Below are positions 1 to 53,679 of a stretch of DNA of 53,679 bases, piece after piece. The notes below the pieces were generated by a model. It did no database searches. It was given only the letters and a program-made list of their open reading frames with translations, and was not told the DNA's origin. Positions within the stretch are counted from its first letter, which is position 1; each line of letters begins with the position of its first letter. The position numbers and the translations under genes were made by a program. Source of the stretch: Microbacteriaceae bacterium (GTDB lineage: Bacteria; Actinomycetota; Actinomycetes; Actinomycetales; Microbacteriaceae); NCBI GenBank assembly GCA_947453465.1, contig CANGGL010000005.1, forward strand, positions 1 to 53,679, in the 5' to 3' direction.

Positions 1-13
1 AGATCCTGACTGA

Positions 14-289
<276 letters not shown>

Positions 290-293
290 CTAA

Positions 294-1136
294 TTAGTGC
301 TCGTCTGCCAAGGCCAACTGAATGTAGACCGTGGTCAGCAGAGTAAATACATAGGCCTGTAGGAATGCCACCAACATCTCGAAGAGAGTGAAGACAAAAC
401 CGAACAGGAAGGTTCCTGCTCCGAAGGCCTTGAAGAAGCCGTCGGCACTGAACAGGAAGAATGAGGTTGCCGAGAAGCAAAGCACGAGCAACAAGTGGCC
501 CGCGATCATGTTCATGGTCAATCGGAGAGCCAGAGTAATCGGGCGAAGGATGAAGGTCGAGAGCAGCTCGATTGGAGTCACCAGGATGTAGAAGGCTGCA
601 GGAACTCCGGCTGGGAACAACGAGTTCTTGAAGAAACCCATGCCGTGCTTCTTCACACCTGCGTAAATGAAGGTGAAGTAGGCAGCGATTGCAAGAACCA
701 AAGGCAGACCAATAAGCGCGGTGCTGGCAATGTTTAGCGACGGGATAATTCCGGTCACGTTCATACCTAGAACGATGAAGAAGATGGTGGTTAGCAGCGG
801 AAGGAAGCGGTCGCCGTCCTTTTCGCCAAGCTGCTCGTGAGCAATGCTCTTGCGAACGAAGTTTAGGGAAATTTCACCCATCAACTGAAAACGTGAAGGA
901 ACGAACTGCTTGTTCTTGTAGGCCTTCTTGAAGGTGCCTGACCAAAGGAAGAAGACCACCAAAAGGATGGCGGTGACAAGGAGACGAATCAGCATGACTC
1001 GGTTTAGTTCAAACGGGGTGCCAGCGAAAGCGACGACATCAGGGTAGAACTCGCCGATGCTAGGCGCTTCGAACGAACTGCCCGACGTGTCGGTGGTGGT
1101 TGCTTCTGAGAGCAGACCTAGAACTTTAGCTAGCAG
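294..1136 (-). CDS. atpB: ATP synthase subunit a, probable CTG start
   Basis: Subunit a is the F0 stator that forms the two proton half-channels. Conserved helices include LALRLTMNMIAGH, with the essential Arg, and the C-terminal helix near FLQAYVFTLL. The first in-frame ATG (993-995) would begin inside a conserved part: the frame stays open upstream and encodes family-typical residues (PSIGEFYPDVV, then GTPFELNRV) directly before that ATG. No ATG, GTG or TTG exists in frame before the upstream stop at 1182-1184. A CTG at 1134-1136 lies 6 nt after a strong AGGAG (1143-1147), giving 280 residues, the usual actinobacterial length. I therefore place the start at this CTG. The gene identity is certain; the start codon is inferred. 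Confidence 0.9.
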   Translation of the reverse strand: MLAKVLGLLSEATTTDTSGSSFEAPSIGEFYPDVVAFAGTPFELNRVMLIRLLVTAILLVVFFLWSGTFKKAYKNKQFVPSRFQLMGEISLNFVRKSIAHEQLGEKDGDRFLPLLTTIFFIVLGMNVTGIIPSLNIASTALIGLPLVLAIAAYFTFIYAGVKKHGMGFFKNSLFPAGVPAAFYILVTPIELLSTFILRPITLALRLTMNMIAGHLLLVLCFSATSFFLFSADGFFKAFGAGTFLFGFVFTLFEMLVAFLQAYVFTLLTTVYIQLALADEH

Positions 1137-1142
1137 CGTGAA

Positions 1143-1147
1143 CTCCT
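1143..1147 (-). promoter_or_regulatory. Shine-Dalgarno deciding the atpB CTG start
   Basis: AGGAG on the minus strand, then the 6-nt spacer TTCACG, then CTG in the atpB frame. No ATG, GTG or TTG start in any frame lies at a suitable distance. No comparable site precedes the internal ATG at 993-995. Confidence 0.6.
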
Positions 1148-1305
1148 GTTTCGGGGCAAGTTTATTTAGCCTTGCGGCGATTTACAGTGTGATGTTGAAG
1201 CGAACAATCCCCCGCTTCAACTCCATGAGTCTAACAGGTAAAACCCTTTGAAAATAACGGATTACTCAAGGTTTGCGAAAAATTTGAACTGGAAGCGTTT
1301 TAGGC

Positions 1306-1710
1306 TCAGCCCACAGTTATTCTCGCCTTGAGAACCACTAAAGAATCGATCACCAGGGTGCCAATAATTGATGCCACCAGGGTGAAGAACAGAACCGGTC
1401 CGGCGATAAATGTTGCACCTTTTAGTGCGGCGATCAAAACCACGAAACCGATCAATTTGAACAACCAACCACCGAGAACGACACCAAAGAAACCTCCCAG
1501 TGACAGTTGCCCACCAAACCTGACGCTGAGCGCGGTGAAAGATGAATAAACCAAAGCCAACCCTGCACCAATCAGGGCGCTAACCAACCCGGCGATACCG
1601 GCGAAGATCAGACCTAGGACACCGCCAACCAACGCAATGCCGGCCACCAAAAGCGCACCCTGCTTCAAAACCCGTGCGAATACCTGTGGTGCTGAAGTGG
1701 CACTAGACAT
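1306..1710 (-). CDS. ATP synthase protein I-like membrane protein
   Basis: A 134-residue hydrophobic protein with four predicted membrane helices (about 18-40, 42-62, 72-95 and 100-124) and a short polar N-terminus. It sits directly before atpB, the place of AtpI, a poorly conserved small protein thought to help assemble the c-ring or handle cations. Its start overlaps the end of the wecA/tagO-type gene by 8 bp, so the two are translationally linked. The assignment rests on position, size and topology, since AtpI has no catalytic motif. Confidence 0.75.
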   Translation of the reverse strand: MSSATSAPQVFARVLKQGALLVAGIALVGGVLGLIFAGIAGLVSALIGAGLALVYSSFTALSVRFGGQLSLGGFFGVVLGGWLFKLIGFVVLIAALKGATFIAGPVLFFTLVASIIGTLVIDSLVVLKARITVG

Positions 1711-2824
1711 TGAGTTGACTTCCTTTGTTTTGAATAAATTGGCGTTTGATTACCGGCCAGACAGTGAAAACGCTGGCTGCCACCAGACCGATGCTGGCAA
1801 TCACCCAAACCAACCAGCTGACCACAAAGAAGAACAGCAGACAGGTGAAAGAAATCAGTGCGGTCCAAACGTAAAAGACTAGAACTGACCCAAGATGGCT
1901 GTGGCCAAGGTCTTGAAGGCGGTGATGAATGTGCTGACGATCCGCGGTAAATGGCGACTTACCTGCACGTAGGCGTCGCAAGACCGCAAGCGTGAAGTCC
2001 AACAGCGGCAGAATCAAGATTGCCAAGGGCAAAATCAGCGGGATGAAGGCCGGCAGGAAGTCATCCTTGGCTGCCACGTGAGGGTCAACCTGACCGGTGA
2101 CGGTAAGCGCCGAAACCGCCATGAGCATGCCTAGAAGCATCGCTCCCGAGTCTCCCATGAAGATCTTGGCGCGGTGCCAGTTATAAGGCAAAAAGCCCAC
2201 GCACATGCCAATCACGATGGCGGAAAGCACCGATGCCAGGTTGAAGTAGTTGGTCGGAGAAGTTTGCTGGGCCAGCAGGTAGCTATAGGTGAAGAAGACA
2301 CCGGTGCCGATTAGAACCACACCGGCTACTAGCCCATCTAGGCCATCGATGAAGTTAACCGCATTCATCACCAAAACAGTCAAGAAGATTGTGGCGATGA
2401 AGGACAGGCCGAAGCTGCCGATGGTGATTCCGGCGATAGGCAAGGAAACAATTTGTACACCCTGCCAGGCAAGCAGCCCGGCAACTAGGAACTGACCGGC
2501 TAGCTTTAGAGTCCAGTCCAGGTCATAGAGGTCATCTAAGAAACCAATCAGCGTGATTAGGGCCGCTGCGCCGATGATGGCAAACACGCGGCCTGGCTCG
2601 GCGAAGACGCTGTGGAACCATCCGAGGCTGGCCGAAAAAGCCATTGCTGCCAAGAAACCTAGGAACATCGCAACTCCACCCAAACGAGGGGTAGGCCTGG
2701 TATGGGCATCGCGGGCGCGAATCTGCGGGTAGAGCTTGTATTTATGGCTGATCTTTAGGGTCGCAAATGTGCCGAAGAAAGTTACTATTGCGGCGAAAAG
2801 CATTGTGAGAAGGTAGGCGCGCAC
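1703..2824 (-). CDS. Undecaprenyl-phosphate N-acetylhexosamine-1-phosphate transferase (WecA/TagO/MraY family)
   Basis: A membrane enzyme that moves a sugar-1-phosphate, probably GlcNAc-1-P, from a UDP-sugar to undecaprenyl phosphate, the first step of a wall polymer. Polytopic with about 11 helices, 373 residues. Family motifs appear in order: TPRLGG near residue 46, LDDLYDLDWTLKLAGQ (about 96-111, aspartate-rich), NAVNFIDGLDGL (about 153-164), FMGDSGAMLLG (about 222-232) and HIHHRL (about 299-304), the last being the WecA-type loop rather than MraY. It starts with GTG, overlapping the tsaC stop by 1 bp (TAGTG). The exact sugar cannot be read from sequence. Confidence 0.93.
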   Translation of the reverse strand: MRAYLLTMLFAAIVTFFGTFATLKISHKYKLYPQIRARDAHTRPTPRLGGVAMFLGFLAAMAFSASLGWFHSVFAEPGRVFAIIGAAALITLIGFLDDLYDLDWTLKLAGQFLVAGLLAWQGVQIVSLPIAGITIGSFGLSFIATIFLTVLVMNAVNFIDGLDGLVAGVVLIGTGVFFTYSYLLAQQTSPTNYFNLASVLSAIVIGMCVGFLPYNWHRAKIFMGDSGAMLLGMLMAVSALTVTGQVDPHVAAKDDFLPAFIPLILPLAILILPLLDFTLAVLRRLRAGKSPFTADRQHIHHRLQDLGHSHLGSVLVFYVWTALISFTCLLFFFVVSWLVWVIASIGLVAASVFTVWPVIKRQFIQNKGSQLNV

Positions 2825-3516
2825 TAGGCAACCGCCTCCAAGAGGTCTCCGGCGATGGTTCGAATTTTCTCTTCGCTGAGCGCCCCGGCCCTCACGATTC
2901 GAACCTTACCGGCGGTGGTCAACTGACCGTCTTTATAGCTGTCGACGATGTCGGTTAAATCGAGGATGGTAGACGCCTCACCCTTTGGGCTGGTGCCACC
3001 ATCGAGATAAACCTGAACGCTGTCGCCAAGGTAGGCCTCAGCTTGCTGGCAAGTGGTGGCGGCGGGTTCACCGGTGAGATTGGCGCTAGAGACCGCCATC
3101 GGCCCGACTTCTTCCAGAAGCGCCAGTGCAATTTTATGGTCAGGCATTCTCAGCGCGACGGTGCCGCGGGTCTCCCCCAACTCCCAATTCAAGGATGGTT
3201 GAGCACGCAGAATCATGGTTAGAGCTCCCGGCCAAAAGGTCTCTGCCAAACGCATCGCGACATCCGGGACTGCTTCGGCCAGTGCCTGCAGGGTGTTTAG
3301 GTTGGGAATCAACACCGGAGGTGGAGATTGAGGGCCTCTGCCCTTGGCAGCCAATAGCGCCTGGACTCCCTTTGGTGAGAAAGCGTCACAACCGATTCCA
3401 TAGACGGTATCGGTTGGCAAGACCACGAGCTCGTGTCGCCCGAGCGAAACCTTGGCCAGACGCATACCGGTTAGCAGGTCTGTGTCTAAGGAACAGTCAT
3501 AGATACGTGTTGCCAC
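2824..3516 (-). CDS. tsaC: L-threonylcarbamoyladenylate synthase (Sua5/YrdC family)
   Basis: Makes threonylcarbamoyl-AMP from threonine, bicarbonate and ATP for the t6A modification at position 37 of ANN-decoding tRNAs. The 230-residue protein shows the YrdC nucleotide-binding core LPTDTVYGIGCDA (about 33-45) and SSANLTGEPA (about 143-152). The usual KxR element appears as KGRGPQSPPP. A short C-terminal extension ends in two helices; there is no full Sua5 domain. GTG start with weak GGCGGG upstream. The stop is shared (TAGTG) with the next gene. Confidence 0.93.
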   Translation of the reverse strand: MATRIYDCSLDTDLLTGMRLAKVSLGRHELVVLPTDTVYGIGCDAFSPKGVQALLAAKGRGPQSPPPVLIPNLNTLQALAEAVPDVAMRLAETFWPGALTMILRAQPSLNWELGETRGTVALRMPDHKIALALLEEVGPMAVSSANLTGEPAATTCQQAEAYLGDSVQVYLDGGTSPKGEASTILDLTDIVDSYKDGQLTTAGKVRIVRAGALSEEKIRTIAGDLLEAVA

Positions 3517-3578
3517 TGTCTGTCCCGCCTTTAGGTCTTGATTACAAGGTGTCGAAAAATTCCGTTACTAGATGGCAG

Positions 3579-4466
3579 TCACTTGATTGCAGTGACGGCT
3601 CGATCGCGACCAGTTAGGTCTTTATGCGCTCGAACTTCACGCCATCCATCTGCCAATAGTAGTTGACTCACCTGGTCAGATTGTGAGTCAGCGTGCTCAA
3701 TAATCAGAGCCCCGCCAGAAACTAGTAGGCGTTTGGCGGTCGCTGACACGTGGTGAATAACCGACATTCCGTCATCCCCACCGTAGAGCGCGAGAGCCGG
3801 ATCGTGGAGGCGAACCTCTTCATCTCTGGGAACAGCAGCCAGTGGGATGTATGGCGGGTTCGATGCGACTACGGAAACAGTTCCGTTTAGCTCCGTAAAA
3901 GAATCTGCCAGGTCACCAAGAATTAGCGTCGCGTTGCAGCTGGACTCGTATTTTTGGAAATTCGCTTCAGTGAATGGGAAAGCATCGGGTGATTTTTCAA
4001 CAGCAAAAATCTTGGCGCCTGGGTTTTCGGTGGCCATGGACAATGCGATTGCCCCAGATCCGGTGCCTAGATCCACAGCGATCGGTGAGGCATCTCCCCT
4101 GGTAAATGCCGAGCCGATGGCATCGATGGCAAGTTGGGCAACAAACTCGGTCTCTGGCCTCGGTATAAAAACGCCCTTGCCAACGGAGAGCTCAAGTTGA
4201 CGAAACGGTGCCAGCCCGGTGATGTGCTGAAGCGGCTCACGCGCGAGGCGTCGACCATACAGGTTTGAGAGTTCTTCGGCTGCCGATTCAGCTATCTGGG
4301 TTTCGATGAGCATCTGCGCCTGAATACCGCCTCGACTTAAACCGAGGACATGACCGGCCAAGAGCTCGGCATCAGCCTGTGCTGAATCGATTCCGGCTGC
4401 GGCGAATAAAGTGGCCGCGTGCCGAACCAACCCGTTCAGGTCAGTCAAGTTACTTCGCTTCGCCAA
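3579..4466 (-). CDS. prmC: Peptide chain release factor N5-glutamine methyltransferase
   Basis: Methylates the glutamine of the GGQ motif in release factors, using S-adenosylmethionine. The 295-residue protein has an N-terminal helical domain, the PRPETE element (102-107), the SAM-binding loop DLGTGSGAI (132-140) and the catalytic NPPY (203-206), which is diagnostic. TTG start. It overlaps the end of prfA, which encodes its substrate, by 17 bp, so the pair is co-translated. Confidence 0.95.
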
Positions 4467-5529
4467 TCGCGGCTAGGCGTGCTTCCTCATCCATCTGAAT
4501 CGCAGACTGGATTACAGGTTCTAGGGCTCCATCCATGACTGCGTCGAGGTTGTAAGCCTTGTAACCGGTTCGGTGATCTGCAATGCGGTTTTCAGGGAAG
4601 TTGTAGGTACGAATTCGCTCGGAACGGTCGACCGACTTCACCTGAGACTTGCGAGCAGCTGACTGCTCGGCCTCTAGGGCCTCCTGCTGTGCAGCCAGAA
4701 TTCGAGCGCGAAGAACGCGCATACCCGCTTCTCGGTTCTGCAACTGAGATTTTTCATTTTGCATTGCAACGGTGATACCGGTTGGCAAGTGAGTGATTCG
4801 AACGGCTGAGTCGGTGGTGTTAACCGACTGACCGCCAGGGCCAGATGAGCGATAGACATCGATGCGGAGATCGTTTTGGCTAATCTCAACTTCTTCCGGC
4901 TCGTCGACCTCAGGGAAAACCAAAACACCGGCGGCCGAGGTGTGAATTCGACCCTGAGTTTCGGTTGCCGGGACGCGCTGAACACGGTGAACGCCACCCT
5001 CGTACTTTAGGTGCGCGTGAACGCCCTGAGCCGGGTCAGTGGTGTTCGACTTGATGGCAATCTGGATATCCTTGATGCCGCCGAGGTCAGACTCATTCTT
5101 GTCAAGAATTTCAGTCTTCCAACCCTTTGAGTTGGCGTACTGAAGGTACATGCGAAGAAGGTCGGCTGCGAAGAGTGCAGATTCTGCACCACCTTCACCG
5201 GCCTTGATTTCCATGATTACGTCACGGCCGTCATCCGGGTCACGAGGAATCAATAGTCGACGCAATTTTTCATTTGCTTCGTGCAACTTCTGCTCGAGAG
5301 CCGGCACCTCTTCGGCAAACATCTCGTCTTCTTTAGCCAGTTCTTTCGCAGCGGCAAGGTCATCGGCCAGCGAATTCACTTGGTTGTAGGCGTTGATGAT
5401 TGCACTCAACTCCGCGTAGCGGCGATTGAGCTTCTTGGCTAGGGCAGGGTTGCCGTGAAGACCTGGGTCAGACAGTTGAGTCTGAAGCTCCAGGTGCTCA
5501 GCAATAAGAGGTTGTACCGAGGAAAGCAA
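4450..5529 (-). CDS. prfA: Peptide chain release factor 1
   Basis: Class-I release factor reading UAA and UAG. The 359-residue protein has the codon-reading tripeptide PAT (187-189), which separates RF1 from RF2, and the hydrolytic GGQ (232-234). TTG start with GGAG 6 nt upstream, placed in the last codons of rho, whose stop ends 3 bp before this gene. The coupling rho-prfA-prmC joins transcription and translation termination in one transcript. Confidence 0.97.
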
Positions 5530-5532
5530 TTT

Positions 5533-7401
5533 TTACTCCGAGTCAGAACCGTTTGGAACTGGCATTGACTTCTGAACCTGCATCAGGAACTCTACGTTGC
5601 TTGAGGTCTCCTTTAGACGGCTCAAGACAAGCTCAAGTGCCTGCTGCTGCTCTAGTCCGGCAAGTGCACGGCGAAGCTTCCAGACAATCTTGGTCTCATC
5701 CGGGCTCATCAGCATTTCTTCGCGACGGGTACCCGAAGCGTTGACGTCGACGGCTGGGAAGATTCGCTTGTCCGCAAGTGCGCGTGAAAGGCGAAGCTCC
5801 ATGTTTCCAGTTCCCTTGAACTCCTCGAAGATAACCTCGTCCATCTTTGAACCAGTCTCAACAAGAGCGGTTGCCAGGATGGTGAGCGAGCCGCCATCCT
5901 CGATGTTGCGGGCAGCACCGAAGAAGCGCTTTGGTGGGTAAAGGGCTGATGAATCAACACCACCCGAAAGGATTCGGCCAGAAGCCGGTGCGCTCAAGTT
6001 GTAAGCGCGACCTAGGCGGGTGATCGAGTCAAGAAGAACAACGACGTCGTGGCCAAGCTCAACGAGACGCTTGGCGCGCTCGATGGCTAGCTCGGCGACG
6101 GTGGTGTGGTCTTCGGCTGGGCGGTCGAAGGTTGAAGCAATAACTTCACCCTTCACGGTGCGCTGCATGTCGGTTACTTCTTCAGGGCGCTCGTCAACGA
6201 GAACAACCATGAGGTGTACCTCTGGGTTGTTGACCGCGATTGAGTTAGCGATTGCCTGAAGAACAAGAGTCTTACCGGCCTTCGGTGGCGAAACAATTAG
6301 ACCACGCTGACCCTTACCGATTGGTGAAACCAAGTCGATGATGCGGGTGCTTAGCTTGTTGGCTTCGGTCTCGAGACGCAAACGAGTCTGAGGGTAAAGC
6401 GGGGTCAGCTTCTGGAACTCGACGCGGTTTGCAGCCTGCTCCTGGGTTAGACCGTTGATCGAGTCGATGCGAACGATCGCGTTGAACTTCTGACGACCCT
6501 GGTTGTCGGCTTCACGAGGCTGACGGATTGCGCCAACCACTGCGTCACCCTTACGAAGTGAGTACTTCTTAACCTGACCAAGTGATACGTATACGTCGTT
6601 TGGACCAGGCAGGTAACCGCTGGTGCGAACGAAGGCGTAGTTGTCGAGAACGTCGAGGATACCCGCGACTGGAACTAGAACGTCATCCGGAGAGATTTCT
6701 GGCTCAGCCTCGTCGTATGGGTTGTTGTTGCCGCGGCCGCCGCGACCATTGCGGTCATTGCGATCACGGAAACGGTCATTGCGGTCGTTGCGACCATTGC
6801 GGCTGCGTCCATTGCGGCCGTTACGACGCTCGTCGTTGAAGTCACGCTCGTTGCGTGAGTCATTGTCACGGGTCGAGTTGTCGCGGTTGGCGTTGTCGCG
6901 GTTTGAGTTCTCGCGTGGCTCACGTGGCTCACGTGGCTCGCGTGCTTCGCCTTCGGTTGATTCGCCACCATCTGAACGCTCACCGTTGTTGCGGTTGCGA
7001 GAGTTGCGGTTGCGGTTGCGGTTGCGTGAGTTGCCTGAGCGCTCTGGGCGTTCGCCACCCTCGCCGTTCGACTCACCATTTGAACCGTTGTTTGAACCTT
7101 CGCTTGAAGGAGAAGTCGATGACTCACCCTCGGTCTTTGGCTCTGCCTTGGCTGCGCGTGCGCGGCCGGTTGTCTTGGTTGCCGACGCTTCTCCGGTGCT
7201 CTCTGATGAGGTTGCAGCGGCTGAATCGGTTGCCGGCTTGGCAGCGCGAGAGCGAGTGTTCTTCTTTGGTGCGTCTGTGGATGCAGAGTCGCTTGAAGTT
7301 GATGCTGGTGCAGCCGAGACAGCCTCAGGAGCTACTGCTCCGGCTTCGACACGGCGTCCGCGGCGAGCTGCTGGCTTCTTGGTTTCTTGGATTTCATCCA
7401 T
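5533..7401 (-). CDS. rho: Transcription termination factor Rho with long disordered N-terminus
   Basis: Hexameric RNA-dependent ATPase that ends transcription. Residues 1-235 are low-complexity: first Ala/Ser/Thr/Lys-rich, then Arg/Asn/Asp/Gly-rich with a REP repeat (about 154-164) and many RN/RD/NG pairs. The conserved part follows: cold-shock RNA-binding domain (about 240-315), Walker A PPKAGKT (372-378), DERPEEV (403-409), Walker B VVLLDS (454-459), Q-loop region near VDSSALYPPKRFFGAARN (482-499) and R-loop GTGNMELRLSR (530-540). Actinobacterial Rho proteins carry such basic insertions, but usually after a Rho_N helical domain. That domain is absent here, and the frame closes 10 codons upstream, so it is not a misplaced start. 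A 163-bp leader separates it from thrB. Confidence 0.97.
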   Translation of the reverse strand: MDEIQETKKPAARRGRRVEAGAVAPEAVSAAPASTSSDSASTDAPKKNTRSRAAKPATDSAAATSSESTGEASATKTTGRARAAKAEPKTEGESSTSPSSEGSNNGSNGESNGEGGERPERSGNSRNRNRNRNSRNRNNGERSDGGESTEGEAREPREPREPRENSNRDNANRDNSTRDNDSRNERDFNDERRNGRNGRSRNGRNDRNDRFRDRNDRNGRGGRGNNNPYDEAEPEISPDDVLVPVAGILDVLDNYAFVRTSGYLPGPNDVYVSLGQVKKYSLRKGDAVVGAIRQPREADNQGRQKFNAIVRIDSINGLTQEQAANRVEFQKLTPLYPQTRLRLETEANKLSTRIIDLVSPIGKGQRGLIVSPPKAGKTLVLQAIANSIAVNNPEVHLMVVLVDERPEEVTDMQRTVKGEVIASTFDRPAEDHTTVAELAIERAKRLVELGHDVVVLLDSITRLGRAYNLSAPASGRILSGGVDSSALYPPKRFFGAARNIEDGGSLTILATALVETGSKMDEVIFEEFKGTGNMELRLSRALADKRIFPAVDVNASGTRREEMLMSPDETKIVWKLRRALAGLEQQQALELVLSRLKETSSNVEFLMQVQKSMPVPNGSDSE

Positions 7402-7564
7402 GTGATTGTGTGCTCTTTCTTGAGTATTTCAGCGACTCAATGTTTTTGAGATTTTCGCTGGCCTGCACTGGCCTTTTAGATCTTGACCGTGCGTCACCGC
7501 AGTAGATTTGCGATGGGTTCACCGTTTGCGCGTCTTTTAACTTTTGGAGCTAGAGACTTGCGCG

Positions 7565-8488
7565 TTATTTCTGGTGCGTTATTACTGTAGCACCTTTGAT
7601 GTCTACCGACAGTAAAAGCGCCTTCCACGCTGGATAACGCTCTGCTGCCAGTGCGGCGGCCTCCAGCCTTTGAGCTGGCCCAGAGGCCAGGACAAGAACC
7701 GATGGGCCTGCACCAGAAACCACTGCCGCATGCCCGTTCTCACGCATTAGCTGAACCAAGGCGTAAGTCTCTGGCATGGCTGCCGCGCGGTAATCCTGGT
7801 GAAGTTTGTCTTCGGTTGCCGCCATCAAGAACTCTGGGGTCTGAGTCAGTGAGGCAATCAGCAAGGCCGAACGAGAGACATTGAAAACGGCATCGTTGTG
7901 CGGAACCGAGTCTGGTTGAAGTGAACGCGCCAAAGCGGTTGACATCTTGAAGTTAGGCACCAGTTCAAGAAATGAGACACCGCGGTGCACGAAAAGCTTT
8001 TTGTGGTGAGGTCCCTGCTCGTCTTCCCAAGCGATAGTGAGGCCGCCAAAAAGCGCCGGCGCAACGTTGTCTGGGTGACCTTCAAGTTCGGTGGCGAGGT
8101 CGAGCAGATCTTTGTCCGTGATCTCAACTATGCCCTTGAGCAGCCCCTTGGCTGCGATGATTCCCGAGACAACGGCGGCACCAGATGAGCCCATGCCGCG
8201 GCCGTGAGGAATGATGTTGTGAGCCTTGAGACGAAGGCCAGGCAGCGGTTGGTTGAACTTTTTGAAGGTCGCAGCGATGGACTGGACAACCAGGTTATTG
8301 CTGTCGGTCGGAACTTCTCCGGCACCTTCACCATGCACATCTACGAAGGCACCCTCACCGGCGACAGCCTCAACTTCGAGCTCATCGTAAAACGACAGAG
8401 CAAGGCCGAGAGTGTCAAAGCCAGGGCCAAGGTTTGCCGAAGTTGCCGGCACCTTGACGGTGACTTTTCTGCCGATGATTGAACTCAT
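7565..8488 (-). CDS. thrB: Homoserine kinase
   Basis: GHMP-family kinase converting homoserine and ATP to O-phosphohomoserine in the threonine branch. 307 residues, with the N-terminal VPATSANLGPGFD (13-25) and the phosphate-binding loop PHGRGMGSSGAA (94-105). It follows thrC by 2 bp and closes the hom-thrC-thrB block. The next gene on the strand is rho. Confidence 0.96.
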   Translation of the reverse strand: MSSIIGRKVTVKVPATSANLGPGFDTLGLALSFYDELEVEAVAGEGAFVDVHGEGAGEVPTDSNNLVVQSIAATFKKFNQPLPGLRLKAHNIIPHGRGMGSSGAAVVSGIIAAKGLLKGIVEITDKDLLDLATELEGHPDNVAPALFGGLTIAWEDEQGPHHKKLFVHRGVSFLELVPNFKMSTALARSLQPDSVPHNDAVFNVSRSALLIASLTQTPEFLMAATEDKLHQDYRAAAMPETYALVQLMRENGHAAVVSGAGPSVLVLASGPAQRLEAAALAAERYPAWKALLLSVDIKGATVITHQK

Positions 8489-8490
8489 TC

Positions 8491-9570
8491 TTACTTCTTA
8501 CTCAGGCCTAGGCGCTCGGCGACGGCCTCAACACGGTTTGCAACCGCCTGTGGCTTGATGCCCTTGCCCTTTTCATCCTTGAGCGCCCACATTGGGTCTT
8601 TCAAGCCGTGACCGGTCACGGTCACCACGATGGTTGAACCAGTAGGAACCTCACCCAGCTTCGAGTGCTTGAATAGGCCGGCTGCGCCGGTTGCCGATGA
8701 TGGCTCGACGAAAACGCCAACTTCTTGAGACAAGAAGCGGTGCATCCAAAGAATCTCTGCGTCTGAAGCAAAGCCAAACTGACCATTGGTCTCGGCACGA
8801 GCTGCCAGCGCTAGGTCGTAAGACGCAGGGTTACCGATTCGGATCGCGGTCGCGATGGTGTCAGGCTTGGTGACCGGGTTACCGAAGGTGAACGGAGCAG
8901 ACCCCTCGGCTTGGAATCCCCACATCTTTGGCAAAGCCTTAATGCGGCCTTCGATCAGGTCCTCTTTGTAACCCTTTGAGTAAGCGGTGTAGTTTCCGGC
9001 GTTGCCCACTGGAAGCACGTGGAAATCAGGAGCGAAACCGAGGGCGTCGACTACCTCGAATGCGCCAGTCTTCTGACCTTCAATGCGGTCTGGGTTAACC
9101 GAGTTGACCAGATGAACCGGGTAGTTCGCCGAAAGATCGCGAGCTAGGTTTAGGCAGTCATCGAAGTTGCCCTTGACCTGAAGGATCTGCGCCTTGTGAG
9201 CAACAGCCTGGCTGAGCTTGCCAAGTGAGATCTTGCCCTTAGGAACCAAAACCACCGACTGGATGCCTGCGGCGGCAGCATAAGCGGCAGCAGAGGCAGA
9301 GGTGTTTCCGGTTGAGGCGGCGATGACGGCCTGGGCTCCGTGGCCCACGGCCTTGGAAACCGCCATAGTCATACCGCGGTCTTTGAATGAACCGGTTGGG
9401 TTCATGCCCTCGACCTTAAGCAGTACTCGCTCTGCGCCAACAAGCTTGGCAAGCGCCGGTGCTTCAACCAGCGGGGTGCCGCCTTCACCGAGAGTGATAA
9501 CCGGGTTATCGCTTGAGATGTCTAGACGATCGATGTATTCGCGGATAACTCCGCGCCACTGGTGAGCCAT
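8491..9570 (-). CDS. thrC: Threonine synthase
   Basis: PLP enzyme turning O-phosphohomoserine into threonine. The 359-residue short form shows the PLP lysine in SFKDRG (Lys63), GEGGTPL (28-34) and a Ser/Thr/Asn-rich [15 protein letters not shown] segment. Its start overlaps the hom stop by one base (TAATG). Short threonine synthases without the N-terminal fungal-type extension are usual in actinobacteria. Confidence 0.97.
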
Positions 9571-10889
9571 TAGATTCCTTCTACTCGGATTACTGAAGTA
9601 ATAGATTCGACCGCGGAATTTGCGGCTAAAGCCTTGACCACGGCCGACAGCGATGCGTCAGTTGCCACGTGGGTTCCTACCTCGAGGGTAGCGGTTGAAC
9701 GACGCTTGCCGCCGGTTTGGCGCACCGACTGTTCGACAGTTTCGATTGAAACACCGTGATCGGCAAACACGTTTGCGATCTTCGCCAAGATGCCCGGCTG
9801 GTCGGTCACTTCAAGAGTGATCTGGTAGCGGGTGTAGGCGCGGTCGATTGGCAGGATGGTCAGGTTGGCATGTACCGAGTCGGCAAGACCCGGACCACCG
9901 GCGACGTGTCGCTTAGCAGCCGAAACCAAGTCACCCAAAACTGCAGAAGCGGTCTGAACTCCACCGGCGCCTGCGCCATAAAACATTAGGGAACCGGCAG
10001 CTTCGGCCTCGACGAAAACGGCATTGAACGCTCCGTGAACGGCACCGAGTGGGTGGTCTCGTTCAATTAGCGCAGGGTGCACGCGAACCGAGACGCCGGC
10101 CTCGCCGTTCTCGTCTGCCTCGACGCGTTCGGCAATAGCCAGCAACTTGATGACGTAGCCATCGCGCTTTGCAGCAATCATCTGCTCCGGAGTCACCTTG
10201 GTGATCCCCTCGCGATAGACCTGGTCTAGCGGAACCTCGGTGTGGAAGGCCAGGTACGCCAAGATGGCGGCCTTCTGGGCAGCATCAAAGGCCTCGATGT
10301 CTGCGGTCGGGTCAGCTTCGGCATAACCAAGCTCGGTTGCCTCAGCCAAGGCGTCGTTGAAGTCAGCGCCGGTTGAATCCATACGGTCAAGGATGAAGTT
10401 GGTGGTACCGTTCACGATTCCCATGATGCGGTTCACCTTGTCACCGGCTAGTGACTCGCGAAGTGGTCGAATGATTGGAATGGCACCGGCAACGGCGGCC
10501 TCAAAGTAAAGCTGCGCACCAACCTGCTCGGCTGTATCAAACAGCTCGGTGCCGTGATGTGCCAGCAGCGCCTTATTGGCGGTGATGACATCTGAACCCG
10601 AGTTGAGCGCCTGAAGAATGTAGGTGCGAGCAGGCTCGATTCCACCCATGACTTCGATGACAATGTCTGCCCCCAGAATCAGAGTTTCGGCATCCGTGGT
10701 GAGCAAGTGGGCTGGAACGCCTTCGGCGCGCTTCGAGTTGAGGTCACGAACTGCGATGCCAACTAGGTCGAGTTCGGCACCGACACGTGCCGCCAGCTCA
10801 GCCTTGTTTTCGGTCAATAGACGAGCCACCTGAGCCCCAACAGACCCGGCACCCAAAAGGGCAATTCTTAGTGGACGATATTCGGTCAC
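9570..10889 (-). CDS. hom: Homoserine dehydrogenase
   Basis: NAD(P)-dependent reduction of aspartate semialdehyde to homoserine, the branch point to threonine and methionine. The 439-residue monofunctional form has the nucleotide-binding loop LGAGSVG (12-18), the catalytic core with NGTTNFIL and [19 protein letters not shown], and a C-terminal ACT domain (about 350-430, beginning near [15 protein letters not shown]) that normally gives threonine feedback inhibition. GTG start, 3 bp after lysA. Confidence 0.97.
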
Positions 10890-10892
10890 GGT

Positions 10893-12320
10893 TTAGCTCT
10901 TCTCATTTTTTGCAGCTTCGACCTTATTGGTCTGGAAGCGCAGATCTCTGGCGAAAAGGTCAGACTCGGTTTCGCCTCGAATGATTAGTCGAGCCTCGCC
11001 ACTTCTGACCGCAACAACCGCTGGTCTGGTTAGGAAATTGTAGTTGCTGGAAAGCGAATAGCAGTAAGCGCCGGTCACCGCGACAGCGAGCAGGTCATTC
11101 GGCTGCACATCTGAAGGCAAGTAATCGTGACGAACTACGATGTCACCGCTCTCACAGTGCTTTCCGACCACGCGGACTAGAGCCGGGGAAGCTGTTGTGC
11201 TGCGCGACGCCAAAGTTACGTGGTATTCCGCCTCGTATAGAGCCGGGCGGGCGTTGTCGCTCATGCCTCCGTCCACCGAAACGTACTTGCGAACCTCTGG
11301 TGTTGCACCGTCGGTGACCTTGACATCCTTGATGGTGCCAACGTTGTAAAGAGTGATGCCCGCTGGGCCAGCGATGTAGCGACCAGGCTCGAAAGCCAGC
11401 TTAGGAACCTTGATTCCGAGAGCTTCGCACTGCTCGGCTACTACTGCTGTGATTGCATCTGCGAAGTATCGAAGGTCGGGTGCCTTGTCGGCTGGCTTGT
11501 AGTTGACACCGAAACCGCCCCCGAGGTTTAGCTCTGGAATTTCACCCTCGGTCAACATCTCTGCGTGCAGCGCGATGAGGCGCTTGGTTGACTCGACAAA
11601 ACCCTCGACGGTGAAGATCTGGGAACCAACGTGCTGATGGAATCCCAAGAATTTCAAGTGTGAGTGTGAGCGAATCTTGGCTACGAGCGCGGGCGCATCT
11701 TTGATTGGGATGCCAAACTTTTGGTCTTCGCGAGCGGTGGCCAAGAAGTCGTGGGTGTTGGCGTGGACACCGGTGTTTATGCGCAAACGAACACCTTGAA
11801 CAGTGTCTTGTGCGCCCGCGGTGGCAGCAACACGTTCGATCTCGATTTCGCTGTCGATGACGATGGCGCCGACTCCTGCACTCACAGCCCGGCCGATTTC
11901 GCGCAACGACTTGTTGTTGCCATGCAGGCCGATGCGAGCGGCATCGATTCCTCCGGCGAGCGCAGCTGCAAGCTCGCCACCGCTTGAGACGTCGATGTTC
12001 AAACCAAGCTGATCGATCCAGGTGACAATCTCGGTGCTGAGAAACGCCTTGCTCGCGTAGTAAACCTTTGCTTCGGTGCCAATGTGCTTAGCTGCGTCAC
12101 CAAGGATGGTTCGAGCCGAGGTTGCGCGGGCGCGGAAATCATCCTCGTCGATTACGTATAGCGGGGTGCCGAACTGCGTTGCCAGCTCACTGACCAGAAC
12201 ACCGGCAATTTCAACTTCGCCCGTCGCACGGCGAGTAGCATGGCGAGGCCAGACACGCGCATCGAGCGAATTTACATCGCTCGGATACTGCAACCAATCC
12301 GGTGCTAAATGATTAGACAA
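10893..12320 (-). CDS. lysA: Diaminopimelate decarboxylase
   Basis: Last step of lysine synthesis, decarboxylating meso-diaminopimelate. The 475-residue fold-type III PLP protein carries the PLP lysine in YYASKAF (Lys91), the phosphate-binding GGGFG, HVGSQI, and the active-site Cys and Glu in GKHCESGD. TTG start with a GGGGG tract upstream. It functions with dapD and dapE at the other end of the window. Confidence 0.97.
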   Translation of the reverse strand: MSNHLAPDWLQYPSDVNSLDARVWPRHATRRATGEVEIAGVLVSELATQFGTPLYVIDEDDFRARATSARTILGDAAKHIGTEAKVYYASKAFLSTEIVTWIDQLGLNIDVSSGGELAAALAGGIDAARIGLHGNNKSLREIGRAVSAGVGAIVIDSEIEIERVAATAGAQDTVQGVRLRINTGVHANTHDFLATAREDQKFGIPIKDAPALVAKIRSHSHLKFLGFHQHVGSQIFTVEGFVESTKRLIALHAEMLTEGEIPELNLGGGFGVNYKPADKAPDLRYFADAITAVVAEQCEALGIKVPKLAFEPGRYIAGPAGITLYNVGTIKDVKVTDGATPEVRKYVSVDGGMSDNARPALYEAEYHVTLASRSTTASPALVRVVGKHCESGDIVVRHDYLPSDVQPNDLLAVAVTGAYCYSLSSNYNFLTRPAVVAVRSGEARLIIRGETESDLFARDLRFQTNKVEAAKNEKS

Positions 12321-12329
12321 GGAATCCCC

Positions 12330-13988
12330 CTACATTCTTTCTGGCGCGCTAACGCCCAAAAGTTCAAGACCGTTTCGCAGAACCACACCGGCGGCTTCAT
12401 TGAGCCAAAGGCGAGTGCGGTGAACCGACTCAACTTCTCCCCCGGAGATTGGTGTAACGCGGCAGTTGTCATACCAGCGGTGATAAGCGCCAGCCACTTC
12501 TTCTAGGTAACGAGCCACGCGGTGGGGCTCCTTGAGCTCAGCCGCCGATGCCATGATGCGGGGCAACTCAATCAACTTAGCCAGCAGATCAGACTCTGAA
12601 GCGTGGCTCAGTAGCTCTGGCATAAATTCACTATTGTCGACACCCAGGCTGGCTGCATTCACAGCAACCTGCTTGGTACGCGCGTGCGCATACTGGACGT
12701 AGAACACCGGGTTGTCATTGGTCTTCTTCGACAACTGCTCTAGGTCAATGTCAAGATTCGAGTTGATTGGCGAACGTGCGAGCGCGTAGCGAGCAGCGTC
12801 AACACCAACCGCACCAACCAGGTCCTCCATGGTCACAACTGTTCCGGCGCGCTTCGACATACGCACCGGCTCGCCGTTTCTAACCAGATAAACCAACTGG
12901 CCAATCATGATTTCTAAGTTCCACCCAGGCTCATCCCCGTAAGCGGCACAAAGCGCCATCATTCTTGGGACGTATCCGTGGTGGTCGGCACCGAGCATGT
13001 AGATGCAGCGATCGAAACCACGGGAGCGCTTGTCAAGGTAGTATGCGAGATCCCCAGCGATGTAAGCGGCTTCGCCGTCGCTCTTAATGACTACGCGATC
13101 GCGGTCGTCACCGAAGGTGGTTGATCGTAGCCAAATTGCACCATCTGACTCAAAGATGTGTCCCAGTTCGCGCAACTTGGTAATGGCGCGCTCTACCGCG
13201 TTCGATTCGTAGAGCGAGTTCTCGTGGAAATACACATCAAAGTCGACACCAAAGTCGTGAAGTGACTCACGAATTTCTTGGAACATTAGCTCGACACCGG
13301 CGGCACGGAAGGCCTCTTCAGCTTCGGCGATCGGAAGGCTAAGGATGTCAACGGCAGTCTCATCTAGCACGCGCTTAGCAATGTCATCGATGTAGGCACC
13401 GGCATAGCCGTCCTCGGGGGTCGGCTCCCCCTTGGCGCTAGCCATTAGAGATCGAGCGAAGCGGTCGATTTGAGCACCGTGGTCGTTGAAGTAGTACTCG
13501 CGAGTTACGTCTGCACCCTGCGCCTGAAGAACACGAGCGAGTGAGTCACCCACAGCGGCCCACCGGGTGCCACCTAGGTGAATTGGGCCGGTTGGGTTGG
13601 CAGACACAAACTCAAGATTGATCTTCAGCCCGGCAAGGTCTGAACCGTGCCCAAAAGTTGAACCGGCCTCAACGATGGTCTTGGCTGCCTCACCAGCAGC
13701 CGCCGCGCTAACCGAAATATTTATGAATCCAGGGCCTGCGATGTCAACCTTCGAAACGCCGTCCACTTGTTCGAGCTCGGGCGCCAAGAGCTCAGCAAAA
13801 GCTCGAGGGTTCATGCCAAATTTGGCGCCGAGCTGCATGGCAACGTTGGTTGCCCAGTCTCCGTGGTCTCTGTTCTTTGGGCGCTCAATGACTACCTCGC
13901 TCGGCACGTCGCCGGCACCAAGTCGGCCATCGGCCTGCAAGGCTTCAAGGATGCGAACGATCGCGGCAGAAAGGTCTGCTGGAGTCAA
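12330..13988 (-). CDS. argS: Arginyl-tRNA synthetase
   Basis: Class-I synthetase charging tRNA-Arg. It has an N-terminal additional domain, a HIGH-type motif HLGG in PTGPIHLGG (about 130-140), a KMSK-like RMSKRAGT, and a C-terminal DALR anticodon-binding domain ([11 protein letters not shown] onward). I chose the TTG at 13986-13988 because the protein then begins MTPADLSAA as in relatives. A TTG at 14028-14030 would add 14 unconserved residues. It is the first gene of the minus-strand run. tRNA-Arg(CCG) lies about 1.1 kb away but is transcribed the other way. Confidence 0.95.
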
Positions 13989-14058
13989 AATTTTGCCTAA
14001 CCGAAAGAATGAAATATCCAAGCGCAACAACGCCCAAAATACTGCTGGATACCCCTAA

Positions 14059-14064
14059 ATCATA
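14059..14064 (-). promoter_or_regulatory. Candidate -10 box for the argS-lysA-hom run
   Basis: TATGAT on the minus strand in the 101-bp gap before argS. No recognisable -35 lies 17 nt upstream. Transcription from here would give a leader of about 60 nt to the chosen TTG. The identical hexamer precedes tRNA-fMet. Confidence 0.35.
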
Positions 14065-14089
14065 CCGAAACTGGCTTCCTTCCGCCTGT

Positions 14090-15040
14090 TTATGCCTTGG
14101 GAACCAGACCCAAAATCGGATCGGCGGTCACCGGAATCGGGTCGCAAAGTTCACCGACGAACTTGCCATCCACATAATTCAAGAACGCGATGAGGTTCCA
14201 GCCGCCATCGATGTCCTGAACCAAACGCGAGGCGTAGAGGCTGGTTTTCGGGAATAAGGTGGCGTCCTCAAAATTGACATCCTCTAAGTCCTCGCGCACC
14301 GGCATGCTGTAAACACCACCCAGCTCACCTTCAGCGCGCCGCTCCTCTGAAATGTTTGGACCAGCCGTGCAGAACAACAGAATTGGTACTCCGTCCACGA
14401 CCTCGTACTGGAATACCTCGGTCTCCGAGAAACCTTGATCTGGCAATGAAGTAGCCGGCTGAAGCACCCAGTTCACCAGGTCATCCGACTTAGCAATCGC
14501 CATCGCAGCACGCTGACGCGGATTCACTGATTCTTTGAGTTCAGCCGTGACCAACATGGTCCAGCCGGTCTCGCCGACCATTTTGAAAACCCATGGGTCG
14601 CGGAATGCCTCGTAGGGGAAACCATCCTGAAGCGTGGCGTACCACCTTGGATCAGCCGCAACAACCGGCAGGTTTTCGACCTTGGTCCAGGTGATCAAAT
14701 CTGGAGAGCTGGCGGCGCAGACAGTCTGACGCTGCCCTTCATCCTCGCGACTGGTGCCGGTGTAAAACATTCGCCACTGGCCGCTGTCTTCACGAACGAC
14801 CGAACCGGTCCAGGTGGTCCAGCTGTCTGGCGCCGGCGCATCGCTTGGCGCGATCGCATCTGCCACAACCGTCCAGTTCTTTAGGTCCTTTGAAATGGCA
14901 TGGCCGACCGAAGTATTTCGGTGACGACGCTCAGGGTCGCCGAGCGCGCGGCTGGCCTGAAGGTAGAAAGCGTGGTGATTTTCACCATCGAATACGAACC
15001 ATGAATCCCACACCCATTGACCAGGTAGTTTCAGCGCCAA
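14090..15040 (-). CDS. GH32/GH68-clan glycoside hydrolase-like protein (fructosidase-like)
   Basis: A 316-residue single-domain protein of the five-bladed beta-propeller GH-J clan, which acts on fructosyl linkages such as sucrose or fructans. The three acidic positions appear in order: VWDSW (candidate nucleophile Asp near residue 12), FRDPWVF (transition-state stabiliser) and SETEVFQY (candidate acid/base Glu). There is no signal peptide and no C-terminal beta-sandwich as in typical GH32, so it is probably cytoplasmic. The start is TTG at 15038-15040, because GGAGGA (15045-15050) lies 4 nt upstream; an earlier in-frame TTG at 15050-15052 would put that site inside the coding region. No sugar transporter is adjacent. 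Substrate unknown. Confidence 0.8.
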   Translation of the reverse strand: MALKLPGQWVWDSWFVFDGENHHAFYLQASRALGDPERRHRNTSVGHAISKDLKNWTVVADAIAPSDAPAPDSWTTWTGSVVREDSGQWRMFYTGTSREDEGQRQTVCAASSPDLITWTKVENLPVVAADPRWYATLQDGFPYEAFRDPWVFKMVGETGWTMLVTAELKESVNPRQRAAMAIAKSDDLVNWVLQPATSLPDQGFSETEVFQYEVVDGVPILLFCTAGPNISEERRAEGELGGVYSMPVREDLEDVNFEDATLFPKTSLYASRLVQDIDGGWNLIAFLNYVDGKFVGELCDPIPVTADPILGLVPKA

Positions 15041-15044
15041 TTTA

Positions 15045-15050
15045 TCCTCC
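15045..15050 (-). promoter_or_regulatory. Shine-Dalgarno deciding the GH32-like start
   Basis: GGAGGA, spacer TAAA, then TTG at 15038-15040. It excludes the longer reading that starts at 15052. Confidence 0.6.
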
Positions 15051-15110
15051 AAGGCTTAACTTCAAGCCATCAGACTAATCCATCCCACTGTTAGGCTTAA
15101 GACAACCTAA

Positions 15111-15183
15111 GCCCCTATAGCTCAGGGGATTAGAGCATTGCCCTCCGAAGGCATGTGCGCAGGTTCGAATCCTGTTAGGGGCA
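15111..15183 (+). tRNA. tRNA-Arg (anticodon CCG)
   Basis: Acceptor strands GCCCCTA (15111-15117) and TAGGGGC (15176-15182) pair perfectly with discriminator A15183. The D-arm GCTC/GAGC, anticodon loop CTCCGAA (anticodon CCG, reads CGG) and T-loop TTCGAAT are in place. The outermost anticodon-stem pair is a T-T mismatch. CCA is not encoded. The dedA start codon begins two bases after the discriminator. Confidence 0.96.
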
Positions 15184-15184
15184 C

Positions 15185-15850
15185 ATGTTTGGAATGGAAT
15201 GGCTTAAGCCTGAGACCCTAATCACCTCATTCGGCGCATTTGCGATGGTCGGTGTGATGCTCATTGTTTTCATGGAAACCGGGCTGCTCATCGGCTTCTT
15301 CCTGCCTGGAGATTCATTGCTATTTGTCACCGGCCTGATGGTGGCCACGGGTGCGATTCAGATTCCACTAGGTGGGGCTTCGTTCACGGTGCCCATCTGG
15401 TTGGCTTGCGCATTGATTTCATTGGCTGCCTGGATTGGTGACCAAACCGGCTATTTCATCGGACGCCGAGTTGGACCCGCTATCTTCAACAAGCCGGATT
15501 CCAAACTATTCAGCCAGGCGAACGTGGCTCGAACCAACTCATTTTTTGAGCGCTATGGCGCGCGTGCGATCATCCTGGCTCACTTCGTGCCGGTTATGCG
15601 CACTTTTGTTCCAGTGGCAGCGGGCATTGGTGAGATGAGCTATCGCAAATTTCTGCGCTACAACTTTGTTGGTGTCATCGGCTGGGGCACCGGAGTTACA
15701 CTGATGGGCTTCTTCCTAGGAAAAATCCCCTTTGTGGCGGCGCACGTAGAGTATTTCACCCTCGGGTTTATCGTGGTTTCGACCATCCCAATCGCTCTAG
15801 AGGTCATCAAAGCTCGTCGCGAACACAAGCGCGACCAACTGCTCAACTAG
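15185..15850 (+). CDS. DedA family membrane protein
   Basis: A 221-residue DedA/SNARE-associated membrane protein, a family involved in lipid-carrier flipping and envelope homeostasis. Hallmarks are EtGLLIGFFLPGDSLLF (about 31-46), GDQTGYFIGRRVG (about 86-98), FFERYGARAIILAHFVPVMRTFVPVAAG (the conserved family core, about 118-145) and GVIGWGTG. Four to five membrane helices. The ATG at 15185 begins one base after the tRNA-Arg gene, leaving no room for a Shine-Dalgarno; an in-frame ATG at 15194 has none either. Translation therefore probably depends on an mRNA freed by tRNA 3' processing. Confidence 0.92.
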   Translation: MFGMEWLKPETLITSFGAFAMVGVMLIVFMETGLLIGFFLPGDSLLFVTGLMVATGAIQIPLGGASFTVPIWLACALISLAAWIGDQTGYFIGRRVGPAIFNKPDSKLFSQANVARTNSFFERYGARAIILAHFVPVMRTFVPVAAGIGEMSYRKFLRYNFVGVIGWGTGVTLMGFFLGKIPFVAAHVEYFTLGFIVVSTIPIALEVIKARREHKRDQLLN

Positions 15851-15913
15851 AGCGGGGACATCGGACCTGCTTCAGCCCGCGATAGCCCAGTGCTTTAGGT
15901 CTACCTAATCCGG

Positions 15914-16495
15914 TTAGTTCGCAATCGCATTGAGATAAGTGGCGAGTTGCTCCAGGGCCAGCGCCCGGTGACTCATCGAATTTTTGACCTCGGGGTCGAG
16001 TTCGGCCGCGGTCACTTCAAAGCCCTCAGGGATGAACACCGGGTCATAACCAAAACCATGTTCACCCTGCTCTTCAAAAGCCACGCGACCCGGCCAAATA
16101 CCGGTAAAGCTGGCTTCGCCATCTGGGCCCACCAGAGCAATGGTGCAAACAAACGCAGCGGCTCGGTGTTCCTCAACGACATCGCGCAACTGAGCCAGCA
16201 GCAGGCGGCGATTTGCGATGTTATCGCGTCCACCCGCCCAGCGTGCACTAAAAATTCCTGGTGAGCCACCGAGAATCTCGACAGCAATACCAGAGTCATC
16301 AGCCATCGATGGCAGGCCCGTGTGAGCAAACGCCGCTCGCGCCTTGATCAGAGCATTCTCGAGGTAGCTGGTGCCATCCTCAACCGGTTCAGGGCCGTCA
16401 TAGCCAAGCAATTCAAGGCCTTCCACGGCAGCGCTAAGGATGGCCCCGAGCTCGGATACCTTATGAACGTTGTGAGTTGCTAGGACAATCTGCAT
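15914..16495 (-). CDS. rdgB: XTP/dITP pyrophosphatase (non-canonical purine NTPase)
   Basis: Hydrolyses dITP, XTP and ITP to monophosphates, cleaning the nucleotide pool. 193 residues, with the N-terminal nucleotide-binding ATHNVHKVSEL (6-16), the catalytic MADDSGIAVEIL and GIFSARWAG segments, FGYDPVF, and the C-terminal SHRALAL. Its ATG overlaps the rph stop by one base (TAATG), a common rph-rdgB pairing. Confidence 0.96.
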   Translation of the reverse strand: MQIVLATHNVHKVSELGAILSAAVEGLELLGYDGPEPVEDGTSYLENALIKARAAFAHTGLPSMADDSGIAVEILGGSPGIFSARWAGGRDNIANRRLLLAQLRDVVEEHRAAAFVCTIALVGPDGEASFTGIWPGRVAFEEQGEHGFGYDPVFIPEGFEVTAAELDPEVKNSMSHRALALEQLATYLNAIAN

Positions 16496-17232
16496 TAGTT
16501 GCTGGCTTCCGCGAGGATGTCCTGCTGGATTTTGGTGAGCTCCGAGGTTCCCTTTAGCGCGATGTCGAGTAGTGCGTTGAGCTCATCGCGGTCAAAAGGC
16601 ACGCCTTCGGCGGTGCCCTGCACTTCAACGAATTTGCCCGAGCCGGTGACGACGACGTTCATGTCGGTTTCAGCTCTGACATCCTCGGTGTAGGCCAAGT
16701 CTAGGAATGGAATACCATCGATGATGCCTACAGAAATTGCCGCGACGCTGTCGCTGAGCGGCTTTGATTTTTGGGCGATGAATTTATTCTTCTTGCCCCA
16801 TTCGATGGCATCTGCCAGTGCTATAAAGGCACCGGTGATCGCAGCGGTACGAGTGCCACCGTCGGCCTGAAGTACGTCACAGTCAATCACGATGGTGTTC
16901 TCGCCAAGTTCACGAACATCGACCACCGCACGAAGGCTGCGACCAATAAGTCTGGAAATTTCATGCGTGCGTCCACCGATTTTGCCCTTTACGGCTTCAC
17001 GGTCATTTCGGGTGTGGGTCGCTCGCGGGAGCATCGCATACTCGGCGGTGACCCAGCCCTCACCCTTGCCTACCTTCCAGCGAGGAACACCATTGGTGAA
17101 AGATGCGGTACAAAGCACCTTGGTACCGCCAAAGGAGATTAGCGCCGACCCCTCGGCGTGCTCACTCCACCCCCGAATAACTGTCACTGGGCGTAGTTCA
17201 TCAGCGGTTCGGCCATCGGCGCGAAGGGTCAT
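16495..17232 (-). CDS. rph: Ribonuclease PH
   Basis: Phosphate-dependent 3'-5' exoribonuclease that trims tRNA 3' ends. The 245-residue RNase PH fold shows RADGR (4-8), a [17 protein letters not shown] segment and the phosphate-site [21 protein letters not shown] precedes the ATG by 4 nt. It is co-transcribed and overlapped with rdgB. Confidence 0.97.
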
Positions 17233-17254
17233 GGTTCTCCTAGTTATTAGTTGC

Positions 17255-17302
17255 CCTGGATCTTGATTGACCTGGGTCTTGATGGACCTGGGTCCTAAGT
17301 GA
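17255..17302. repeat. Three tandem 16-bp units at the murI 3' end
   Basis: Units CCTGGATCTTGATTGA (17255-17270), CCTGGGTCTTGATGGA (17271-17286) and the diverged CCTGGGTCCTAAGTGA (17287-17302). The last unit contains the murI stop codon and last two codons; the others fill the murI-rph gap. Because 16 is not a multiple of 3, it is not a coding repeat. It probably arose by replication slippage. Confidence 0.75.
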
Positions 17303-18098
17303 GATGTTCAACACTGGCGACCTCAGGCCCAAGAAAACGTCTGGCTAACTTGCCAAAAGATGCCGCGTCGCCGGTGGCCTGAAAGCGCAGGGTCGGTTGC
17401 GTAAGAGAAGTTCGGAGCAGGTCATGTGCCACAAGGGTTCTGTAGACATCCTTGGCTGTTTCTTCGGCGCTTGAAACCAGGGTCACGTCATCACCCATCA
17501 CATAAGCAATTGCACCGGTCAGCAGCGGATAGTGAGTGCAGCCCAAGACCAAAGTGTCGACACCCGAATCTCTAATCGGCCCCAGGTAAGTCTCGGCAGC
17601 GGCAAGCAGTTCGGGCCCCGATGTGATTCCACGTTCCACGAAATCGACAAAGCTTGGGCAAGCTGCACTGTGAATTTCCAGGTCGACGGCAGCAGCGAAG
17701 GCGTCATCATAGGCTTTTGAGGTGATAGTGGCGTTGGTGCCGATCACGCCGACTTTGCGATTTCTGGTGGCCGAAACGGCACGTCGTACGGCTGGCTGGA
17801 TAACCTCAACCACCGGAATCCCACGACCTTCGGTATAGCGCTCTCGAGCGTCCCTCAGAACCGCTGCGGAAGCCGAATTGCAAGCGATTACCAAGAGTTT
17901 CACGCCCTCGTCAACGAGTCGGTCCATGACCTTGAGTGCCAGTTCGCGCACCTCTGGAATGCTCTTCGGTCCGTATGGCGTGTTTGCGGTGTCGCCGACG
18001 TAAATGATCGACTCGTTGGGTAATTGGTCGATGATTGCGCGAGCTACCGTCAGGCCGCCGACGCCAGAGTCAAAAATACCGATTGGTGCATCATTCAC
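17295..18098 (-). CDS. murI: Glutamate racemase
   Basis: Supplies D-glutamate for peptidoglycan. The 267-residue protein has [12 protein letters not shown] (8-19), the first catalytic cysteine in ACNSASA (Cys73), the second in GCTHYPLL (Cys187), and GDTANTPYG (35-43). The GTG start at 18096-18098 has no Shine-Dalgarno but a TAGACT hexamer ends 7 nt upstream, so it is probably leaderless. Confidence 0.97.
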
Positions 18099-18105
18099 GA
18101 GAACG

Positions 18106-18111
18106 AGTCTA
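18106..18111 (-). promoter_or_regulatory. -10 box for leaderless murI
   Basis: TAGACT, 7 nt, then the murI GTG. It fits TAnnnT at leaderless spacing. Confidence 0.5.
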
Positions 18112-18119
18112 CCTTCGAG

Positions 18120-18407
18120 CTATTTCTCGGGGTTAGCGCTCTTAGGGTCTTCTGGCCTCAAACCATCGTAAATATCTTTACAGGTTGGGCAGATTGGAAA
18201 CTTCTCAGGGTCGCGACCTGGGACCCAAACTTTGCCACACAGAGCAATTACCGGGGTGCCGAGAACGGCTGATTCGACAATCTTTTCCTTGCGCACATAG
18301 TGCGAGTTGCGCTCGTGATCACCGGGATCAACGTTTTGAACCTGCTCCTCGAGCAGAGTCGAGCCGCCGGTTTGTCCGCCAATTCCATCTAGTCCAAAAT
18401 CATCCAT
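18120..18407 (-). CDS. DUF3039 family protein
   Basis: A 95-residue actinobacterial protein of unknown function. It carries the family signature ALCGKVWVPGRDPEKFPICPTCK (about 55-77, written here in parts: CGKVW, then DPEKFPICPTC). The CxxC and the upstream Cys suggest a small zinc-binding fold. There are no membrane segments. The ATG has a GAGGAG 6 nt upstream. It lies 21 bp before murI on the same strand. Confidence 0.88.
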   Translation of the reverse strand: MDDFGLDGIGGQTGGSTLLEEQVQNVDPGDHERNSHYVRKEKIVESAVLGTPVIALCGKVWVPGRDPEKFPICPTCKDIYDGLRPEDPKSANPEK

Positions 18408-18434
18408 GTGAGTCTCCTCGCCACCTAATGCTTG

Positions 18435-19643
18435 TTATTTACCGGCGTCACCCAAGGTTACCTTCAAGGTGACCGACTTGCCGGCTCGAATCAACTCGAG
18501 ATTTGCTCTGGCACCGGCTTTTTCCTGGCGAACAGCGGCCGTGAGCTCGCTGGCCGAGTTGACGGCAACACCGTTGAACTTGGTGATTACATCGCCGACC
18601 AAAACTCCACCCTTCTCGGCAGCTCCGCCAGCGGTGAGCTTTACCACTTTGGCGCCCACCGTGAAACTTGCCGCCGCAGATGAGTTGGTGGTGTCGGTAA
18701 CCATTGCTCCCAAAAGAGCGTGGCTTGCGTGACCGGTCTTCATAATTTCACCGGCGATGCGCTCGGCAACATTCGAAGGAATTGCAAAACCAACTCCGAT
18801 GCTGCCACCGGTGCCTCCCGCGTTAGCAATGGCAACGTTGATACCGATCAACTGGCCCTTCTCGTTTAGCAGGGCACCACCCGAGTTGCCTGGGTTGATG
18901 GCAGCGTCGGTTTGAATTACTCGAAGATTTACCGAGTCACCCGAACCGCTGTAAAGCTGAAGCCCGCCGCCATTCGAATTGTCTGGAGCTGCGGCCGAGG
19001 CCACCTGAATGGTGCGATTCAGCGCAGAAACGATGCCCTTGGTTACCGTGTTGGCCAACCCAAGTGGGGCACCGATAGCAAGCACGGCGTCTCCTACATT
19101 TAGCCTGCTTGAGTCAGCAAAAACAATCGGGGTGAACTTGACCGGCGCATCAACTTTGATTACCGCAAGGTCGTTAGTCGGGTCGGTTCCGACCACTGTC
19201 CCTGGATAAACGTGACCATCAAAGGTTTTCACTTCAATCTTCACGCTGGATGAGGCTCCATCGAGAGTGACCACGTGGGTGTTGGTAAGTAGATAGCCTT
19301 CGGAGTTTAGAAAAACACCGGAACCGTTGCCGGCGGTTGCCGAACTAGAGACAGACACCGTAGCCACCGACGGTGCAGCAGCGGCCGCAGCGGCGGTGAC
19401 CCAAGAGACGCTGTCGGCGTTATTGACAATAACCGGCGCAGGCTGAGTCGAGTAGGTATAGATTCCGATTCCGACCCCAGCACCGACTGCGGCGCCGACC
19501 GAGGCACCAATAATTAGCATGGCAGTGCCGGTGAAGATCGTAGTCTTTTTGGCTAGACGCCGGGCCAATGACAACTTTTTAGCTGGCGTAAACCCCTGAC
19601 TAGGAGTTACTTCGAACAAGAACTGGCGGTTGTAATCAGACAC
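18435..19643 (-). CDS. Membrane-anchored HtrA-like serine protease with PDZ domain
   Basis: Envelope quality-control protease of the DegP/HtrA S1C family. From the N-terminus it has a cytoplasmic basic stretch, one membrane helix (about 35-62), a short linker, the trypsin-like domain with His123 in TNTHVV, Asp158 in TNDLAV and Ser254 in NPGNSGGAL, and one PDZ domain (about 310-395, around GGAAEKGGVLVGDVI). I start it at the GTG 19641-19643, because AAAGG (19650-19654) sits 6 nt upstream. A TTG at 19671-19673 would add ten residues and has no such site. Substrates unknown. Confidence 0.93.
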   Translation of the reverse strand: MSDYNRQFLFEVTPSQGFTPAKKLSLARRLAKKTTIFTGTAMLIIGASVGAAVGAGVGIGIYTYSTQPAPVIVNNADSVSWVTAAAAAAAPSVATVSVSSSATAGNGSGVFLNSEGYLLTNTHVVTLDGASSSVKIEVKTFDGHVYPGTVVGTDPTNDLAVIKVDAPVKFTPIVFADSSRLNVGDAVLAIGAPLGLANTVTKGIVSALNRTIQVASAAAPDNSNGGGLQLYSGSGDSVNLRVIQTDAAINPGNSGGALLNEKGQLIGINVAIANAGGTGGSIGVGFAIPSNVAERIAGEIMKTGHASHALLGAMVTDTTNSSAAASFTVGAKVVKLTAGGAAEKGGVLVGDVITKFNGVAVNSASELTAAVRQEKAGARANLELIRAGKSVTLKVTLGDAGK

Positions 19644-19649
19644 TTGTGA

Positions 19650-19654
19650 CCTTT
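19650..19654 (-). promoter_or_regulatory. Shine-Dalgarno deciding the HtrA-like start
   Basis: AAAGG, spacer TCACAA (6 nt), then GTG at 19641-19643. Confidence 0.55.
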
Positions 19655-19738
19655 CAAACTTGGCGTTGCACAAAGCATCGCAGTCAAGTCTGACTAGTCT
19701 ATGAAAACATTCTGAAAGTTATCTGAGTACCATGACGC

Positions 19739-20692
19739 CTAATGCATGCAGCCGTAGGCCGATTGATTGCCGATACAGGTCTTAGCGACCAAACGCACCG
19801 ATGAGGTTGGGGCGGCACCATCTGGGACAGAGCCACCTGGGTCGGCGCCTTGGTCTCCGACCGAAACTTCCGCTGAATCGGAAACTGCGATCTCTCCTGC
19901 CGACACCCAGCTCGACTCCCCCGCAATTTGATAGCTGACCGAGTATGTGACCGTAGCCGTCACCGAATAAGTACCAAACTCCGCATAGGAATGCCACGGA
20001 ACAGAACCGGCGGTTGAACCATCGCCATAATTCCAGGATGTTGCAATCGGCTCGAAGCGGACATCGGTTGCTCTGCCCAGGATGCTGCCGGATCGATAAT
20101 GAACCATCGCATCGACTGCCAAAAATGTTTCTTCACCAAGAGCCAGTTGACTCGGGCTCGCGACAACAGTTATCGATGCCGGACTGAAACTTGCCTGACC
20201 GGCACTTGAGCTACTCAAACTGATCACCACCGGAACGTTGACCGGAGGCTTTGCAACCGGCTTCAACACCGGGGCTTTAGGCTTCGGAGTCGACTTGGGG
20301 GCAATTCGCGGAACCGGTTTCGGCGCCGGTTTTAGCAGGGCCGGTGGTGGAGTGAGCTTCGCGGGAGTCAGCAAGATTTTTAGTGCCGGCTTTGGTGCCG
20401 GTTTAGTCACCGGTTTTGGCGCAGGCTTTGGTGCTGCCACCGGCTTCGGGGCCGGTGCTGGCTTCGCAATTGGTTTGGGGGCGGGCTTGGCTACTGCAAC
20501 GGTTCGAGTTTCGACCGCTGCGCGAGCACAGACTGTGACCGAGCCACCGCCGGTTTGGGAGCCGTATGAGAAACCGCCAGACCCTCCCCCGGTAGAACAA
20601 GCCCAAACCGGTGTATTTGAGTAAGGAAACATCACCAAAAGCAGAGTGGCCCCGGCCAGTGCCGTGAGTTGGTTCGGAATCCGCCAGTTCAT
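19739..20692 (-). CDS. Secreted Pro/Lys/Ala-rich protein with PKD-like domain
   Basis: A 317-residue exported protein of unknown role. An N-terminal hydrophobic segment (about 9-32) followed by VWAC looks like a signal peptide, with possible cleavage near that point. Residues about 65-150 form a PAPKP-type repeat stalk, likely extended and suited to crossing the cell wall. A PKD-like beta domain follows, with SWNYGDGSTAG, HSYAEFGTYSVTATV, and a C-terminal tail containing two cysteines (KTCIGN, YGCMH). The start is ATG 20690-20692, with TACCTT ending 7 nt upstream. In-frame GTG and TTG just before are alternatives. Confidence 0.82.
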   Translation of the reverse strand: MNWRIPNQLTALAGATLLLVMFPYSNTPVWACSTGGGSGGFSYGSQTGGGSVTVCARAAVETRTVAVAKPAPKPIAKPAPAPKPVAAPKPAPKPVTKPAPKPALKILLTPAKLTPPPALLKPAPKPVPRIAPKSTPKPKAPVLKPVAKPPVNVPVVISLSSSSAGQASFSPASITVVASPSQLALGEETFLAVDAMVHYRSGSILGRATDVRFEPIATSWNYGDGSTAGSVPWHSYAEFGTYSVTATVTYSVSYQIAGESSWVSAGEIAVSDSAEVSVGDQGADPGGSVPDGAAPTSSVRLVAKTCIGNQSAYGCMH

Positions 20693-20699
20693 GTTCACC

Positions 20700-20705
20700 A
20701 AGGTA
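20700..20705 (-). promoter_or_regulatory. -10 box for leaderless PKD-protein gene
   Basis: TACCTT, 7 nt (GGTGAAC), then ATG. No Shine-Dalgarno is visible. Confidence 0.45.
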
Positions 20706-20744
20706 GGTGATCGAGATTTTGGTTGCCGAGGTTATCCACAAACG

Positions 20745-20777
20745 AAAAATCCGGCCCACGAATGGGCCGGATTTTTT
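20745..20777 (-). terminator. Intrinsic terminator after tRNA-fMet
   Basis: Near-perfect 13-bp stem (AAAATCCGGCCCA / TGGGCCGGATTTT) with the 4-nt loop CGAA. The stem is flanked by an A-run and a T-run, so it can act on both strands. It ends the minus-strand unit ylbL-UPF0182-tRNA-fMet. No gene on the plus strand leads into it. Confidence 0.88.
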
Positions 20778-20800
20778 CACCGCTAGCGATGTGTTTCTAG

Positions 20801-20874
20801 TTGCGGGGGCAGGATTTGAACCTACGACCTCCGGGTTATGAGCCCGGCGAGCTACCGAACTGCTCCACCCCGCG
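20801..20874 (-). tRNA. Initiator tRNA-fMet (anticodon CAT)
   Basis: The 5' acceptor strand CGCGGGG and 3' CCCCGCA give the unpaired C1-A72 that marks an initiator tRNA. The anticodon stem has the three G-C pairs (GGG/CCC) around loop CTCATAA. The T-loop is TTCAAAT and the discriminator is A20801. CCA is not encoded. It lies 41 bp after UPF0182. Confidence 0.97.
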
Positions 20875-20884
20875 GCGAAGTTCA

Positions 20885-20890
20885 ATCATA
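20885..20890 (-). promoter_or_regulatory. -10 box for tRNA-fMet
   Basis: TATGAT on the minus strand, 10 nt before the tRNA 5' end. No clear -35. It would let the tRNA be made independently of read-through from UPF0182. Confidence 0.45.
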
Positions 20891-20915
20891 GCACGGTTAG
20901 GTCGGAGAAGCGAAC

Positions 20916-23783
20916 CTACTTAGAGGCAGTCAAAGCCGCATCGATTGCCAACTTGAGCGCCTTTTCGGCCTTTCCATAGGCAGTCCAGTCGCCGGCGGTC
21001 ATCGCTTGCTCTTTGTCGATCATCGCTTGACGAGCCTGACTCAAGGCTGCCTTCAGCGCGGCGCTGGCGCCAACCGGAGTTGTGTCACCGGGTACCGGAG
21101 TCACGACCGGCCCTGTGGTTCCGGTTGCGGCTCCTGAGTTTCCGCCGAATAAGGAATCGAGGGCTGCGCCGAGAGTGTCTTCGAAGGCGATTTTGTCACC
21201 GAACGCAACCAGTACCTTCTTTAAAAGCGGGTAGCTGGTTTCGCCGGTGGATTTGATATAAACCGGCTGGACGTAAAGCAAACCGCCGCCGACCGGAAGG
21301 GTGAGTAGGTTTCCATTCAGCACCGTGGTTGAACCCTGGCGCAAGATGTTTAGCAAACGCGAAACATCGGAATCTGCGTTGAAGTTGTTTTGCACCAAGC
21401 CCGGGCCAGGAACATTCAGTGCCTTCGGCAGTGTGAGCAGACGCAACTTTCCATAGTTTGGTGAAACCTGGCCGGCAACAGAACCCGCATCCGAGTCAGC
21501 CACTAGGTAACCGCGGAGCACGTTGCGGCTTGATTCACCGGTAGAGCGAGGGATGAACGTGCTGTAAATCGAGAAGGCCGGGGCTTTGGTTCCGGGAACC
21601 TGCATGGTCAGGTAGTAAGGAGGTTGAAGCGCACCGGTGCTGGTGGCGTTAGTGCCCACCGGGTCATTCGGGGTCATCCAAGCATCCTGCTGAGAATAGA
21701 AGGAACCCGAATCGGTGACGTGGTAGCTGCCGAGGATTGCACGCTGCATCTTGAATAGGTCAGCCGGGTAACGCACATGGCTCAGCAGTTGACCTGACAT
21801 TTCAGAGACTGAGTGAAGGGTTCCCGGGTAAACCTTTGACCAGGTCTTCAGGATTGGATCTTTGGTGTCCCAGGCGAACAACTTAACCTCGCCGGTGTAG
21901 GCATCGACCGTTGCTTTGACTGAGTTGCGGATATAGTTGATTGATCCGCGCCCAAAAGCCGAGCTGGTCGAGGTGTCGGCAATCGACTGGCTGAAGTTCT
22001 CAGCCCGCGAGTACGGGTAGTTCGCTGAAGTTGTGTAACCATCCACAATCCACTGAACCTTGCCATCAACCACGGCCGGGTACGGGTCGCTGTCTAGAGT
22101 CAAATAAGGCGCAACAGCCTTCACGCGCTCTAGCGGGCTGCGCTTGTACAGAATTTGCGATTTGTCATTGACTGCATCCGAGAGCAAGATTTGTTCGCTC
22201 TGGAACTTCATGGCGTAAGCCAAGCGAGTGAAAAGGTTGCCTAGGGTTGGCCCACCGTTACCGGTGAAAGTTGTGTAGGTCTGGTCGGCTTCGGAGTTGC
22301 CGGCGGAGTAATCGAACTCTCGTGGCTTTACCGCCTTGCCAGACCCAACGATCGAGTAGGTAGGTGAGTTCTCACCGAAGTAGATTCGTGGCTCGTATGC
22401 GCCCAGTGCACCCTTAGACGGAATGCCCGACTGCAAGAAGACCGGTTGGCCATCGGTGCTCGCCTGGTTTCCGTAAGCAGCAACCACACCGTAACCGTGC
22501 GTGTAAACGATGGTGTCGTTGTACCAAGATCTAGCCGAACCCAAACCGGCCTGGTTCAACTCTCGAACCGCAACCACGGTGTCCTGAGTTTTGCCGTCGA
22601 GGGCGTAGCGGTCGACATCCAAGTGATTCTCAAAGTTGTAGTACTGCTGGAACTGCTCAAGCTGCCTAAACGAGGCGCTAACCAAAGTTGGGTCAATGAT
22701 TCGGATGTTTGCAGTGGTTTCGGCATCGGCACGGAGCGCCCCGGCGCTGGTGTCGGTCTTGGCCTGGTAGTCCTGGTTTTCAACTGCATCGAGCCCGTAT
22801 GCCTGGCGGGTGGCCTCGATGTTTCTATCGATGTAAACCGACTCAAGGGTTCGCTCGTTTGGGCCGACCTGGAAGGTCTGGACGATCCAAGGGTAGACAC
22901 CACCGAGAATGATCGAACTAACCACCATTAGGCCGGTGGCCATGATCGGCAAACGCCAATTTCCGATAACGGCGGTGAGCAGGAACAACACCGCAATGAC
23001 TACCGAAATAAGCGCAAGAATTTGAAAACCAGGGATGACCGCATTGACATCAGAGTAGGTGGCACCGGTGTAAAGCCCCGATGAGTTTGTCATGGTCTTG
23101 AACTGGTCAAGCCACAGGCTGACGCCCTGAACAACTAGATAAAGCGCGGCCATGATTGAGACCTGAACGCGCGCGGCCTTCGAGATGGTTGAACGACGGC
23201 CGTTCAAACGAATGCCACCGAAGACGGTGTGCACGAAGGCGGCTAGCAGGCCAGAAATTAGTACCGTGGCCGAGGCATACGTGGTCACCGCTGAGAGGAA
23301 CGGTAGGTCGAAGAAGTAGAACGAGACATCCAACCCAAACTGAGGGTCAACCTGCCCGGTATAGCTGCGGTTGAACCAGGCTAGGACCACGTCCCACTTT
23401 GAGATTGACGCGATGCCGCCAAAGATGCCGAGCAAAATCGGCAAACCAACCATGACGAGTTTTCTGAGTTGCTCAATCAGCTGACGGTAGGCGCCGAATG
23501 GGTCGTTTTGATCAGCGAATTTTAGGTAAATCGGACGGCTGCGGTAGGCGAGGAACAGGCTCAGACCACTGATTCCGCCGAGAGCTATGAAACCCACCAG
23601 GAACATGCCAATTTGAGCGACCACCTGGGTGATCAATACATTCTCAAAGCCGAGCTGCTGGAACCAGAGAAAGTCGGTTAGCACGCTGGCCACTGCCGCG
23701 AATGCAATCAGCAGGCCGACGATGATGAGGATCGAAAGTCGGAACGGTGACAAACGTCGAGCTGAACGGGTAGTGGTGCTCAT
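20916..23783 (-). CDS. UPF0182 family membrane protein
   Basis: A large conserved actinobacterial (and cyanobacterial) membrane protein of unknown function, here 955 residues. Seven predicted helices occupy the first third (about residues 12-330). A long extracytoplasmic part of about 530 residues follows, ending in a Gly/Thr-rich linker and a C-terminal helical tail rich in Ala, Lys and Glu. The start ATG at 23781-23783 has AAGGA 5 nt upstream. It follows ylbL by 13 bp, so the two probably form an operon, with tRNA-fMet behind. Confidence 0.93.
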   Translation of the reverse strand: MSTTTRSARRLSPFRLSILIIVGLLIAFAAVASVLTDFLWFQQLGFENVLITQVVAQIGMFLVGFIALGGISGLSLFLAYRSRPIYLKFADQNDPFGAYRQLIEQLRKLVMVGLPILLGIFGGIASISKWDVVLAWFNRSYTGQVDPQFGLDVSFYFFDLPFLSAVTTYASATVLISGLLAAFVHTVFGGIRLNGRRSTISKAARVQVSIMAALYLVVQGVSLWLDQFKTMTNSSGLYTGATYSDVNAVIPGFQILALISVVIAVLFLLTAVIGNWRLPIMATGLMVVSSIILGGVYPWIVQTFQVGPNERTLESVYIDRNIEATRQAYGLDAVENQDYQAKTDTSAGALRADAETTANIRIIDPTLVSASFRQLEQFQQYYNFENHLDVDRYALDGKTQDTVVAVRELNQAGLGSARSWYNDTIVYTHGYGVVAAYGNQASTDGQPVFLQSGIPSKGALGAYEPRIYFGENSPTYSIVGSGKAVKPREFDYSAGNSEADQTYTTFTGNGGPTLGNLFTRLAYAMKFQSEQILLSDAVNDKSQILYKRSPLERVKAVAPYLTLDSDPYPAVVDGKVQWIVDGYTTSANYPYSRAENFSQSIADTSTSSAFGRGSINYIRNSVKATVDAYTGEVKLFAWDTKDPILKTWSKVYPGTLHSVSEMSGQLLSHVRYPADLFKMQRAILGSYHVTDSGSFYSQQDAWMTPNDPVGTNATSTGALQPPYYLTMQVPGTKAPAFSIYSTFIPRSTGESSRNVLRGYLVADSDAGSVAGQVSPNYGKLRLLTLPKALNVPGPGLVQNNFNADSDVSRLLNILRQGSTTVLNGNLLTLPVGGGLLYVQPVYIKSTGETSYPLLKKVLVAFGDKIAFEDTLGAALDSLFGGNSGAATGTTGPVVTPVPGDTTPVGASAALKAALSQARQAMIDKEQAMTAGDWTAYGKAEKALKLAIDAALTASK

Positions 23784-23796
23784 TTTGGTCCTTCGT

Positions 23797-24861
23797 TTAC
23801 TTTGCAGTGCAGGTAGGGAGTGAAGCCGGGTTGGTGCCGGTAGCAATTTTCTCTAGGTCAAACTTTGCCTCGGTTAAAGTCGTGACCTTGATAACGCTCA
23901 GGCCTGCTGGAACATGACCGAGAACCTCATCGCAGTTTGATGCCGGTGCGAGGAATATTGTTGCCCCAGCATTTGAAGCACCAAAGAGTTTGTGTTGAAT
24001 TCCACCAATAGGTCCAACGTTTCCAGCGGCATCAATGGTTCCGGTTCCGGCGATATGTTTTCCTCCGGTTAGCTGCCCCGGGGTCAGTCGGTCAATGATG
24101 CCAAGGGCAAACATCATTCCGCCGCTCGGGCCACCGACGTCGCTGAGTTGTAGTTTCACCTTCACAGGGAAGTCATATTTGTAGCCCGCGAGAATGCCGA
24201 GGCGGTATTTGCCAGTTTTGTCGATGGTGGCCGTGATACTTTCGGTAACCGCCTTCCCGCCTCGGGTTACTTCAACCGAGAGCGGTCCGAAGGGCGCCTT
24301 CTGATTGATGACAGTTCTCAGCTGGTCTACGTCCTTAATTGGAACACCGCTGATTTTCAGGATGAAGTCGGCCGCCACCAGCTTGCCAGCCGATGGACTC
24401 CCCTTGCTGACCTCGCTTACGTAGACGTGCCAAGGCACGGTGTAGCCAAGTTTCATTAGAGCGGCGGCGATTGCCTCTTGCTGGGACTGTTCCATCATCG
24501 CTGTGGATTCAGCTTCAACCTGGGCGGTGCTCACTGCAGGTGGGAACATGACGTCGACCGGCACGATTGCTTCGGCGGGATTCAACCAGGCCAAACCCAA
24601 CTCAAGCCAACTCGGCGTGTTCTCACGATTGCCGACCACACTCACGGTCAGGACATCAAGTTTTCCAGAGGTTTTGTAGGTTTGCGCACCATCGATGGTG
24701 ATCACGTTTATGCCGCCATTTTTACCAAGAACGTCAAAGACTGGGCCCGGCCGTTCAATCACGTATGGAGTGGGCAGAAACACCAATGCAAATAGGCAGC
24801 CCATAAATAGGGCTAGAAAACCTATGCCGGTCAACTTCCGGGCGCGTGACTTATTAGACAT
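23797..24861 (-). CDS. PDZ-containing Lon-like (S16) membrane protease, YlbL type
   Basis: A 354-residue protein with one N-terminal membrane helix (about 10-30), a PDZ domain (about 125-215) and a Lon-type peptidase domain facing outside. The catalytic dyad is visible: Ser246 in GGPSGGM and Lys291 in GGIQHKL. No ATPase domain is present, so it is an energy-independent extracytoplasmic relative of Lon. TACGCT ends 7 nt before the ATG and no Shine-Dalgarno is present, so it is probably leaderless. Its tight link to UPF0182 may mean that protein is a partner or substrate. Confidence 0.92.
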   Translation of the reverse strand: MSNKSRARKLTGIGFLALFMGCLFALVFLPTPYVIERPGPVFDVLGKNGGINVITIDGAQTYKTSGKLDVLTVSVVGNRENTPSWLELGLAWLNPAEAIVPVDVMFPPAVSTAQVEAESTAMMEQSQQEAIAAALMKLGYTVPWHVYVSEVSKGSPSAGKLVAADFILKISGVPIKDVDQLRTVINQKAPFGPLSVEVTRGGKAVTESITATIDKTGKYRLGILAGYKYDFPVKVKLQLSDVGGPSGGMMFALGIIDRLTPGQLTGGKHIAGTGTIDAAGNVGPIGGIQHKLFGASNAGATIFLAPASNCDEVLGHVPAGLSVIKVTTLTEAKFDLEKIATGTNPASLPTCTAK

Positions 24862-24868
24862 TGGATTA

Positions 24869-24874
24869 AGCGTA
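24869..24874 (-). promoter_or_regulatory. -10 box for leaderless ylbL-UPF0182
   Basis: TACGCT, 7 nt (TAATCCA), then ATG. Confidence 0.5.
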
Positions 24875-24982
24875 AGTCTTGGCGGGCGAATCTAGGACTG
24901 CCCGGGGCCAGGCGACGAACGCTTAGGGCGAACAAAGGCCTCCGCACAGGCAAAGCACTGGCTTTACTCAGACTTCGGGGGC

Positions 24983-24988
24983 TAGCGT
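24983..24988 (+). promoter_or_regulatory. -10 box for leaderless DUF2342 gene
   Basis: TAGCGT, 6 nt (GGAGGC), then ATG. The GGAGG is only 1 nt from the ATG, too close to work as a Shine-Dalgarno. Confidence 0.45.
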
Positions 24989-24994
24989 GGAGGC

Positions 24995-26287
24995 ATGAAC
25001 CCAGAAGACTTCGAAAAGTTTCTCAAGGACTTTATGGCCGGTAAGGGCGCGGACGCCGCCGAACTGGCCGCTGCTGCCGGAATTCCGAATGACCCAAAAA
25101 TGATCGCCAAGATGGTTGAGCAGTTGCAGGCCGCCCTTGACAACTCTGACAACGCCGATGGATCGGTCAATTGGAAATTGGCCACCGACCAGGCCCGTGC
25201 AATCGCGCGCGAAGGTGGCCACTCGATCGATGACGGCACTCGCAAAACGATTCGCGACGCATTGTCAATTGGCTCGCTTTGGCTGGATGAAGCCACAGCC
25301 ATGCCCGCAATTAACTCGGAACCAAAGTTACTCACCCGCGAACTCTGGGTATCGGATGCAATGCCACTATTTGAGGCTCTCTCAGCCCCGGTGGCGAACC
25401 GCATGAGCGAGGCTCTCGCCCAAAACCTGCGGGATAACGCACCAGAAGAACTTTCATCAATTTTGGGAAATGCCGGAGGTCTAATGCGTTCGGCCGGCGG
25501 CGCGCTTTTTGCAATGCAGTTGGGTCAGGCACTAGGCAAGCTCTCCACCGAGGTACTGACGGGAGGAGACATTGGGCTGCCGATTTTCCAGGACCAGCGG
25601 GCCGCTTTTATCCCGCAGAATCTTGAGGCTTTCGTTGCCGGGCTCGAGGTGGAGGCCGATCAGGCCTACATCTACCTTGGCGTTCGCGAAATGGCTCACA
25701 CTCGCCTTTTCAAGCACAGTAAGTGGCTTCGAGATTCAATAGTCAGTCAAATTTCCAACTATGCGTCAGGCATCACCATTGACAATGACCGCATCTCTGA
25801 AATCGCCGAAGACTTCAGCGCAGCCAACTCGGATGAGTTGAAACGCGCCTTTGAAACCGGCGCATTCCTAGCCGCCCGCTCAGACGAGCAGCAAGTTGCT
25901 CTGGACCGCGTCGAAACAATGCTCGCGCTCATCGAAGGCTGGGTCGATGTCGTGACCGAAGAAGCCACCAGGCTTCTGCCCCGAGCGGCCGCTATCAGCG
26001 AGGCCGTTCGTCGACGCCGTGCCACCGGAGGGCCGGCCGAGCAGACCTTTGGCACCATCGTGGGCCTCGAGTTGAGGCCAAGACGGCTTCGTGAAGCGGC
26101 CGACATGTGGCGTCAACTTGGCACTGCGCTGGGCAAGGATCGAAGAGACACACTCTGGGATCACCCAGACCTCTTGCCAACCGACGAGGACATCGCGGCT
26201 CCAGCAGCCCTAATCGCCAAACTCAATGCCGCCACCTCAATGCCTGATGATTTCGATCAAGCACTCAGGGATCTTCTGGGCGAATAA
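24995..26287 (+). CDS. DUF2342 family, zinc-metalloprotease-like protein
   Basis: A 430-residue soluble protein, usually annotated zinc-dependent metalloprotease. It has a helical N-terminus, a glycine/alanine-rich central region, and the conserved VREMAHTRLFKHSKWLRD stretch (about 229-246), where a HExxH-like element reads REMAH. The first zinc His is thus Arg, and peptidase activity is uncertain. The C-terminal half is helical and acidic. It is the counterpart of mycobacterial Rv3195 by neighbourhood (from memory). It is divergent from ylbL and followed 77 bp later by the ThiF-like gene. Confidence 0.85.
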   Translation: MNPEDFEKFLKDFMAGKGADAAELAAAAGIPNDPKMIAKMVEQLQAALDNSDNADGSVNWKLATDQARAIAREGGHSIDDGTRKTIRDALSIGSLWLDEATAMPAINSEPKLLTRELWVSDAMPLFEALSAPVANRMSEALAQNLRDNAPEELSSILGNAGGLMRSAGGALFAMQLGQALGKLSTEVLTGGDIGLPIFQDQRAAFIPQNLEAFVAGLEVEADQAYIYLGVREMAHTRLFKHSKWLRDSIVSQISNYASGITIDNDRISEIAEDFSAANSDELKRAFETGAFLAARSDEQQVALDRVETMLALIEGWVDVVTEEATRLLPRAAAISEAVRRRRATGGPAEQTFGTIVGLELRPRRLREAADMWRQLGTALGKDRRDTLWDHPDLLPTDEDIAAPAALIAKLNAATSMPDDFDQALRDLLGE

Positions 26288-26321
26288 CGCCGGGTTTCTC
26301 TGCGACAAAGCGGAGCCTGGG

Positions 26322-26327
26322 TATAAA
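26322..26327 (+). promoter_or_regulatory. Possible -10 box before the ThiF-like gene
   Basis: TATAAA in the 77-bp gap, about 38 nt before the ATG. No -35 fits well and no Shine-Dalgarno precedes the ATG, so how this gene is initiated is unclear. Confidence 0.3.
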
Positions 26328-26364
26328 TTCAGCAGCGCCGCAACGAGAGTGCTTTACTCTTGGC

Positions 26365-27411
26365 ATGCTGAAGATAAACCCGAACCAAACCCCAATCTGG
26401 CGCGATCTGAAGAGCCTTCAAATTGGTGCGGGTCAGAACAAGGTCATCTTCAATTCACTTAGCCCTGCGCAAGAGCGACTAATCGCGGCCCTCTATCGAG
26501 GCATAGCCGATAAGCAGCTTCCAAACATCCTCAATGATCTTGGCCTGCCAGACCGGGATGGGGAAAGGTTTGTGAATGCTCTCGGCCCACTACTGCTGGA
26601 AACCACCGCCCCAGCAGTTGCTCCACTAAGCGAAGACTTTATCGCCGGTGCATTTGCCGAAATTATTCGGGCGAGCCTCATTCGCTCTGCCGATGGGGCG
26701 ACCGTCCTGCTTGAGCGAGGTCTCCGAACCGTCCACATCGATGATTTGAGCGGCGCAGGGTTGATGCTCACTCTGGGCCTTGCCGCAGCCGGGGTTGGCC
26801 GGGTGGTGACTCATGACCAGTCAAAGGTTGAGACTCGCGATCTCGGGCCCAACGCATATCCCTCTCAACTACTCGGAAAACCAAAGATTGAGGCCGTTCG
26901 GGCGCTCTTGGCCAGCTCTCCAAACCCAATGAAGATGGTGGCCGGGCACAAGTTGACACCCCGAAACCTAGAATCGATTGACTGTGCCGCTCTGATTGCC
27001 CAGCAAGCCATTGAACCGAGGCGCTACGTTCAGTGGCTGAACCGCGATGTTCCACATTTGGCACTCACTTTCGATAGTGATCACGCTTCGGTGAGCCCAC
27101 TGATTGTTCCTGGGCGGGGCCCATGCTTGTTTTGCCTTGAACAGGCACGAATAGAAGCTGATCCGGCTTGGCCGGTTGTTTTGAGTCAGTTGGTCACCAA
27201 CACCAATCGCCTGGACGATGCGGCAAGCCGTTTGTTTTGTTCGGGTCTCGCGGTTCAAAAAATATTGACCTACCTGGATGACTGCGGGGGCTTTCAGCAA
27301 ACCAAGCAGGAGCTGGTTGGCTATCAACTCGACCATTCAACCGGCTCGGTAACCGAGTTCACCTGGGGTGAGCACTCGGCCTGTTCTTGCCGACTAGCCT
27401 CGGGCGAGTAA
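26365..27411 (+). CDS. ThiF/E1-like protein related to RiPP cyclodehydratase partners
   Basis: A 348-residue protein resembling the E1-like part of thiazole/oxazole cyclodehydratases. Residues about 20-85 look like a winged-helix leader-peptide-binding (RRE-like) domain. A degraded Rossmann loop (LSGAGLMLTLGLAAAGVG, about 132-149) follows, with HDQSKVETRDL where ThiF proteins have the adenylating DxDxVxxSNL. Next is a zinc-site pair, PCLFC (CxxC) and, at the C-terminus, SACSC (CxC). No precursor peptide, YcaO protein or dehydrogenase is nearby. It is conserved beside DUF2342 in actinobacteria (Rv3196 position, from memory). Its 3' end overlaps uvrD2 by 18 bp, tail to tail. Function unknown. 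Confidence 0.78.
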   Translation: MLKINPNQTPIWRDLKSLQIGAGQNKVIFNSLSPAQERLIAALYRGIADKQLPNILNDLGLPDRDGERFVNALGPLLLETTAPAVAPLSEDFIAGAFAEIIRASLIRSADGATVLLERGLRTVHIDDLSGAGLMLTLGLAAAGVGRVVTHDQSKVETRDLGPNAYPSQLLGKPKIEAVRALLASSPNPMKMVAGHKLTPRNLESIDCAALIAQQAIEPRRYVQWLNRDVPHLALTFDSDHASVSPLIVPGRGPCLFCLEQARIEADPAWPVVLSQLVTNTNRLDDAASRLFCSGLAVQKILTYLDDCGGFQQTKQELVGYQLDHSTGSVTEFTWGEHSACSCRLASGE

Positions 27412-29097
27412 GGCGTTGAAGAACCTGGATGGCTCCCGGTCGCGATGCGAGGTGGCGTCTCGTTTGGCCCAGGTGAGTGTGACTTCGCGCCTTGCCCGAG
27501 TGATGGCCACGTAGAGCAACCGACGCTCTTCGCGAATCTCAGCCTCGGTTTGGGCGTAGCTGATTGGTAAGTAGCCCTCGGTAAGACCGATTAGATGGAC
27601 GATTTCCCACTCGAGACCCTTGGCCGCATGAATAGTAGAAAGCGTGACGGCCGCTTTCACCGGCTCGTGTTGTGAGCGCTGACGTTCATCAAGTTCAGCG
27701 GCAAACTCGGCAAGGGTGGCTTCCGCTGGCAACTCATCGGTAATTGCCAAAAGCGAATTGAGCGATTCCCACTTCTCACGCAGAACGCCGGGTTCTGACG
27801 GTGGCTGGGTCTGCCAACCCAACGAGCGGCAAATCTCAGAGACCGCTTGAAAAAGCGGCTTATCGGTTGGCGAGATGGCCTCCGCTCGCAAGGCGCGAAT
27901 CGCCGCCTGAATTTCAACTCGATTGAAAAAGCGCTCTCCACCGCGAACCTGGTAATCCACCCCGGCTTGGGCTAGAGCGTTTTCCATCGCTTCGGATTGA
28001 CCATTCACGCGGTACAGGACAGCAACGTCACTGGCCTTTATCCCGAGGGCCAGCTTATTTTTGATCGCGGCAGCTACGGCTGAACACTCATCCTGGATTG
28101 TGGCAAAAGAAATTGTTCTCGGTGCGAGCCCGGCCTCACCCTGCGACTGGAGTGGCTCTACAAATCCGGTGTCCTCGGTCAACCGGTTCGCAAAATTTAC
28201 AATCTGCTGGGTTGATCGGTAGTTGCGCGTGAGCTGAATCACGGTGGCATCCGGGTAGGTGTTAGCAAAGTTTTGCAGGTAAGTGCTGCTTGCACCGGTG
28301 AATGAATAGATGGTCTGGTTCGGGTCGCCAACCACGCATAGGTCACTTCGTGAACCTAGCCAAACGTCAAGAAGCGCGTGCTGCAATGGCGAAATATCTT
28401 GGTACTCGTCCACGGTGAAGAACCGGTACTGCTGTTGAACATGAGCCAAGGCGCGTGGCTCGGCTCGCAACATACCGAGCGTCAACACCAAGACGTCTTC
28501 CCAGTCGACTCGCTGGGCTTTGATCTTGGCGTCCTCGTAAGCCGTCTGAAGTTCGACGTTTTTGCCGGGACTAAGCCCAGCAACCTTTGGGCGGGTTGGA
28601 GCAAGCTCGGCATACTCAGCCAGGCTCAGCATCGAGAACTTGCGCCATTCAATCTCCGATGCCAAATCTCTGACACCGCCGGTGTCGAGACGAATCTGTC
28701 GTTCCTCGGCAACCTTTGCGATCAGCCGAGCTTTTGACTCCAAAACCGTCGGAGCCGGAACGCCCGCAAATTGAGGCCAAAAGTACTCGAGCTGCGACAG
28801 GGCCGCGGCGTGGAACGTTTTCACGGTTACAGCACCCACGCCAAGTTGACGCAAACGGGCGCGCAGCTCACCCGCCGCGCGGTTGGTGTAGGTCAAGGCC
28901 AAGACTCGATTTGCCGAGTAATAACCCTTGGCGATGCCGTAGGCGATTCGATGGGTAACCGTTCTGGTCTTGCCGGTGCCGGCACCCGCCAAAATACAGG
29001 TCGGGCCGACTAGCGACTTAGCGGCGGCCTGCTGTTCTGGGTCTAAGTTTTCCAGTAGGAGCTCAGGATCCAATTGGCCCGCCATACCAGCGCTCAA
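27394..29097 (-). CDS. uvrD2: Superfamily I DNA helicase, UvrD2-like, short form
   Basis: A 567-residue 3'-5' helicase. Motifs: Q-motif LDPEQQAA (about 17-24), Walker A GAGTGKT (about 38-44), DEYQDISPLQ (motif II), GDPNQTIYSFTGA (III), QLTRNYRS (IV), VTLSTIHAAKGLEWE (V) and LLYVAITRAR (VI). It ends soon after motif VI. The HRDC domain and zinc/tetracysteine tail of mycobacterial UvrD2 are absent, and the next DNA belongs to the opposite-strand ThiF-like gene. The start overlaps the nudC end by 35 bp; an in-frame ATG 12 nt later is an alternative. Confidence 0.9.
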   Translation of the reverse strand: MSAGMAGQLDPELLLENLDPEQQAAAKSLVGPTCILAGAGTGKTRTVTHRIAYGIAKGYYSANRVLALTYTNRAAGELRARLRQLGVGAVTVKTFHAAALSQLEYFWPQFAGVPAPTVLESKARLIAKVAEERQIRLDTGGVRDLASEIEWRKFSMLSLAEYAELAPTRPKVAGLSPGKNVELQTAYEDAKIKAQRVDWEDVLVLTLGMLRAEPRALAHVQQQYRFFTVDEYQDISPLQHALLDVWLGSRSDLCVVGDPNQTIYSFTGASSTYLQNFANTYPDATVIQLTRNYRSTQQIVNFANRLTEDTGFVEPLQSQGEAGLAPRTISFATIQDECSAVAAAIKNKLALGIKASDVAVLYRVNGQSEAMENALAQAGVDYQVRGGERFFNRVEIQAAIRALRAEAISPTDKPLFQAVSEICRSLGWQTQPPSEPGVLREKWESLNSLLAITDELPAEATLAEFAAELDERQRSQHEPVKAAVTLSTIHAAKGLEWEIVHLIGLTEGYLPISYAQTEAEIREERRLLYVAITRARREVTLTWAKRDATSHRDREPSRFFNALLARG

Positions 29098-30028
29098 TTA
29101 GCGCACCCGCAATCGACAATTTGCCGGGCAAAAGTAAGTTTCCCGCTTCGGCCGCAATCTCTTCACGGCTAAACCAGCGCAACTTCTCGATCTCTTCGCC
29201 ATCTGGCACCAAGTCTTCGCCGACATGTTTTGGGTCCACGCGCGCGGTGAAGCCAACCATAAGTGAATATGGGAACGGCCAGGCCTGACTCCCCAGGTAC
29301 TCGGGCTCTATTACTCGCACACCCGACTCCTCGTGCACTTCTCGAATGACGGCAGCGGCCAGCGATTCACCTGGCTCCACAAAACCGGCGAGGATGGACC
29401 AACGATTCTCTTCCCAGATGCCCTGTGAGCCCAAAAGAATTCGATCCTGGTCGTCGATGACACTGACGATAATCGCAGGGTCTGTTCTCGGGAATATCTG
29501 CCGACCATCGCTGGCACACACACGGACCCAACCAGACTCTGTCACATTGGTTGCCTCTCCGCAGCGAGGACAATACAGGTGAGATTCGTGCCAGTTGGAC
29601 AAAGCCAAGGCTTCTGAGTACAAGCCAGAATCCAAAGCGCTCAAGCCCGCGCCGGTCCTCCGAAGACCATGCCACGCTTCGAGGTCGGGTTGGAGTTCGG
29701 CTGCCCCAGCCGCATCGATGACTGCGAGGAGAATCTTTGTCCCGTCGAGGACTTCGCCCTGGGCTTGTGTTGAGAAACCCAAGTAGGCGTCAAGTTCGAG
29801 AGACCCTGCCGCCCGAAGGCTAGCCAGTTGGCTGGGCTTGAGAAGCAGCAACTCGGGTCTTGGGTGATCGGCTTCCCCACTGAGCAAGGTTTTGCCATCC
29901 TGGAGAACAAGGACTCGAGTGGATTCATCAGACCAAAGTCGGGCAAGCAGCCCATCATCGGAACGCGAGACGTTGTCACGGTCAACTGCTGAACGAGCGA
30001 GGGGAAGGCTGAGCGGTTCGTGCATCAT
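29063..30028 (-). CDS. nudC: NAD+ (NADH) diphosphatase, Nudix family
   Basis: Cleaves NAD(H) to NMN(H) and AMP, and removes NAD caps from RNA in relatives. The 321-residue protein has the zinc-ribbon part YCPRCGE with a third Cys in VCASDG, where the fourth ligand position is not Cys as often in actinobacteria. The Nudix box is GFVEPGESLAAAVIREVHEE followed by SG. The NudC-specific SQAWPFPYSLM follows. AAGGAAG precedes the ATG closely. It is linked to uvrD2 by overlap, as in mycobacteria. Confidence 0.93.
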   Translation of the reverse strand: MMHEPLSLPLARSAVDRDNVSRSDDGLLARLWSDESTRVLVLQDGKTLLSGEADHPRPELLLLKPSQLASLRAAGSLELDAYLGFSTQAQGEVLDGTKILLAVIDAAGAAELQPDLEAWHGLRRTGAGLSALDSGLYSEALALSNWHESHLYCPRCGEATNVTESGWVRVCASDGRQIFPRTDPAIIVSVIDDQDRILLGSQGIWEENRWSILAGFVEPGESLAAAVIREVHEESGVRVIEPEYLGSQAWPFPYSLMVGFTARVDPKHVGEDLVPDGEEIEKLRWFSREEIAAEAGNLLLPGKLSIAGALIERWYGGPIGS

Positions 30029-30087
30029 TTCTTCCTTTGTCTTCGTTGAAATGCGTGGCGGTCCGAGATGAATGGGTAGTTTTTGTC

Positions 30088-30093
30088 TAACCT
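30088..30093 (+). promoter_or_regulatory. -10 box for leaderless APH-fold gene
   Basis: TAACCT, 7 nt (CAAATAC), then ATG at 30101. It supports that ATG over the in-frame TTG at 30083, which would swallow the hexamer. Confidence 0.55.
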
Positions 30094-30100
30094 CAAATAC

Positions 30101-31240
30101 ATGGCCAAATCTCCCTTGATTTTAGCTGCGCTAGCTAAGGATGCTGTTCGTCACATCGATTTCGTTCAGGTGAAAAGCTTGAACGCGGGCACCGACGGCG
30201 CTTTCGACACAGCTCTGTTGACCGCGACAACCGGTGAGCACTACGTGGTTCGCATCGCAAACACTCAATCAGCCGGCACCGAACAAGAAGTCGAACTTCA
30301 GGCCCTTCGGGCTCTTGGCTCAGAGGGTCGAGCCGCGCTCCCCTTCAAAATCACCAGTTTGATTGGCGAGACCAAGGATGACAAGGGCGCCCGCGCCCTG
30401 ATCTTCGACTTCGTATACGGCAGCCCGATCGACGTCTCATCGGTAAGCGGAGACAGCGAACTGGCCCGAAACATTGGCCTTGCGATTGCAGCAATTCACA
30501 ATCTGCCGCTAGCAGTAGTTGAGAACGCTCACCTGCCTGAATTTCAGCCGAATGACATTTTGAACGCGCGGATCGCTGAACTAGACCGATTTGCCGCCAC
30601 CGGCAAAGTTCCTTCGGCGCTGTTATCGCGCTGGGAGGCTGTCCTTGAAGATGTAAACCTTTTCAGGTTCCAACCAACCGTGGTTCACGGTGCGCTTAAC
30701 GGCGACACCGTTCTCGAAGAGGATGGTCGCTCCGTGGCCGGAGTATTGGCTTGGAGCAGCCTGAAAATAAGCGACCCGGCCGAAGATCTCGCTTGGATTT
30801 TAGGGTCTGAAAATGACCCGTTTGCTGACGCAGTGCTTGCTTCTTACGTGGCAAACCGCTCGGGCTCCGACAATGCCCTTCGGCAGCGCGCAGTGCTCTA
30901 CAGCGAGTATGAGCGTGCCCGCTGGCTAATGCACGGCGTCAACAAGGGCGACCAGTCAATCATTGATGATGCTGTTCAAATGCTGAACACCCTTGCAGAG
31001 GACGTGGAGTCAGGCGCAATTGGACGCCTCACCGCCGCACCAATCGCGGTTCCGATTTCACAGCCGATTGTTGAAGAGTCTTTCCAAAGTTTCGTAACCG
31101 TTGAATCTGATGAAGAATTTGAAATCATCGAAGTAAACGAAACTTTCGTGGCAGAGGAAGCGCCTGAGGAATTCGAGATTGTCGACGACAAGACTCGCCC
31201 AATTGAGCTTCCCGAAAAATCTGACAACGAACTTTTCTAG
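30101..31240 (+). CDS. Aminoglycoside/macrolide phosphotransferase-fold protein, probable pseudokinase
   Basis: 379 residues with the APH kinase fold: N-lobe VVRIA (about 49-53), then the catalytic-loop region VVHGALNGDTV (194-204). Active APH enzymes read HGDLHxxN there; here the catalytic Asp is Ala198 and the metal Asn is Thr203. The second metal Asp (usually IDW) is replaced in VLAW (215-218). SDPAEDLAWIL is retained. A very acidic tail (about 310-379, rich in Glu, Phe and Val) follows. Relatives are often labelled macrolide 2'-phosphotransferase, but the lost residues argue against kinase activity or resistance. It ends 16 bp from convergent adnB. Confidence 0.82.
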   Translation: MAKSPLILAALAKDAVRHIDFVQVKSLNAGTDGAFDTALLTATTGEHYVVRIANTQSAGTEQEVELQALRALGSEGRAALPFKITSLIGETKDDKGARALIFDFVYGSPIDVSSVSGDSELARNIGLAIAAIHNLPLAVVENAHLPEFQPNDILNARIAELDRFAATGKVPSALLSRWEAVLEDVNLFRFQPTVVHGALNGDTVLEEDGRSVAGVLAWSSLKISDPAEDLAWILGSENDPFADAVLASYVANRSGSDNALRQRAVLYSEYERARWLMHGVNKGDQSIIDDAVQMLNTLAEDVESGAIGRLTAAPIAVPISQPIVEESFQSFVTVESDEEFEIIEVNETFVAEEAPEEFEIVDDKTRPIELPEKSDNELF

Positions 31241-31256
31241 ATTTCCGCCAACGCTC

Positions 31257-34200
31257 CTATTCAGCGAGAGCTTTGCGCCATAGGTCCAGCAGCTCAGCCT
31301 CGCTGAGCAGAACCTGCGGCTGAACCTCTAGGTCGTCTGCGACAAAGTAGAAGCTGGCGTGAATCTGATCTACCGGCAGGCCGGTGAATCTTGAATATGC
31401 AAGTCGATAAAGCGCAAGTTGAAGAGCGCGCAGGGCGGCTTCCTCTTCTGACTTTGGCTTCTTGCCAGTTTTCCAGTCAACGATTTCGACACCACCCTCG
31501 GGCCGTGCAAACACTGCGTCCAGTTTGCAGATAAAGGTATTTCCATCAATCGTGACCTGAATCTCACGTTCGATTTCAAGCGGCTTCAAGGAAGCCCACC
31601 GAGAGTTCTCAAAGTTTGCCTGAAGGGCCCTTATAGACTCCCCCTCTAGACCCTCGTTGAAATTGTCATCCGAGTCGAGATTCTCAGCCAGGTGGACTAC
31701 TCCGAACCTAGCCTCGACCCAACTGTGAAAGATGGTTCCATTCCGGGTTTGCTTATAAGGTTTTTGAGGCATCGGCCGACGATAGCGCTCACGAAGTGCT
31801 GGCAGATCGGAGACGAAGTCTTTGAACCTGGAAGCCGGAATTCGAACGGGCAACTCAACCGAAAGCGTTGCATTAAGCGACTCGGTTCGCTCAGCGAGCA
31901 AGAGGTCGATTTCTACCTGAATACGATCACCGTAGGCAACAGAACTTTCGAGCTCAGCCTGGTGATCAAGAGCGTTGAAGGTTCGGTCGCGGGCTAACTC
32001 CACTTCGATGCGATGCTTCTCCCCAAGGGGGTCAAGGGGCCAGGTTTCGAATGCAGATTCAATTGTGAGTGGATTTACCTCGGCCTCGAGTTCGGGTAGT
32101 TCAACTACTGTTAGAGCCTCGCTGGTCAAAGCTTTTTTCAAGAACCTAGAGGCGTCTCGAGGCTTTTTGTTGCCAGGCTTCCAATAAGAACCGGTGAGAA
32201 GCAACTCGGACTTAGGGCGGGTAACGGCAACGTAGATCAAACGCAGCTCCTCGAGCAGCTGATGCTCCTTTGTCGCTGCCTTGAATGCCTCGTGCGCCTG
32301 CTTCGCCTCTGGTTGACTCTCAACACCGTGGAATCTCCAGACGGGCAATGAGTCGCGGTCGCCTCGAAGCGGGTAAGGCAATCTGCCAAGCCCCAACCAG
32401 CCGGTGCCGCCCTTGCCATCGCCAGGAAAATCGCCTTCAACCAGGTTTGCAACGCAAACGTTATCCCATTCGAGACCCTTGGCCGCATGAATAGTCAGCA
32501 CCTGCACGACACCCTTTTCTGGGTTGGCGCTTGGTATCTCAAAACGCTCACGCTGATCGGCAAATTCAAGCCACTCGAGAAAAGCTCCGAGATGCGGCCT
32601 GTTGTTGTTTCCGGCGTAGTTGCCGACCACTGCGGCAAACGCGTTCAAATGGGCCATCGGGTTCTTTCGACGCGGGTTTGCGGAAACCTCTATGTCGAGC
32701 CAAAGCTCCTGTTCAACAACCCGCACATATTCAACCAATGGCATGCTGGTGCGGCGTCTGAAGTTTCTGAGAGTTGACGCGGCATCTTTCAGACGCGGAA
32801 GACCTTGGTCGCTGAAGCCAATTTTTTCGGGATTTCTCTCATCTAACAGCAGATCGAGCGCGTCGACGATTGACACCGCGTCCTCTCGGGCTAGCCCCTC
32901 CTGCTGCCTCAATTTCAACTCTTCATCGAGGGGTTTTGCCAGCCGACTTGCATAGCGATGAAGCCGCTCAATGTCCTTCGCTCCGATTCGCCACCTTGGC
33001 CCGGTTAGTAAGCGGATCAGTTGTGAGCCAGCCTCCGGGTAGTGAATGACTCGCAAGGCGCAAATGAGGTCTACCACCTCGGGCATTTCTAGTAGCCCGC
33101 CTAGACCGACTACCTCGACCTCCAACCCCAGAGACTGCATTGCATCGACGAAAATTGGCATTTGACTGCGTTTTCTCATCAGTAGTGCACCACTGGCATC
33201 ACCCAGCATGCGCCCCTTGAACCAGGCAGCAACGGCCGCGGCTTCGCCGTGCATGTCCTGTTCAAATTTGACGGAGATTTGGCCACGCCCGGCACCTTCT
33301 CGCGGCTGTAGCGTGACTACCTTGAGTTCGCCGGTCAGAAGATTAGCGAGTTCCAAAACGCTTGCCGGGTTTCGCCACGACGTTGAAAGCGTGAAATTGC
33401 CACCGTTTTCACCGGACTCAAAGTCCGCGTGAAATTGACTCAAGTTCGAAGCACTAGCGCCGCGCCATCCATAAATGGACTGATTAGGGTCACCAACGGC
33501 AAACACCGAACTGGCCGCAAACAGGTTCTTCAGCAATCGAGTCTGCAAGAATGACGTGTCTTGGTATTCGTCAAGGAGTACTTGGGTGAACCCCTCGCGC
33601 TCTCGAACACGCACCGCCGGAACTTCACGAACCGCCCTCTCCGCCAACGCAACTTGATCGCTGTAGTCAACATAACCCTGGCGATGCTTTTCCTGAATGT
33701 AAGCTTCCGCCAATTTGGCTATCACCGGAGTCGAGGTCACCGGCTTCAACATCTCAACCATGTAGGCAAACTGGGTTCGGTCGGTGGATCCCGCCTTCTT
33801 CGGAAGGTCACCCAGCTCTCCCAGCACTCCGTCGATGACTCCTTCGATCTCGCTGGCCGAAACTATATTGTCGTTCATCTCCTGAGCCAGAGCCAGAACC
33901 GCCTCGATTAGCGGATTCAGATTGACTTCTAAGTCGGTAAGTCTGCCGTCGACTTCGGCACCACGCCTAACCACTACCTCGCGGGCCAACTGAAAGGCTG
34001 CTGCCTCAGTCAACAGGGCCGCTTCGGGCTCGAAACCGATTGGCAAGGCAAAGTCTCTAAAAAGTCCATTTGCGTATGCGTTGTAGGTCGAAATGTTTGG
34101 TGGCGAGAAGTCATACTGGAGATCTTCGGGCCAAAGGCTGCTGTCGCGAAGTTTCAAAAGGCTTTCATAGATTCGCTTCGAAAGCTCGGCTGCCGCCTTG

Positions 34201-34430
34201 CGCGTAAACGTCAGGCCGAGGATCTGCTCGGGCTTGGCAAAACCATTTGCCACCAGCCAAAGAACCCGCACTGCCATCAACTCGGTCTTGCCACTACCAG
34301 CGCCGGCAACGATGAGTGAAGGCGAATCGATTGAGGCATCCTGGACGGCAGCCTCTTGCTCGGGCGTCAGCTTGAAAGGCTTGATGACCGAGTAAACCTG
34401 ATTAGCGGAGTACTTAAAACTAACCCCCAT
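31257..34430 (-). CDS. adnB: AdnB-like helicase-nuclease subunit
   Basis: Lead-motor subunit of the actinobacterial AdnAB double-strand-break resection complex, the counterpart of AddAB/RecBCD. 1057 residues: Q-motif LTPEQEAAV (21-29), Walker A GAGSGKT (43-49), motif II LLDEYQDTS, motif III GDPNQSIYGWRGAS, LTIHAAKGLEWD (V), LRLIYVAVTRP (VI). A C-terminal PD-(D/E)xK nuclease contains FICKLDAVFA and VEIVDWKTGKKP (the catalytic Asp and Lys), then QLALYRLAY. All helicase motifs look intact. Its ATG overlaps the end of adnA by 11 bp. Confidence 0.93.
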   Translation of the reverse strand: MGVSFKYSANQVYSVIKPFKLTPEQEAAVQDASIDSPSLIVAGAGSGKTELMAVRVLWLVANGFAKPEQILGLTFTRKAAAELSKRIYESLLKLRDSSLWPEDLQYDFSPPNISTYNAYANGLFRDFALPIGFEPEAALLTEAAAFQLAREVVVRRGAEVDGRLTDLEVNLNPLIEAVLALAQEMNDNIVSASEIEGVIDGVLGELGDLPKKAGSTDRTQFAYMVEMLKPVTSTPVIAKLAEAYIQEKHRQGYVDYSDQVALAERAVREVPAVRVREREGFTQVLLDEYQDTSFLQTRLLKNLFAASSVFAVGDPNQSIYGWRGASASNLSQFHADFESGENGGNFTLSTSWRNPASVLELANLLTGELKVVTLQPREGAGRGQISVKFEQDMHGEAAAVAAWFKGRMLGDASGALLMRKRSQMPIFVDAMQSLGLEVEVVGLGGLLEMPEVVDLICALRVIHYPEAGSQLIRLLTGPRWRIGAKDIERLHRYASRLAKPLDEELKLRQQEGLAREDAVSIVDALDLLLDERNPEKIGFSDQGLPRLKDAASTLRNFRRRTSMPLVEYVRVVEQELWLDIEVSANPRRKNPMAHLNAFAAVVGNYAGNNNRPHLGAFLEWLEFADQRERFEIPSANPEKGVVQVLTIHAAKGLEWDNVCVANLVEGDFPGDGKGGTGWLGLGRLPYPLRGDRDSLPVWRFHGVESQPEAKQAHEAFKAATKEHQLLEELRLIYVAVTRPKSELLLTGSYWKPGNKKPRDASRFLKKALTSEALTVVELPELEAEVNPLTIESAFETWPLDPLGEKHRIEVELARDRTFNALDHQAELESSVAYGDRIQVEIDLLLAERTESLNATLSVELPVRIPASRFKDFVSDLPALRERYRRPMPQKPYKQTRNGTIFHSWVEARFGVVHLAENLDSDDNFNEGLEGESIRALQANFENSRWASLKPLEIEREIQVTIDGNTFICKLDAVFARPEGGVEIVDWKTGKKPKSEEEAALRALQLALYRLAYSRFTGLPVDQIHASFYFVADDLEVQPQVLLSEAELLDLWRKALAE

Positions 34431-37400
34431 AGGACACCGCCTTAGTCAAATGAATCTGACAGCTGCCAAACTCATTCGAGTTGTTGCAGTGAGAGTCAAT
34501 CTGGGCCACGAATATCCGCTCGGACATTGCCATTCCCGAGGTTGCCGACTCGATGAGGCGATCAAAGTCGGCTTTGGCGGTCGGGGAATCACTTAGCGGT
34601 GGTTGGTCGCGCTCGACCGCCTTATCGCTGGTCCCTACTAACAGCAACTTTGCTCCGGCCAATTCGGTCGCTGTGCTCAGCTCAGGAAGCCCGGCGAAAG
34701 CACCGCTCTCAAAAGCCATCTGATACAGACCAAGTTGCGCATGCTGACGAGCCTCCTCGGCTGTGAAGGCCTTGGCGCCGGTCTTCAGGTCGACAATCAT
34801 CACCCGGCCATCCGGGTAAAGCTCGAGTCGGTCAACTTGACCTCGCACTCGCGCCCTGCCGGTCTCAAATTCAAAGTTGACCTCTCGCCCAATCACCTTG
34901 CCGCCTTCGGCTTCAAACCGGCGAAGGTACTGCACCATGTTGGAGATCATCCGTTTGGCCTTGCGTTCACCAGTCTGTTCCAGCCAGGCCGATTCAAAAC
35001 TTAGCGTGTGCCACTTGGATTCGACTAAGCCCCATAGCGATTCTTCATTAACATCGACGCCCAACTCCAACGCTTTGTGGACGAGCGAGCCGAGGTTTGC
35101 CGAGAAGGTATTGTCGCCACCGCCGTGTGCATTCAAGAACCAGTGCAATGGGCATTTGGCAAAGTCTTCCAGCTGCGAGGGACGAAGCCAGACTTGTGAT
35201 TCCGGGTCGCTCAGATCGACCAGTGGCTCTGAGGTCGAAACAGCAAGCATGCCGTACCAACTGTCTGGGTGCGCCCCGGCAACGCCGGCGGATGCCAAAC
35301 GGGCTAGGCCCAGAGCAGCCGAATCGAGTTCTGATTGAGAACCAGACTTTGCCAAATATCTCCGTAGTGAGCCGGAAAGGCCGCGAAGCGTCAGCTGGGA
35401 ACCAACGTAGACCTCTCGATCGGGGATCTCTCCGTTGATTAGACCGATGAACTGAGAAATTTGGTTGTCATCCGAGTCCGTGGTGGAAACGATCAGCCGT
35501 TGTCCGGCCGCTCCAATTGACTTATAAAGCATGCGCAATTCATCGGGCAATTCTGATTTCGCGGTTTTTGTGACTTCCGCGATTCGACCATTCTTTAGCG
35601 CATCTAAGACGGTGGCGCCGAGCAGCGAAGATCGTGGCCTTAGATTTGGCCAGACCCCCTCAATTAGCTGAGGTAGCGCCACCACTTTGAAGCGCCTGCC
35701 AAGCAGCCCAGCAGGGGTGGTCAAGGTAACTCGCTGAGCGTTCGAATCATTGAGGGCCAAAGTATCTTCGGGCAAACCGAGTGAGAGCTGCTGAGCAACG
35801 AAGACCCTTGGGTCACCGCCCGGGTTTCTCTCGGCGTATCGGTTGGCAGCTGCGAATAGCGTGACGGTGGCATCTAGGTCGCGGTTTGCCTGCAGAGCTA
35901 CCTCCCCCGTGCCCAACGAAAGGGTTTGCCAATTCTTGGCGAGCCCACTGCCTGACCAAATGTGCCAGAGCAAATCCTCGATGCTCTGCTGTAAATCTTC
36001 GGCAATCAGACGCGCACCATTGAACACGGTCAAGAATCGTTCAGCTTTTCTAGCCTCGGCGCCACGGATGGTGGCCAACGCCTCAGGAGCATCGAACAGG
36101 GCGACTAAAAGCTCATCACTATTTCGAGTGCCATCCGCTAGCAACTCCTCGCGACGAAGCGCTCGACGCAACCTGCGAATGCCGAGGCTATCTAAGCCTG
36201 AAATTATCGAGGTGAGCAGTTCGACAGCCAAGTTGGCGTCAATTGGTTTTGGGTTGAGGGCGAGGTCAGCAATCTGTAGGAGCGTTCTGGCAGCAAACTC
36301 ATCGCGAAGTGGAGCCTGAGCACCAAGAATGTGAACCGGCACCGACTCATTGGCGAGAGCAACCGCTAGATTTTCGAGGTTAGCTCTCGATCTCGCGACC
36401 ACCGCGATTTCGGACCAGGCAACCTTTTCGAAGAGATGCAGCTCACGAAGTCGTCGAGCCAGCCAGGCAACTTCTCCGGTGGCCTGAGTGAAGACTTTTA
36501 CCTCAACTTGGCTAGACGACGAGTCACCAACCGGGCTATCACCCGACTGCACCAAACTCTTACGTTGCCTTCCCGCGCGAGCGGTGTCGATCTGGCGATT
36601 GACCCTGGAAAGAACGTTCGAAAGCTCAACAGGTCGAACCTCATGATTTGGAGTAATGAAGATGGTTTCGGTTTTGCCACGACGAGCGATAGCCACTGCG
36701 TCCGCGAGGTTTGCCATAGCCCGAGGGTCGGCAGCTCTGAAGCCGAGGGTCGAGGCATCTGGGTCGCCGACGAGAACCAACCCCCTGCTACTTCCGGCTA
36801 GAACCTGCAGCAACTTCAAAGCCGCCGGCGTGAGTTCCTGTGCGTCATCAACCACAATCAGCCTGATGTCCATAAGTTCAGCGGGCCAGTGCGCCTCAGA
36901 ACTAAGCCACTGACTGGCAAGCCTGAGCAGAGAAGATGCGTCGTATCGACTTTCAAATGCAGGGGTCGAGACCTGCGCTAGGTACTTCTCATAAAACCTT
37001 GCGGAGACCGCCCATTCGGGTTTGTCATGCAGTGCACCGAGCTTCTCCAAGTCGGAGGCCGACAGGCCGTGTTCAAGACAAATCGTGATTAGGTCGCGCA
37101 ACTCGGCCCTGAAGCCGTTGAGTTCGATGACCTGCCGATTGAAATGGGCCGGCCAGCTAGACGAAACCTCAGGCAGCCCTCCCTCAACGAAATCGGTGAT
37201 TACCTGGGCAATAATTCGGTCCTGTTCGCTGCCGCTAATCAACTCCGGAAGCCGGCTTCCCTCCTTCAGGGCTTTGAGGCGCAAGACTCCGAAGGCCACC
37301 GAGGTTAGAGTTTTGGCGAGCGGGCCAGGTGTGGCACCCTGAAAGCCAAGAGCCAACTGATCGCGCAATTGGTTGGCACTATCCCGGTTGCCCGCCAGCA

Positions 37401-37602
37401 TCAGAATCTGAGCCGGCAGGATATTTTCGACGGCTGAGTAAAAAAGCGCCTTAGCTGCCTCGGTTTTGCCAGAACCCGGTGCTCCGTAAACCGTGGCCAC
37501 GGAGGCGAGGCCAAGATTTGCCACCGCCAATTGACTCGAAGACAAGCTCGAGCGAGGCAGGCGCTCCGAGCGAGTGGTGCTCCGAAACTTTGCCTCTGTC
37601 AT
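34420..37602 (-). CDS. adnA: AdnA-like helicase-nuclease subunit
   Basis: Partner subunit of AdnB, 1060 residues. Walker A GAPGSGKT (40-47) is intact. Motif II reads VVDDAQELT and motif III GDPDASTLGFRAAD, weaker than in AdnB. The C-terminal nuclease has FAKCPLHWF (Cys817), SLVHKALELG, the catalytic VMIVDLKTGAKAF and QLGLYQMAFE. The tail motif expected as CxxCxxxxxC reads Cys1039-xx-Ser1042-xxxxx-Cys1048. I start it at the ATG 37600-37602, because TAGTTT ends 7 nt upstream and relatives begin at about this distance before Walker A. An ATG at 37630-37632 is possible; earlier ones would run into the divergent DUF3107 gene. Confidence 0.91.
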   Translation of the reverse strand: MTEAKFRSTTRSERLPRSSLSSSQLAVANLGLASVATVYGAPGSGKTEAAKALFYSAVENILPAQILMLAGNRDSANQLRDQLALGFQGATPGPLAKTLTSVAFGVLRLKALKEGSRLPELISGSEQDRIIAQVITDFVEGGLPEVSSSWPAHFNRQVIELNGFRAELRDLITICLEHGLSASDLEKLGALHDKPEWAVSARFYEKYLAQVSTPAFESRYDASSLLRLASQWLSSEAHWPAELMDIRLIVVDDAQELTPAALKLLQVLAGSSRGLVLVGDPDASTLGFRAADPRAMANLADAVAIARRGKTETIFITPNHEVRPVELSNVLSRVNRQIDTARAGRQRKSLVQSGDSPVGDSSSSQVEVKVFTQATGEVAWLARRLRELHLFEKVAWSEIAVVARSRANLENLAVALANESVPVHILGAQAPLRDEFAARTLLQIADLALNPKPIDANLAVELLTSIISGLDSLGIRRLRRALRREELLADGTRNSDELLVALFDAPEALATIRGAEARKAERFLTVFNGARLIAEDLQQSIEDLLWHIWSGSGLAKNWQTLSLGTGEVALQANRDLDATVTLFAAANRYAERNPGGDPRVFVAQQLSLGLPEDTLALNDSNAQRVTLTTPAGLLGRRFKVVALPQLIEGVWPNLRPRSSLLGATVLDALKNGRIAEVTKTAKSELPDELRMLYKSIGAAGQRLIVSTTDSDDNQISQFIGLINGEIPDREVYVGSQLTLRGLSGSLRRYLAKSGSQSELDSAALGLARLASAGVAGAHPDSWYGMLAVSTSEPLVDLSDPESQVWLRPSQLEDFAKCPLHWFLNAHGGGDNTFSANLGSLVHKALELGVDVNEESLWGLVESKWHTLSFESAWLEQTGERKAKRMISNMVQYLRRFEAEGGKVIGREVNFEFETGRARVRGQVDRLELYPDGRVMIVDLKTGAKAFTAEEARQHAQLGLYQMAFESGAFAGLPELSTATELAGAKLLLVGTSDKAVERDQPPLSDSPTAKADFDRLIESATSGMAMSERIFVAQIDSHCNNSNEFGSCQIHLTKAVSYGG

Positions 37603-37609
37603 GCCGTCA

Positions 37610-37615
37610 AAACTA
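37610..37615 (-). promoter_or_regulatory. -10 box for leaderless adnA-adnB
   Basis: TAGTTT, 7 nt (TGACGGC), then ATG at 37602. Confidence 0.5.
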
Positions 37616-37662
37616 CCCTGTGCCACAGACATTATTTTCGAGGCAAGGCCCGGTGATTGACG

Positions 37663-37668
37663 TAACCT
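37663..37668 (+). promoter_or_regulatory. -10 box for DUF3107 gene
   Basis: TAACCT about 25 nt before the ATG, leaving a short leader that contains AAAGG 6 nt before the start. Divergent from adnA. Confidence 0.4.
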
Positions 37669-37693
37669 AGTCACAGACAACGAAAGGTCTCTC

Positions 37694-37918
37694 ATGGACA
37701 TCAGAATCGGTATCCGCGACAGCGGTCGCGAAATCAGCTTTGAATCGGCACAGACTGCCAGCGAGGTAGAAGACGCAGTAGCGGCTGTCCTCGAGGGTGG
37801 CTCGAAGGTCCTCAAGCTTTCTGACAGCAAGGGTCGCCGCTTTATCGTTCCAACCGAAGCACTTGGCTACGTTGAGATCGGAGAAGAAGAGACACGTCGC
37901 GTTGGGTTTATCGCCTAA
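37694..37918 (+). CDS. DUF3107 family protein (TB9.4 type)
   Basis: A 74-residue small acidic protein of unknown function, conserved across actinobacteria and corresponding to mycobacterial TB9.4. It begins MDIRIGIRDSGREISFES and has the core KGRRFIVPTEALGYVEIG with a C-terminal ETRRVGF. A short alpha/beta fold is likely. AAAGG lies 6 nt before the ATG. The stop overlaps the start of the next gene (TAATG). Confidence 0.92.
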   Translation: MDIRIGIRDSGREISFESAQTASEVEDAVAAVLEGGSKVLKLSDSKGRRFIVPTEALGYVEIGEEETRRVGFIA

Positions 37919-38172
37919 TGGAACTTGCCTTCATTCTCATTTACGCGGCAATTCTCGGCTTAGTTGCGCCTTACCTTGGCCTTCCGACCAAGAAGATGGG
38001 CTCACTGGTGCCTGGCGCCATCGCTTTCGTCAAGGGCTCCCTGGCCTGGGCAGTTTTGACTTGGTGCGGTCTGCACTATGACCAGTCATGGATCTGGATC
38101 ATCGTGATGCTGGCTATGCCGGCAGCGATGTTCATTGGCGTTCGTTGGCTAGCCGCTAAACGCGCCGCCTAA
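37918..38172 (+). CDS. Small membrane protein, unknown function
   Basis: 84 residues with three predicted membrane segments (about 3-22, 29-50 and 55-76) and a basic C-terminus (AAKRAA). I do not recognise a family. Translational coupling to DUF3107 by a 1-bp overlap suggests related function. It ends 25 bp from the convergent ferritin-like gene, with no terminator between. Confidence 0.7.
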   Translation: MELAFILIYAAILGLVAPYLGLPTKKMGSLVPGAIAFVKGSLAWAVLTWCGLHYDQSWIWIIVMLAMPAAMFIGVRWLAAKRAA

Positions 38173-38197
38173 AGGGCCCAAAACCCAAACAGGCAAA

Positions 38198-38971
38198 CTA
38201 TGCGGTTAGCCCCAGCGCATCCATGCGGATGGTGTGGGCGCCGATCAGCTCTGAAATCAGCGGCTCAATCTTCGAATAAGCCGACAGGTTGAGTTCGCGC
38301 TCCTCGGCTACGGTCAACTTCTTTGTCTTCGGGAAGCCGGCAAGCTTGCGGTTATCAAAAGCGCTGCGCAATTCAAGCAGCACATCGCCCATCAGGCGGC
38401 GACCCCAAAGTGCAAGATCTGATGCCAATGCAGGGTCAGCTGCCATTGACTCGAGCAGCACCCGTTTGGCAAAGGCCTCAAACTTCTTGTCATTCAGCGC
38501 CTTTTCGACATCAAGTTTCAGAGCTTGTTCCAAGCCCACGGCTAGGCGGCTGTAAAAATCATCCAACAGCCCAGAAACCAAGTAGACCTTGATGATGCTC
38601 TCGTGCCAGCTGTGACCGGTGGTGCCTGAGTGAAAAGTCTCGATTCGCTCGACAAATGGGTCCATGGCATCGGTCGGGTCAATGCCCAAGCCAGCCAGCT
38701 TTTTCGAGATCGCACGGTACTTCTCGAAGCTCTTGGCGGCGGCCTCTGAAAGCTCAGCTTTGTACTGGGTCTTCGGTGAAAACTTGAGCTCATTGGTCAG
38801 AATCTCAAACTGACTCAGCTGCAGGTATGCCAACTGCCCAAGGAAGACCTTTGGCTCTGGGGTGTACGGCTTGAGGTCGATCGCCTCCATGTTGCGGGCG
38901 CCGCGCTCTTCTCGGGCCGGCAAGGTGAGCTTGCGGGCGCCGGTGCGCAGTCGCTTGAACCAATCGAACAT
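38198..38971 (-). CDS. Ferritin-like fold protein (tRNA-hydroxylase-like)
   Basis: 257 residues, mostly alpha-helical, of the actinobacterial ferritin-like family distantly related to MiaE; position matches Rv3210c (from memory). Helices include LGQLAYLQLSQFEILTNEL (about 44-62), LSEAAAKSFEKYRAISKKL (about 74-92) and WHESIIKVYLVSGLLDDFY (about 121-139). Acidic residues are present, but a clear pair of ExxH diiron motifs is not (EKYR where ExxH would be expected), so metal binding and hydroxylase activity are doubtful. TATTCT ends 6 nt before the ATG. Confidence 0.75.
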   Translation of the reverse strand: MFDWFKRLRTGARKLTLPAREERGARNMEAIDLKPYTPEPKVFLGQLAYLQLSQFEILTNELKFSPKTQYKAELSEAAAKSFEKYRAISKKLAGLGIDPTDAMDPFVERIETFHSGTTGHSWHESIIKVYLVSGLLDDFYSRLAVGLEQALKLDVEKALNDKKFEAFAKRVLLESMAADPALASDLALWGRRLMGDVLLELRSAFDNRKLAGFPKTKKLTVAEERELNLSAYSKIEPLISELIGAHTIRMDALGLTA

Positions 38972-38977
38972 CCTTCA

Positions 38978-38983
38978 AGAATA
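38978..38983 (-). promoter_or_regulatory. -10 box for leaderless ferritin-like gene
   Basis: TATTCT, 6 nt (TGAAGG), then ATG. AAGG touches the ATG and is too close to be a Shine-Dalgarno. Confidence 0.5.
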
Positions 38984-39015
38984 CCCATCTCCAAGCCCCT
39001 TCGGTAAGCAAAGAG

Positions 39016-39021
39016 TAGACT
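39016..39021 (+). promoter_or_regulatory. -10 box for DEAD-box helicase gene
   Basis: TAGACT about 22 nt before the TTG start. The short leader holds TAGGAG, with GGAG ending 5 nt before TTG. Confidence 0.35.
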
Positions 39022-39042
39022 TGTAGTGACTTAGGAGCACTA

Positions 39043-40527
39043 TTGAATTTCGCCGAATTAGGCATCGATGCAGACATCGTTGAAGCCCTCGAATCTCGAG
39101 GCATCACCAAACCCTTCCCAATTCAGGAAGAGGCCATTCCGGTTGCGCTAACTGGACAAGACGTTATCGGTCAGGCAAAGACCGGAACCGGTAAAACCCT
39201 AGGCTTTGGCCTTCCACTACTTCAGAGCCTCGGCAAAGACCCGGAAAAGGGCGCCAAGGCACTCGTTGTTGTTCCAACTCGTGAGCTAGCCATCCAGGTA
39301 GCCGACGACCTAAAACTCGCGGCTTCGAACCGCTCGACCATGGTCGCTGCCATTTATGGCGGTAAGGCTTATGAAGAGCAGGTAGCCGAAATCAACGCCG
39401 GCGCACAGGTAATCGTGGGCACACCGGGCCGCCTGATTGACCTCTCGAAGCAGAAACTCCTCGACCTAGGCAACATCCGCTTCATGGTTCTCGACGAAGC
39501 CGATGAAATGCTTGACCTAGGTTTCTTGCCTGACGTTGAGCGCCTATTTGCTTACACCCCGGATGGCCGTCAGACCATGCTGTTCTCGGCAACAATGCCT
39601 GGTTCGATCGTGACCATGGCGCGCAAGTACCAGAACCGCCCAATCCACATTCGCACCAATGACCCGGATGAAGGCCAGACCAAGGCAGACATCAAGCAGC
39701 TGGTCTACCGCGCACATGCTCTAGACAAGGATGAGGTCGTTGGCCGAATTCTTCAGGCTGAGGGTCGTGGCAAGACCGTGATCTTCACCAAGACCAAGCG
39801 TTCTGCATCAAAGGTTTCTGAAGAGCTTGTCGACCGTGGCTTCAACGCCACAGCACTGCACGGTGACATGACTCAGGAAGCGCGCGAGCGTTCGATGACT
39901 GCCTTCCGCACCGGCAAGAAGGACATCCTGGTTGCCACCGAGGTTGCCGCTCGAGGCATCGATGTTGACGACGTGACCCACGTAATCAACTACACAATCC
40001 CTGAGGATGAGAAGGCTTACCTTCACCGCGTTGGCCGCACCGGCCGCGCTGGTCGTCTAGGCATTGCGGTTACCTTCGTTGACTGGGAAGACCTGATTCG
40101 TTGGGGCCACATCAACACCGCTCTTGAGTTTGGCCAGCCAGACCCAACCGAGACATACTCGAGCTCAGCTCACCTGTTCACCGATTTGAACATCCCGGCC
40201 GGAACCAAAGGGCGCATCGCAAAGTCGAAGCGCCCTGAAGGTTGGAAGCCAGGCGATGACGAGAAGCCTCGTGGCAGTCGCGCAAACTCAGGCCGCCCTG
40301 GCGGCCAGTCAGGCGCAAGCCACAAGGATGGTGCCGGTCGCGGAGACAAGGACCGTCGTCGTGGTGGCGACCGCCCACACAAGTCGACCTCTCACCAAGC
40401 AACTGGCGAGAAGGCCGAGGGCTCTGCCCCTAAGACCGAAACTCACGGTGGCGGCGAGCACCAGCGCCCGGCAACGCCGCGCACTCGCAACCGCACGAGA
40501 ACTCGTGGCGGAAACAACCCTGCATAG
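39043..40527 (+). CDS. DEAD-box RNA helicase
   Basis: ATP-dependent RNA helicase for RNA decay, ribosome assembly or cold adaptation. The 494-residue protein has Q-motif FPIQEEAIP, AKTGTGKT (I), PTRELA (Ia), TPGRL (Ib), VLDEADEML (II), SAT (III), ARGIDVD (V) and HRVGRTGRAG (VI). A Gly/Arg/Lys/Asp-rich basic tail (about 385-494) suits RNA binding. TTG start with GGAG 5 nt upstream. A terminator follows the stop. RhlE/DeaD subtype cannot be fixed by eye. Confidence 0.94.
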   Translation: MNFAELGIDADIVEALESRGITKPFPIQEEAIPVALTGQDVIGQAKTGTGKTLGFGLPLLQSLGKDPEKGAKALVVVPTRELAIQVADDLKLAASNRSTMVAAIYGGKAYEEQVAEINAGAQVIVGTPGRLIDLSKQKLLDLGNIRFMVLDEADEMLDLGFLPDVERLFAYTPDGRQTMLFSATMPGSIVTMARKYQNRPIHIRTNDPDEGQTKADIKQLVYRAHALDKDEVVGRILQAEGRGKTVIFTKTKRSASKVSEELVDRGFNATALHGDMTQEARERSMTAFRTGKKDILVATEVAARGIDVDDVTHVINYTIPEDEKAYLHRVGRTGRAGRLGIAVTFVDWEDLIRWGHINTALEFGQPDPTETYSSSAHLFTDLNIPAGTKGRIAKSKRPEGWKPGDDEKPRGSRANSGRPGGQSGASHKDGAGRGDKDRRRGGDRPHKSTSHQATGEKAEGSAPKTETHGGGEHQRPATPRTRNRTRTRGGNNPA

Positions 40528-40541
40528 TGATCAAAAACTTG

Positions 40542-40573
40542 AAAACCCCGGCCATTGGTCGGGGTTTTCTTTT
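40542..40573 (+). terminator. Intrinsic terminator between DEAD-box helicase and PHP genes
   Basis: Stem AAAACCCCG / CGGGGTTTT with a 9-nt loop, followed by CTTTT. The A-run on the other side lets it serve both convergent genes. Confidence 0.82.
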
Positions 40574-40593
40574 CTGCAAATAAAAAGGCAGTC

Positions 40594-41475
40594 CTACAGC
40601 TGAGCCTGAACCCCGGAGGCCATCGCCAAAATCCGCTCGAACATCTCGACCGAGGTGTGGTTTTCACCGAGGCGATTCGGCTTGCCGTGCTCGCCATGAT
40701 AATCGCTCGAGCCGGTGACAATAAGGTCGTGTTTATCGGCCAGGTCCAGCAACCATTCACGCGCAACCTGCGGCACTTCGCGGTGATAAACCTCGAAGCC
40801 GGCTAGCCCGCCAGCGATTAGCAGCTCGAAGTGCTCCTGCGGTAGGTCGCCGCGATCAAGATTGTCTGGCGCACCACCTAGCGGGTGGGCGATAATCGGC
40901 ACTCCCCCGGCTTCGCGAATCAAACGGATGGCGTCGAAGACATCGGCGGTTTCTGCCGGTATGTAATAGCCGCCGTTCTTCGAAAGAATCGACTCGAATG
41001 CTTCGCTCCGATGTGAAACCACGCCCATCTGCACTAAAGCGTCAGCAAGAGCCGGGCGACCGATGGTCGCCCCTTCGGTCAACTGTTCGAGCACAAGATC
41101 CCAGGTGATGTCATAATCCTTGGCAAGCAGGTCAACCATGGCCTTGGCCCGGATTTCGCGCGTGCTCACCGAGTCTCCGAGCACCGAGGCCAGAGCGGCA
41201 TGATTTGGGTCTGGCAAATAGGCAAGCATGTGAACGCTAATGAATCGCTCGTGACCCTCACGCTGCACTTTGGCGCGCGTGGTCACTTCAATTCCGGGCA
41301 CAAATCCCAGCCCAAGCCGCTTGGCAGCTACTCCCGCTTCATCCCAGCCTGAAGTCGTGTCATGGTCGGTGAGGGCCAGGATGTTCACTCCGGCGAGCGC
41401 GGCCTGCTCGAACACCTCGGTCGGTGACTCTTTGCCGTCTGAGCGAGTTGAGTGTGAATGCAGGTCAATAATCAT
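40594..41475 (-). CDS. PHP-domain phosphoesterase (YciV/RNase AM-like)
   Basis: 293-residue metal-dependent hydrolase. The PHP metal ligands appear in DLHSHSTRSDG (4-14), ALTDHDT (about 34-40), PIIAHPLG, and the late TGSSDYHGEHG. YciV-type relatives remove 5' nucleotides from RNA or dephosphorylate 3',5'-bisphosphate nucleosides. TAATCT ends 7 nt before the ATG and no Shine-Dalgarno is seen. Confidence 0.9.
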   Translation of the reverse strand: MIIDLHSHSTRSDGKESPTEVFEQAALAGVNILALTDHDTTSGWDEAGVAAKRLGLGFVPGIEVTTRAKVQREGHERFISVHMLAYLPDPNHAALASVLGDSVSTREIRAKAMVDLLAKDYDITWDLVLEQLTEGATIGRPALADALVQMGVVSHRSEAFESILSKNGGYYIPAETADVFDAIRLIREAGGVPIIAHPLGGAPDNLDRGDLPQEHFELLIAGGLAGFEVYHREVPQVAREWLLDLADKHDLIVTGSSDYHGEHGKPNRLGENHTSVEMFERILAMASGVQAQL

Positions 41476-41482
41476 CTAGCCC

Positions 41483-41488
41483 AGATTA
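41483..41488 (-). promoter_or_regulatory. -10 box for leaderless PHP gene
   Basis: TAATCT, 7 nt (GGGCTAG), then ATG. Confidence 0.5.
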
Positions 41489-41528
41489 CCCGCGCACTCC
41501 GGTCCGGACACAATGGCAGAATAAATCC

Positions 41529-42953
41529 ATGAGCAACGACGCCGTGAAGACCGATAGCAAATCAGCAACCCAGGCAGACCCGGGTGCCAACCGCTCCCGA
41601 ACCCCGACTAGCCAGCAGTTTCTTGACTACATGGGTTCGGGCTGGGCAGAGAACCCTGCCGCGTCGGTCACACCTTCACCGGCCACTGAGTTCACTTCAG
41701 ACCGCCGGGACATGGTTGCCGCTGCATTCGCCGGACAAGTTGTTGTTATCGAAGCCGGCCCAGCTGCCACCCGCTCGAACGACACCGAGTACCGCTACCG
41801 TCCGCACTCTGCCTTCGCGCACCTAACCGGCTGGGGAGCAACCACGGTTCCAGATTCGGTGTTGGTCATCGATGCCCGTGATGCAGAGACCATTAGCACC
41901 CTGTTCCTTCGCGAAACCGCCGGCAAAGACTCATCCGAGTTCTTTGCGAACTCTGCCATCGGTGAATTCTGGGTGGGTCAGCGCCCATCACTTGCCGAGA
42001 TCAGCCAGTTGCTGGCCATCGAGACTTGTTCGCTTAACGATTACGAGGCATTCCTCGAATCAATCGACAAGAAATTCATCACTCTCGCTCACCCGGCACT
42101 CGCTGAATTTGTCTCCGAGCTGCGCTTGGTCAAAGACAAGTATGAAATTGGCGAAATGCGCAAAGCGGTGGCAGCCTCAATCAAAGGTTTCGAAACCGTT
42201 GCCGCCAACTTAGCCAAGGCGATGAAGCACCCGCGCGGCGAGCGCATCATTGAGACCGCCTTCTTCAGCCAGGCACGCGCCGAGGGTCACGACCTTGGCT
42301 ATGAAACCATCGCGGCGGCGGGTGAGCACGCCTGCACCCTGCACTGGATCATCAACAATGGCCCGGTGCGCGACGGTGAATTGCTGCTTCTTGACGCCGG
42401 CGTCGAGATGGAAAGTCTCTACACCGCAGACGTGACCAGAACGCTACCAATCAACGGCAAATTTTCGGCCGTGCAGCGAGAGATTTACCAGGCCGTTCTT
42501 GATGCAGCGGACGCTGTCTTTGCCATGGCCAAGCCGGGCGTAAAGTTCAGCGACATGCATGCCACCGCGATGCGCGTCATCGCCGAGAAGACCCATGGCT
42601 GGGGCTTTTTGCCTGGCTCGGTTGAAGATTCACTCAACCCAGAAAATCAACATCACCGTCGATGGATGGTCCACGGCACCGGGCATCACCTCGGGTTAGA
42701 CGTTCATGACTGCGCTCAGGCCCGTCGCGAGATGTCGATGGAAGCCGAACTAAAGCCAGGTATGGTTTTCACAATTGAGCCGGGGCTTTACTTTCACCGC
42801 GATGACCTTCTGGTTCCAGAGGAATTCCGTGGCATCGGCGTGCGCATCGAAGATGACGTTCTAGTGACCGAAACCGGTGTCGAAAACTTGACCGGCGCCT
42901 TACCTCGAAAAGTTGAGGAACTAGAAGCCTGGATGGCCCAGCACTCCGCCTAA
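41529..42953 (+). CDS. pepP: Xaa-Pro aminopeptidase (aminopeptidase P, M24B)
   Basis: Removes N-terminal residues before proline. 474 residues: AMP_N domain (about 55-180), then the pita-bread metallopeptidase domain with metal ligands in LLDAGVEMESLYTADVTRT (two Asp), HGTGHHLGLDVHD (His), FTIEPGLYF (Glu) and GVRIEDDVLV (Glu). CAGAAT ends 6 nt before the ATG, one base from the leaderless consensus. It ends 10 bp from the convergent next gene. Confidence 0.94.
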   Translation: MSNDAVKTDSKSATQADPGANRSRTPTSQQFLDYMGSGWAENPAASVTPSPATEFTSDRRDMVAAAFAGQVVVIEAGPAATRSNDTEYRYRPHSAFAHLTGWGATTVPDSVLVIDARDAETISTLFLRETAGKDSSEFFANSAIGEFWVGQRPSLAEISQLLAIETCSLNDYEAFLESIDKKFITLAHPALAEFVSELRLVKDKYEIGEMRKAVAASIKGFETVAANLAKAMKHPRGERIIETAFFSQARAEGHDLGYETIAAAGEHACTLHWIINNGPVRDGELLLLDAGVEMESLYTADVTRTLPINGKFSAVQREIYQAVLDAADAVFAMAKPGVKFSDMHATAMRVIAEKTHGWGFLPGSVEDSLNPENQHHRRWMVHGTGHHLGLDVHDCAQARREMSMEAELKPGMVFTIEPGLYFHRDDLLVPEEFRGIGVRIEDDVLVTETGVENLTGALPRKVEELEAWMAQHSA

Positions 42954-42963
42954 GCAGTGGAGC

Positions 42964-43464
42964 CTAGTGCTCGTGGCTCTCGTGGTCGCTAATTGCCTTG
43001 GCCGCCTGATCGGCAAGACTCGATGGCACCTGCACCTCATACTTGCTGGCAATCACTGCAGATTGGCTGATGAAGCCACGCTTATTGCGGGCCAGGGTGA
43101 AGCGCAGGATGTTGAAGAGCATGCCGATGCCGGCACCGATGAGCACCGAAGAAAAAGTTGAGCCCAGCGCCGGGGTCGAGGTGGCGTCGGTTGACCCGCC
43201 GAAAAAGAAGCTGACGATCAGACCTAGCCATGAACCGGTAACAGCACCACTGACGGCAACTCGGCCGTAGCTCATCTTGCCGCGAACGCGCTCAACTGTG
43301 CGAAGATCCTTGCCCACGATTGCCACCGAACCAGCCGGGAATCCATGATTGATGATTACCTCGACAAAAGCCACCGCTTCGGCATACTCGGTGAATTTGC
43401 CAACCACCTCACCCTTAGGCATTGTTGATGGCATTCTGCGTGGAGTTCTTGGCGTTTTGTTCAC
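42964..43464 (-). CDS. General stress protein 17M-like domain protein
   Basis: 166 residues. A general-stress-protein-17M-like N-terminal domain (KGEVVGKFTEYAEAVAFVEVI, about 17-37, then AIVGKDLRTVERV) is followed by two hydrophobic segments (about 72-90 and 103-120) and a His/Glu-rich tail. The family is linked to stress but has no known activity. GTG start with CAGAAT 6 nt upstream. The in-frame ATG at residue 11 is an alternative. Confidence 0.85.
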   Translation of the reverse strand: MNKTPRTPRRMPSTMPKGEVVGKFTEYAEAVAFVEVIINHGFPAGSVAIVGKDLRTVERVRGKMSYGRVAVSGAVTGSWLGLIVSFFFGGSTDATSTPALGSTFSSVLIGAGIGMLFNILRFTLARNKRGFISQSAVIASKYEVQVPSSLADQAAKAISDHESHEH

Positions 43465-43497
43465 CTAACCATTCTGGCACGGGCAACCGCACTCGTC

Positions 43498-43503
43498 TAA
43501 GGT
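43498..43503 (+). promoter_or_regulatory. -10 box for leaderless MgtE_N/CBS gene
   Basis: TAAGGT, 6 nt (TGAAGG), then ATG at 43510. Confidence 0.5.
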
Positions 43504-43509
43504 TGAAGG

Positions 43510-44745
43510 ATGAGCGCAACGAGAGTTTTTGTAGCCAGACTGGCTGGCTGTGGCGTCTTTGACCCAGCGGGAGACCGTGTTGGAAAAGTCATCGACGTTC
43601 TCGTCTCGTACCGTAAATCAGGCGCCCCAAAGGCCACCGGCATGCTGGTTGAAATCAGCGGCCGCCGCCGAGTCTTTGTGCCGATTGCCAGGGTCACCTC
43701 AATTTCTGCCGGCCAGGTGATCACCACCGGTCTAATTGACCTTCGCCGCTTCACCCAGCGCGGGCAAGAGGTTCGCGTAATTGCCGAAATTCTGGGTCGC
43801 AAAGTCGGTCTACTCGATGGCTCTGGCAGTGCCAGCATCGAAGACCTGGCTATTGAACTTGGCAAGAACAGCGACTGGGTGGTTTCAGAGCTATTTCTTC
43901 GTCGCCCTAAGACTTCAGCATCACCATTTGCCCGCGGTGCCACGCTTTTCGCAGCCTGGGAGCAGGTGGTTGAAGAGGGTAAGACCGAAGAAGGTCAGAG
44001 CGCTCAGCAGCTGATTGCCACCTATTCGGAACTTCGCCCAGCCGACCTCGCTAGCGCACTCTTGGACCTACCCGATGAGCGAATGATCGAGGTGGCGGAA
44101 GAGCTAGATGACGAACGCCTCGCGGACGTTCTCGAGGAGCTGCCAGAAGACGAGCAGATCGACATCATCGCCGAACTAGATGATGAACGTGCCGCAGAAG
44201 TTTTGGACCTGATGGAGCCGGATGACGCGGCCGACCTGATGGCAAATCTTCCGGTTGAGCGAACCGAAGCCATCCTGGATTTGATGGACGAAGAAGAAGC
44301 AGACGACATTCGTATGTTGATGCAGTTCGACGAATTTACCGCGGGTGGCTTGATGACCACAGAGCCAATTATTTGCGCCGCCGATGCAACCGTTGCCGAG
44401 GCGATGGCCCTGATTCGCCGCAAGGATGTTGCACCGGTTCTGGCTGCATCTGTTTTTGTCACCCTTCCGCCTTATGAGGTTGCCACCGGGCGTTACCTGG
44501 GTGTCGTGCACTTCCAGAAGATGTTGCGCTACCCGCCACATGAGCGCCTGGGCAGCCTGCTAGACACCGAACTCGAGCCGGTAAAACCAGACACTCACAT
44601 CTCGGTGATTCACCGAACCTTTGCAAACTACAACCTTGTGGCCCTGCCGGTTGTTGACGATGAAAACCGACTAATCGGCGTGGTCACCGTTGACGACGTT
44701 CTCGACCACCTGCTGCCTGACGACTGGCGAGAGGAGGGGCGCTAA
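43510..44745 (+). CDS. MgtE N-domain and CBS-pair protein without a channel domain
   Basis: 411 residues. A PRC-barrel-like N-terminus (about 1-75: VFDPAGDRVGKVIDVLV) leads to MgtE_N superhelix repeats rich in Asp/Glu (about 175-270: LDDERLADVLEELPEDEQ and similar) and two CBS domains (about 275-345 and 355-405: LVALPVVDDENRLIGVVTVDDVLD). There is no transmembrane domain, so it cannot itself carry Mg2+. It resembles the cytoplasmic Mg2+-sensing half of MgtE and may sense Mg2+ or nucleotides. The stop overlaps the DUF1003 start (TAATG). Confidence 0.9.
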   Translation: MSATRVFVARLAGCGVFDPAGDRVGKVIDVLVSYRKSGAPKATGMLVEISGRRRVFVPIARVTSISAGQVITTGLIDLRRFTQRGQEVRVIAEILGRKVGLLDGSGSASIEDLAIELGKNSDWVVSELFLRRPKTSASPFARGATLFAAWEQVVEEGKTEEGQSAQQLIATYSELRPADLASALLDLPDERMIEVAEELDDERLADVLEELPEDEQIDIIAELDDERAAEVLDLMEPDDAADLMANLPVERTEAILDLMDEEEADDIRMLMQFDEFTAGGLMTTEPIICAADATVAEAMALIRRKDVAPVLAASVFVTLPPYEVATGRYLGVVHFQKMLRYPPHERLGSLLDTELEPVKPDTHISVIHRTFANYNLVALPVVDDENRLIGVVTVDDVLDHLLPDDWREEGR

Positions 44746-45239
44746 TGGCTAAGTCAAACGGACGCCTCGACGCGCCTAAGGGTCAGCGTCGCCGCCTTTT
44801 GCCAAACATCTCCATTGATCAGGAGAAGTTCGGACGCGCCTCAGAATCGTTCGCCCGCGCCATGGGCACCGGCTCGTTCCTGATTTGGATGACCGTCATC
44901 GTGGCCATCTGGTTGACCTGGAACACCCTGATGCCAGCTGCAGGCCAGTTTGACCCGCGCGCCACCAACTTCACACTGTTGACCTTGATTCTTTCGATGC
45001 AGGCCTCCTACGCCGCGCCACTGATCCTCTTGGCTCAGAACCGCCAGGATGACCGCGACCGCGTGCAGTTTGAACAAGACCGGCAGCGCGCCGAGCGAAA
45101 CCTGGCCGACACCGAGTATCTGGCCCGCGAAGTGGTTGCCCTCAGATTGGCGATGGAAGAAATCGCGACCAAAGATTTTGTTCGCGATGAAATGCGTGAC
45201 CTGCTAAAGGAAATTCTGGATGAGCGTCGCCGCGATTAA
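44745..45239 (+). CDS. DUF1003 family membrane protein
   Basis: 164 residues with two membrane helices (about 44-64 and 78-98) joined by a short loop, then a long charged C-terminal helix (NRQDDRDRVQFEQDRQRAER onward) likely to form a coiled coil in the cytoplasm. Function unknown. It is translationally coupled to the MgtE_N/CBS gene and overlaps mrp by 20 bp, a conserved actinobacterial trio, so it may be the membrane partner of the CBS protein. Confidence 0.9.
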   Translation: MAKSNGRLDAPKGQRRRLLPNISIDQEKFGRASESFARAMGTGSFLIWMTVIVAIWLTWNTLMPAAGQFDPRATNFTLLTLILSMQASYAAPLILLAQNRQDDRDRVQFEQDRQRAERNLADTEYLAREVVALRLAMEEIATKDFVRDEMRDLLKEILDERRRD

Positions 45240-46341
45240 TCGCGCCCTAGCCGCCGTCATCGACCCGGAACTTCGACTGCCACTGACCGAGCTCGACATG
45301 GTCGGCGAAGTTTCCATCGATGGTTCACACGCTTTGGTTGAAATCAAACTCACCGTGGTCGGCTGCCCGGCATCAGCCAAGATCGAGCGAGAAACTCGCG
45401 AAGCGGTTCTAAAAACCGAAGGCATCGACTCTGTGGATGTGCGACTTGGGGTGATGACGCAGACCGAACGCGACTCACTTAAGACCAAATTGCGAAACGG
45501 AAAACCACCGCGCTTCAACCCCTTCGGCCAGGAGACCCTCACCAAGGTATTTCTCATCGGCTCGGGCAAGGGCGGTGTCGGCAAGTCTTCGGTCACAGCG
45601 AACTTAGCCGCTGCACTGGCAGGTATGGGGCACCGAGTTGGATTGGTGGATGCCGACATTTTCGGTTTTTCGATCCCTGGTCAGCTGGGCTTAGCCGATA
45701 AACCAACCCGTGTGGATGAAATGATTCTTCCTCCGGTTTCAGGCAACGGCGTCAAAGTGATTTCAATTGGCATGTTCCTCGAAGACAGCAAGCCGGTGGC
45801 GTGGCGTGGCCCGATGCTTCACCGTGCAATCGAGCAGTTTCTGTGCGATGTCTTCTGGGGAGACCTCGACTACCTACTAGTCGACCTGCCACCGGGCACG
45901 GGCGATGTTGCGATCAGCATTGGGCAACTTCTACCTACGGCCCAGACCATCGTGGTGACCACTCCCCAGGTGGCAGCTGCCGAGGTTGCCGAACGTTCTG
46001 GGTCGGTGGGGCTGCAGACCGGCCAGGCTATTTTTGGAGTCATTGAAAACATGGCTTGGTTGGTGCAATCGGACGGCTCGAAGTTCGAGCTATTCGGCAG
46101 CGGTGGCGGAGCCGCGGTAGCCGAGCGCCTAACCGTCATAGCCGGCACCCCGGTCCACGTCTTGGGTCAGATTCCAATTTCGGTTGCGCTCCGCGAAGGT
46201 TCAGATGCCGGCACCCCGATTGTGCTCTCTGATTCAGACGACTCAGCCGCCGAAGTCATTCTTGAAATAGCCACAAAGATGTCGAAATCCAAGCTTGGCC
46301 TCGCCGGAAAACGCCTGGGGATAACCCCTAATCAGCGATGA
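45220..46341 (+). CDS. mrp: Mrp/ApbC-family iron-sulfur carrier ATPase
   Basis: 373 residues: N-terminal MIP18/DUF59 domain (about 1-80, with DPELRLPLTELDMV and Cys in VVGCPAS) and a deviant Walker A GSGKGGVGKSS (114-124) of the NBP35/Mrp class, then LVDADIFG and VDLPPGTGD. The CxxC that usually follows IENM is missing (IENMAWLVQSDGSKFELFG), as I recall for other actinobacterial Mrp. It probably helps iron-sulfur delivery, but by a modified route. Confidence 0.92.
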   Translation: MSVAAINRALAAVIDPELRLPLTELDMVGEVSIDGSHALVEIKLTVVGCPASAKIERETREAVLKTEGIDSVDVRLGVMTQTERDSLKTKLRNGKPPRFNPFGQETLTKVFLIGSGKGGVGKSSVTANLAAALAGMGHRVGLVDADIFGFSIPGQLGLADKPTRVDEMILPPVSGNGVKVISIGMFLEDSKPVAWRGPMLHRAIEQFLCDVFWGDLDYLLVDLPPGTGDVAISIGQLLPTAQTIVVTTPQVAAAEVAERSGSVGLQTGQAIFGVIENMAWLVQSDGSKFELFGSGGGAAVAERLTVIAGTPVHVLGQIPISVALREGSDAGTPIVLSDSDDSAAEVILEIATKMSKSKLGLAGKRLGITPNQR

Positions 46342-46359
46342 TTTGGCCTGGGGCTATCC

Positions 46360-46365
46360 TAGGTT
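46360..46365 (+). promoter_or_regulatory. -10 box for leaderless two-component operon
   Basis: TAGGTT, 6 nt (TGAAAT), then ATG at 46372. Confidence 0.5.
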
Positions 46366-46371
46366 TGAAAT

Positions 46372-47022
46372 ATGCCAGGTCGATCAAGAAGAGTACTCAT
46401 CGTTGAAGATGAACAGCTAGTTTCAACCCTGTTGGAGCAGACCCTTCAGTCCATTAATTTTCTGACCAGCCGCGCCCAAAACGCCGTCGAGGCGAAACGC
46501 AAGATCGAGGCATTCGATCCGGACATCGCACTCCTCGATATTGACCTGGGACCGGGCGCCAACGGCATCGATGTTGCCCACATTCTGGCCAAGAAGCACC
46601 CAGACATCGCGATTCTGTTTTTGACCAAGTTTCCTGACCTTCGATCAGCCGGTTTGAAGATGGAAGACCTTCCTCCCGGCTGCGGTTTCCTTCGTAAGGA
46701 ATTGGTGGGTAACACCGAGTACCTGGTAAATGCCATCGACAACGTTCTCGGCGAGCGCCCCGAGGTGCGAGACGACCTTCTGCCTGATCGTCCACTTTCC
46801 GGCCTAACAAAAAATCAGGTCGATGCGCTTCGACTGCTGGCCAGCGGGTATACCAACGCCGAGATCGCTCGTCGTCGTGACACTTCCGTGTCCTCGGTCG
46901 AGCAGTTGCTGAATTCAACTTTCAAGAATCTCGGCATCCAACAGAGTGACGACCTGAACCCTCGAATTGAGGCGGTTCGCATCTTTATTCAGGCAGCCGG
47001 AATCCCTAAAAGGGACAGCTAG
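46372..47022 (+). CDS. Response regulator, NarL/LuxR type
   Basis: 216 residues. The receiver domain (about 7-125) has acidic pocket VEDE (11-14), phospho-acceptor Asp in LLDIDLG (about 54-60), the Thr in FLTKF and the Lys in FLRKE. A LuxR-type helix-turn-helix follows (about 143-200: LTKNQVDALRLLASGYTNAEIA). It is a transcription factor controlled by the sensor kinase that follows, whose GTG overlaps this stop (TAGTG). Targets unknown. Confidence 0.9.
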   Translation: MPGRSRRVLIVEDEQLVSTLLEQTLQSINFLTSRAQNAVEAKRKIEAFDPDIALLDIDLGPGANGIDVAHILAKKHPDIAILFLTKFPDLRSAGLKMEDLPPGCGFLRKELVGNTEYLVNAIDNVLGERPEVRDDLLPDRPLSGLTKNQVDALRLLASGYTNAEIARRRDTSVSSVEQLLNSTFKNLGIQQSDDLNPRIEAVRIFIQAAGIPKRDS

Positions 47023-48767
47023 TGGACTTCAAGCTCACCCTGTCTCGCCTAACCGGGCGGCACATCCTTGGACCGGGCGTTTTCTTCTCAACGCTGGGTT
47101 ATGGCCTGCTGGCTCACCTGCTCGGCTCAAGCGACCTGCCTAGCGGCAACGTGGCAACCAGGTTCATTAGCGTGCTGGTTGCACACATCGCAATGATGAC
47201 GGTTCTCTATCTGACCAGGTTTCTGGCAGTTCGACTCAGCCAAGGCTTGTTTGCTCTGATCTTTGTCTTCTTGGGCTACATCATCGCCGGAGCAGTTCGA
47301 GGGCTGACCCTGCAGGCCTTGCTATTTGAGTTTGGTGCAGCAGACAGCGGTTTCTCGATTTACCGTTTGCTCGGCGGTGTTCTGGTGATGACCACCGGAG
47401 CGGCTTGGGCGGGTTTTGCGTTTGGCGTGAAGGCCGAATGGGGTCAGAAACGCGCAAACCTGAAGGCAACCGAAACACAACTCGAGACTCTGCTTGCAGC
47501 CAGCGAAAGTCGATTCGAGCTGCAAGCCACCGACACCATGTCGACCATCGAATCTATGTTGCAGACCGCACTGATCCCAGAATTGATGGTTACGCCTCAG
47601 CACGCTGTCACAAAATTGCAGTCCCTAATCAATGACACCCTTCGTCCGCTGAGTGCGTTCTTGGCCTCCAGCCAAGCTGCGCTCGAGGTGGCCAAACTTG
47701 ACCCGAGCATCTACCGTTTTCGCTGGCGAACACTGATGACTCATCTCACACTCAGAGATGCCAGCCAGCCATTGCTAACTGCCGGGATCCTCTCGGTGTT
47801 GGCGGTGACCGGTTTTGTCAGGTACATCCCCGAGGTCAGCCCGTTTGTGCTTTTACTCCTCTCGATCGTCAGCATCGCCGCTCTTCTCGCCATCACAAAA
47901 TACTGGCTCTCCAGGCTCGTAGACCGACTGCCTTCGACCACTCGAGTGCCAGTCGTCTTGGCAATCCTCTTCTCTTCTGCCTTTTTGAGCGGTCTGGGTG
48001 TGATGACTTTGAGCGGTGACCCGGTCGTCGCGGTTTCCCTCGCAACCAATGCCGGTGTCGCCGCAGCTCTCCTAGGTTCACTCTTTGGCATCAATAAGAC
48101 CGCGAACGTCGAGATGGCCGAGATTGACCGAAAACTTATGGACCACGAATACCGACTGCGGTGGACTATTGCGACCCTGAACGGGCGGCACTGGCTTCAG
48201 AAGAAGCAGTTCGCCCGCAAACTTCACGGCCCGATTCAATCAGAGGTCGCGGCCGCTGCCATCCGTATCGAACGCAGTCTAAGCTCCGGAGAAGTTACCG
48301 AAGCTGGCGAGGAAATTCTCCAGAGCCTTAGAGATCGTCTCGCAAAAATTCTTCAAGACACCGTAGGCACCAATGAAATCGGTCAGGTGATGGACGAGAT
48401 AATCGAGACCTGGCAGGGTCTCTGCGACATCGAACTCGAGATGAGCGACGAAGTGCAGCGGGCGGTGCGCCTGGACCCGGTTTGCGTTGAGACAGTTCTC
48501 GAGATCACTCGAGAGGCCTGTTCAAATGCGATTCGCCATGGATCGGCCGACCAGGTGAAAATCAACCTCTCAATCGAAGGCTCCGACTTAGTCAAAATTG
48601 AGGTTCGCAACAACGGAACCAAGGGAATCTTGGCTACCCGACGCGGTCTGGGCAGCACCTATCTAGACGACTGCACCTACAGCCACAAGCTGGAGACCCT
48701 CGATGGCGAGACGATGCTAACCGCTACGGTTCCGCTTCAAGTGAAACCTTCGGAATTTCAGGTTTAG
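47022..48767 (+). CDS. Membrane sensor histidine kinase, unusual 4+4 helix layout
   Basis: 581 residues. Four membrane helices (about 16-132), a soluble helical stretch (about 135-245), four more helices (about 250-355), then the kinase part. The phospho-acceptor is probably the His in RKLHGPIQSEV (DHp of the NarX/DesK type). The ATPase domain has N-box REACSNAIRHG, but the G1 box reads VRNNGTKG with Asn in place of the usual Asp, and GLGST. GTG start, coupled to the response regulator. The signal is unknown. ATP binding may be altered. Confidence 0.85.
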   Translation: MDFKLTLSRLTGRHILGPGVFFSTLGYGLLAHLLGSSDLPSGNVATRFISVLVAHIAMMTVLYLTRFLAVRLSQGLFALIFVFLGYIIAGAVRGLTLQALLFEFGAADSGFSIYRLLGGVLVMTTGAAWAGFAFGVKAEWGQKRANLKATETQLETLLAASESRFELQATDTMSTIESMLQTALIPELMVTPQHAVTKLQSLINDTLRPLSAFLASSQAALEVAKLDPSIYRFRWRTLMTHLTLRDASQPLLTAGILSVLAVTGFVRYIPEVSPFVLLLLSIVSIAALLAITKYWLSRLVDRLPSTTRVPVVLAILFSSAFLSGLGVMTLSGDPVVAVSLATNAGVAAALLGSLFGINKTANVEMAEIDRKLMDHEYRLRWTIATLNGRHWLQKKQFARKLHGPIQSEVAAAAIRIERSLSSGEVTEAGEEILQSLRDRLAKILQDTVGTNEIGQVMDEIIETWQGLCDIELEMSDEVQRAVRLDPVCVETVLEITREACSNAIRHGSADQVKINLSIEGSDLVKIEVRNNGTKGILATRRGLGSTYLDDCTYSHKLETLDGETMLTATVPLQVKPSEFQV

Positions 48768-48805
48768 CAGCCCCGCATTCGAAGGCTTTTGCCACCTTGA
48801 AGTCT

Positions 48806-48811
48806 TAGAGT
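48806..48811 (+). promoter_or_regulatory. -10 box for leaderless aldehyde dehydrogenase gene
   Basis: TAGAGT, 6 nt (TGGGGA), then ATG at 48818. Confidence 0.5.
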
Positions 48812-48817
48812 TGGGGA

Positions 48818-50338
48818 ATGAGCGAAACCAGCATCCCTGCACTTCTAAGCCACTTGCCTTCTGCCCGTACCTCGGTGTCGGTTATCAACCCGGTGAATGC
48901 TAAAAAGATATACGACCTGCCGCAGCTATCGGCAGATGATGTTATCGACGCGATCGAGCGCACCAGGGCCGCTCAGCCCGCTTGGGCAGCACTCTCGCCA
49001 GGTGAGCGAGCGAAACTTTTGCTAACTCTGCACGATGCGCTGATGAGCAACCAGGACCGCCTTCTTGACCTCTTGCAGCTGGAAACCGGCAAGGCTCGAT
49101 CACACGCATTCGAGGAGGTCGCCGGGGCTTATGGCGCCGCCCGCTACTTTGGAAAAATTTCAGCGAAGACTCTGCATCCCAAGAAAACCAAGGCAGGCGT
49201 TCCGATTCTGACTAAGACCTGGGTTGAGCGCACTCCCCTTGGCGTGGTCGGTGTAATCACACCGTGGAATTACCCATTGGCGCTGACCATGCTTGATGTT
49301 CTCCCCGCCCTGGCCGCAGGAAACACCGTGATCCAGAAGGCGGACAACCAGACTGCCTTGACCGTTTTGTTTGCTCGACAACTGGCCATCTCGGCCGGCA
49401 TCCCTGCCGAGGCCTGGACAGTGGTGGTTGGCGATGGAGCAGAGGTGGGCAATGCCATTACCGATCACGCCGACTACGTAGCCTTCACCGGCTCGACTGC
49501 AACCGGCCGTATGGTCGCCGAGCGTGCGGCTAAGCGACTCATCGGTTACTCACTTGAATTGGGCGGTAAAAACCCAATGATTGTGCTGGAGGGCGCCAAT
49601 CTAAAGCGCGCTGCCGACCTAGCGATGGCCGGAGCTTTTGGCTCGGCCGGCCAACTTTGCGTCTCGCTCGAACGCGTGTACGTGCCCAACCACCTAAAAG
49701 ATGCTTTCGTTGCAGAACTAGGCTCCCGAACTCGCTCGCTTGCCGTTGGCAATTCAAAAGATTTCAGCATGGACATGGGAACCTTGGCTGGCCAAGCCCA
49801 GCTTTCACGCGTTTCAGGCTTTATCGAAGACGCCACCCAAGCCGGGGCAACCTTGGTTGCCGGCGGGCACGCCTTGCCCGAATTGGGACCCTACTTTTAT
49901 GAACCGACGGTGCTCACCGATGTTCCGGCCGCGGCAAAACTATCTCGTCAAGAGGTCTTCGGTCCGGTGCTCGACGTCGAGGGTTACGACGGCATCGAAG
50001 ATGCGATCCGACTGGCCAACGACACCGAGTACGGCCTGAATGCATCCGTGGTTGGCCCAAAGCGTGAGGCACTAAAGGTTGCTTCACGCCTAATGGCAGG
50101 CAGTGTCAACATCAACGAGGGTTTCCGCGCAACTTTTGCATCCATGGAATCACCAATGGGTGGAATGAAGCAATCCGGCAAGGGTCGCCGCAATGGGCCC
50201 GAGGGTCTCTTGCGTTTCACCGATGCACGGACGGTTGGTCTAGCTTCGAACCTACTGAAGCTTCCACTGCGCGGCCGCGACTACAACCGAATGGCACCCC
50301 TGATGGTGACCATGATGAAGTTTCTACGTCGCTTCTGA
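48818..50338 (+). CDS. Aldehyde dehydrogenase, succinate-semialdehyde type
   Basis: NAD(P)-dependent aldehyde oxidation. 506 residues: PWNYP (149-153, with catalytic Asn151), TGSTATG (nucleotide site), general base Glu247 in ELGGKNP, nucleophile Cys281 in GQLCVS, and EVFGPVL near the end of the catalytic domain. Best guess is succinate-semialdehyde dehydrogenase; the substrate is not fixed by sequence alone. The 3' end overlaps convergent tatB by 15 bp. Confidence 0.9.
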   Translation: MSETSIPALLSHLPSARTSVSVINPVNAKKIYDLPQLSADDVIDAIERTRAAQPAWAALSPGERAKLLLTLHDALMSNQDRLLDLLQLETGKARSHAFEEVAGAYGAARYFGKISAKTLHPKKTKAGVPILTKTWVERTPLGVVGVITPWNYPLALTMLDVLPALAAGNTVIQKADNQTALTVLFARQLAISAGIPAEAWTVVVGDGAEVGNAITDHADYVAFTGSTATGRMVAERAAKRLIGYSLELGGKNPMIVLEGANLKRAADLAMAGAFGSAGQLCVSLERVYVPNHLKDAFVAELGSRTRSLAVGNSKDFSMDMGTLAGQAQLSRVSGFIEDATQAGATLVAGGHALPELGPYFYEPTVLTDVPAAAKLSRQEVFGPVLDVEGYDGIEDAIRLANDTEYGLNASVVGPKREALKVASRLMAGSVNINEGFRATFASMESPMGGMKQSGKGRRNGPEGLLRFTDARTVGLASNLLKLPLRGRDYNRMAPLMVTMMKFLRRF

Positions 50339-50698
50339 GTCGTAAGGCGCAGCTTCGCCGGAAACCAGCGGTTTACTCTTTGGCTGCGCGGTCACCTTCG
50401 CGGCGTTAAGCCCCGAACCCAGAGGTGCACTGGCAGCAGAGTTTAGATCCTCTACCAAAGCTTCGCGAATAATTCTCCGAGGGTCATACTGCCTTGGGTC
50501 AAGCTTTTTCCAGTCGAGGTCCTGATACTCCGGACCCAACTCGTTGGCCAATTGATCCTTGGCGCCTTCGGCCATCCGCCGAACCGACTTAATTAGGTTG
50601 GCAAGCTGCTTCGCATACTGTGGCAGTCGCTCTGGTCCAAGCACAAATGCAGCAATAATCACCAGGATGATTAGCTTTTCGCCACTTAGACCGAACAC
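50324..50698 (-). CDS. tatB: Sec-independent translocase protein TatB
   Basis: Twin-arginine translocation receptor subunit. 124 residues: MFGLSGEKLIILVIIAAFVLGPERLPQYA pattern (membrane helix about 7-22, then GPERLP hinge), an amphipathic helix (about 24-50) and a disordered tail rich in Pro, Ala and Asp. FGLSxEK and GPERLP favour TatB over TatA. GTG start with TAATCT 6 nt upstream. The location near Mrp and the O-methyltransferase matches actinobacteria. Confidence 0.92.
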   Translation of the reverse strand: MFGLSGEKLIILVIIAAFVLGPERLPQYAKQLANLIKSVRRMAEGAKDQLANELGPEYQDLDWKKLDPRQYDPRRIIREALVEDLNSAASAPLGSGLNAAKVTAQPKSKPLVSGEAAPYDSEAT

Positions 50699-50704
50699 TC
50701 TTCC

Positions 50705-50710
50705 AGATTA
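50705..50710 (-). promoter_or_regulatory. -10 box for leaderless tatB
   Basis: TAATCT, 6 nt (GGAAGA), then GTG at 50698. Confidence 0.5.
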
Positions 50711-50745
50711 CCGCTTCGCTGCCGGCCAAAGGGCCGTGGGCGACT

Positions 50746-50751
50746 TATGCT
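50746..50751 (+). promoter_or_regulatory. -10 box for O-methyltransferase gene
   Basis: TATGCT about 18 nt before the ATG. A short leader would contain AAGGAG, 6 nt before ATG 50770, which decides that start over the TTG at 50752. Confidence 0.4.
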
Positions 50752-50769
50752 TTGACCAAGGAGTGCCAA

Positions 50770-51402
50770 ATGGTAGACAAAATCAGTAGCTGGAAGTTTG
50801 CAGAAGACTTCGTTGAAGAATCAGAGGTTCTTCGCGAGGCTCGTGGGCGCGCTGAGGAACTCGGCATCGAGTGCATCACCGCCTCGGTTGGTTCTCATCT
50901 GGCACTTGTGGCATCAGCCCTGGGCGCCAAGGCCATCGTTGAAGCGGGCACCGGCACCGGCGTTTCTGGGCTTTGGCTTTTGAGCGGCGCACCTCATGCG
51001 GTTCTAGCAACTATCGATACCGAAACCGAAATCCAAGCGGCTGCAAAGCGCGCGTTCTCAGACGCAAAAATTGCTCCCAACCGCACCCGCATCATTACCG
51101 GCAAGGCGCTCGATGTAATGTCGAACATGGCCGACGCCGCCTATGACCTAGTCTTCCTAGACGCAGATCGAGAAAGCCTAGAAGCACAGTTGCACGAAGC
51201 CTCGAGACTGCTGCGTCCGGGTGGTGTGGTGGCAATTTCCCACGCACTATGGCGAGACCGAGTTCCAGACCCGGCGATGCGAGATGACGCGACTTCTATT
51301 TATCGCGATGTATTGCGCTTCTTCAGTAGCCAGGATGATTTTGTATCGGCGCTATCGCCGGTGGGCGATGGGCTGCTGATGGCCAGCAAGCGCACCCTCT
51401 AA
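50770..51402 (+). CDS. SAM-dependent O-methyltransferase (family 3 type)
   Basis: 210 residues, class-I methyltransferase of the catechol/caffeoyl-CoA O-methyltransferase group. SAM-binding IVEAGTGTGVSGLWL, the TIDTE acidic loop and VFLDADRE (metal/substrate loop) are present, followed by LLRPGGVVAISHALW. It matches the Rv1220c type next to tatB (from memory). Acceptor unknown. Ends before a strong terminator. Confidence 0.9.
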   Translation: MVDKISSWKFAEDFVEESEVLREARGRAEELGIECITASVGSHLALVASALGAKAIVEAGTGTGVSGLWLLSGAPHAVLATIDTETEIQAAAKRAFSDAKIAPNRTRIITGKALDVMSNMADAAYDLVFLDADRESLEAQLHEASRLLRPGGVVAISHALWRDRVPDPAMRDDATSIYRDVLRFFSSQDDFVSALSPVGDGLLMASKRTL

Positions 51403-51450
51403 TCCTCTAAGCGATAACGCAACGACGCCAACGCCCTAGAACTTAAACGA

Positions 51451-51484
51451 AAAAACCCGGTCATCGCTGACCGGGTTTTTCTTT
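51451..51484. terminator. Bidirectional intrinsic terminator
   Basis: Perfect 13-bp stem AAAAACCCGGTCA / TGACCGGGTTTTT with loop TCGC, then CTTT. It lies between the 3' ends of the convergent O-methyltransferase and DUF3117 genes and can serve both. Confidence 0.9.
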
Positions 51485-51490
51485 TGAAAC

Positions 51491-51664
51491 TTAAGCTTTG
51501 ACTACTCCAGCTAGTACCTGGTGCAGGTTCTTGGCTTCTTCTTCATTTACTGAAACGACGAGACGACCGCCGCCCTCTAGTGGAACACGAAGAATAATCA
51601 AGCCGCGAGGTTCGCGTTCTGCCTCCATTGGCCCGTCACCGGTGCGTGGCTTCATTGCTGCCAT
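51491..51664 (-). CDS. DUF3117 family protein
   Basis: A 57-residue actinobacterial protein of unknown function. It starts MAAMKPRTGDGPMEAEREPRG and continues with LIILRVPLEGGGRLVVSVN, EEEAKNL and HQVLAGVVKA. The MKPRTGDGPMEA signature is strongly conserved in the family. AAGGAG lies 6 nt before the ATG. A GATAAT-like hexamer about 45 nt upstream may be its -10. The 128-bp gap up to dapE is AT-rich and otherwise shows nothing I can name. Confidence 0.93.
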   Translation of the reverse strand: MAAMKPRTGDGPMEAEREPRGLIILRVPLEGGGRLVVSVNEEEAKNLHQVLAGVVKA

Positions 51665-51792
51665 GTAAAACTCCTTGAAATGCCTGGGCGTTACCGCCGA
51701 ACTTCTATTATCTCACGGGGTATGGTGCCTAAAACCGAATCCTTTATTAACTGTTATCGAATTAGTAACGTTCGCATAGGGCGACAAACACG

Positions 51793-52872
51793 CTATGCGG
51801 TCAACCATTTGCGCAGGGCGGACTCGCAGGCATAGATCTGGCTGACCGGAACATTCTCGTCATCGGCGTGGGCCTTGCTTGGGTCACCCGGTCCAAAGTT
51901 GATTGCCGGGATTCCCAGTGCGCTAAATCTAGCGACATCGGTCCAGCCATACTTAGGTCGCGGTGTGGTCTGTGTGGCTTCCAAAAATGCCATCGCTTCC
52001 GGGCGGTCCAATCCTGGGCGGGCGCCCTCGGCAGAATCGGTAATCACTACTTCGAAGCCCTCAAACACCTCACGAAGGTGCGCCTCGGCATCCAGCGCCG
52101 ATTTGCTCGGTGCAAAACGATAGTTGACGGTCACCTTGACCTCGTCCGGAATGACGTTTGTGGCGATGCCTCCACTAATCAAAACCGCATTGAGGCTTTC
52201 CCGATAAACCAAACCATCGACTTCAATCTCATCCGTGACGTGCTCGTCGAGAATAGTCAGAAGCTTGGCGGACCCATGGATGGCGTTTTTGCCCATCCAA
52301 GGTCTCGCCGAGTGCGCCTTGACTCCACGAAGAGTGATGTCGGCGCGCATAGTTCCGTTGCAGCCACCCTCAACCATCGCGCCCGTCGGTTCGCAAAGCA
52401 CTGCAAAATTGGCGTTCAACAGCTCGGGGCGGTTGCGAGAAATTCGACCAAGACCGTTGAGGCTGGCATCGACTTCTTCGTGGTCATAGAAAATCCAGGT
52501 GAGGTCCACGTTTGGCTCGGCCAATTCGGCGGCAAGCTTCAGTTGAACTGCCACTCCAGCCTTCATGTCAACTGTGCCGCGGCCCCACAAAACCTGCTCG
52601 CGCTCCATAGGCAAAAACTTGACCGGCAGGTTGTCGGCAACCGGCACGGTGTCGATGTGCCCGGCGATAACCACGCGCGATGCTCGACCTAGGTTGGTGC
52701 GTGCGATGACTGCGTCAGCATCACGAATAACCTCAAGGTGGGGGTAATGACGGAGCGCAGATTCGATGGCATCGGCAAGTTGCTTTTCGTTGCCTGAAAC
52801 AGATTCGATGTCACAGATATCGCGGGTCAACTCGACCACATCGGCGGTTAGATTTAGGGTTACGGCAGCCAT
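51793..52872 (-). CDS. dapE: Succinyl-diaminopimelate desuccinylase
   Basis: M20 zinc hydrolase releasing LL-diaminopimelate from its N-succinyl form for lysine and peptidoglycan. 359 residues: AGHIDTVP (first His and Asp ligands), [11 protein letters not shown] (bridging Asp), FYDHEEVD (catalytic Glu and Glu ligand), and INFGPGD near the C-terminus. The actinobacterial type is shorter than the proteobacterial one. TAGGCT ends 6 nt before the ATG. Divergent from dapD, which supplies its substrate pathway. Confidence 0.95.
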
Positions 52873-52878
52873 ACAACG

Positions 52879-52884
52879 AGCCTA
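52879..52884 (-). promoter_or_regulatory. -10 box for leaderless dapE
   Basis: TAGGCT, 6 nt (CGTTGT), then ATG at 52872. Only 5 bp separate it from the dapD -10 box on the other strand. Confidence 0.5.
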
Positions 52885-52889
52885 ACTTG

Positions 52890-52895
52890 TAACCT
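52890..52895 (+). promoter_or_regulatory. -10 box for leaderless dapD
   Basis: TAACCT, 7 nt (TGTAGCT), then ATG at 52903. Confidence 0.55.
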
Positions 52896-52902
52896 TGTAG
52901 CT

Positions 52903-53679
52903 ATGACACAGGCAAGCTTTTTAGATTCTCACGCATGGGGCCACGGCCTTGCGACCATGGCAAACGATGGAACCATCCTCGACGTTTGGTACCCAACTCC
53001 TGCCCTCGGCAGCGCTCCTAGCGATTCAAATGCCGGGGCCCAACTAACCGAGCTTGCTGGCGAAGACGCCCGCCGAAACGTCAGCCTCAAGGTTGTCCTA
53101 ACCGAGATTGACTTGACTCAACCGGTCACCGGCACAGCTGACGCCTACCTTCGCCTGCACTTACTTTCACACCTTCTGGTGAAGCCAAACACCATCAACC
53201 TCGATGGGTTGATCCCGAATCTCCCGATTGTTGCCTTCACAAACGTTGGCCCGGTGGCGCTTGATGATCTTGAGCTGCTTCGTCCGGCACTGACCCGTCA
53301 GGGCATCAGCGTCTATGCAATCGACAAGTTCCCTCGTCTGGTTGATTATGTGACCCCGAAAAAGGTTCGAATTGCCGATGCCTCGCGTGTGCGTCTCGGC
53401 GCCCACCTGAGCCCTGGCACGACAATCATGCACGAGGGTTTTGTGAACTTTAATGCGGGCACCCTTGGCACCTCGATGGTCGAGGGTCGCATCTCACAGG
53501 GTGTTGTGGTTGGTGATGGTGCCGACATCGGTGGTGGAGCATCGATCATGGGCACCCTTTCGGGTGGCGGCAAGGAGCGCGTTGCAATTGGCGCTCGAGC
53601 ATTGCTCGGTGCAAACGCTGGCGTTGGAATATCGATCGGCGATGACACCGTAGTTGAAGCCGGGCTCTATGTAACCGCT
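52903..53679 (+). CDS. dapD: Tetrahydrodipicolinate N-succinyltransferase, 3' end cut by window
   Basis: Transfers succinyl from succinyl-CoA to tetrahydrodipicolinate, the committing step of the succinylase lysine/DAP pathway. 259 codons are present with no stop; about 60 residues should lie outside the window. The N-terminal actinobacterial-type domain begins [13 protein letters not shown]. The left-handed beta-helix hexapeptide repeats follow ([20 protein letters not shown], then [18 protein letters not shown], then [17 protein letters not shown]). It works with dapE and lysA. Confidence 0.95.

Follow-up and report, generated by a model that had tools for sequence, protein, structure and literature searches.

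TAnnnT boxes lying 6 or 7 nt before the start codons of fourteen genes in the window (the whole stretch of DNA analysed, 53,679 nt, from a freshwater actinobacterium of the streamlined Rhodoluna lineage, Microbacteriaceae) are in all likelihood leaderless -10 promoters, two of which would stand back to back and share one polymerase site at dapE/dapD. Leaderless expression of the boxed genes is well supported by the sequence evidence described below. The boxes would be housekeeping (sigma-70 type) -10 elements that place the transcription start on the initial base of the codon, and the resulting mRNAs would have no 5' leader and would require ribosomes to initiate directly on the 5'-terminal AUG or GUG. 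A -35 element is missing from the sequence and would be unnecessary in function, with the -10 being dominant.

All fourteen boxes reported in the first-pass annotation of the window were located and every start codon was found (Table 1). The gene labels given there were consistent with domain or family matches, with the names ylbL and adnA based on domains alone, while the division of spacings, given as eight at 6 nt and six at 7 nt, was corrected to seven of each.

Table 1. Boxed genes of the window, the dapE/dapD spacer, and presence of the box in orthologs
Feature	Position	Strand	Box, spacing and start codon	Box in orthologs
murI	18096..18111	-	TAGACT (18106-18111), 7 nt, GTG at 18098	6/6
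PKD-domain gene	20690..20705	-	TACCTT (20700-20705), 7 nt, ATG at 20692	7/7 non-self homologs with aligned N-terminus; 5 others skipped
ylbL-like gene (PDZ, Lon_C)	24859..24874	-	TACGCT (24869-24874), 7 nt, ATG at 24861	1/5, weakly conserved
DUF2342/Zincin_2	24983..24997	+	TAGCGT (24983-24988), 6 nt, ATG at 24995	3/5, conserved in part
APH-fold gene	30088..30103	+	TAACCT (30088-30093), 7 nt, ATG at 30101	6/6
adnA-like helicase-nuclease	37600..37615	-	TAGTTT (37610-37615), 7 nt, ATG at 37602	2/3, conserved in part
ferritin-like MiaE_2 gene	38969..38983	-	TATTCT (38978-38983), 6 nt, ATG at 38971	6/6
PHP gene	41473..41488	-	TAATCT (41483-41488), 7 nt, ATG at 41475	3/6, conserved in part
MgtE_N/CBS gene	43498..43512	+	TAAGGT (43498-43503), 6 nt, ATG at 43510	6/6
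response regulator	46360..46374	+	TAGGTT (46360-46365), 6 nt, ATG at 46372	1/2 close orthologs, 3/19 non-self homologs overall; conserved in part
succinic semialdehyde/aldehyde dehydrogenase	48806..48820	+	TAGAGT (48806-48811), 6 nt, ATG at 48818	5/5
tatB	50696..50710	-	TAATCT (50705-50710), 6 nt, GTG at 50698	6/6
dapE	52870..52884	-	TAGGCT (52879-52884), 6 nt, ATG at 52872	7/7
dapD	52890..52905	+	TAACCT (52890-52895), 7 nt, ATG at 52903	6/7
dapE/dapD spacer, 30 bp	52873..52902	.	two -10 boxes between start codons	

Predicted starts from 449 kb of the same genome (365 starts, assembly 85% complete) and from a complete same-genus genome (414 starts) were picked from their coding signal and the kind of start codon, ignoring upstream motifs, and the chance rate for the box (0.74%) was taken from internal in-frame start codons. 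A TAnnnT box was located 6 or 7 nt before 63 of the 365 starts (51 at 6 nt and 12 at 7 nt), where 2.7 were expected from internal start codons, and each other spacing accounted for 0-6 starts. The complete genome had 56/414 boxes at 6 nt and 15/414 at 7 nt, and in either sample the remaining spacings between 0 and 40 nt had 0-8 boxed starts each. The genome-wide peak at 6-7 nt, which the first-pass annotation had set as a check of its claim, was therefore seen in samples of two genomes, the boxed share being 17% of sampled starts or about one gene in six.

Within the window alone, 10/47 motif-blind starts were boxed (binomial P = 2e-12 against the 0.74% rate). The start caller chose different starts for the APH-fold gene and adnA and did not call the PKD-domain gene, and dapD leaves the window; the earlier starts for these four genes were accepted because their homologs keep the box. 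Comparison with seven same-genus genomes gave 68 ortholog cases for the fourteen genes, of which 57 had the box and 11 did not, versus 5/163 for the other window genes (Fisher P 1e-36). Boxes in the orthologs were positioned at 6 nt (34) and 7 nt (23); the spacings 3, 4, 5, 8, 9 and 10 nt had 0-2 apiece, and pairs of spacings that did not include 6 or 7 captured 0-11 of the 68.

Start codons and the -1 base were compared between boxed and unboxed starts in a larger sample, and box composition and -35 elements were examined in its 134 boxed promoters. TTG starts were boxed in 1/75 cases versus 133/703 for ATG and GTG (P 6e-6), and such near-absence is what a start codon at the very 5' end of the mRNA would predict. 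Start sites of transcription tend to follow a pyrimidine-purine rule, and in line with it a pyrimidine was found at -1 in 77/107 boxed starts with 6-nt spacing and 21/27 with 7-nt spacing versus 292/644 unboxed starts. This trend was not seen among the fourteen window genes, six of which have a purine at -1, including four of the seven with 6-nt spacing (MiaE_2 G, MgtE_N G, aldehyde dehydrogenase A, tatB A) and two of the seven with 7-nt spacing (ylbL A, PHP G). Judged by this base, these six genes may have a one-base leader. Within the box, position 3 was G in 57% and A in 30%, position 5 was C in 56%, and the base following the box was T in 57%.

The absence of Shine-Dalgarno sequences from the boxed genes and of a recognisable -35, both noted earlier from the fourteen genes, were borne out, the former for the genes as a set. 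SD-like 4-mers (AGGA, GGAG, GAGG or AAGG, 3-13 nt before the start) preceded 7/63 boxed and 140/302 unboxed starts of the same genome, so that boxed starts were near the internal background of 9.3%. Two of the fourteen window genes had such a 4-mer: in murI it lies 13 nt before the start, and in MgtE_N it is an AAGG at 7 nt that falls within the gene's own TAAGGT box. The anti-SD end of the 16S rRNA was present in 3/8 same-genus genomes searched, indicating that SD initiation coexists with leaderless genes; the pattern was not found in the 85% complete assembly of the window's own genome or in the other 5/8, and these gaps are read as missing rRNA contigs rather than loss. Four -35 motif variants tested at 15-20 nt spacing against mononucleotide shuffles gave best-match z values of -0.2 to 1.6, and position-wise information and trinucleotide enrichment also gave nothing convincing for a -35. 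An extended -10 (TGn) was rejected, as T occupied position -3 in only 17% of the 63 promoters of the same genome.

TAnnnT is a loose pattern, and some of its matches in the window are spaced differently or belong to improbable ORFs, as would be anticipated had the boxes arisen by chance and been selected by a reader from many hexamers. The excess of 63 boxed starts over 2.7 with motif-blind starts, the P value of the window alone and the conservation of the box in orthologs leave this explanation with a negligible probability. A second alternative, very improbable if less so than the first, has the boxes acting as ordinary -10 elements, with transcription beginning a few bases before or within the codon and translation using another, SD-preceded start. 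The purine at -1 in six of the fourteen genes would fit such transcripts, but the spacing is confined to 6 and 7 nt without spread, SD-like 4-mers of boxed starts are near background, and the near-exclusion of TTG exceeds what the purine-start preference of a transcription signal explains. Leaderless expression, the reading preferred here and in the first-pass annotation, was supported by the 6-7 nt peak, the ortholog conservation, the ATG/GTG bias and the missing -35.

The genes dapE and dapD belong to the lysine/diaminopimelate pathway. In the window their 30-bp spacer consists of 6 nt, the dapE -10 in reverse, 5 nt, the dapD -10 and 7 nt, and the upstream part of each promoter lies inside the first codons of the opposite gene. 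Two leaderless promoters would thus be placed back to back, with dapE and dapD predicted to share, and to compete for, one polymerase-binding site because RNA polymerase holds one orientation at a time. Both genes were boxed in 112/132 divergent pairs examined across many actinobacterial families. At the order level, the dapE side and the dapD side were each boxed in 93/98 pairs and both sides in 88/98, versus 0-1 at non-overlapping spacings, and at the class level both sides were boxed in 24/35 pairs versus 0-2 at other spacings, a spacing of 8-9 being present on both sides in 2/35. At least one side was unboxed in 10/98 order-level and 11/35 class-level pairs, and dapD was not found adjoining dapE in 33/68 class-level loci.

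Many other actinobacteria have a single symmetrical -10 between dapE and dapD whose geometry can be read both ways and from which both genes would be transcribed. The start codons of 23/132 pairs were 17-18 bp apart with one TANNNTA common to both strands, and a further 7/132 had spacers of 22-24 bp with the TA common to both boxes; the corresponding start-site distances would be 18-19 bp and 23-25 bp. In its minimal form the 17-bp spacer consists of 5 nt, the symmetrical TANNNTA and 5 nt, and ten of the family-level groups sampled had this form or the 18-bp variant. Counted genome-wide in 100 genomes of the family, the 17-bp pattern with a shared box showed no excess over its reversed form (109 forward vs 114 reversed), although the reversed pattern is an imperfect control in that TA and AT frequencies differ. 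On a rapidly built dapE tree (173 rows) the shared form needed 10 changes, at least 3 of them forced by well-supported branches; the ancestor of the class may already have had a shared -10.

The short spacer could instead be maintained by the binding of a regulator, such as one that responds to lysine, with the resemblance to two -10 boxes being secondary. CTTG between the two boxes is also conserved in many genomes of the window's genus, as such a site might be, but order-level spacers range from 17 to 210 bp (with one of 628) and yet have boxes at 6 or 7 nt on both sides in 88/98 pairs, and the middle bases of the shared box vary by lineage (TAAYCTA, TACSGTA), which makes this alternative unlikely. 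In Actinobacteria, divergent transcription of dapE and dapD probably proceeds from one polymerase-binding site with the -10 or -10s between their starts and both mRNAs leaderless. If so, the relative amounts of these two enzymes of the same pathway would be set by polymerase orientation, and neither mRNA would have a leader or a promoter region of its own.

Leaderless genes of this class are already known, and the dapE/dapD arrangement is the new part of the finding. TA-led leaderless genes were described in Actinobacteria and Deinococcus-Thermus, with TANNNT approximately 12 bp upstream counted from the first T (a 6-nt spacer) and a share near 20% among actinobacterial genes (Zheng et al. 2011, PMC3160421); the same box and spacer were found here at 17% of starts. 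The boxed genes agree with membership in this actinobacterial group in box spacing, SD absence, RTG start and -35 absence. The main text of Zheng et al. 2011 does not contain the words Leifsonia, Clavibacter or Microbacter, and no report of leaderless transcripts with Microbacteriaceae or of leaderless dapE/dapD was found among the open-licence papers searched. In M. tuberculosis, the portion of Cortes et al. 2013 (PMC3898074) consulted describes TANNNT with no -35 motif, -10 dominance, a preferred purine start and leaderless transcripts for roughly one in four of the genes that have a primary TSS. The TANNNT and missing -35 are alike here, as read from sequence alone, whereas the NNN was without base preference there and positions 3 and 5 are biased here. 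Mycobacterial leaderless initiation occurs on ATG and GTG and not TTG according to the sections available of Shell et al. 2015 (PMC4633059), which relied on reporters and ribosome profiling; TTG is likewise almost excluded here (1/75 boxed), in this case by inference from sequence.

For bidirectional promoters of E. coli, the accessible text of Warman et al. 2026 (PMC12825309) gives 18 bp as the commonest start-site distance, with 10 and 23 bp also common. The geometry of the 17-18 and 22-24 bp dapE/dapD spacers of relatives matches these promoters, whereas the pair in the window, with separate boxes 5 bp apart and predicted start sites 31 bp apart, is not of that shared -10 kind. A further difference from the promoters described in that text is that both dapE and dapD RNAs would be leaderless, the start codons being the start sites. 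The pair offers a natural series of one shared -10, overlapping boxes, back-to-back boxes and separate promoters, which suits tests of polymerase competition and pathway stoichiometry without an intervening leader.

By sequence evidence, a known actinobacterial leaderless trait is extended to the freshwater Rhodoluna lineage of Microbacteriaceae, where the boxes can aid start-codon annotation, as for the APH and adnA starts. The association with stress and DNA-repair genes proposed in the first-pass annotation concerned a handful of genes. Its statement that internal operon genes are excluded from the boxed class did not hold, as boxes were found for 13/138 genes lying <=30 nt behind a same-strand gene in the window's own genome and 16/162 in the same-genus genome G016. 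Within the window, the gap to a preceding same-strand gene is 21 nt for murI, 30 nt for the response regulator and 50 nt for the aldehyde dehydrogenase.

The hexamer TAnnnT was concentrated 6 or 7 nt before start codons (box end to codon; such starts are termed boxed) well beyond the window. The sample covered 449 kb of the 1,425-kb genome to which the window belongs (the window plus 20 stretches totalling 395 kb), and 370 genes were called in it by a hexamer coding model, with starts picked by coding signal and start-codon type only; 365 of these had at least 60 nt upstream. The box lay at spacing 6 before 51 and at spacing 7 before 12 of the 365 starts, against a chance expectation of 1.0 and 1.7 set by 6,609 in-frame start codons inside genes, and any other spacing from 0 to 40 held 0 to 6 starts. 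With the window left out the counts were 44 and 9 of 318 starts, and in G016, a complete genome of the same genus (456 kb of 1,338 kb sampled), they were 56 and 15 of 414 with 0 to 8 at other spacings. The genome-wide peak implied by the first-pass annotation was present in the samples of both genomes, and a whole-genome count on both strands gave 271 occurrences of the spacing-6 pattern with ATG versus 138 for the reversed pattern.

All fourteen boxes originally named in the window were located 6 or 7 nt ahead of ATG or GTG codons, divided seven and seven rather than eight and six, and the gene names agreed with Pfam and NCBIfam matches (see table). The dapD gene is truncated by the window end and its partial protein scored 403.6 bits to DapD_actino, below the whole-protein cut-off of 441.5. 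Orthologs were taken from dapE-side stretches of seven same-genus genomes, one of which (G005) yielded only dapE and dapD of the fourteen, and were counted as boxed if a boxed start lay within 12 codons of the aligned start. Boxes preceded 57 of 68 orthologs of these genes and 5 of 163 orthologs of 35 other window genes, while control spacing pairs without 6 or 7 reached at most 11 of 68. Boxed orthologs used either spacing and either ATG or GTG. The least conserved boxes were those of ylbL, PHP and DUF2342, leaving aside the PKD and response regulator genes, for which no ortholog was found in the seven sets of stretches. A search of the genus found the response regulator boxed in one of two close orthologs and in 3 of 19 non-self homologs overall. 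The PKD gene was boxed in all seven non-self homologs with an aligned N-terminus (27-44% identity), a count with 1 to 6 candidate starts per homolog and no spacing control behind it, from which five further matches lacking an aligned N-terminus were left out; by these alignments the protein appears to change quickly while its start signal stays constant.

Only one of 75 TTG starts was boxed versus 133 of 703 ATG or GTG starts (P 6e-6). The base at -1 was a pyrimidine in 77/107 starts boxed at 6 nt and 21/27 at 7 nt versus 292/644 unboxed starts, and in only 8 of the fourteen window genes. For both spacing classes, the near-exclusion of TTG and the pyrimidine trend are consistent with transcription starting at the codon's first base. 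SD-like 4-mers preceded 7 of 63 boxed starts, near background (9.3% at internal codons), versus 140 of 302 unboxed starts, and no -35 signal was seen in boxed promoters. Since the 16S anti-SD end was found in three of eight same-genus genomes searched (it was not found in the assembly containing the window), SD and leaderless initiation would coexist in the genus. Across 134 promoters from this genome's sample and G016 the preferred box was TA(G/A)NCT, then T, then G or A, which differs from TATAAT and also from M. tuberculosis, for which no base preference in NNN is reported.

Boxed starts made up 31/108 genes with an upstream neighbour on the opposite strand and, by same-strand gap, 5/51 (>100 nt), 13/60 (31-100 nt) and 13/138 (30 nt or less); the G016 values were 35/126, 5/59, 14/62 and 16/162. 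Internal operon genes had been placed outside the class, yet genes close behind another gene are under-represented among boxed ones but included, murI among them. Divergent pairs numbered 54 in the sample, and seven of them were boxed on both sides; dapE/dapD is left out of this count because dapD is cut off.

Window genes with boxes, and divergent pairs elsewhere in the same genome, all boxed on both sides (contig handle:positions)
Feature	Position	Spacer	Match or remark
murI			glutamate racemase
PKD gene	19739-20701		PKD domain; missed by coding model
ylbL-like			PDZ + Lon_C
DUF2342			Zincin_2
APH-fold	start 30101		APH; start by box and orthologs, 30083 by coding signal alone
adnA-like	start 37602		UvrD helicase + PDDEXK_1; start by box and orthologs, 37632 by coding signal alone
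ferritin-like			MiaE_2
PHP			PHP
MgtE_N/CBS			MgtE_N/CBS
response regulator			response regulator
aldehyde dehydrogenase			aldehyde dehydrogenase
tatB			family of same name
dapE	52872 (-)	30 bp	family of same name
dapD	52903 (+)	30 bp	family of same name
L005	C2:2510/2541	30 bp	divergent; NAD(P)H-hydrate dehydratase / NADH:flavin oxidoreductase
L016	C7:3700/3733	32 bp	divergent; boxed both sides
L006	C2:32824/32858	33 bp	divergent; box 14 codons upstream of called start
L007	C2:56761/56815	53 bp	divergent; boxed both sides
L009	C3:33284/33367	82 bp	divergent; COX3 / glycosyltransferase-3 family

The 30-bp spacer between the divergent dapE and dapD of the window contains two -10 boxes, one reversed and one forward, set 5 nt apart, and both boxes are retained in most of the genus at a variable distance from each other. 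Among 106 dapE loci with flanks, drawn from relatives and from named genomes (best 80 of the matches listed), dapD lay beside dapE on the opposite strand in 98 and eight were incomplete. Boxes stood on both sides in 88 of the 98 pairs, on the dapE side only in five and on the dapD side only in five; control spacings not overlapping 6/7, and the reversed motif at every spacing, gave 0 or 1. Spacers ranged from 17 to 210 bp with one outlier of 628, and were mostly 28-31 bp in the Rhodoluna lineage and Aquiluna. A 17-bp spacer with a single shared TAAYCTA was present at eight loci, six of them from Cryobacterium, one from Humibacter and one under the label Microbacterium sp. STN6; three Agrococcus loci have 23 bp with two boxes sharing TA.

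A class-wide draw of 79 genomes held dapE in 71 at E 1e-30, and 68 further loci (28 + 40) were examined with the genome G181 and two second copies left out. The dapD gene adjoined dapE divergently in 35 and was not found within the fetched stretch in 33. Both sides were boxed in 24 of the 35 (0-2 at control spacings not overlapping 6/7), including 15 with a 17-18 bp spacer and one common TANNNTA, which in 14 was TACSGTA between two GTG codons, and four with 22-24 bp and boxes sharing TA. Combined, and with L172 dropped as the same genome as L039, 112 of 132 pairs were boxed on both sides and 20 were not, the 132 including at least two near duplicates (L035/L077 and L030/L074). The 112 had spacers of 17-18 bp (23), 22-24 bp (7), 28-32 bp (24) and 38 bp or more (58). 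The 17-18 bp form occurred in nine family-level groups (f14, f16, f26, f32, f36, f40, f41, f43 and f44) besides Microbacteriaceae (f1). As the 17-bp pattern showed no genome-wide excess in 100 family genomes (109 versus 114 for the reversed pattern), the shared form is in the present data a property of dapE/dapD, and a spread among other gene pairs is unsupported.

Box position and conservation, the start-codon restriction, low SD content, lack of a -35 and spacer geometry are direct observations; the -10 would be recognised by RNA polymerase carrying the principal sigma factor, transcription would begin on the start codon itself and leaderless translation initiation would ensue. At dapE/dapD the two polymerase footprints would overlap, so that binding would be either/or. 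Warman et al. (PMC12825309) describe such competition at bidirectional promoters of E. coli, where the commonest distance between start sites is 18 bp and distances of 10 or 23 bp also occur. Separate divergent promoters are excluded from that class there and the window's own pair therefore falls outside it, whereas pairs of relatives fit by sequence geometry. Leaderless genes with TANNNT are already on record for Actinobacteria in Zheng 2011 (PMC3160421) and Cortes 2013 (PMC3898074), and Cortes 2013 adds the absence of a -35 and a dominant -10; Shell 2015 (PMC4633059) reports a 5'-end ATG or GTG as necessary and sufficient in mycobacteria. The leaderless set is therefore a further case of a known kind. 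In the open-licence literature no paper was found that describes dapE/dapD as leaderless or bidirectional, and what is new here is a putative pair of divergent leaderless genes whose -10 boxes are shared or lie back to back, which would unite two known kinds.

One dapE/dapD locus (L125) lies on a contig titled Stenotrophomonas maltophilia P13; its dapE nests in Microbacterium in the dapE tree, and the contig probably entered that public assembly through contamination.
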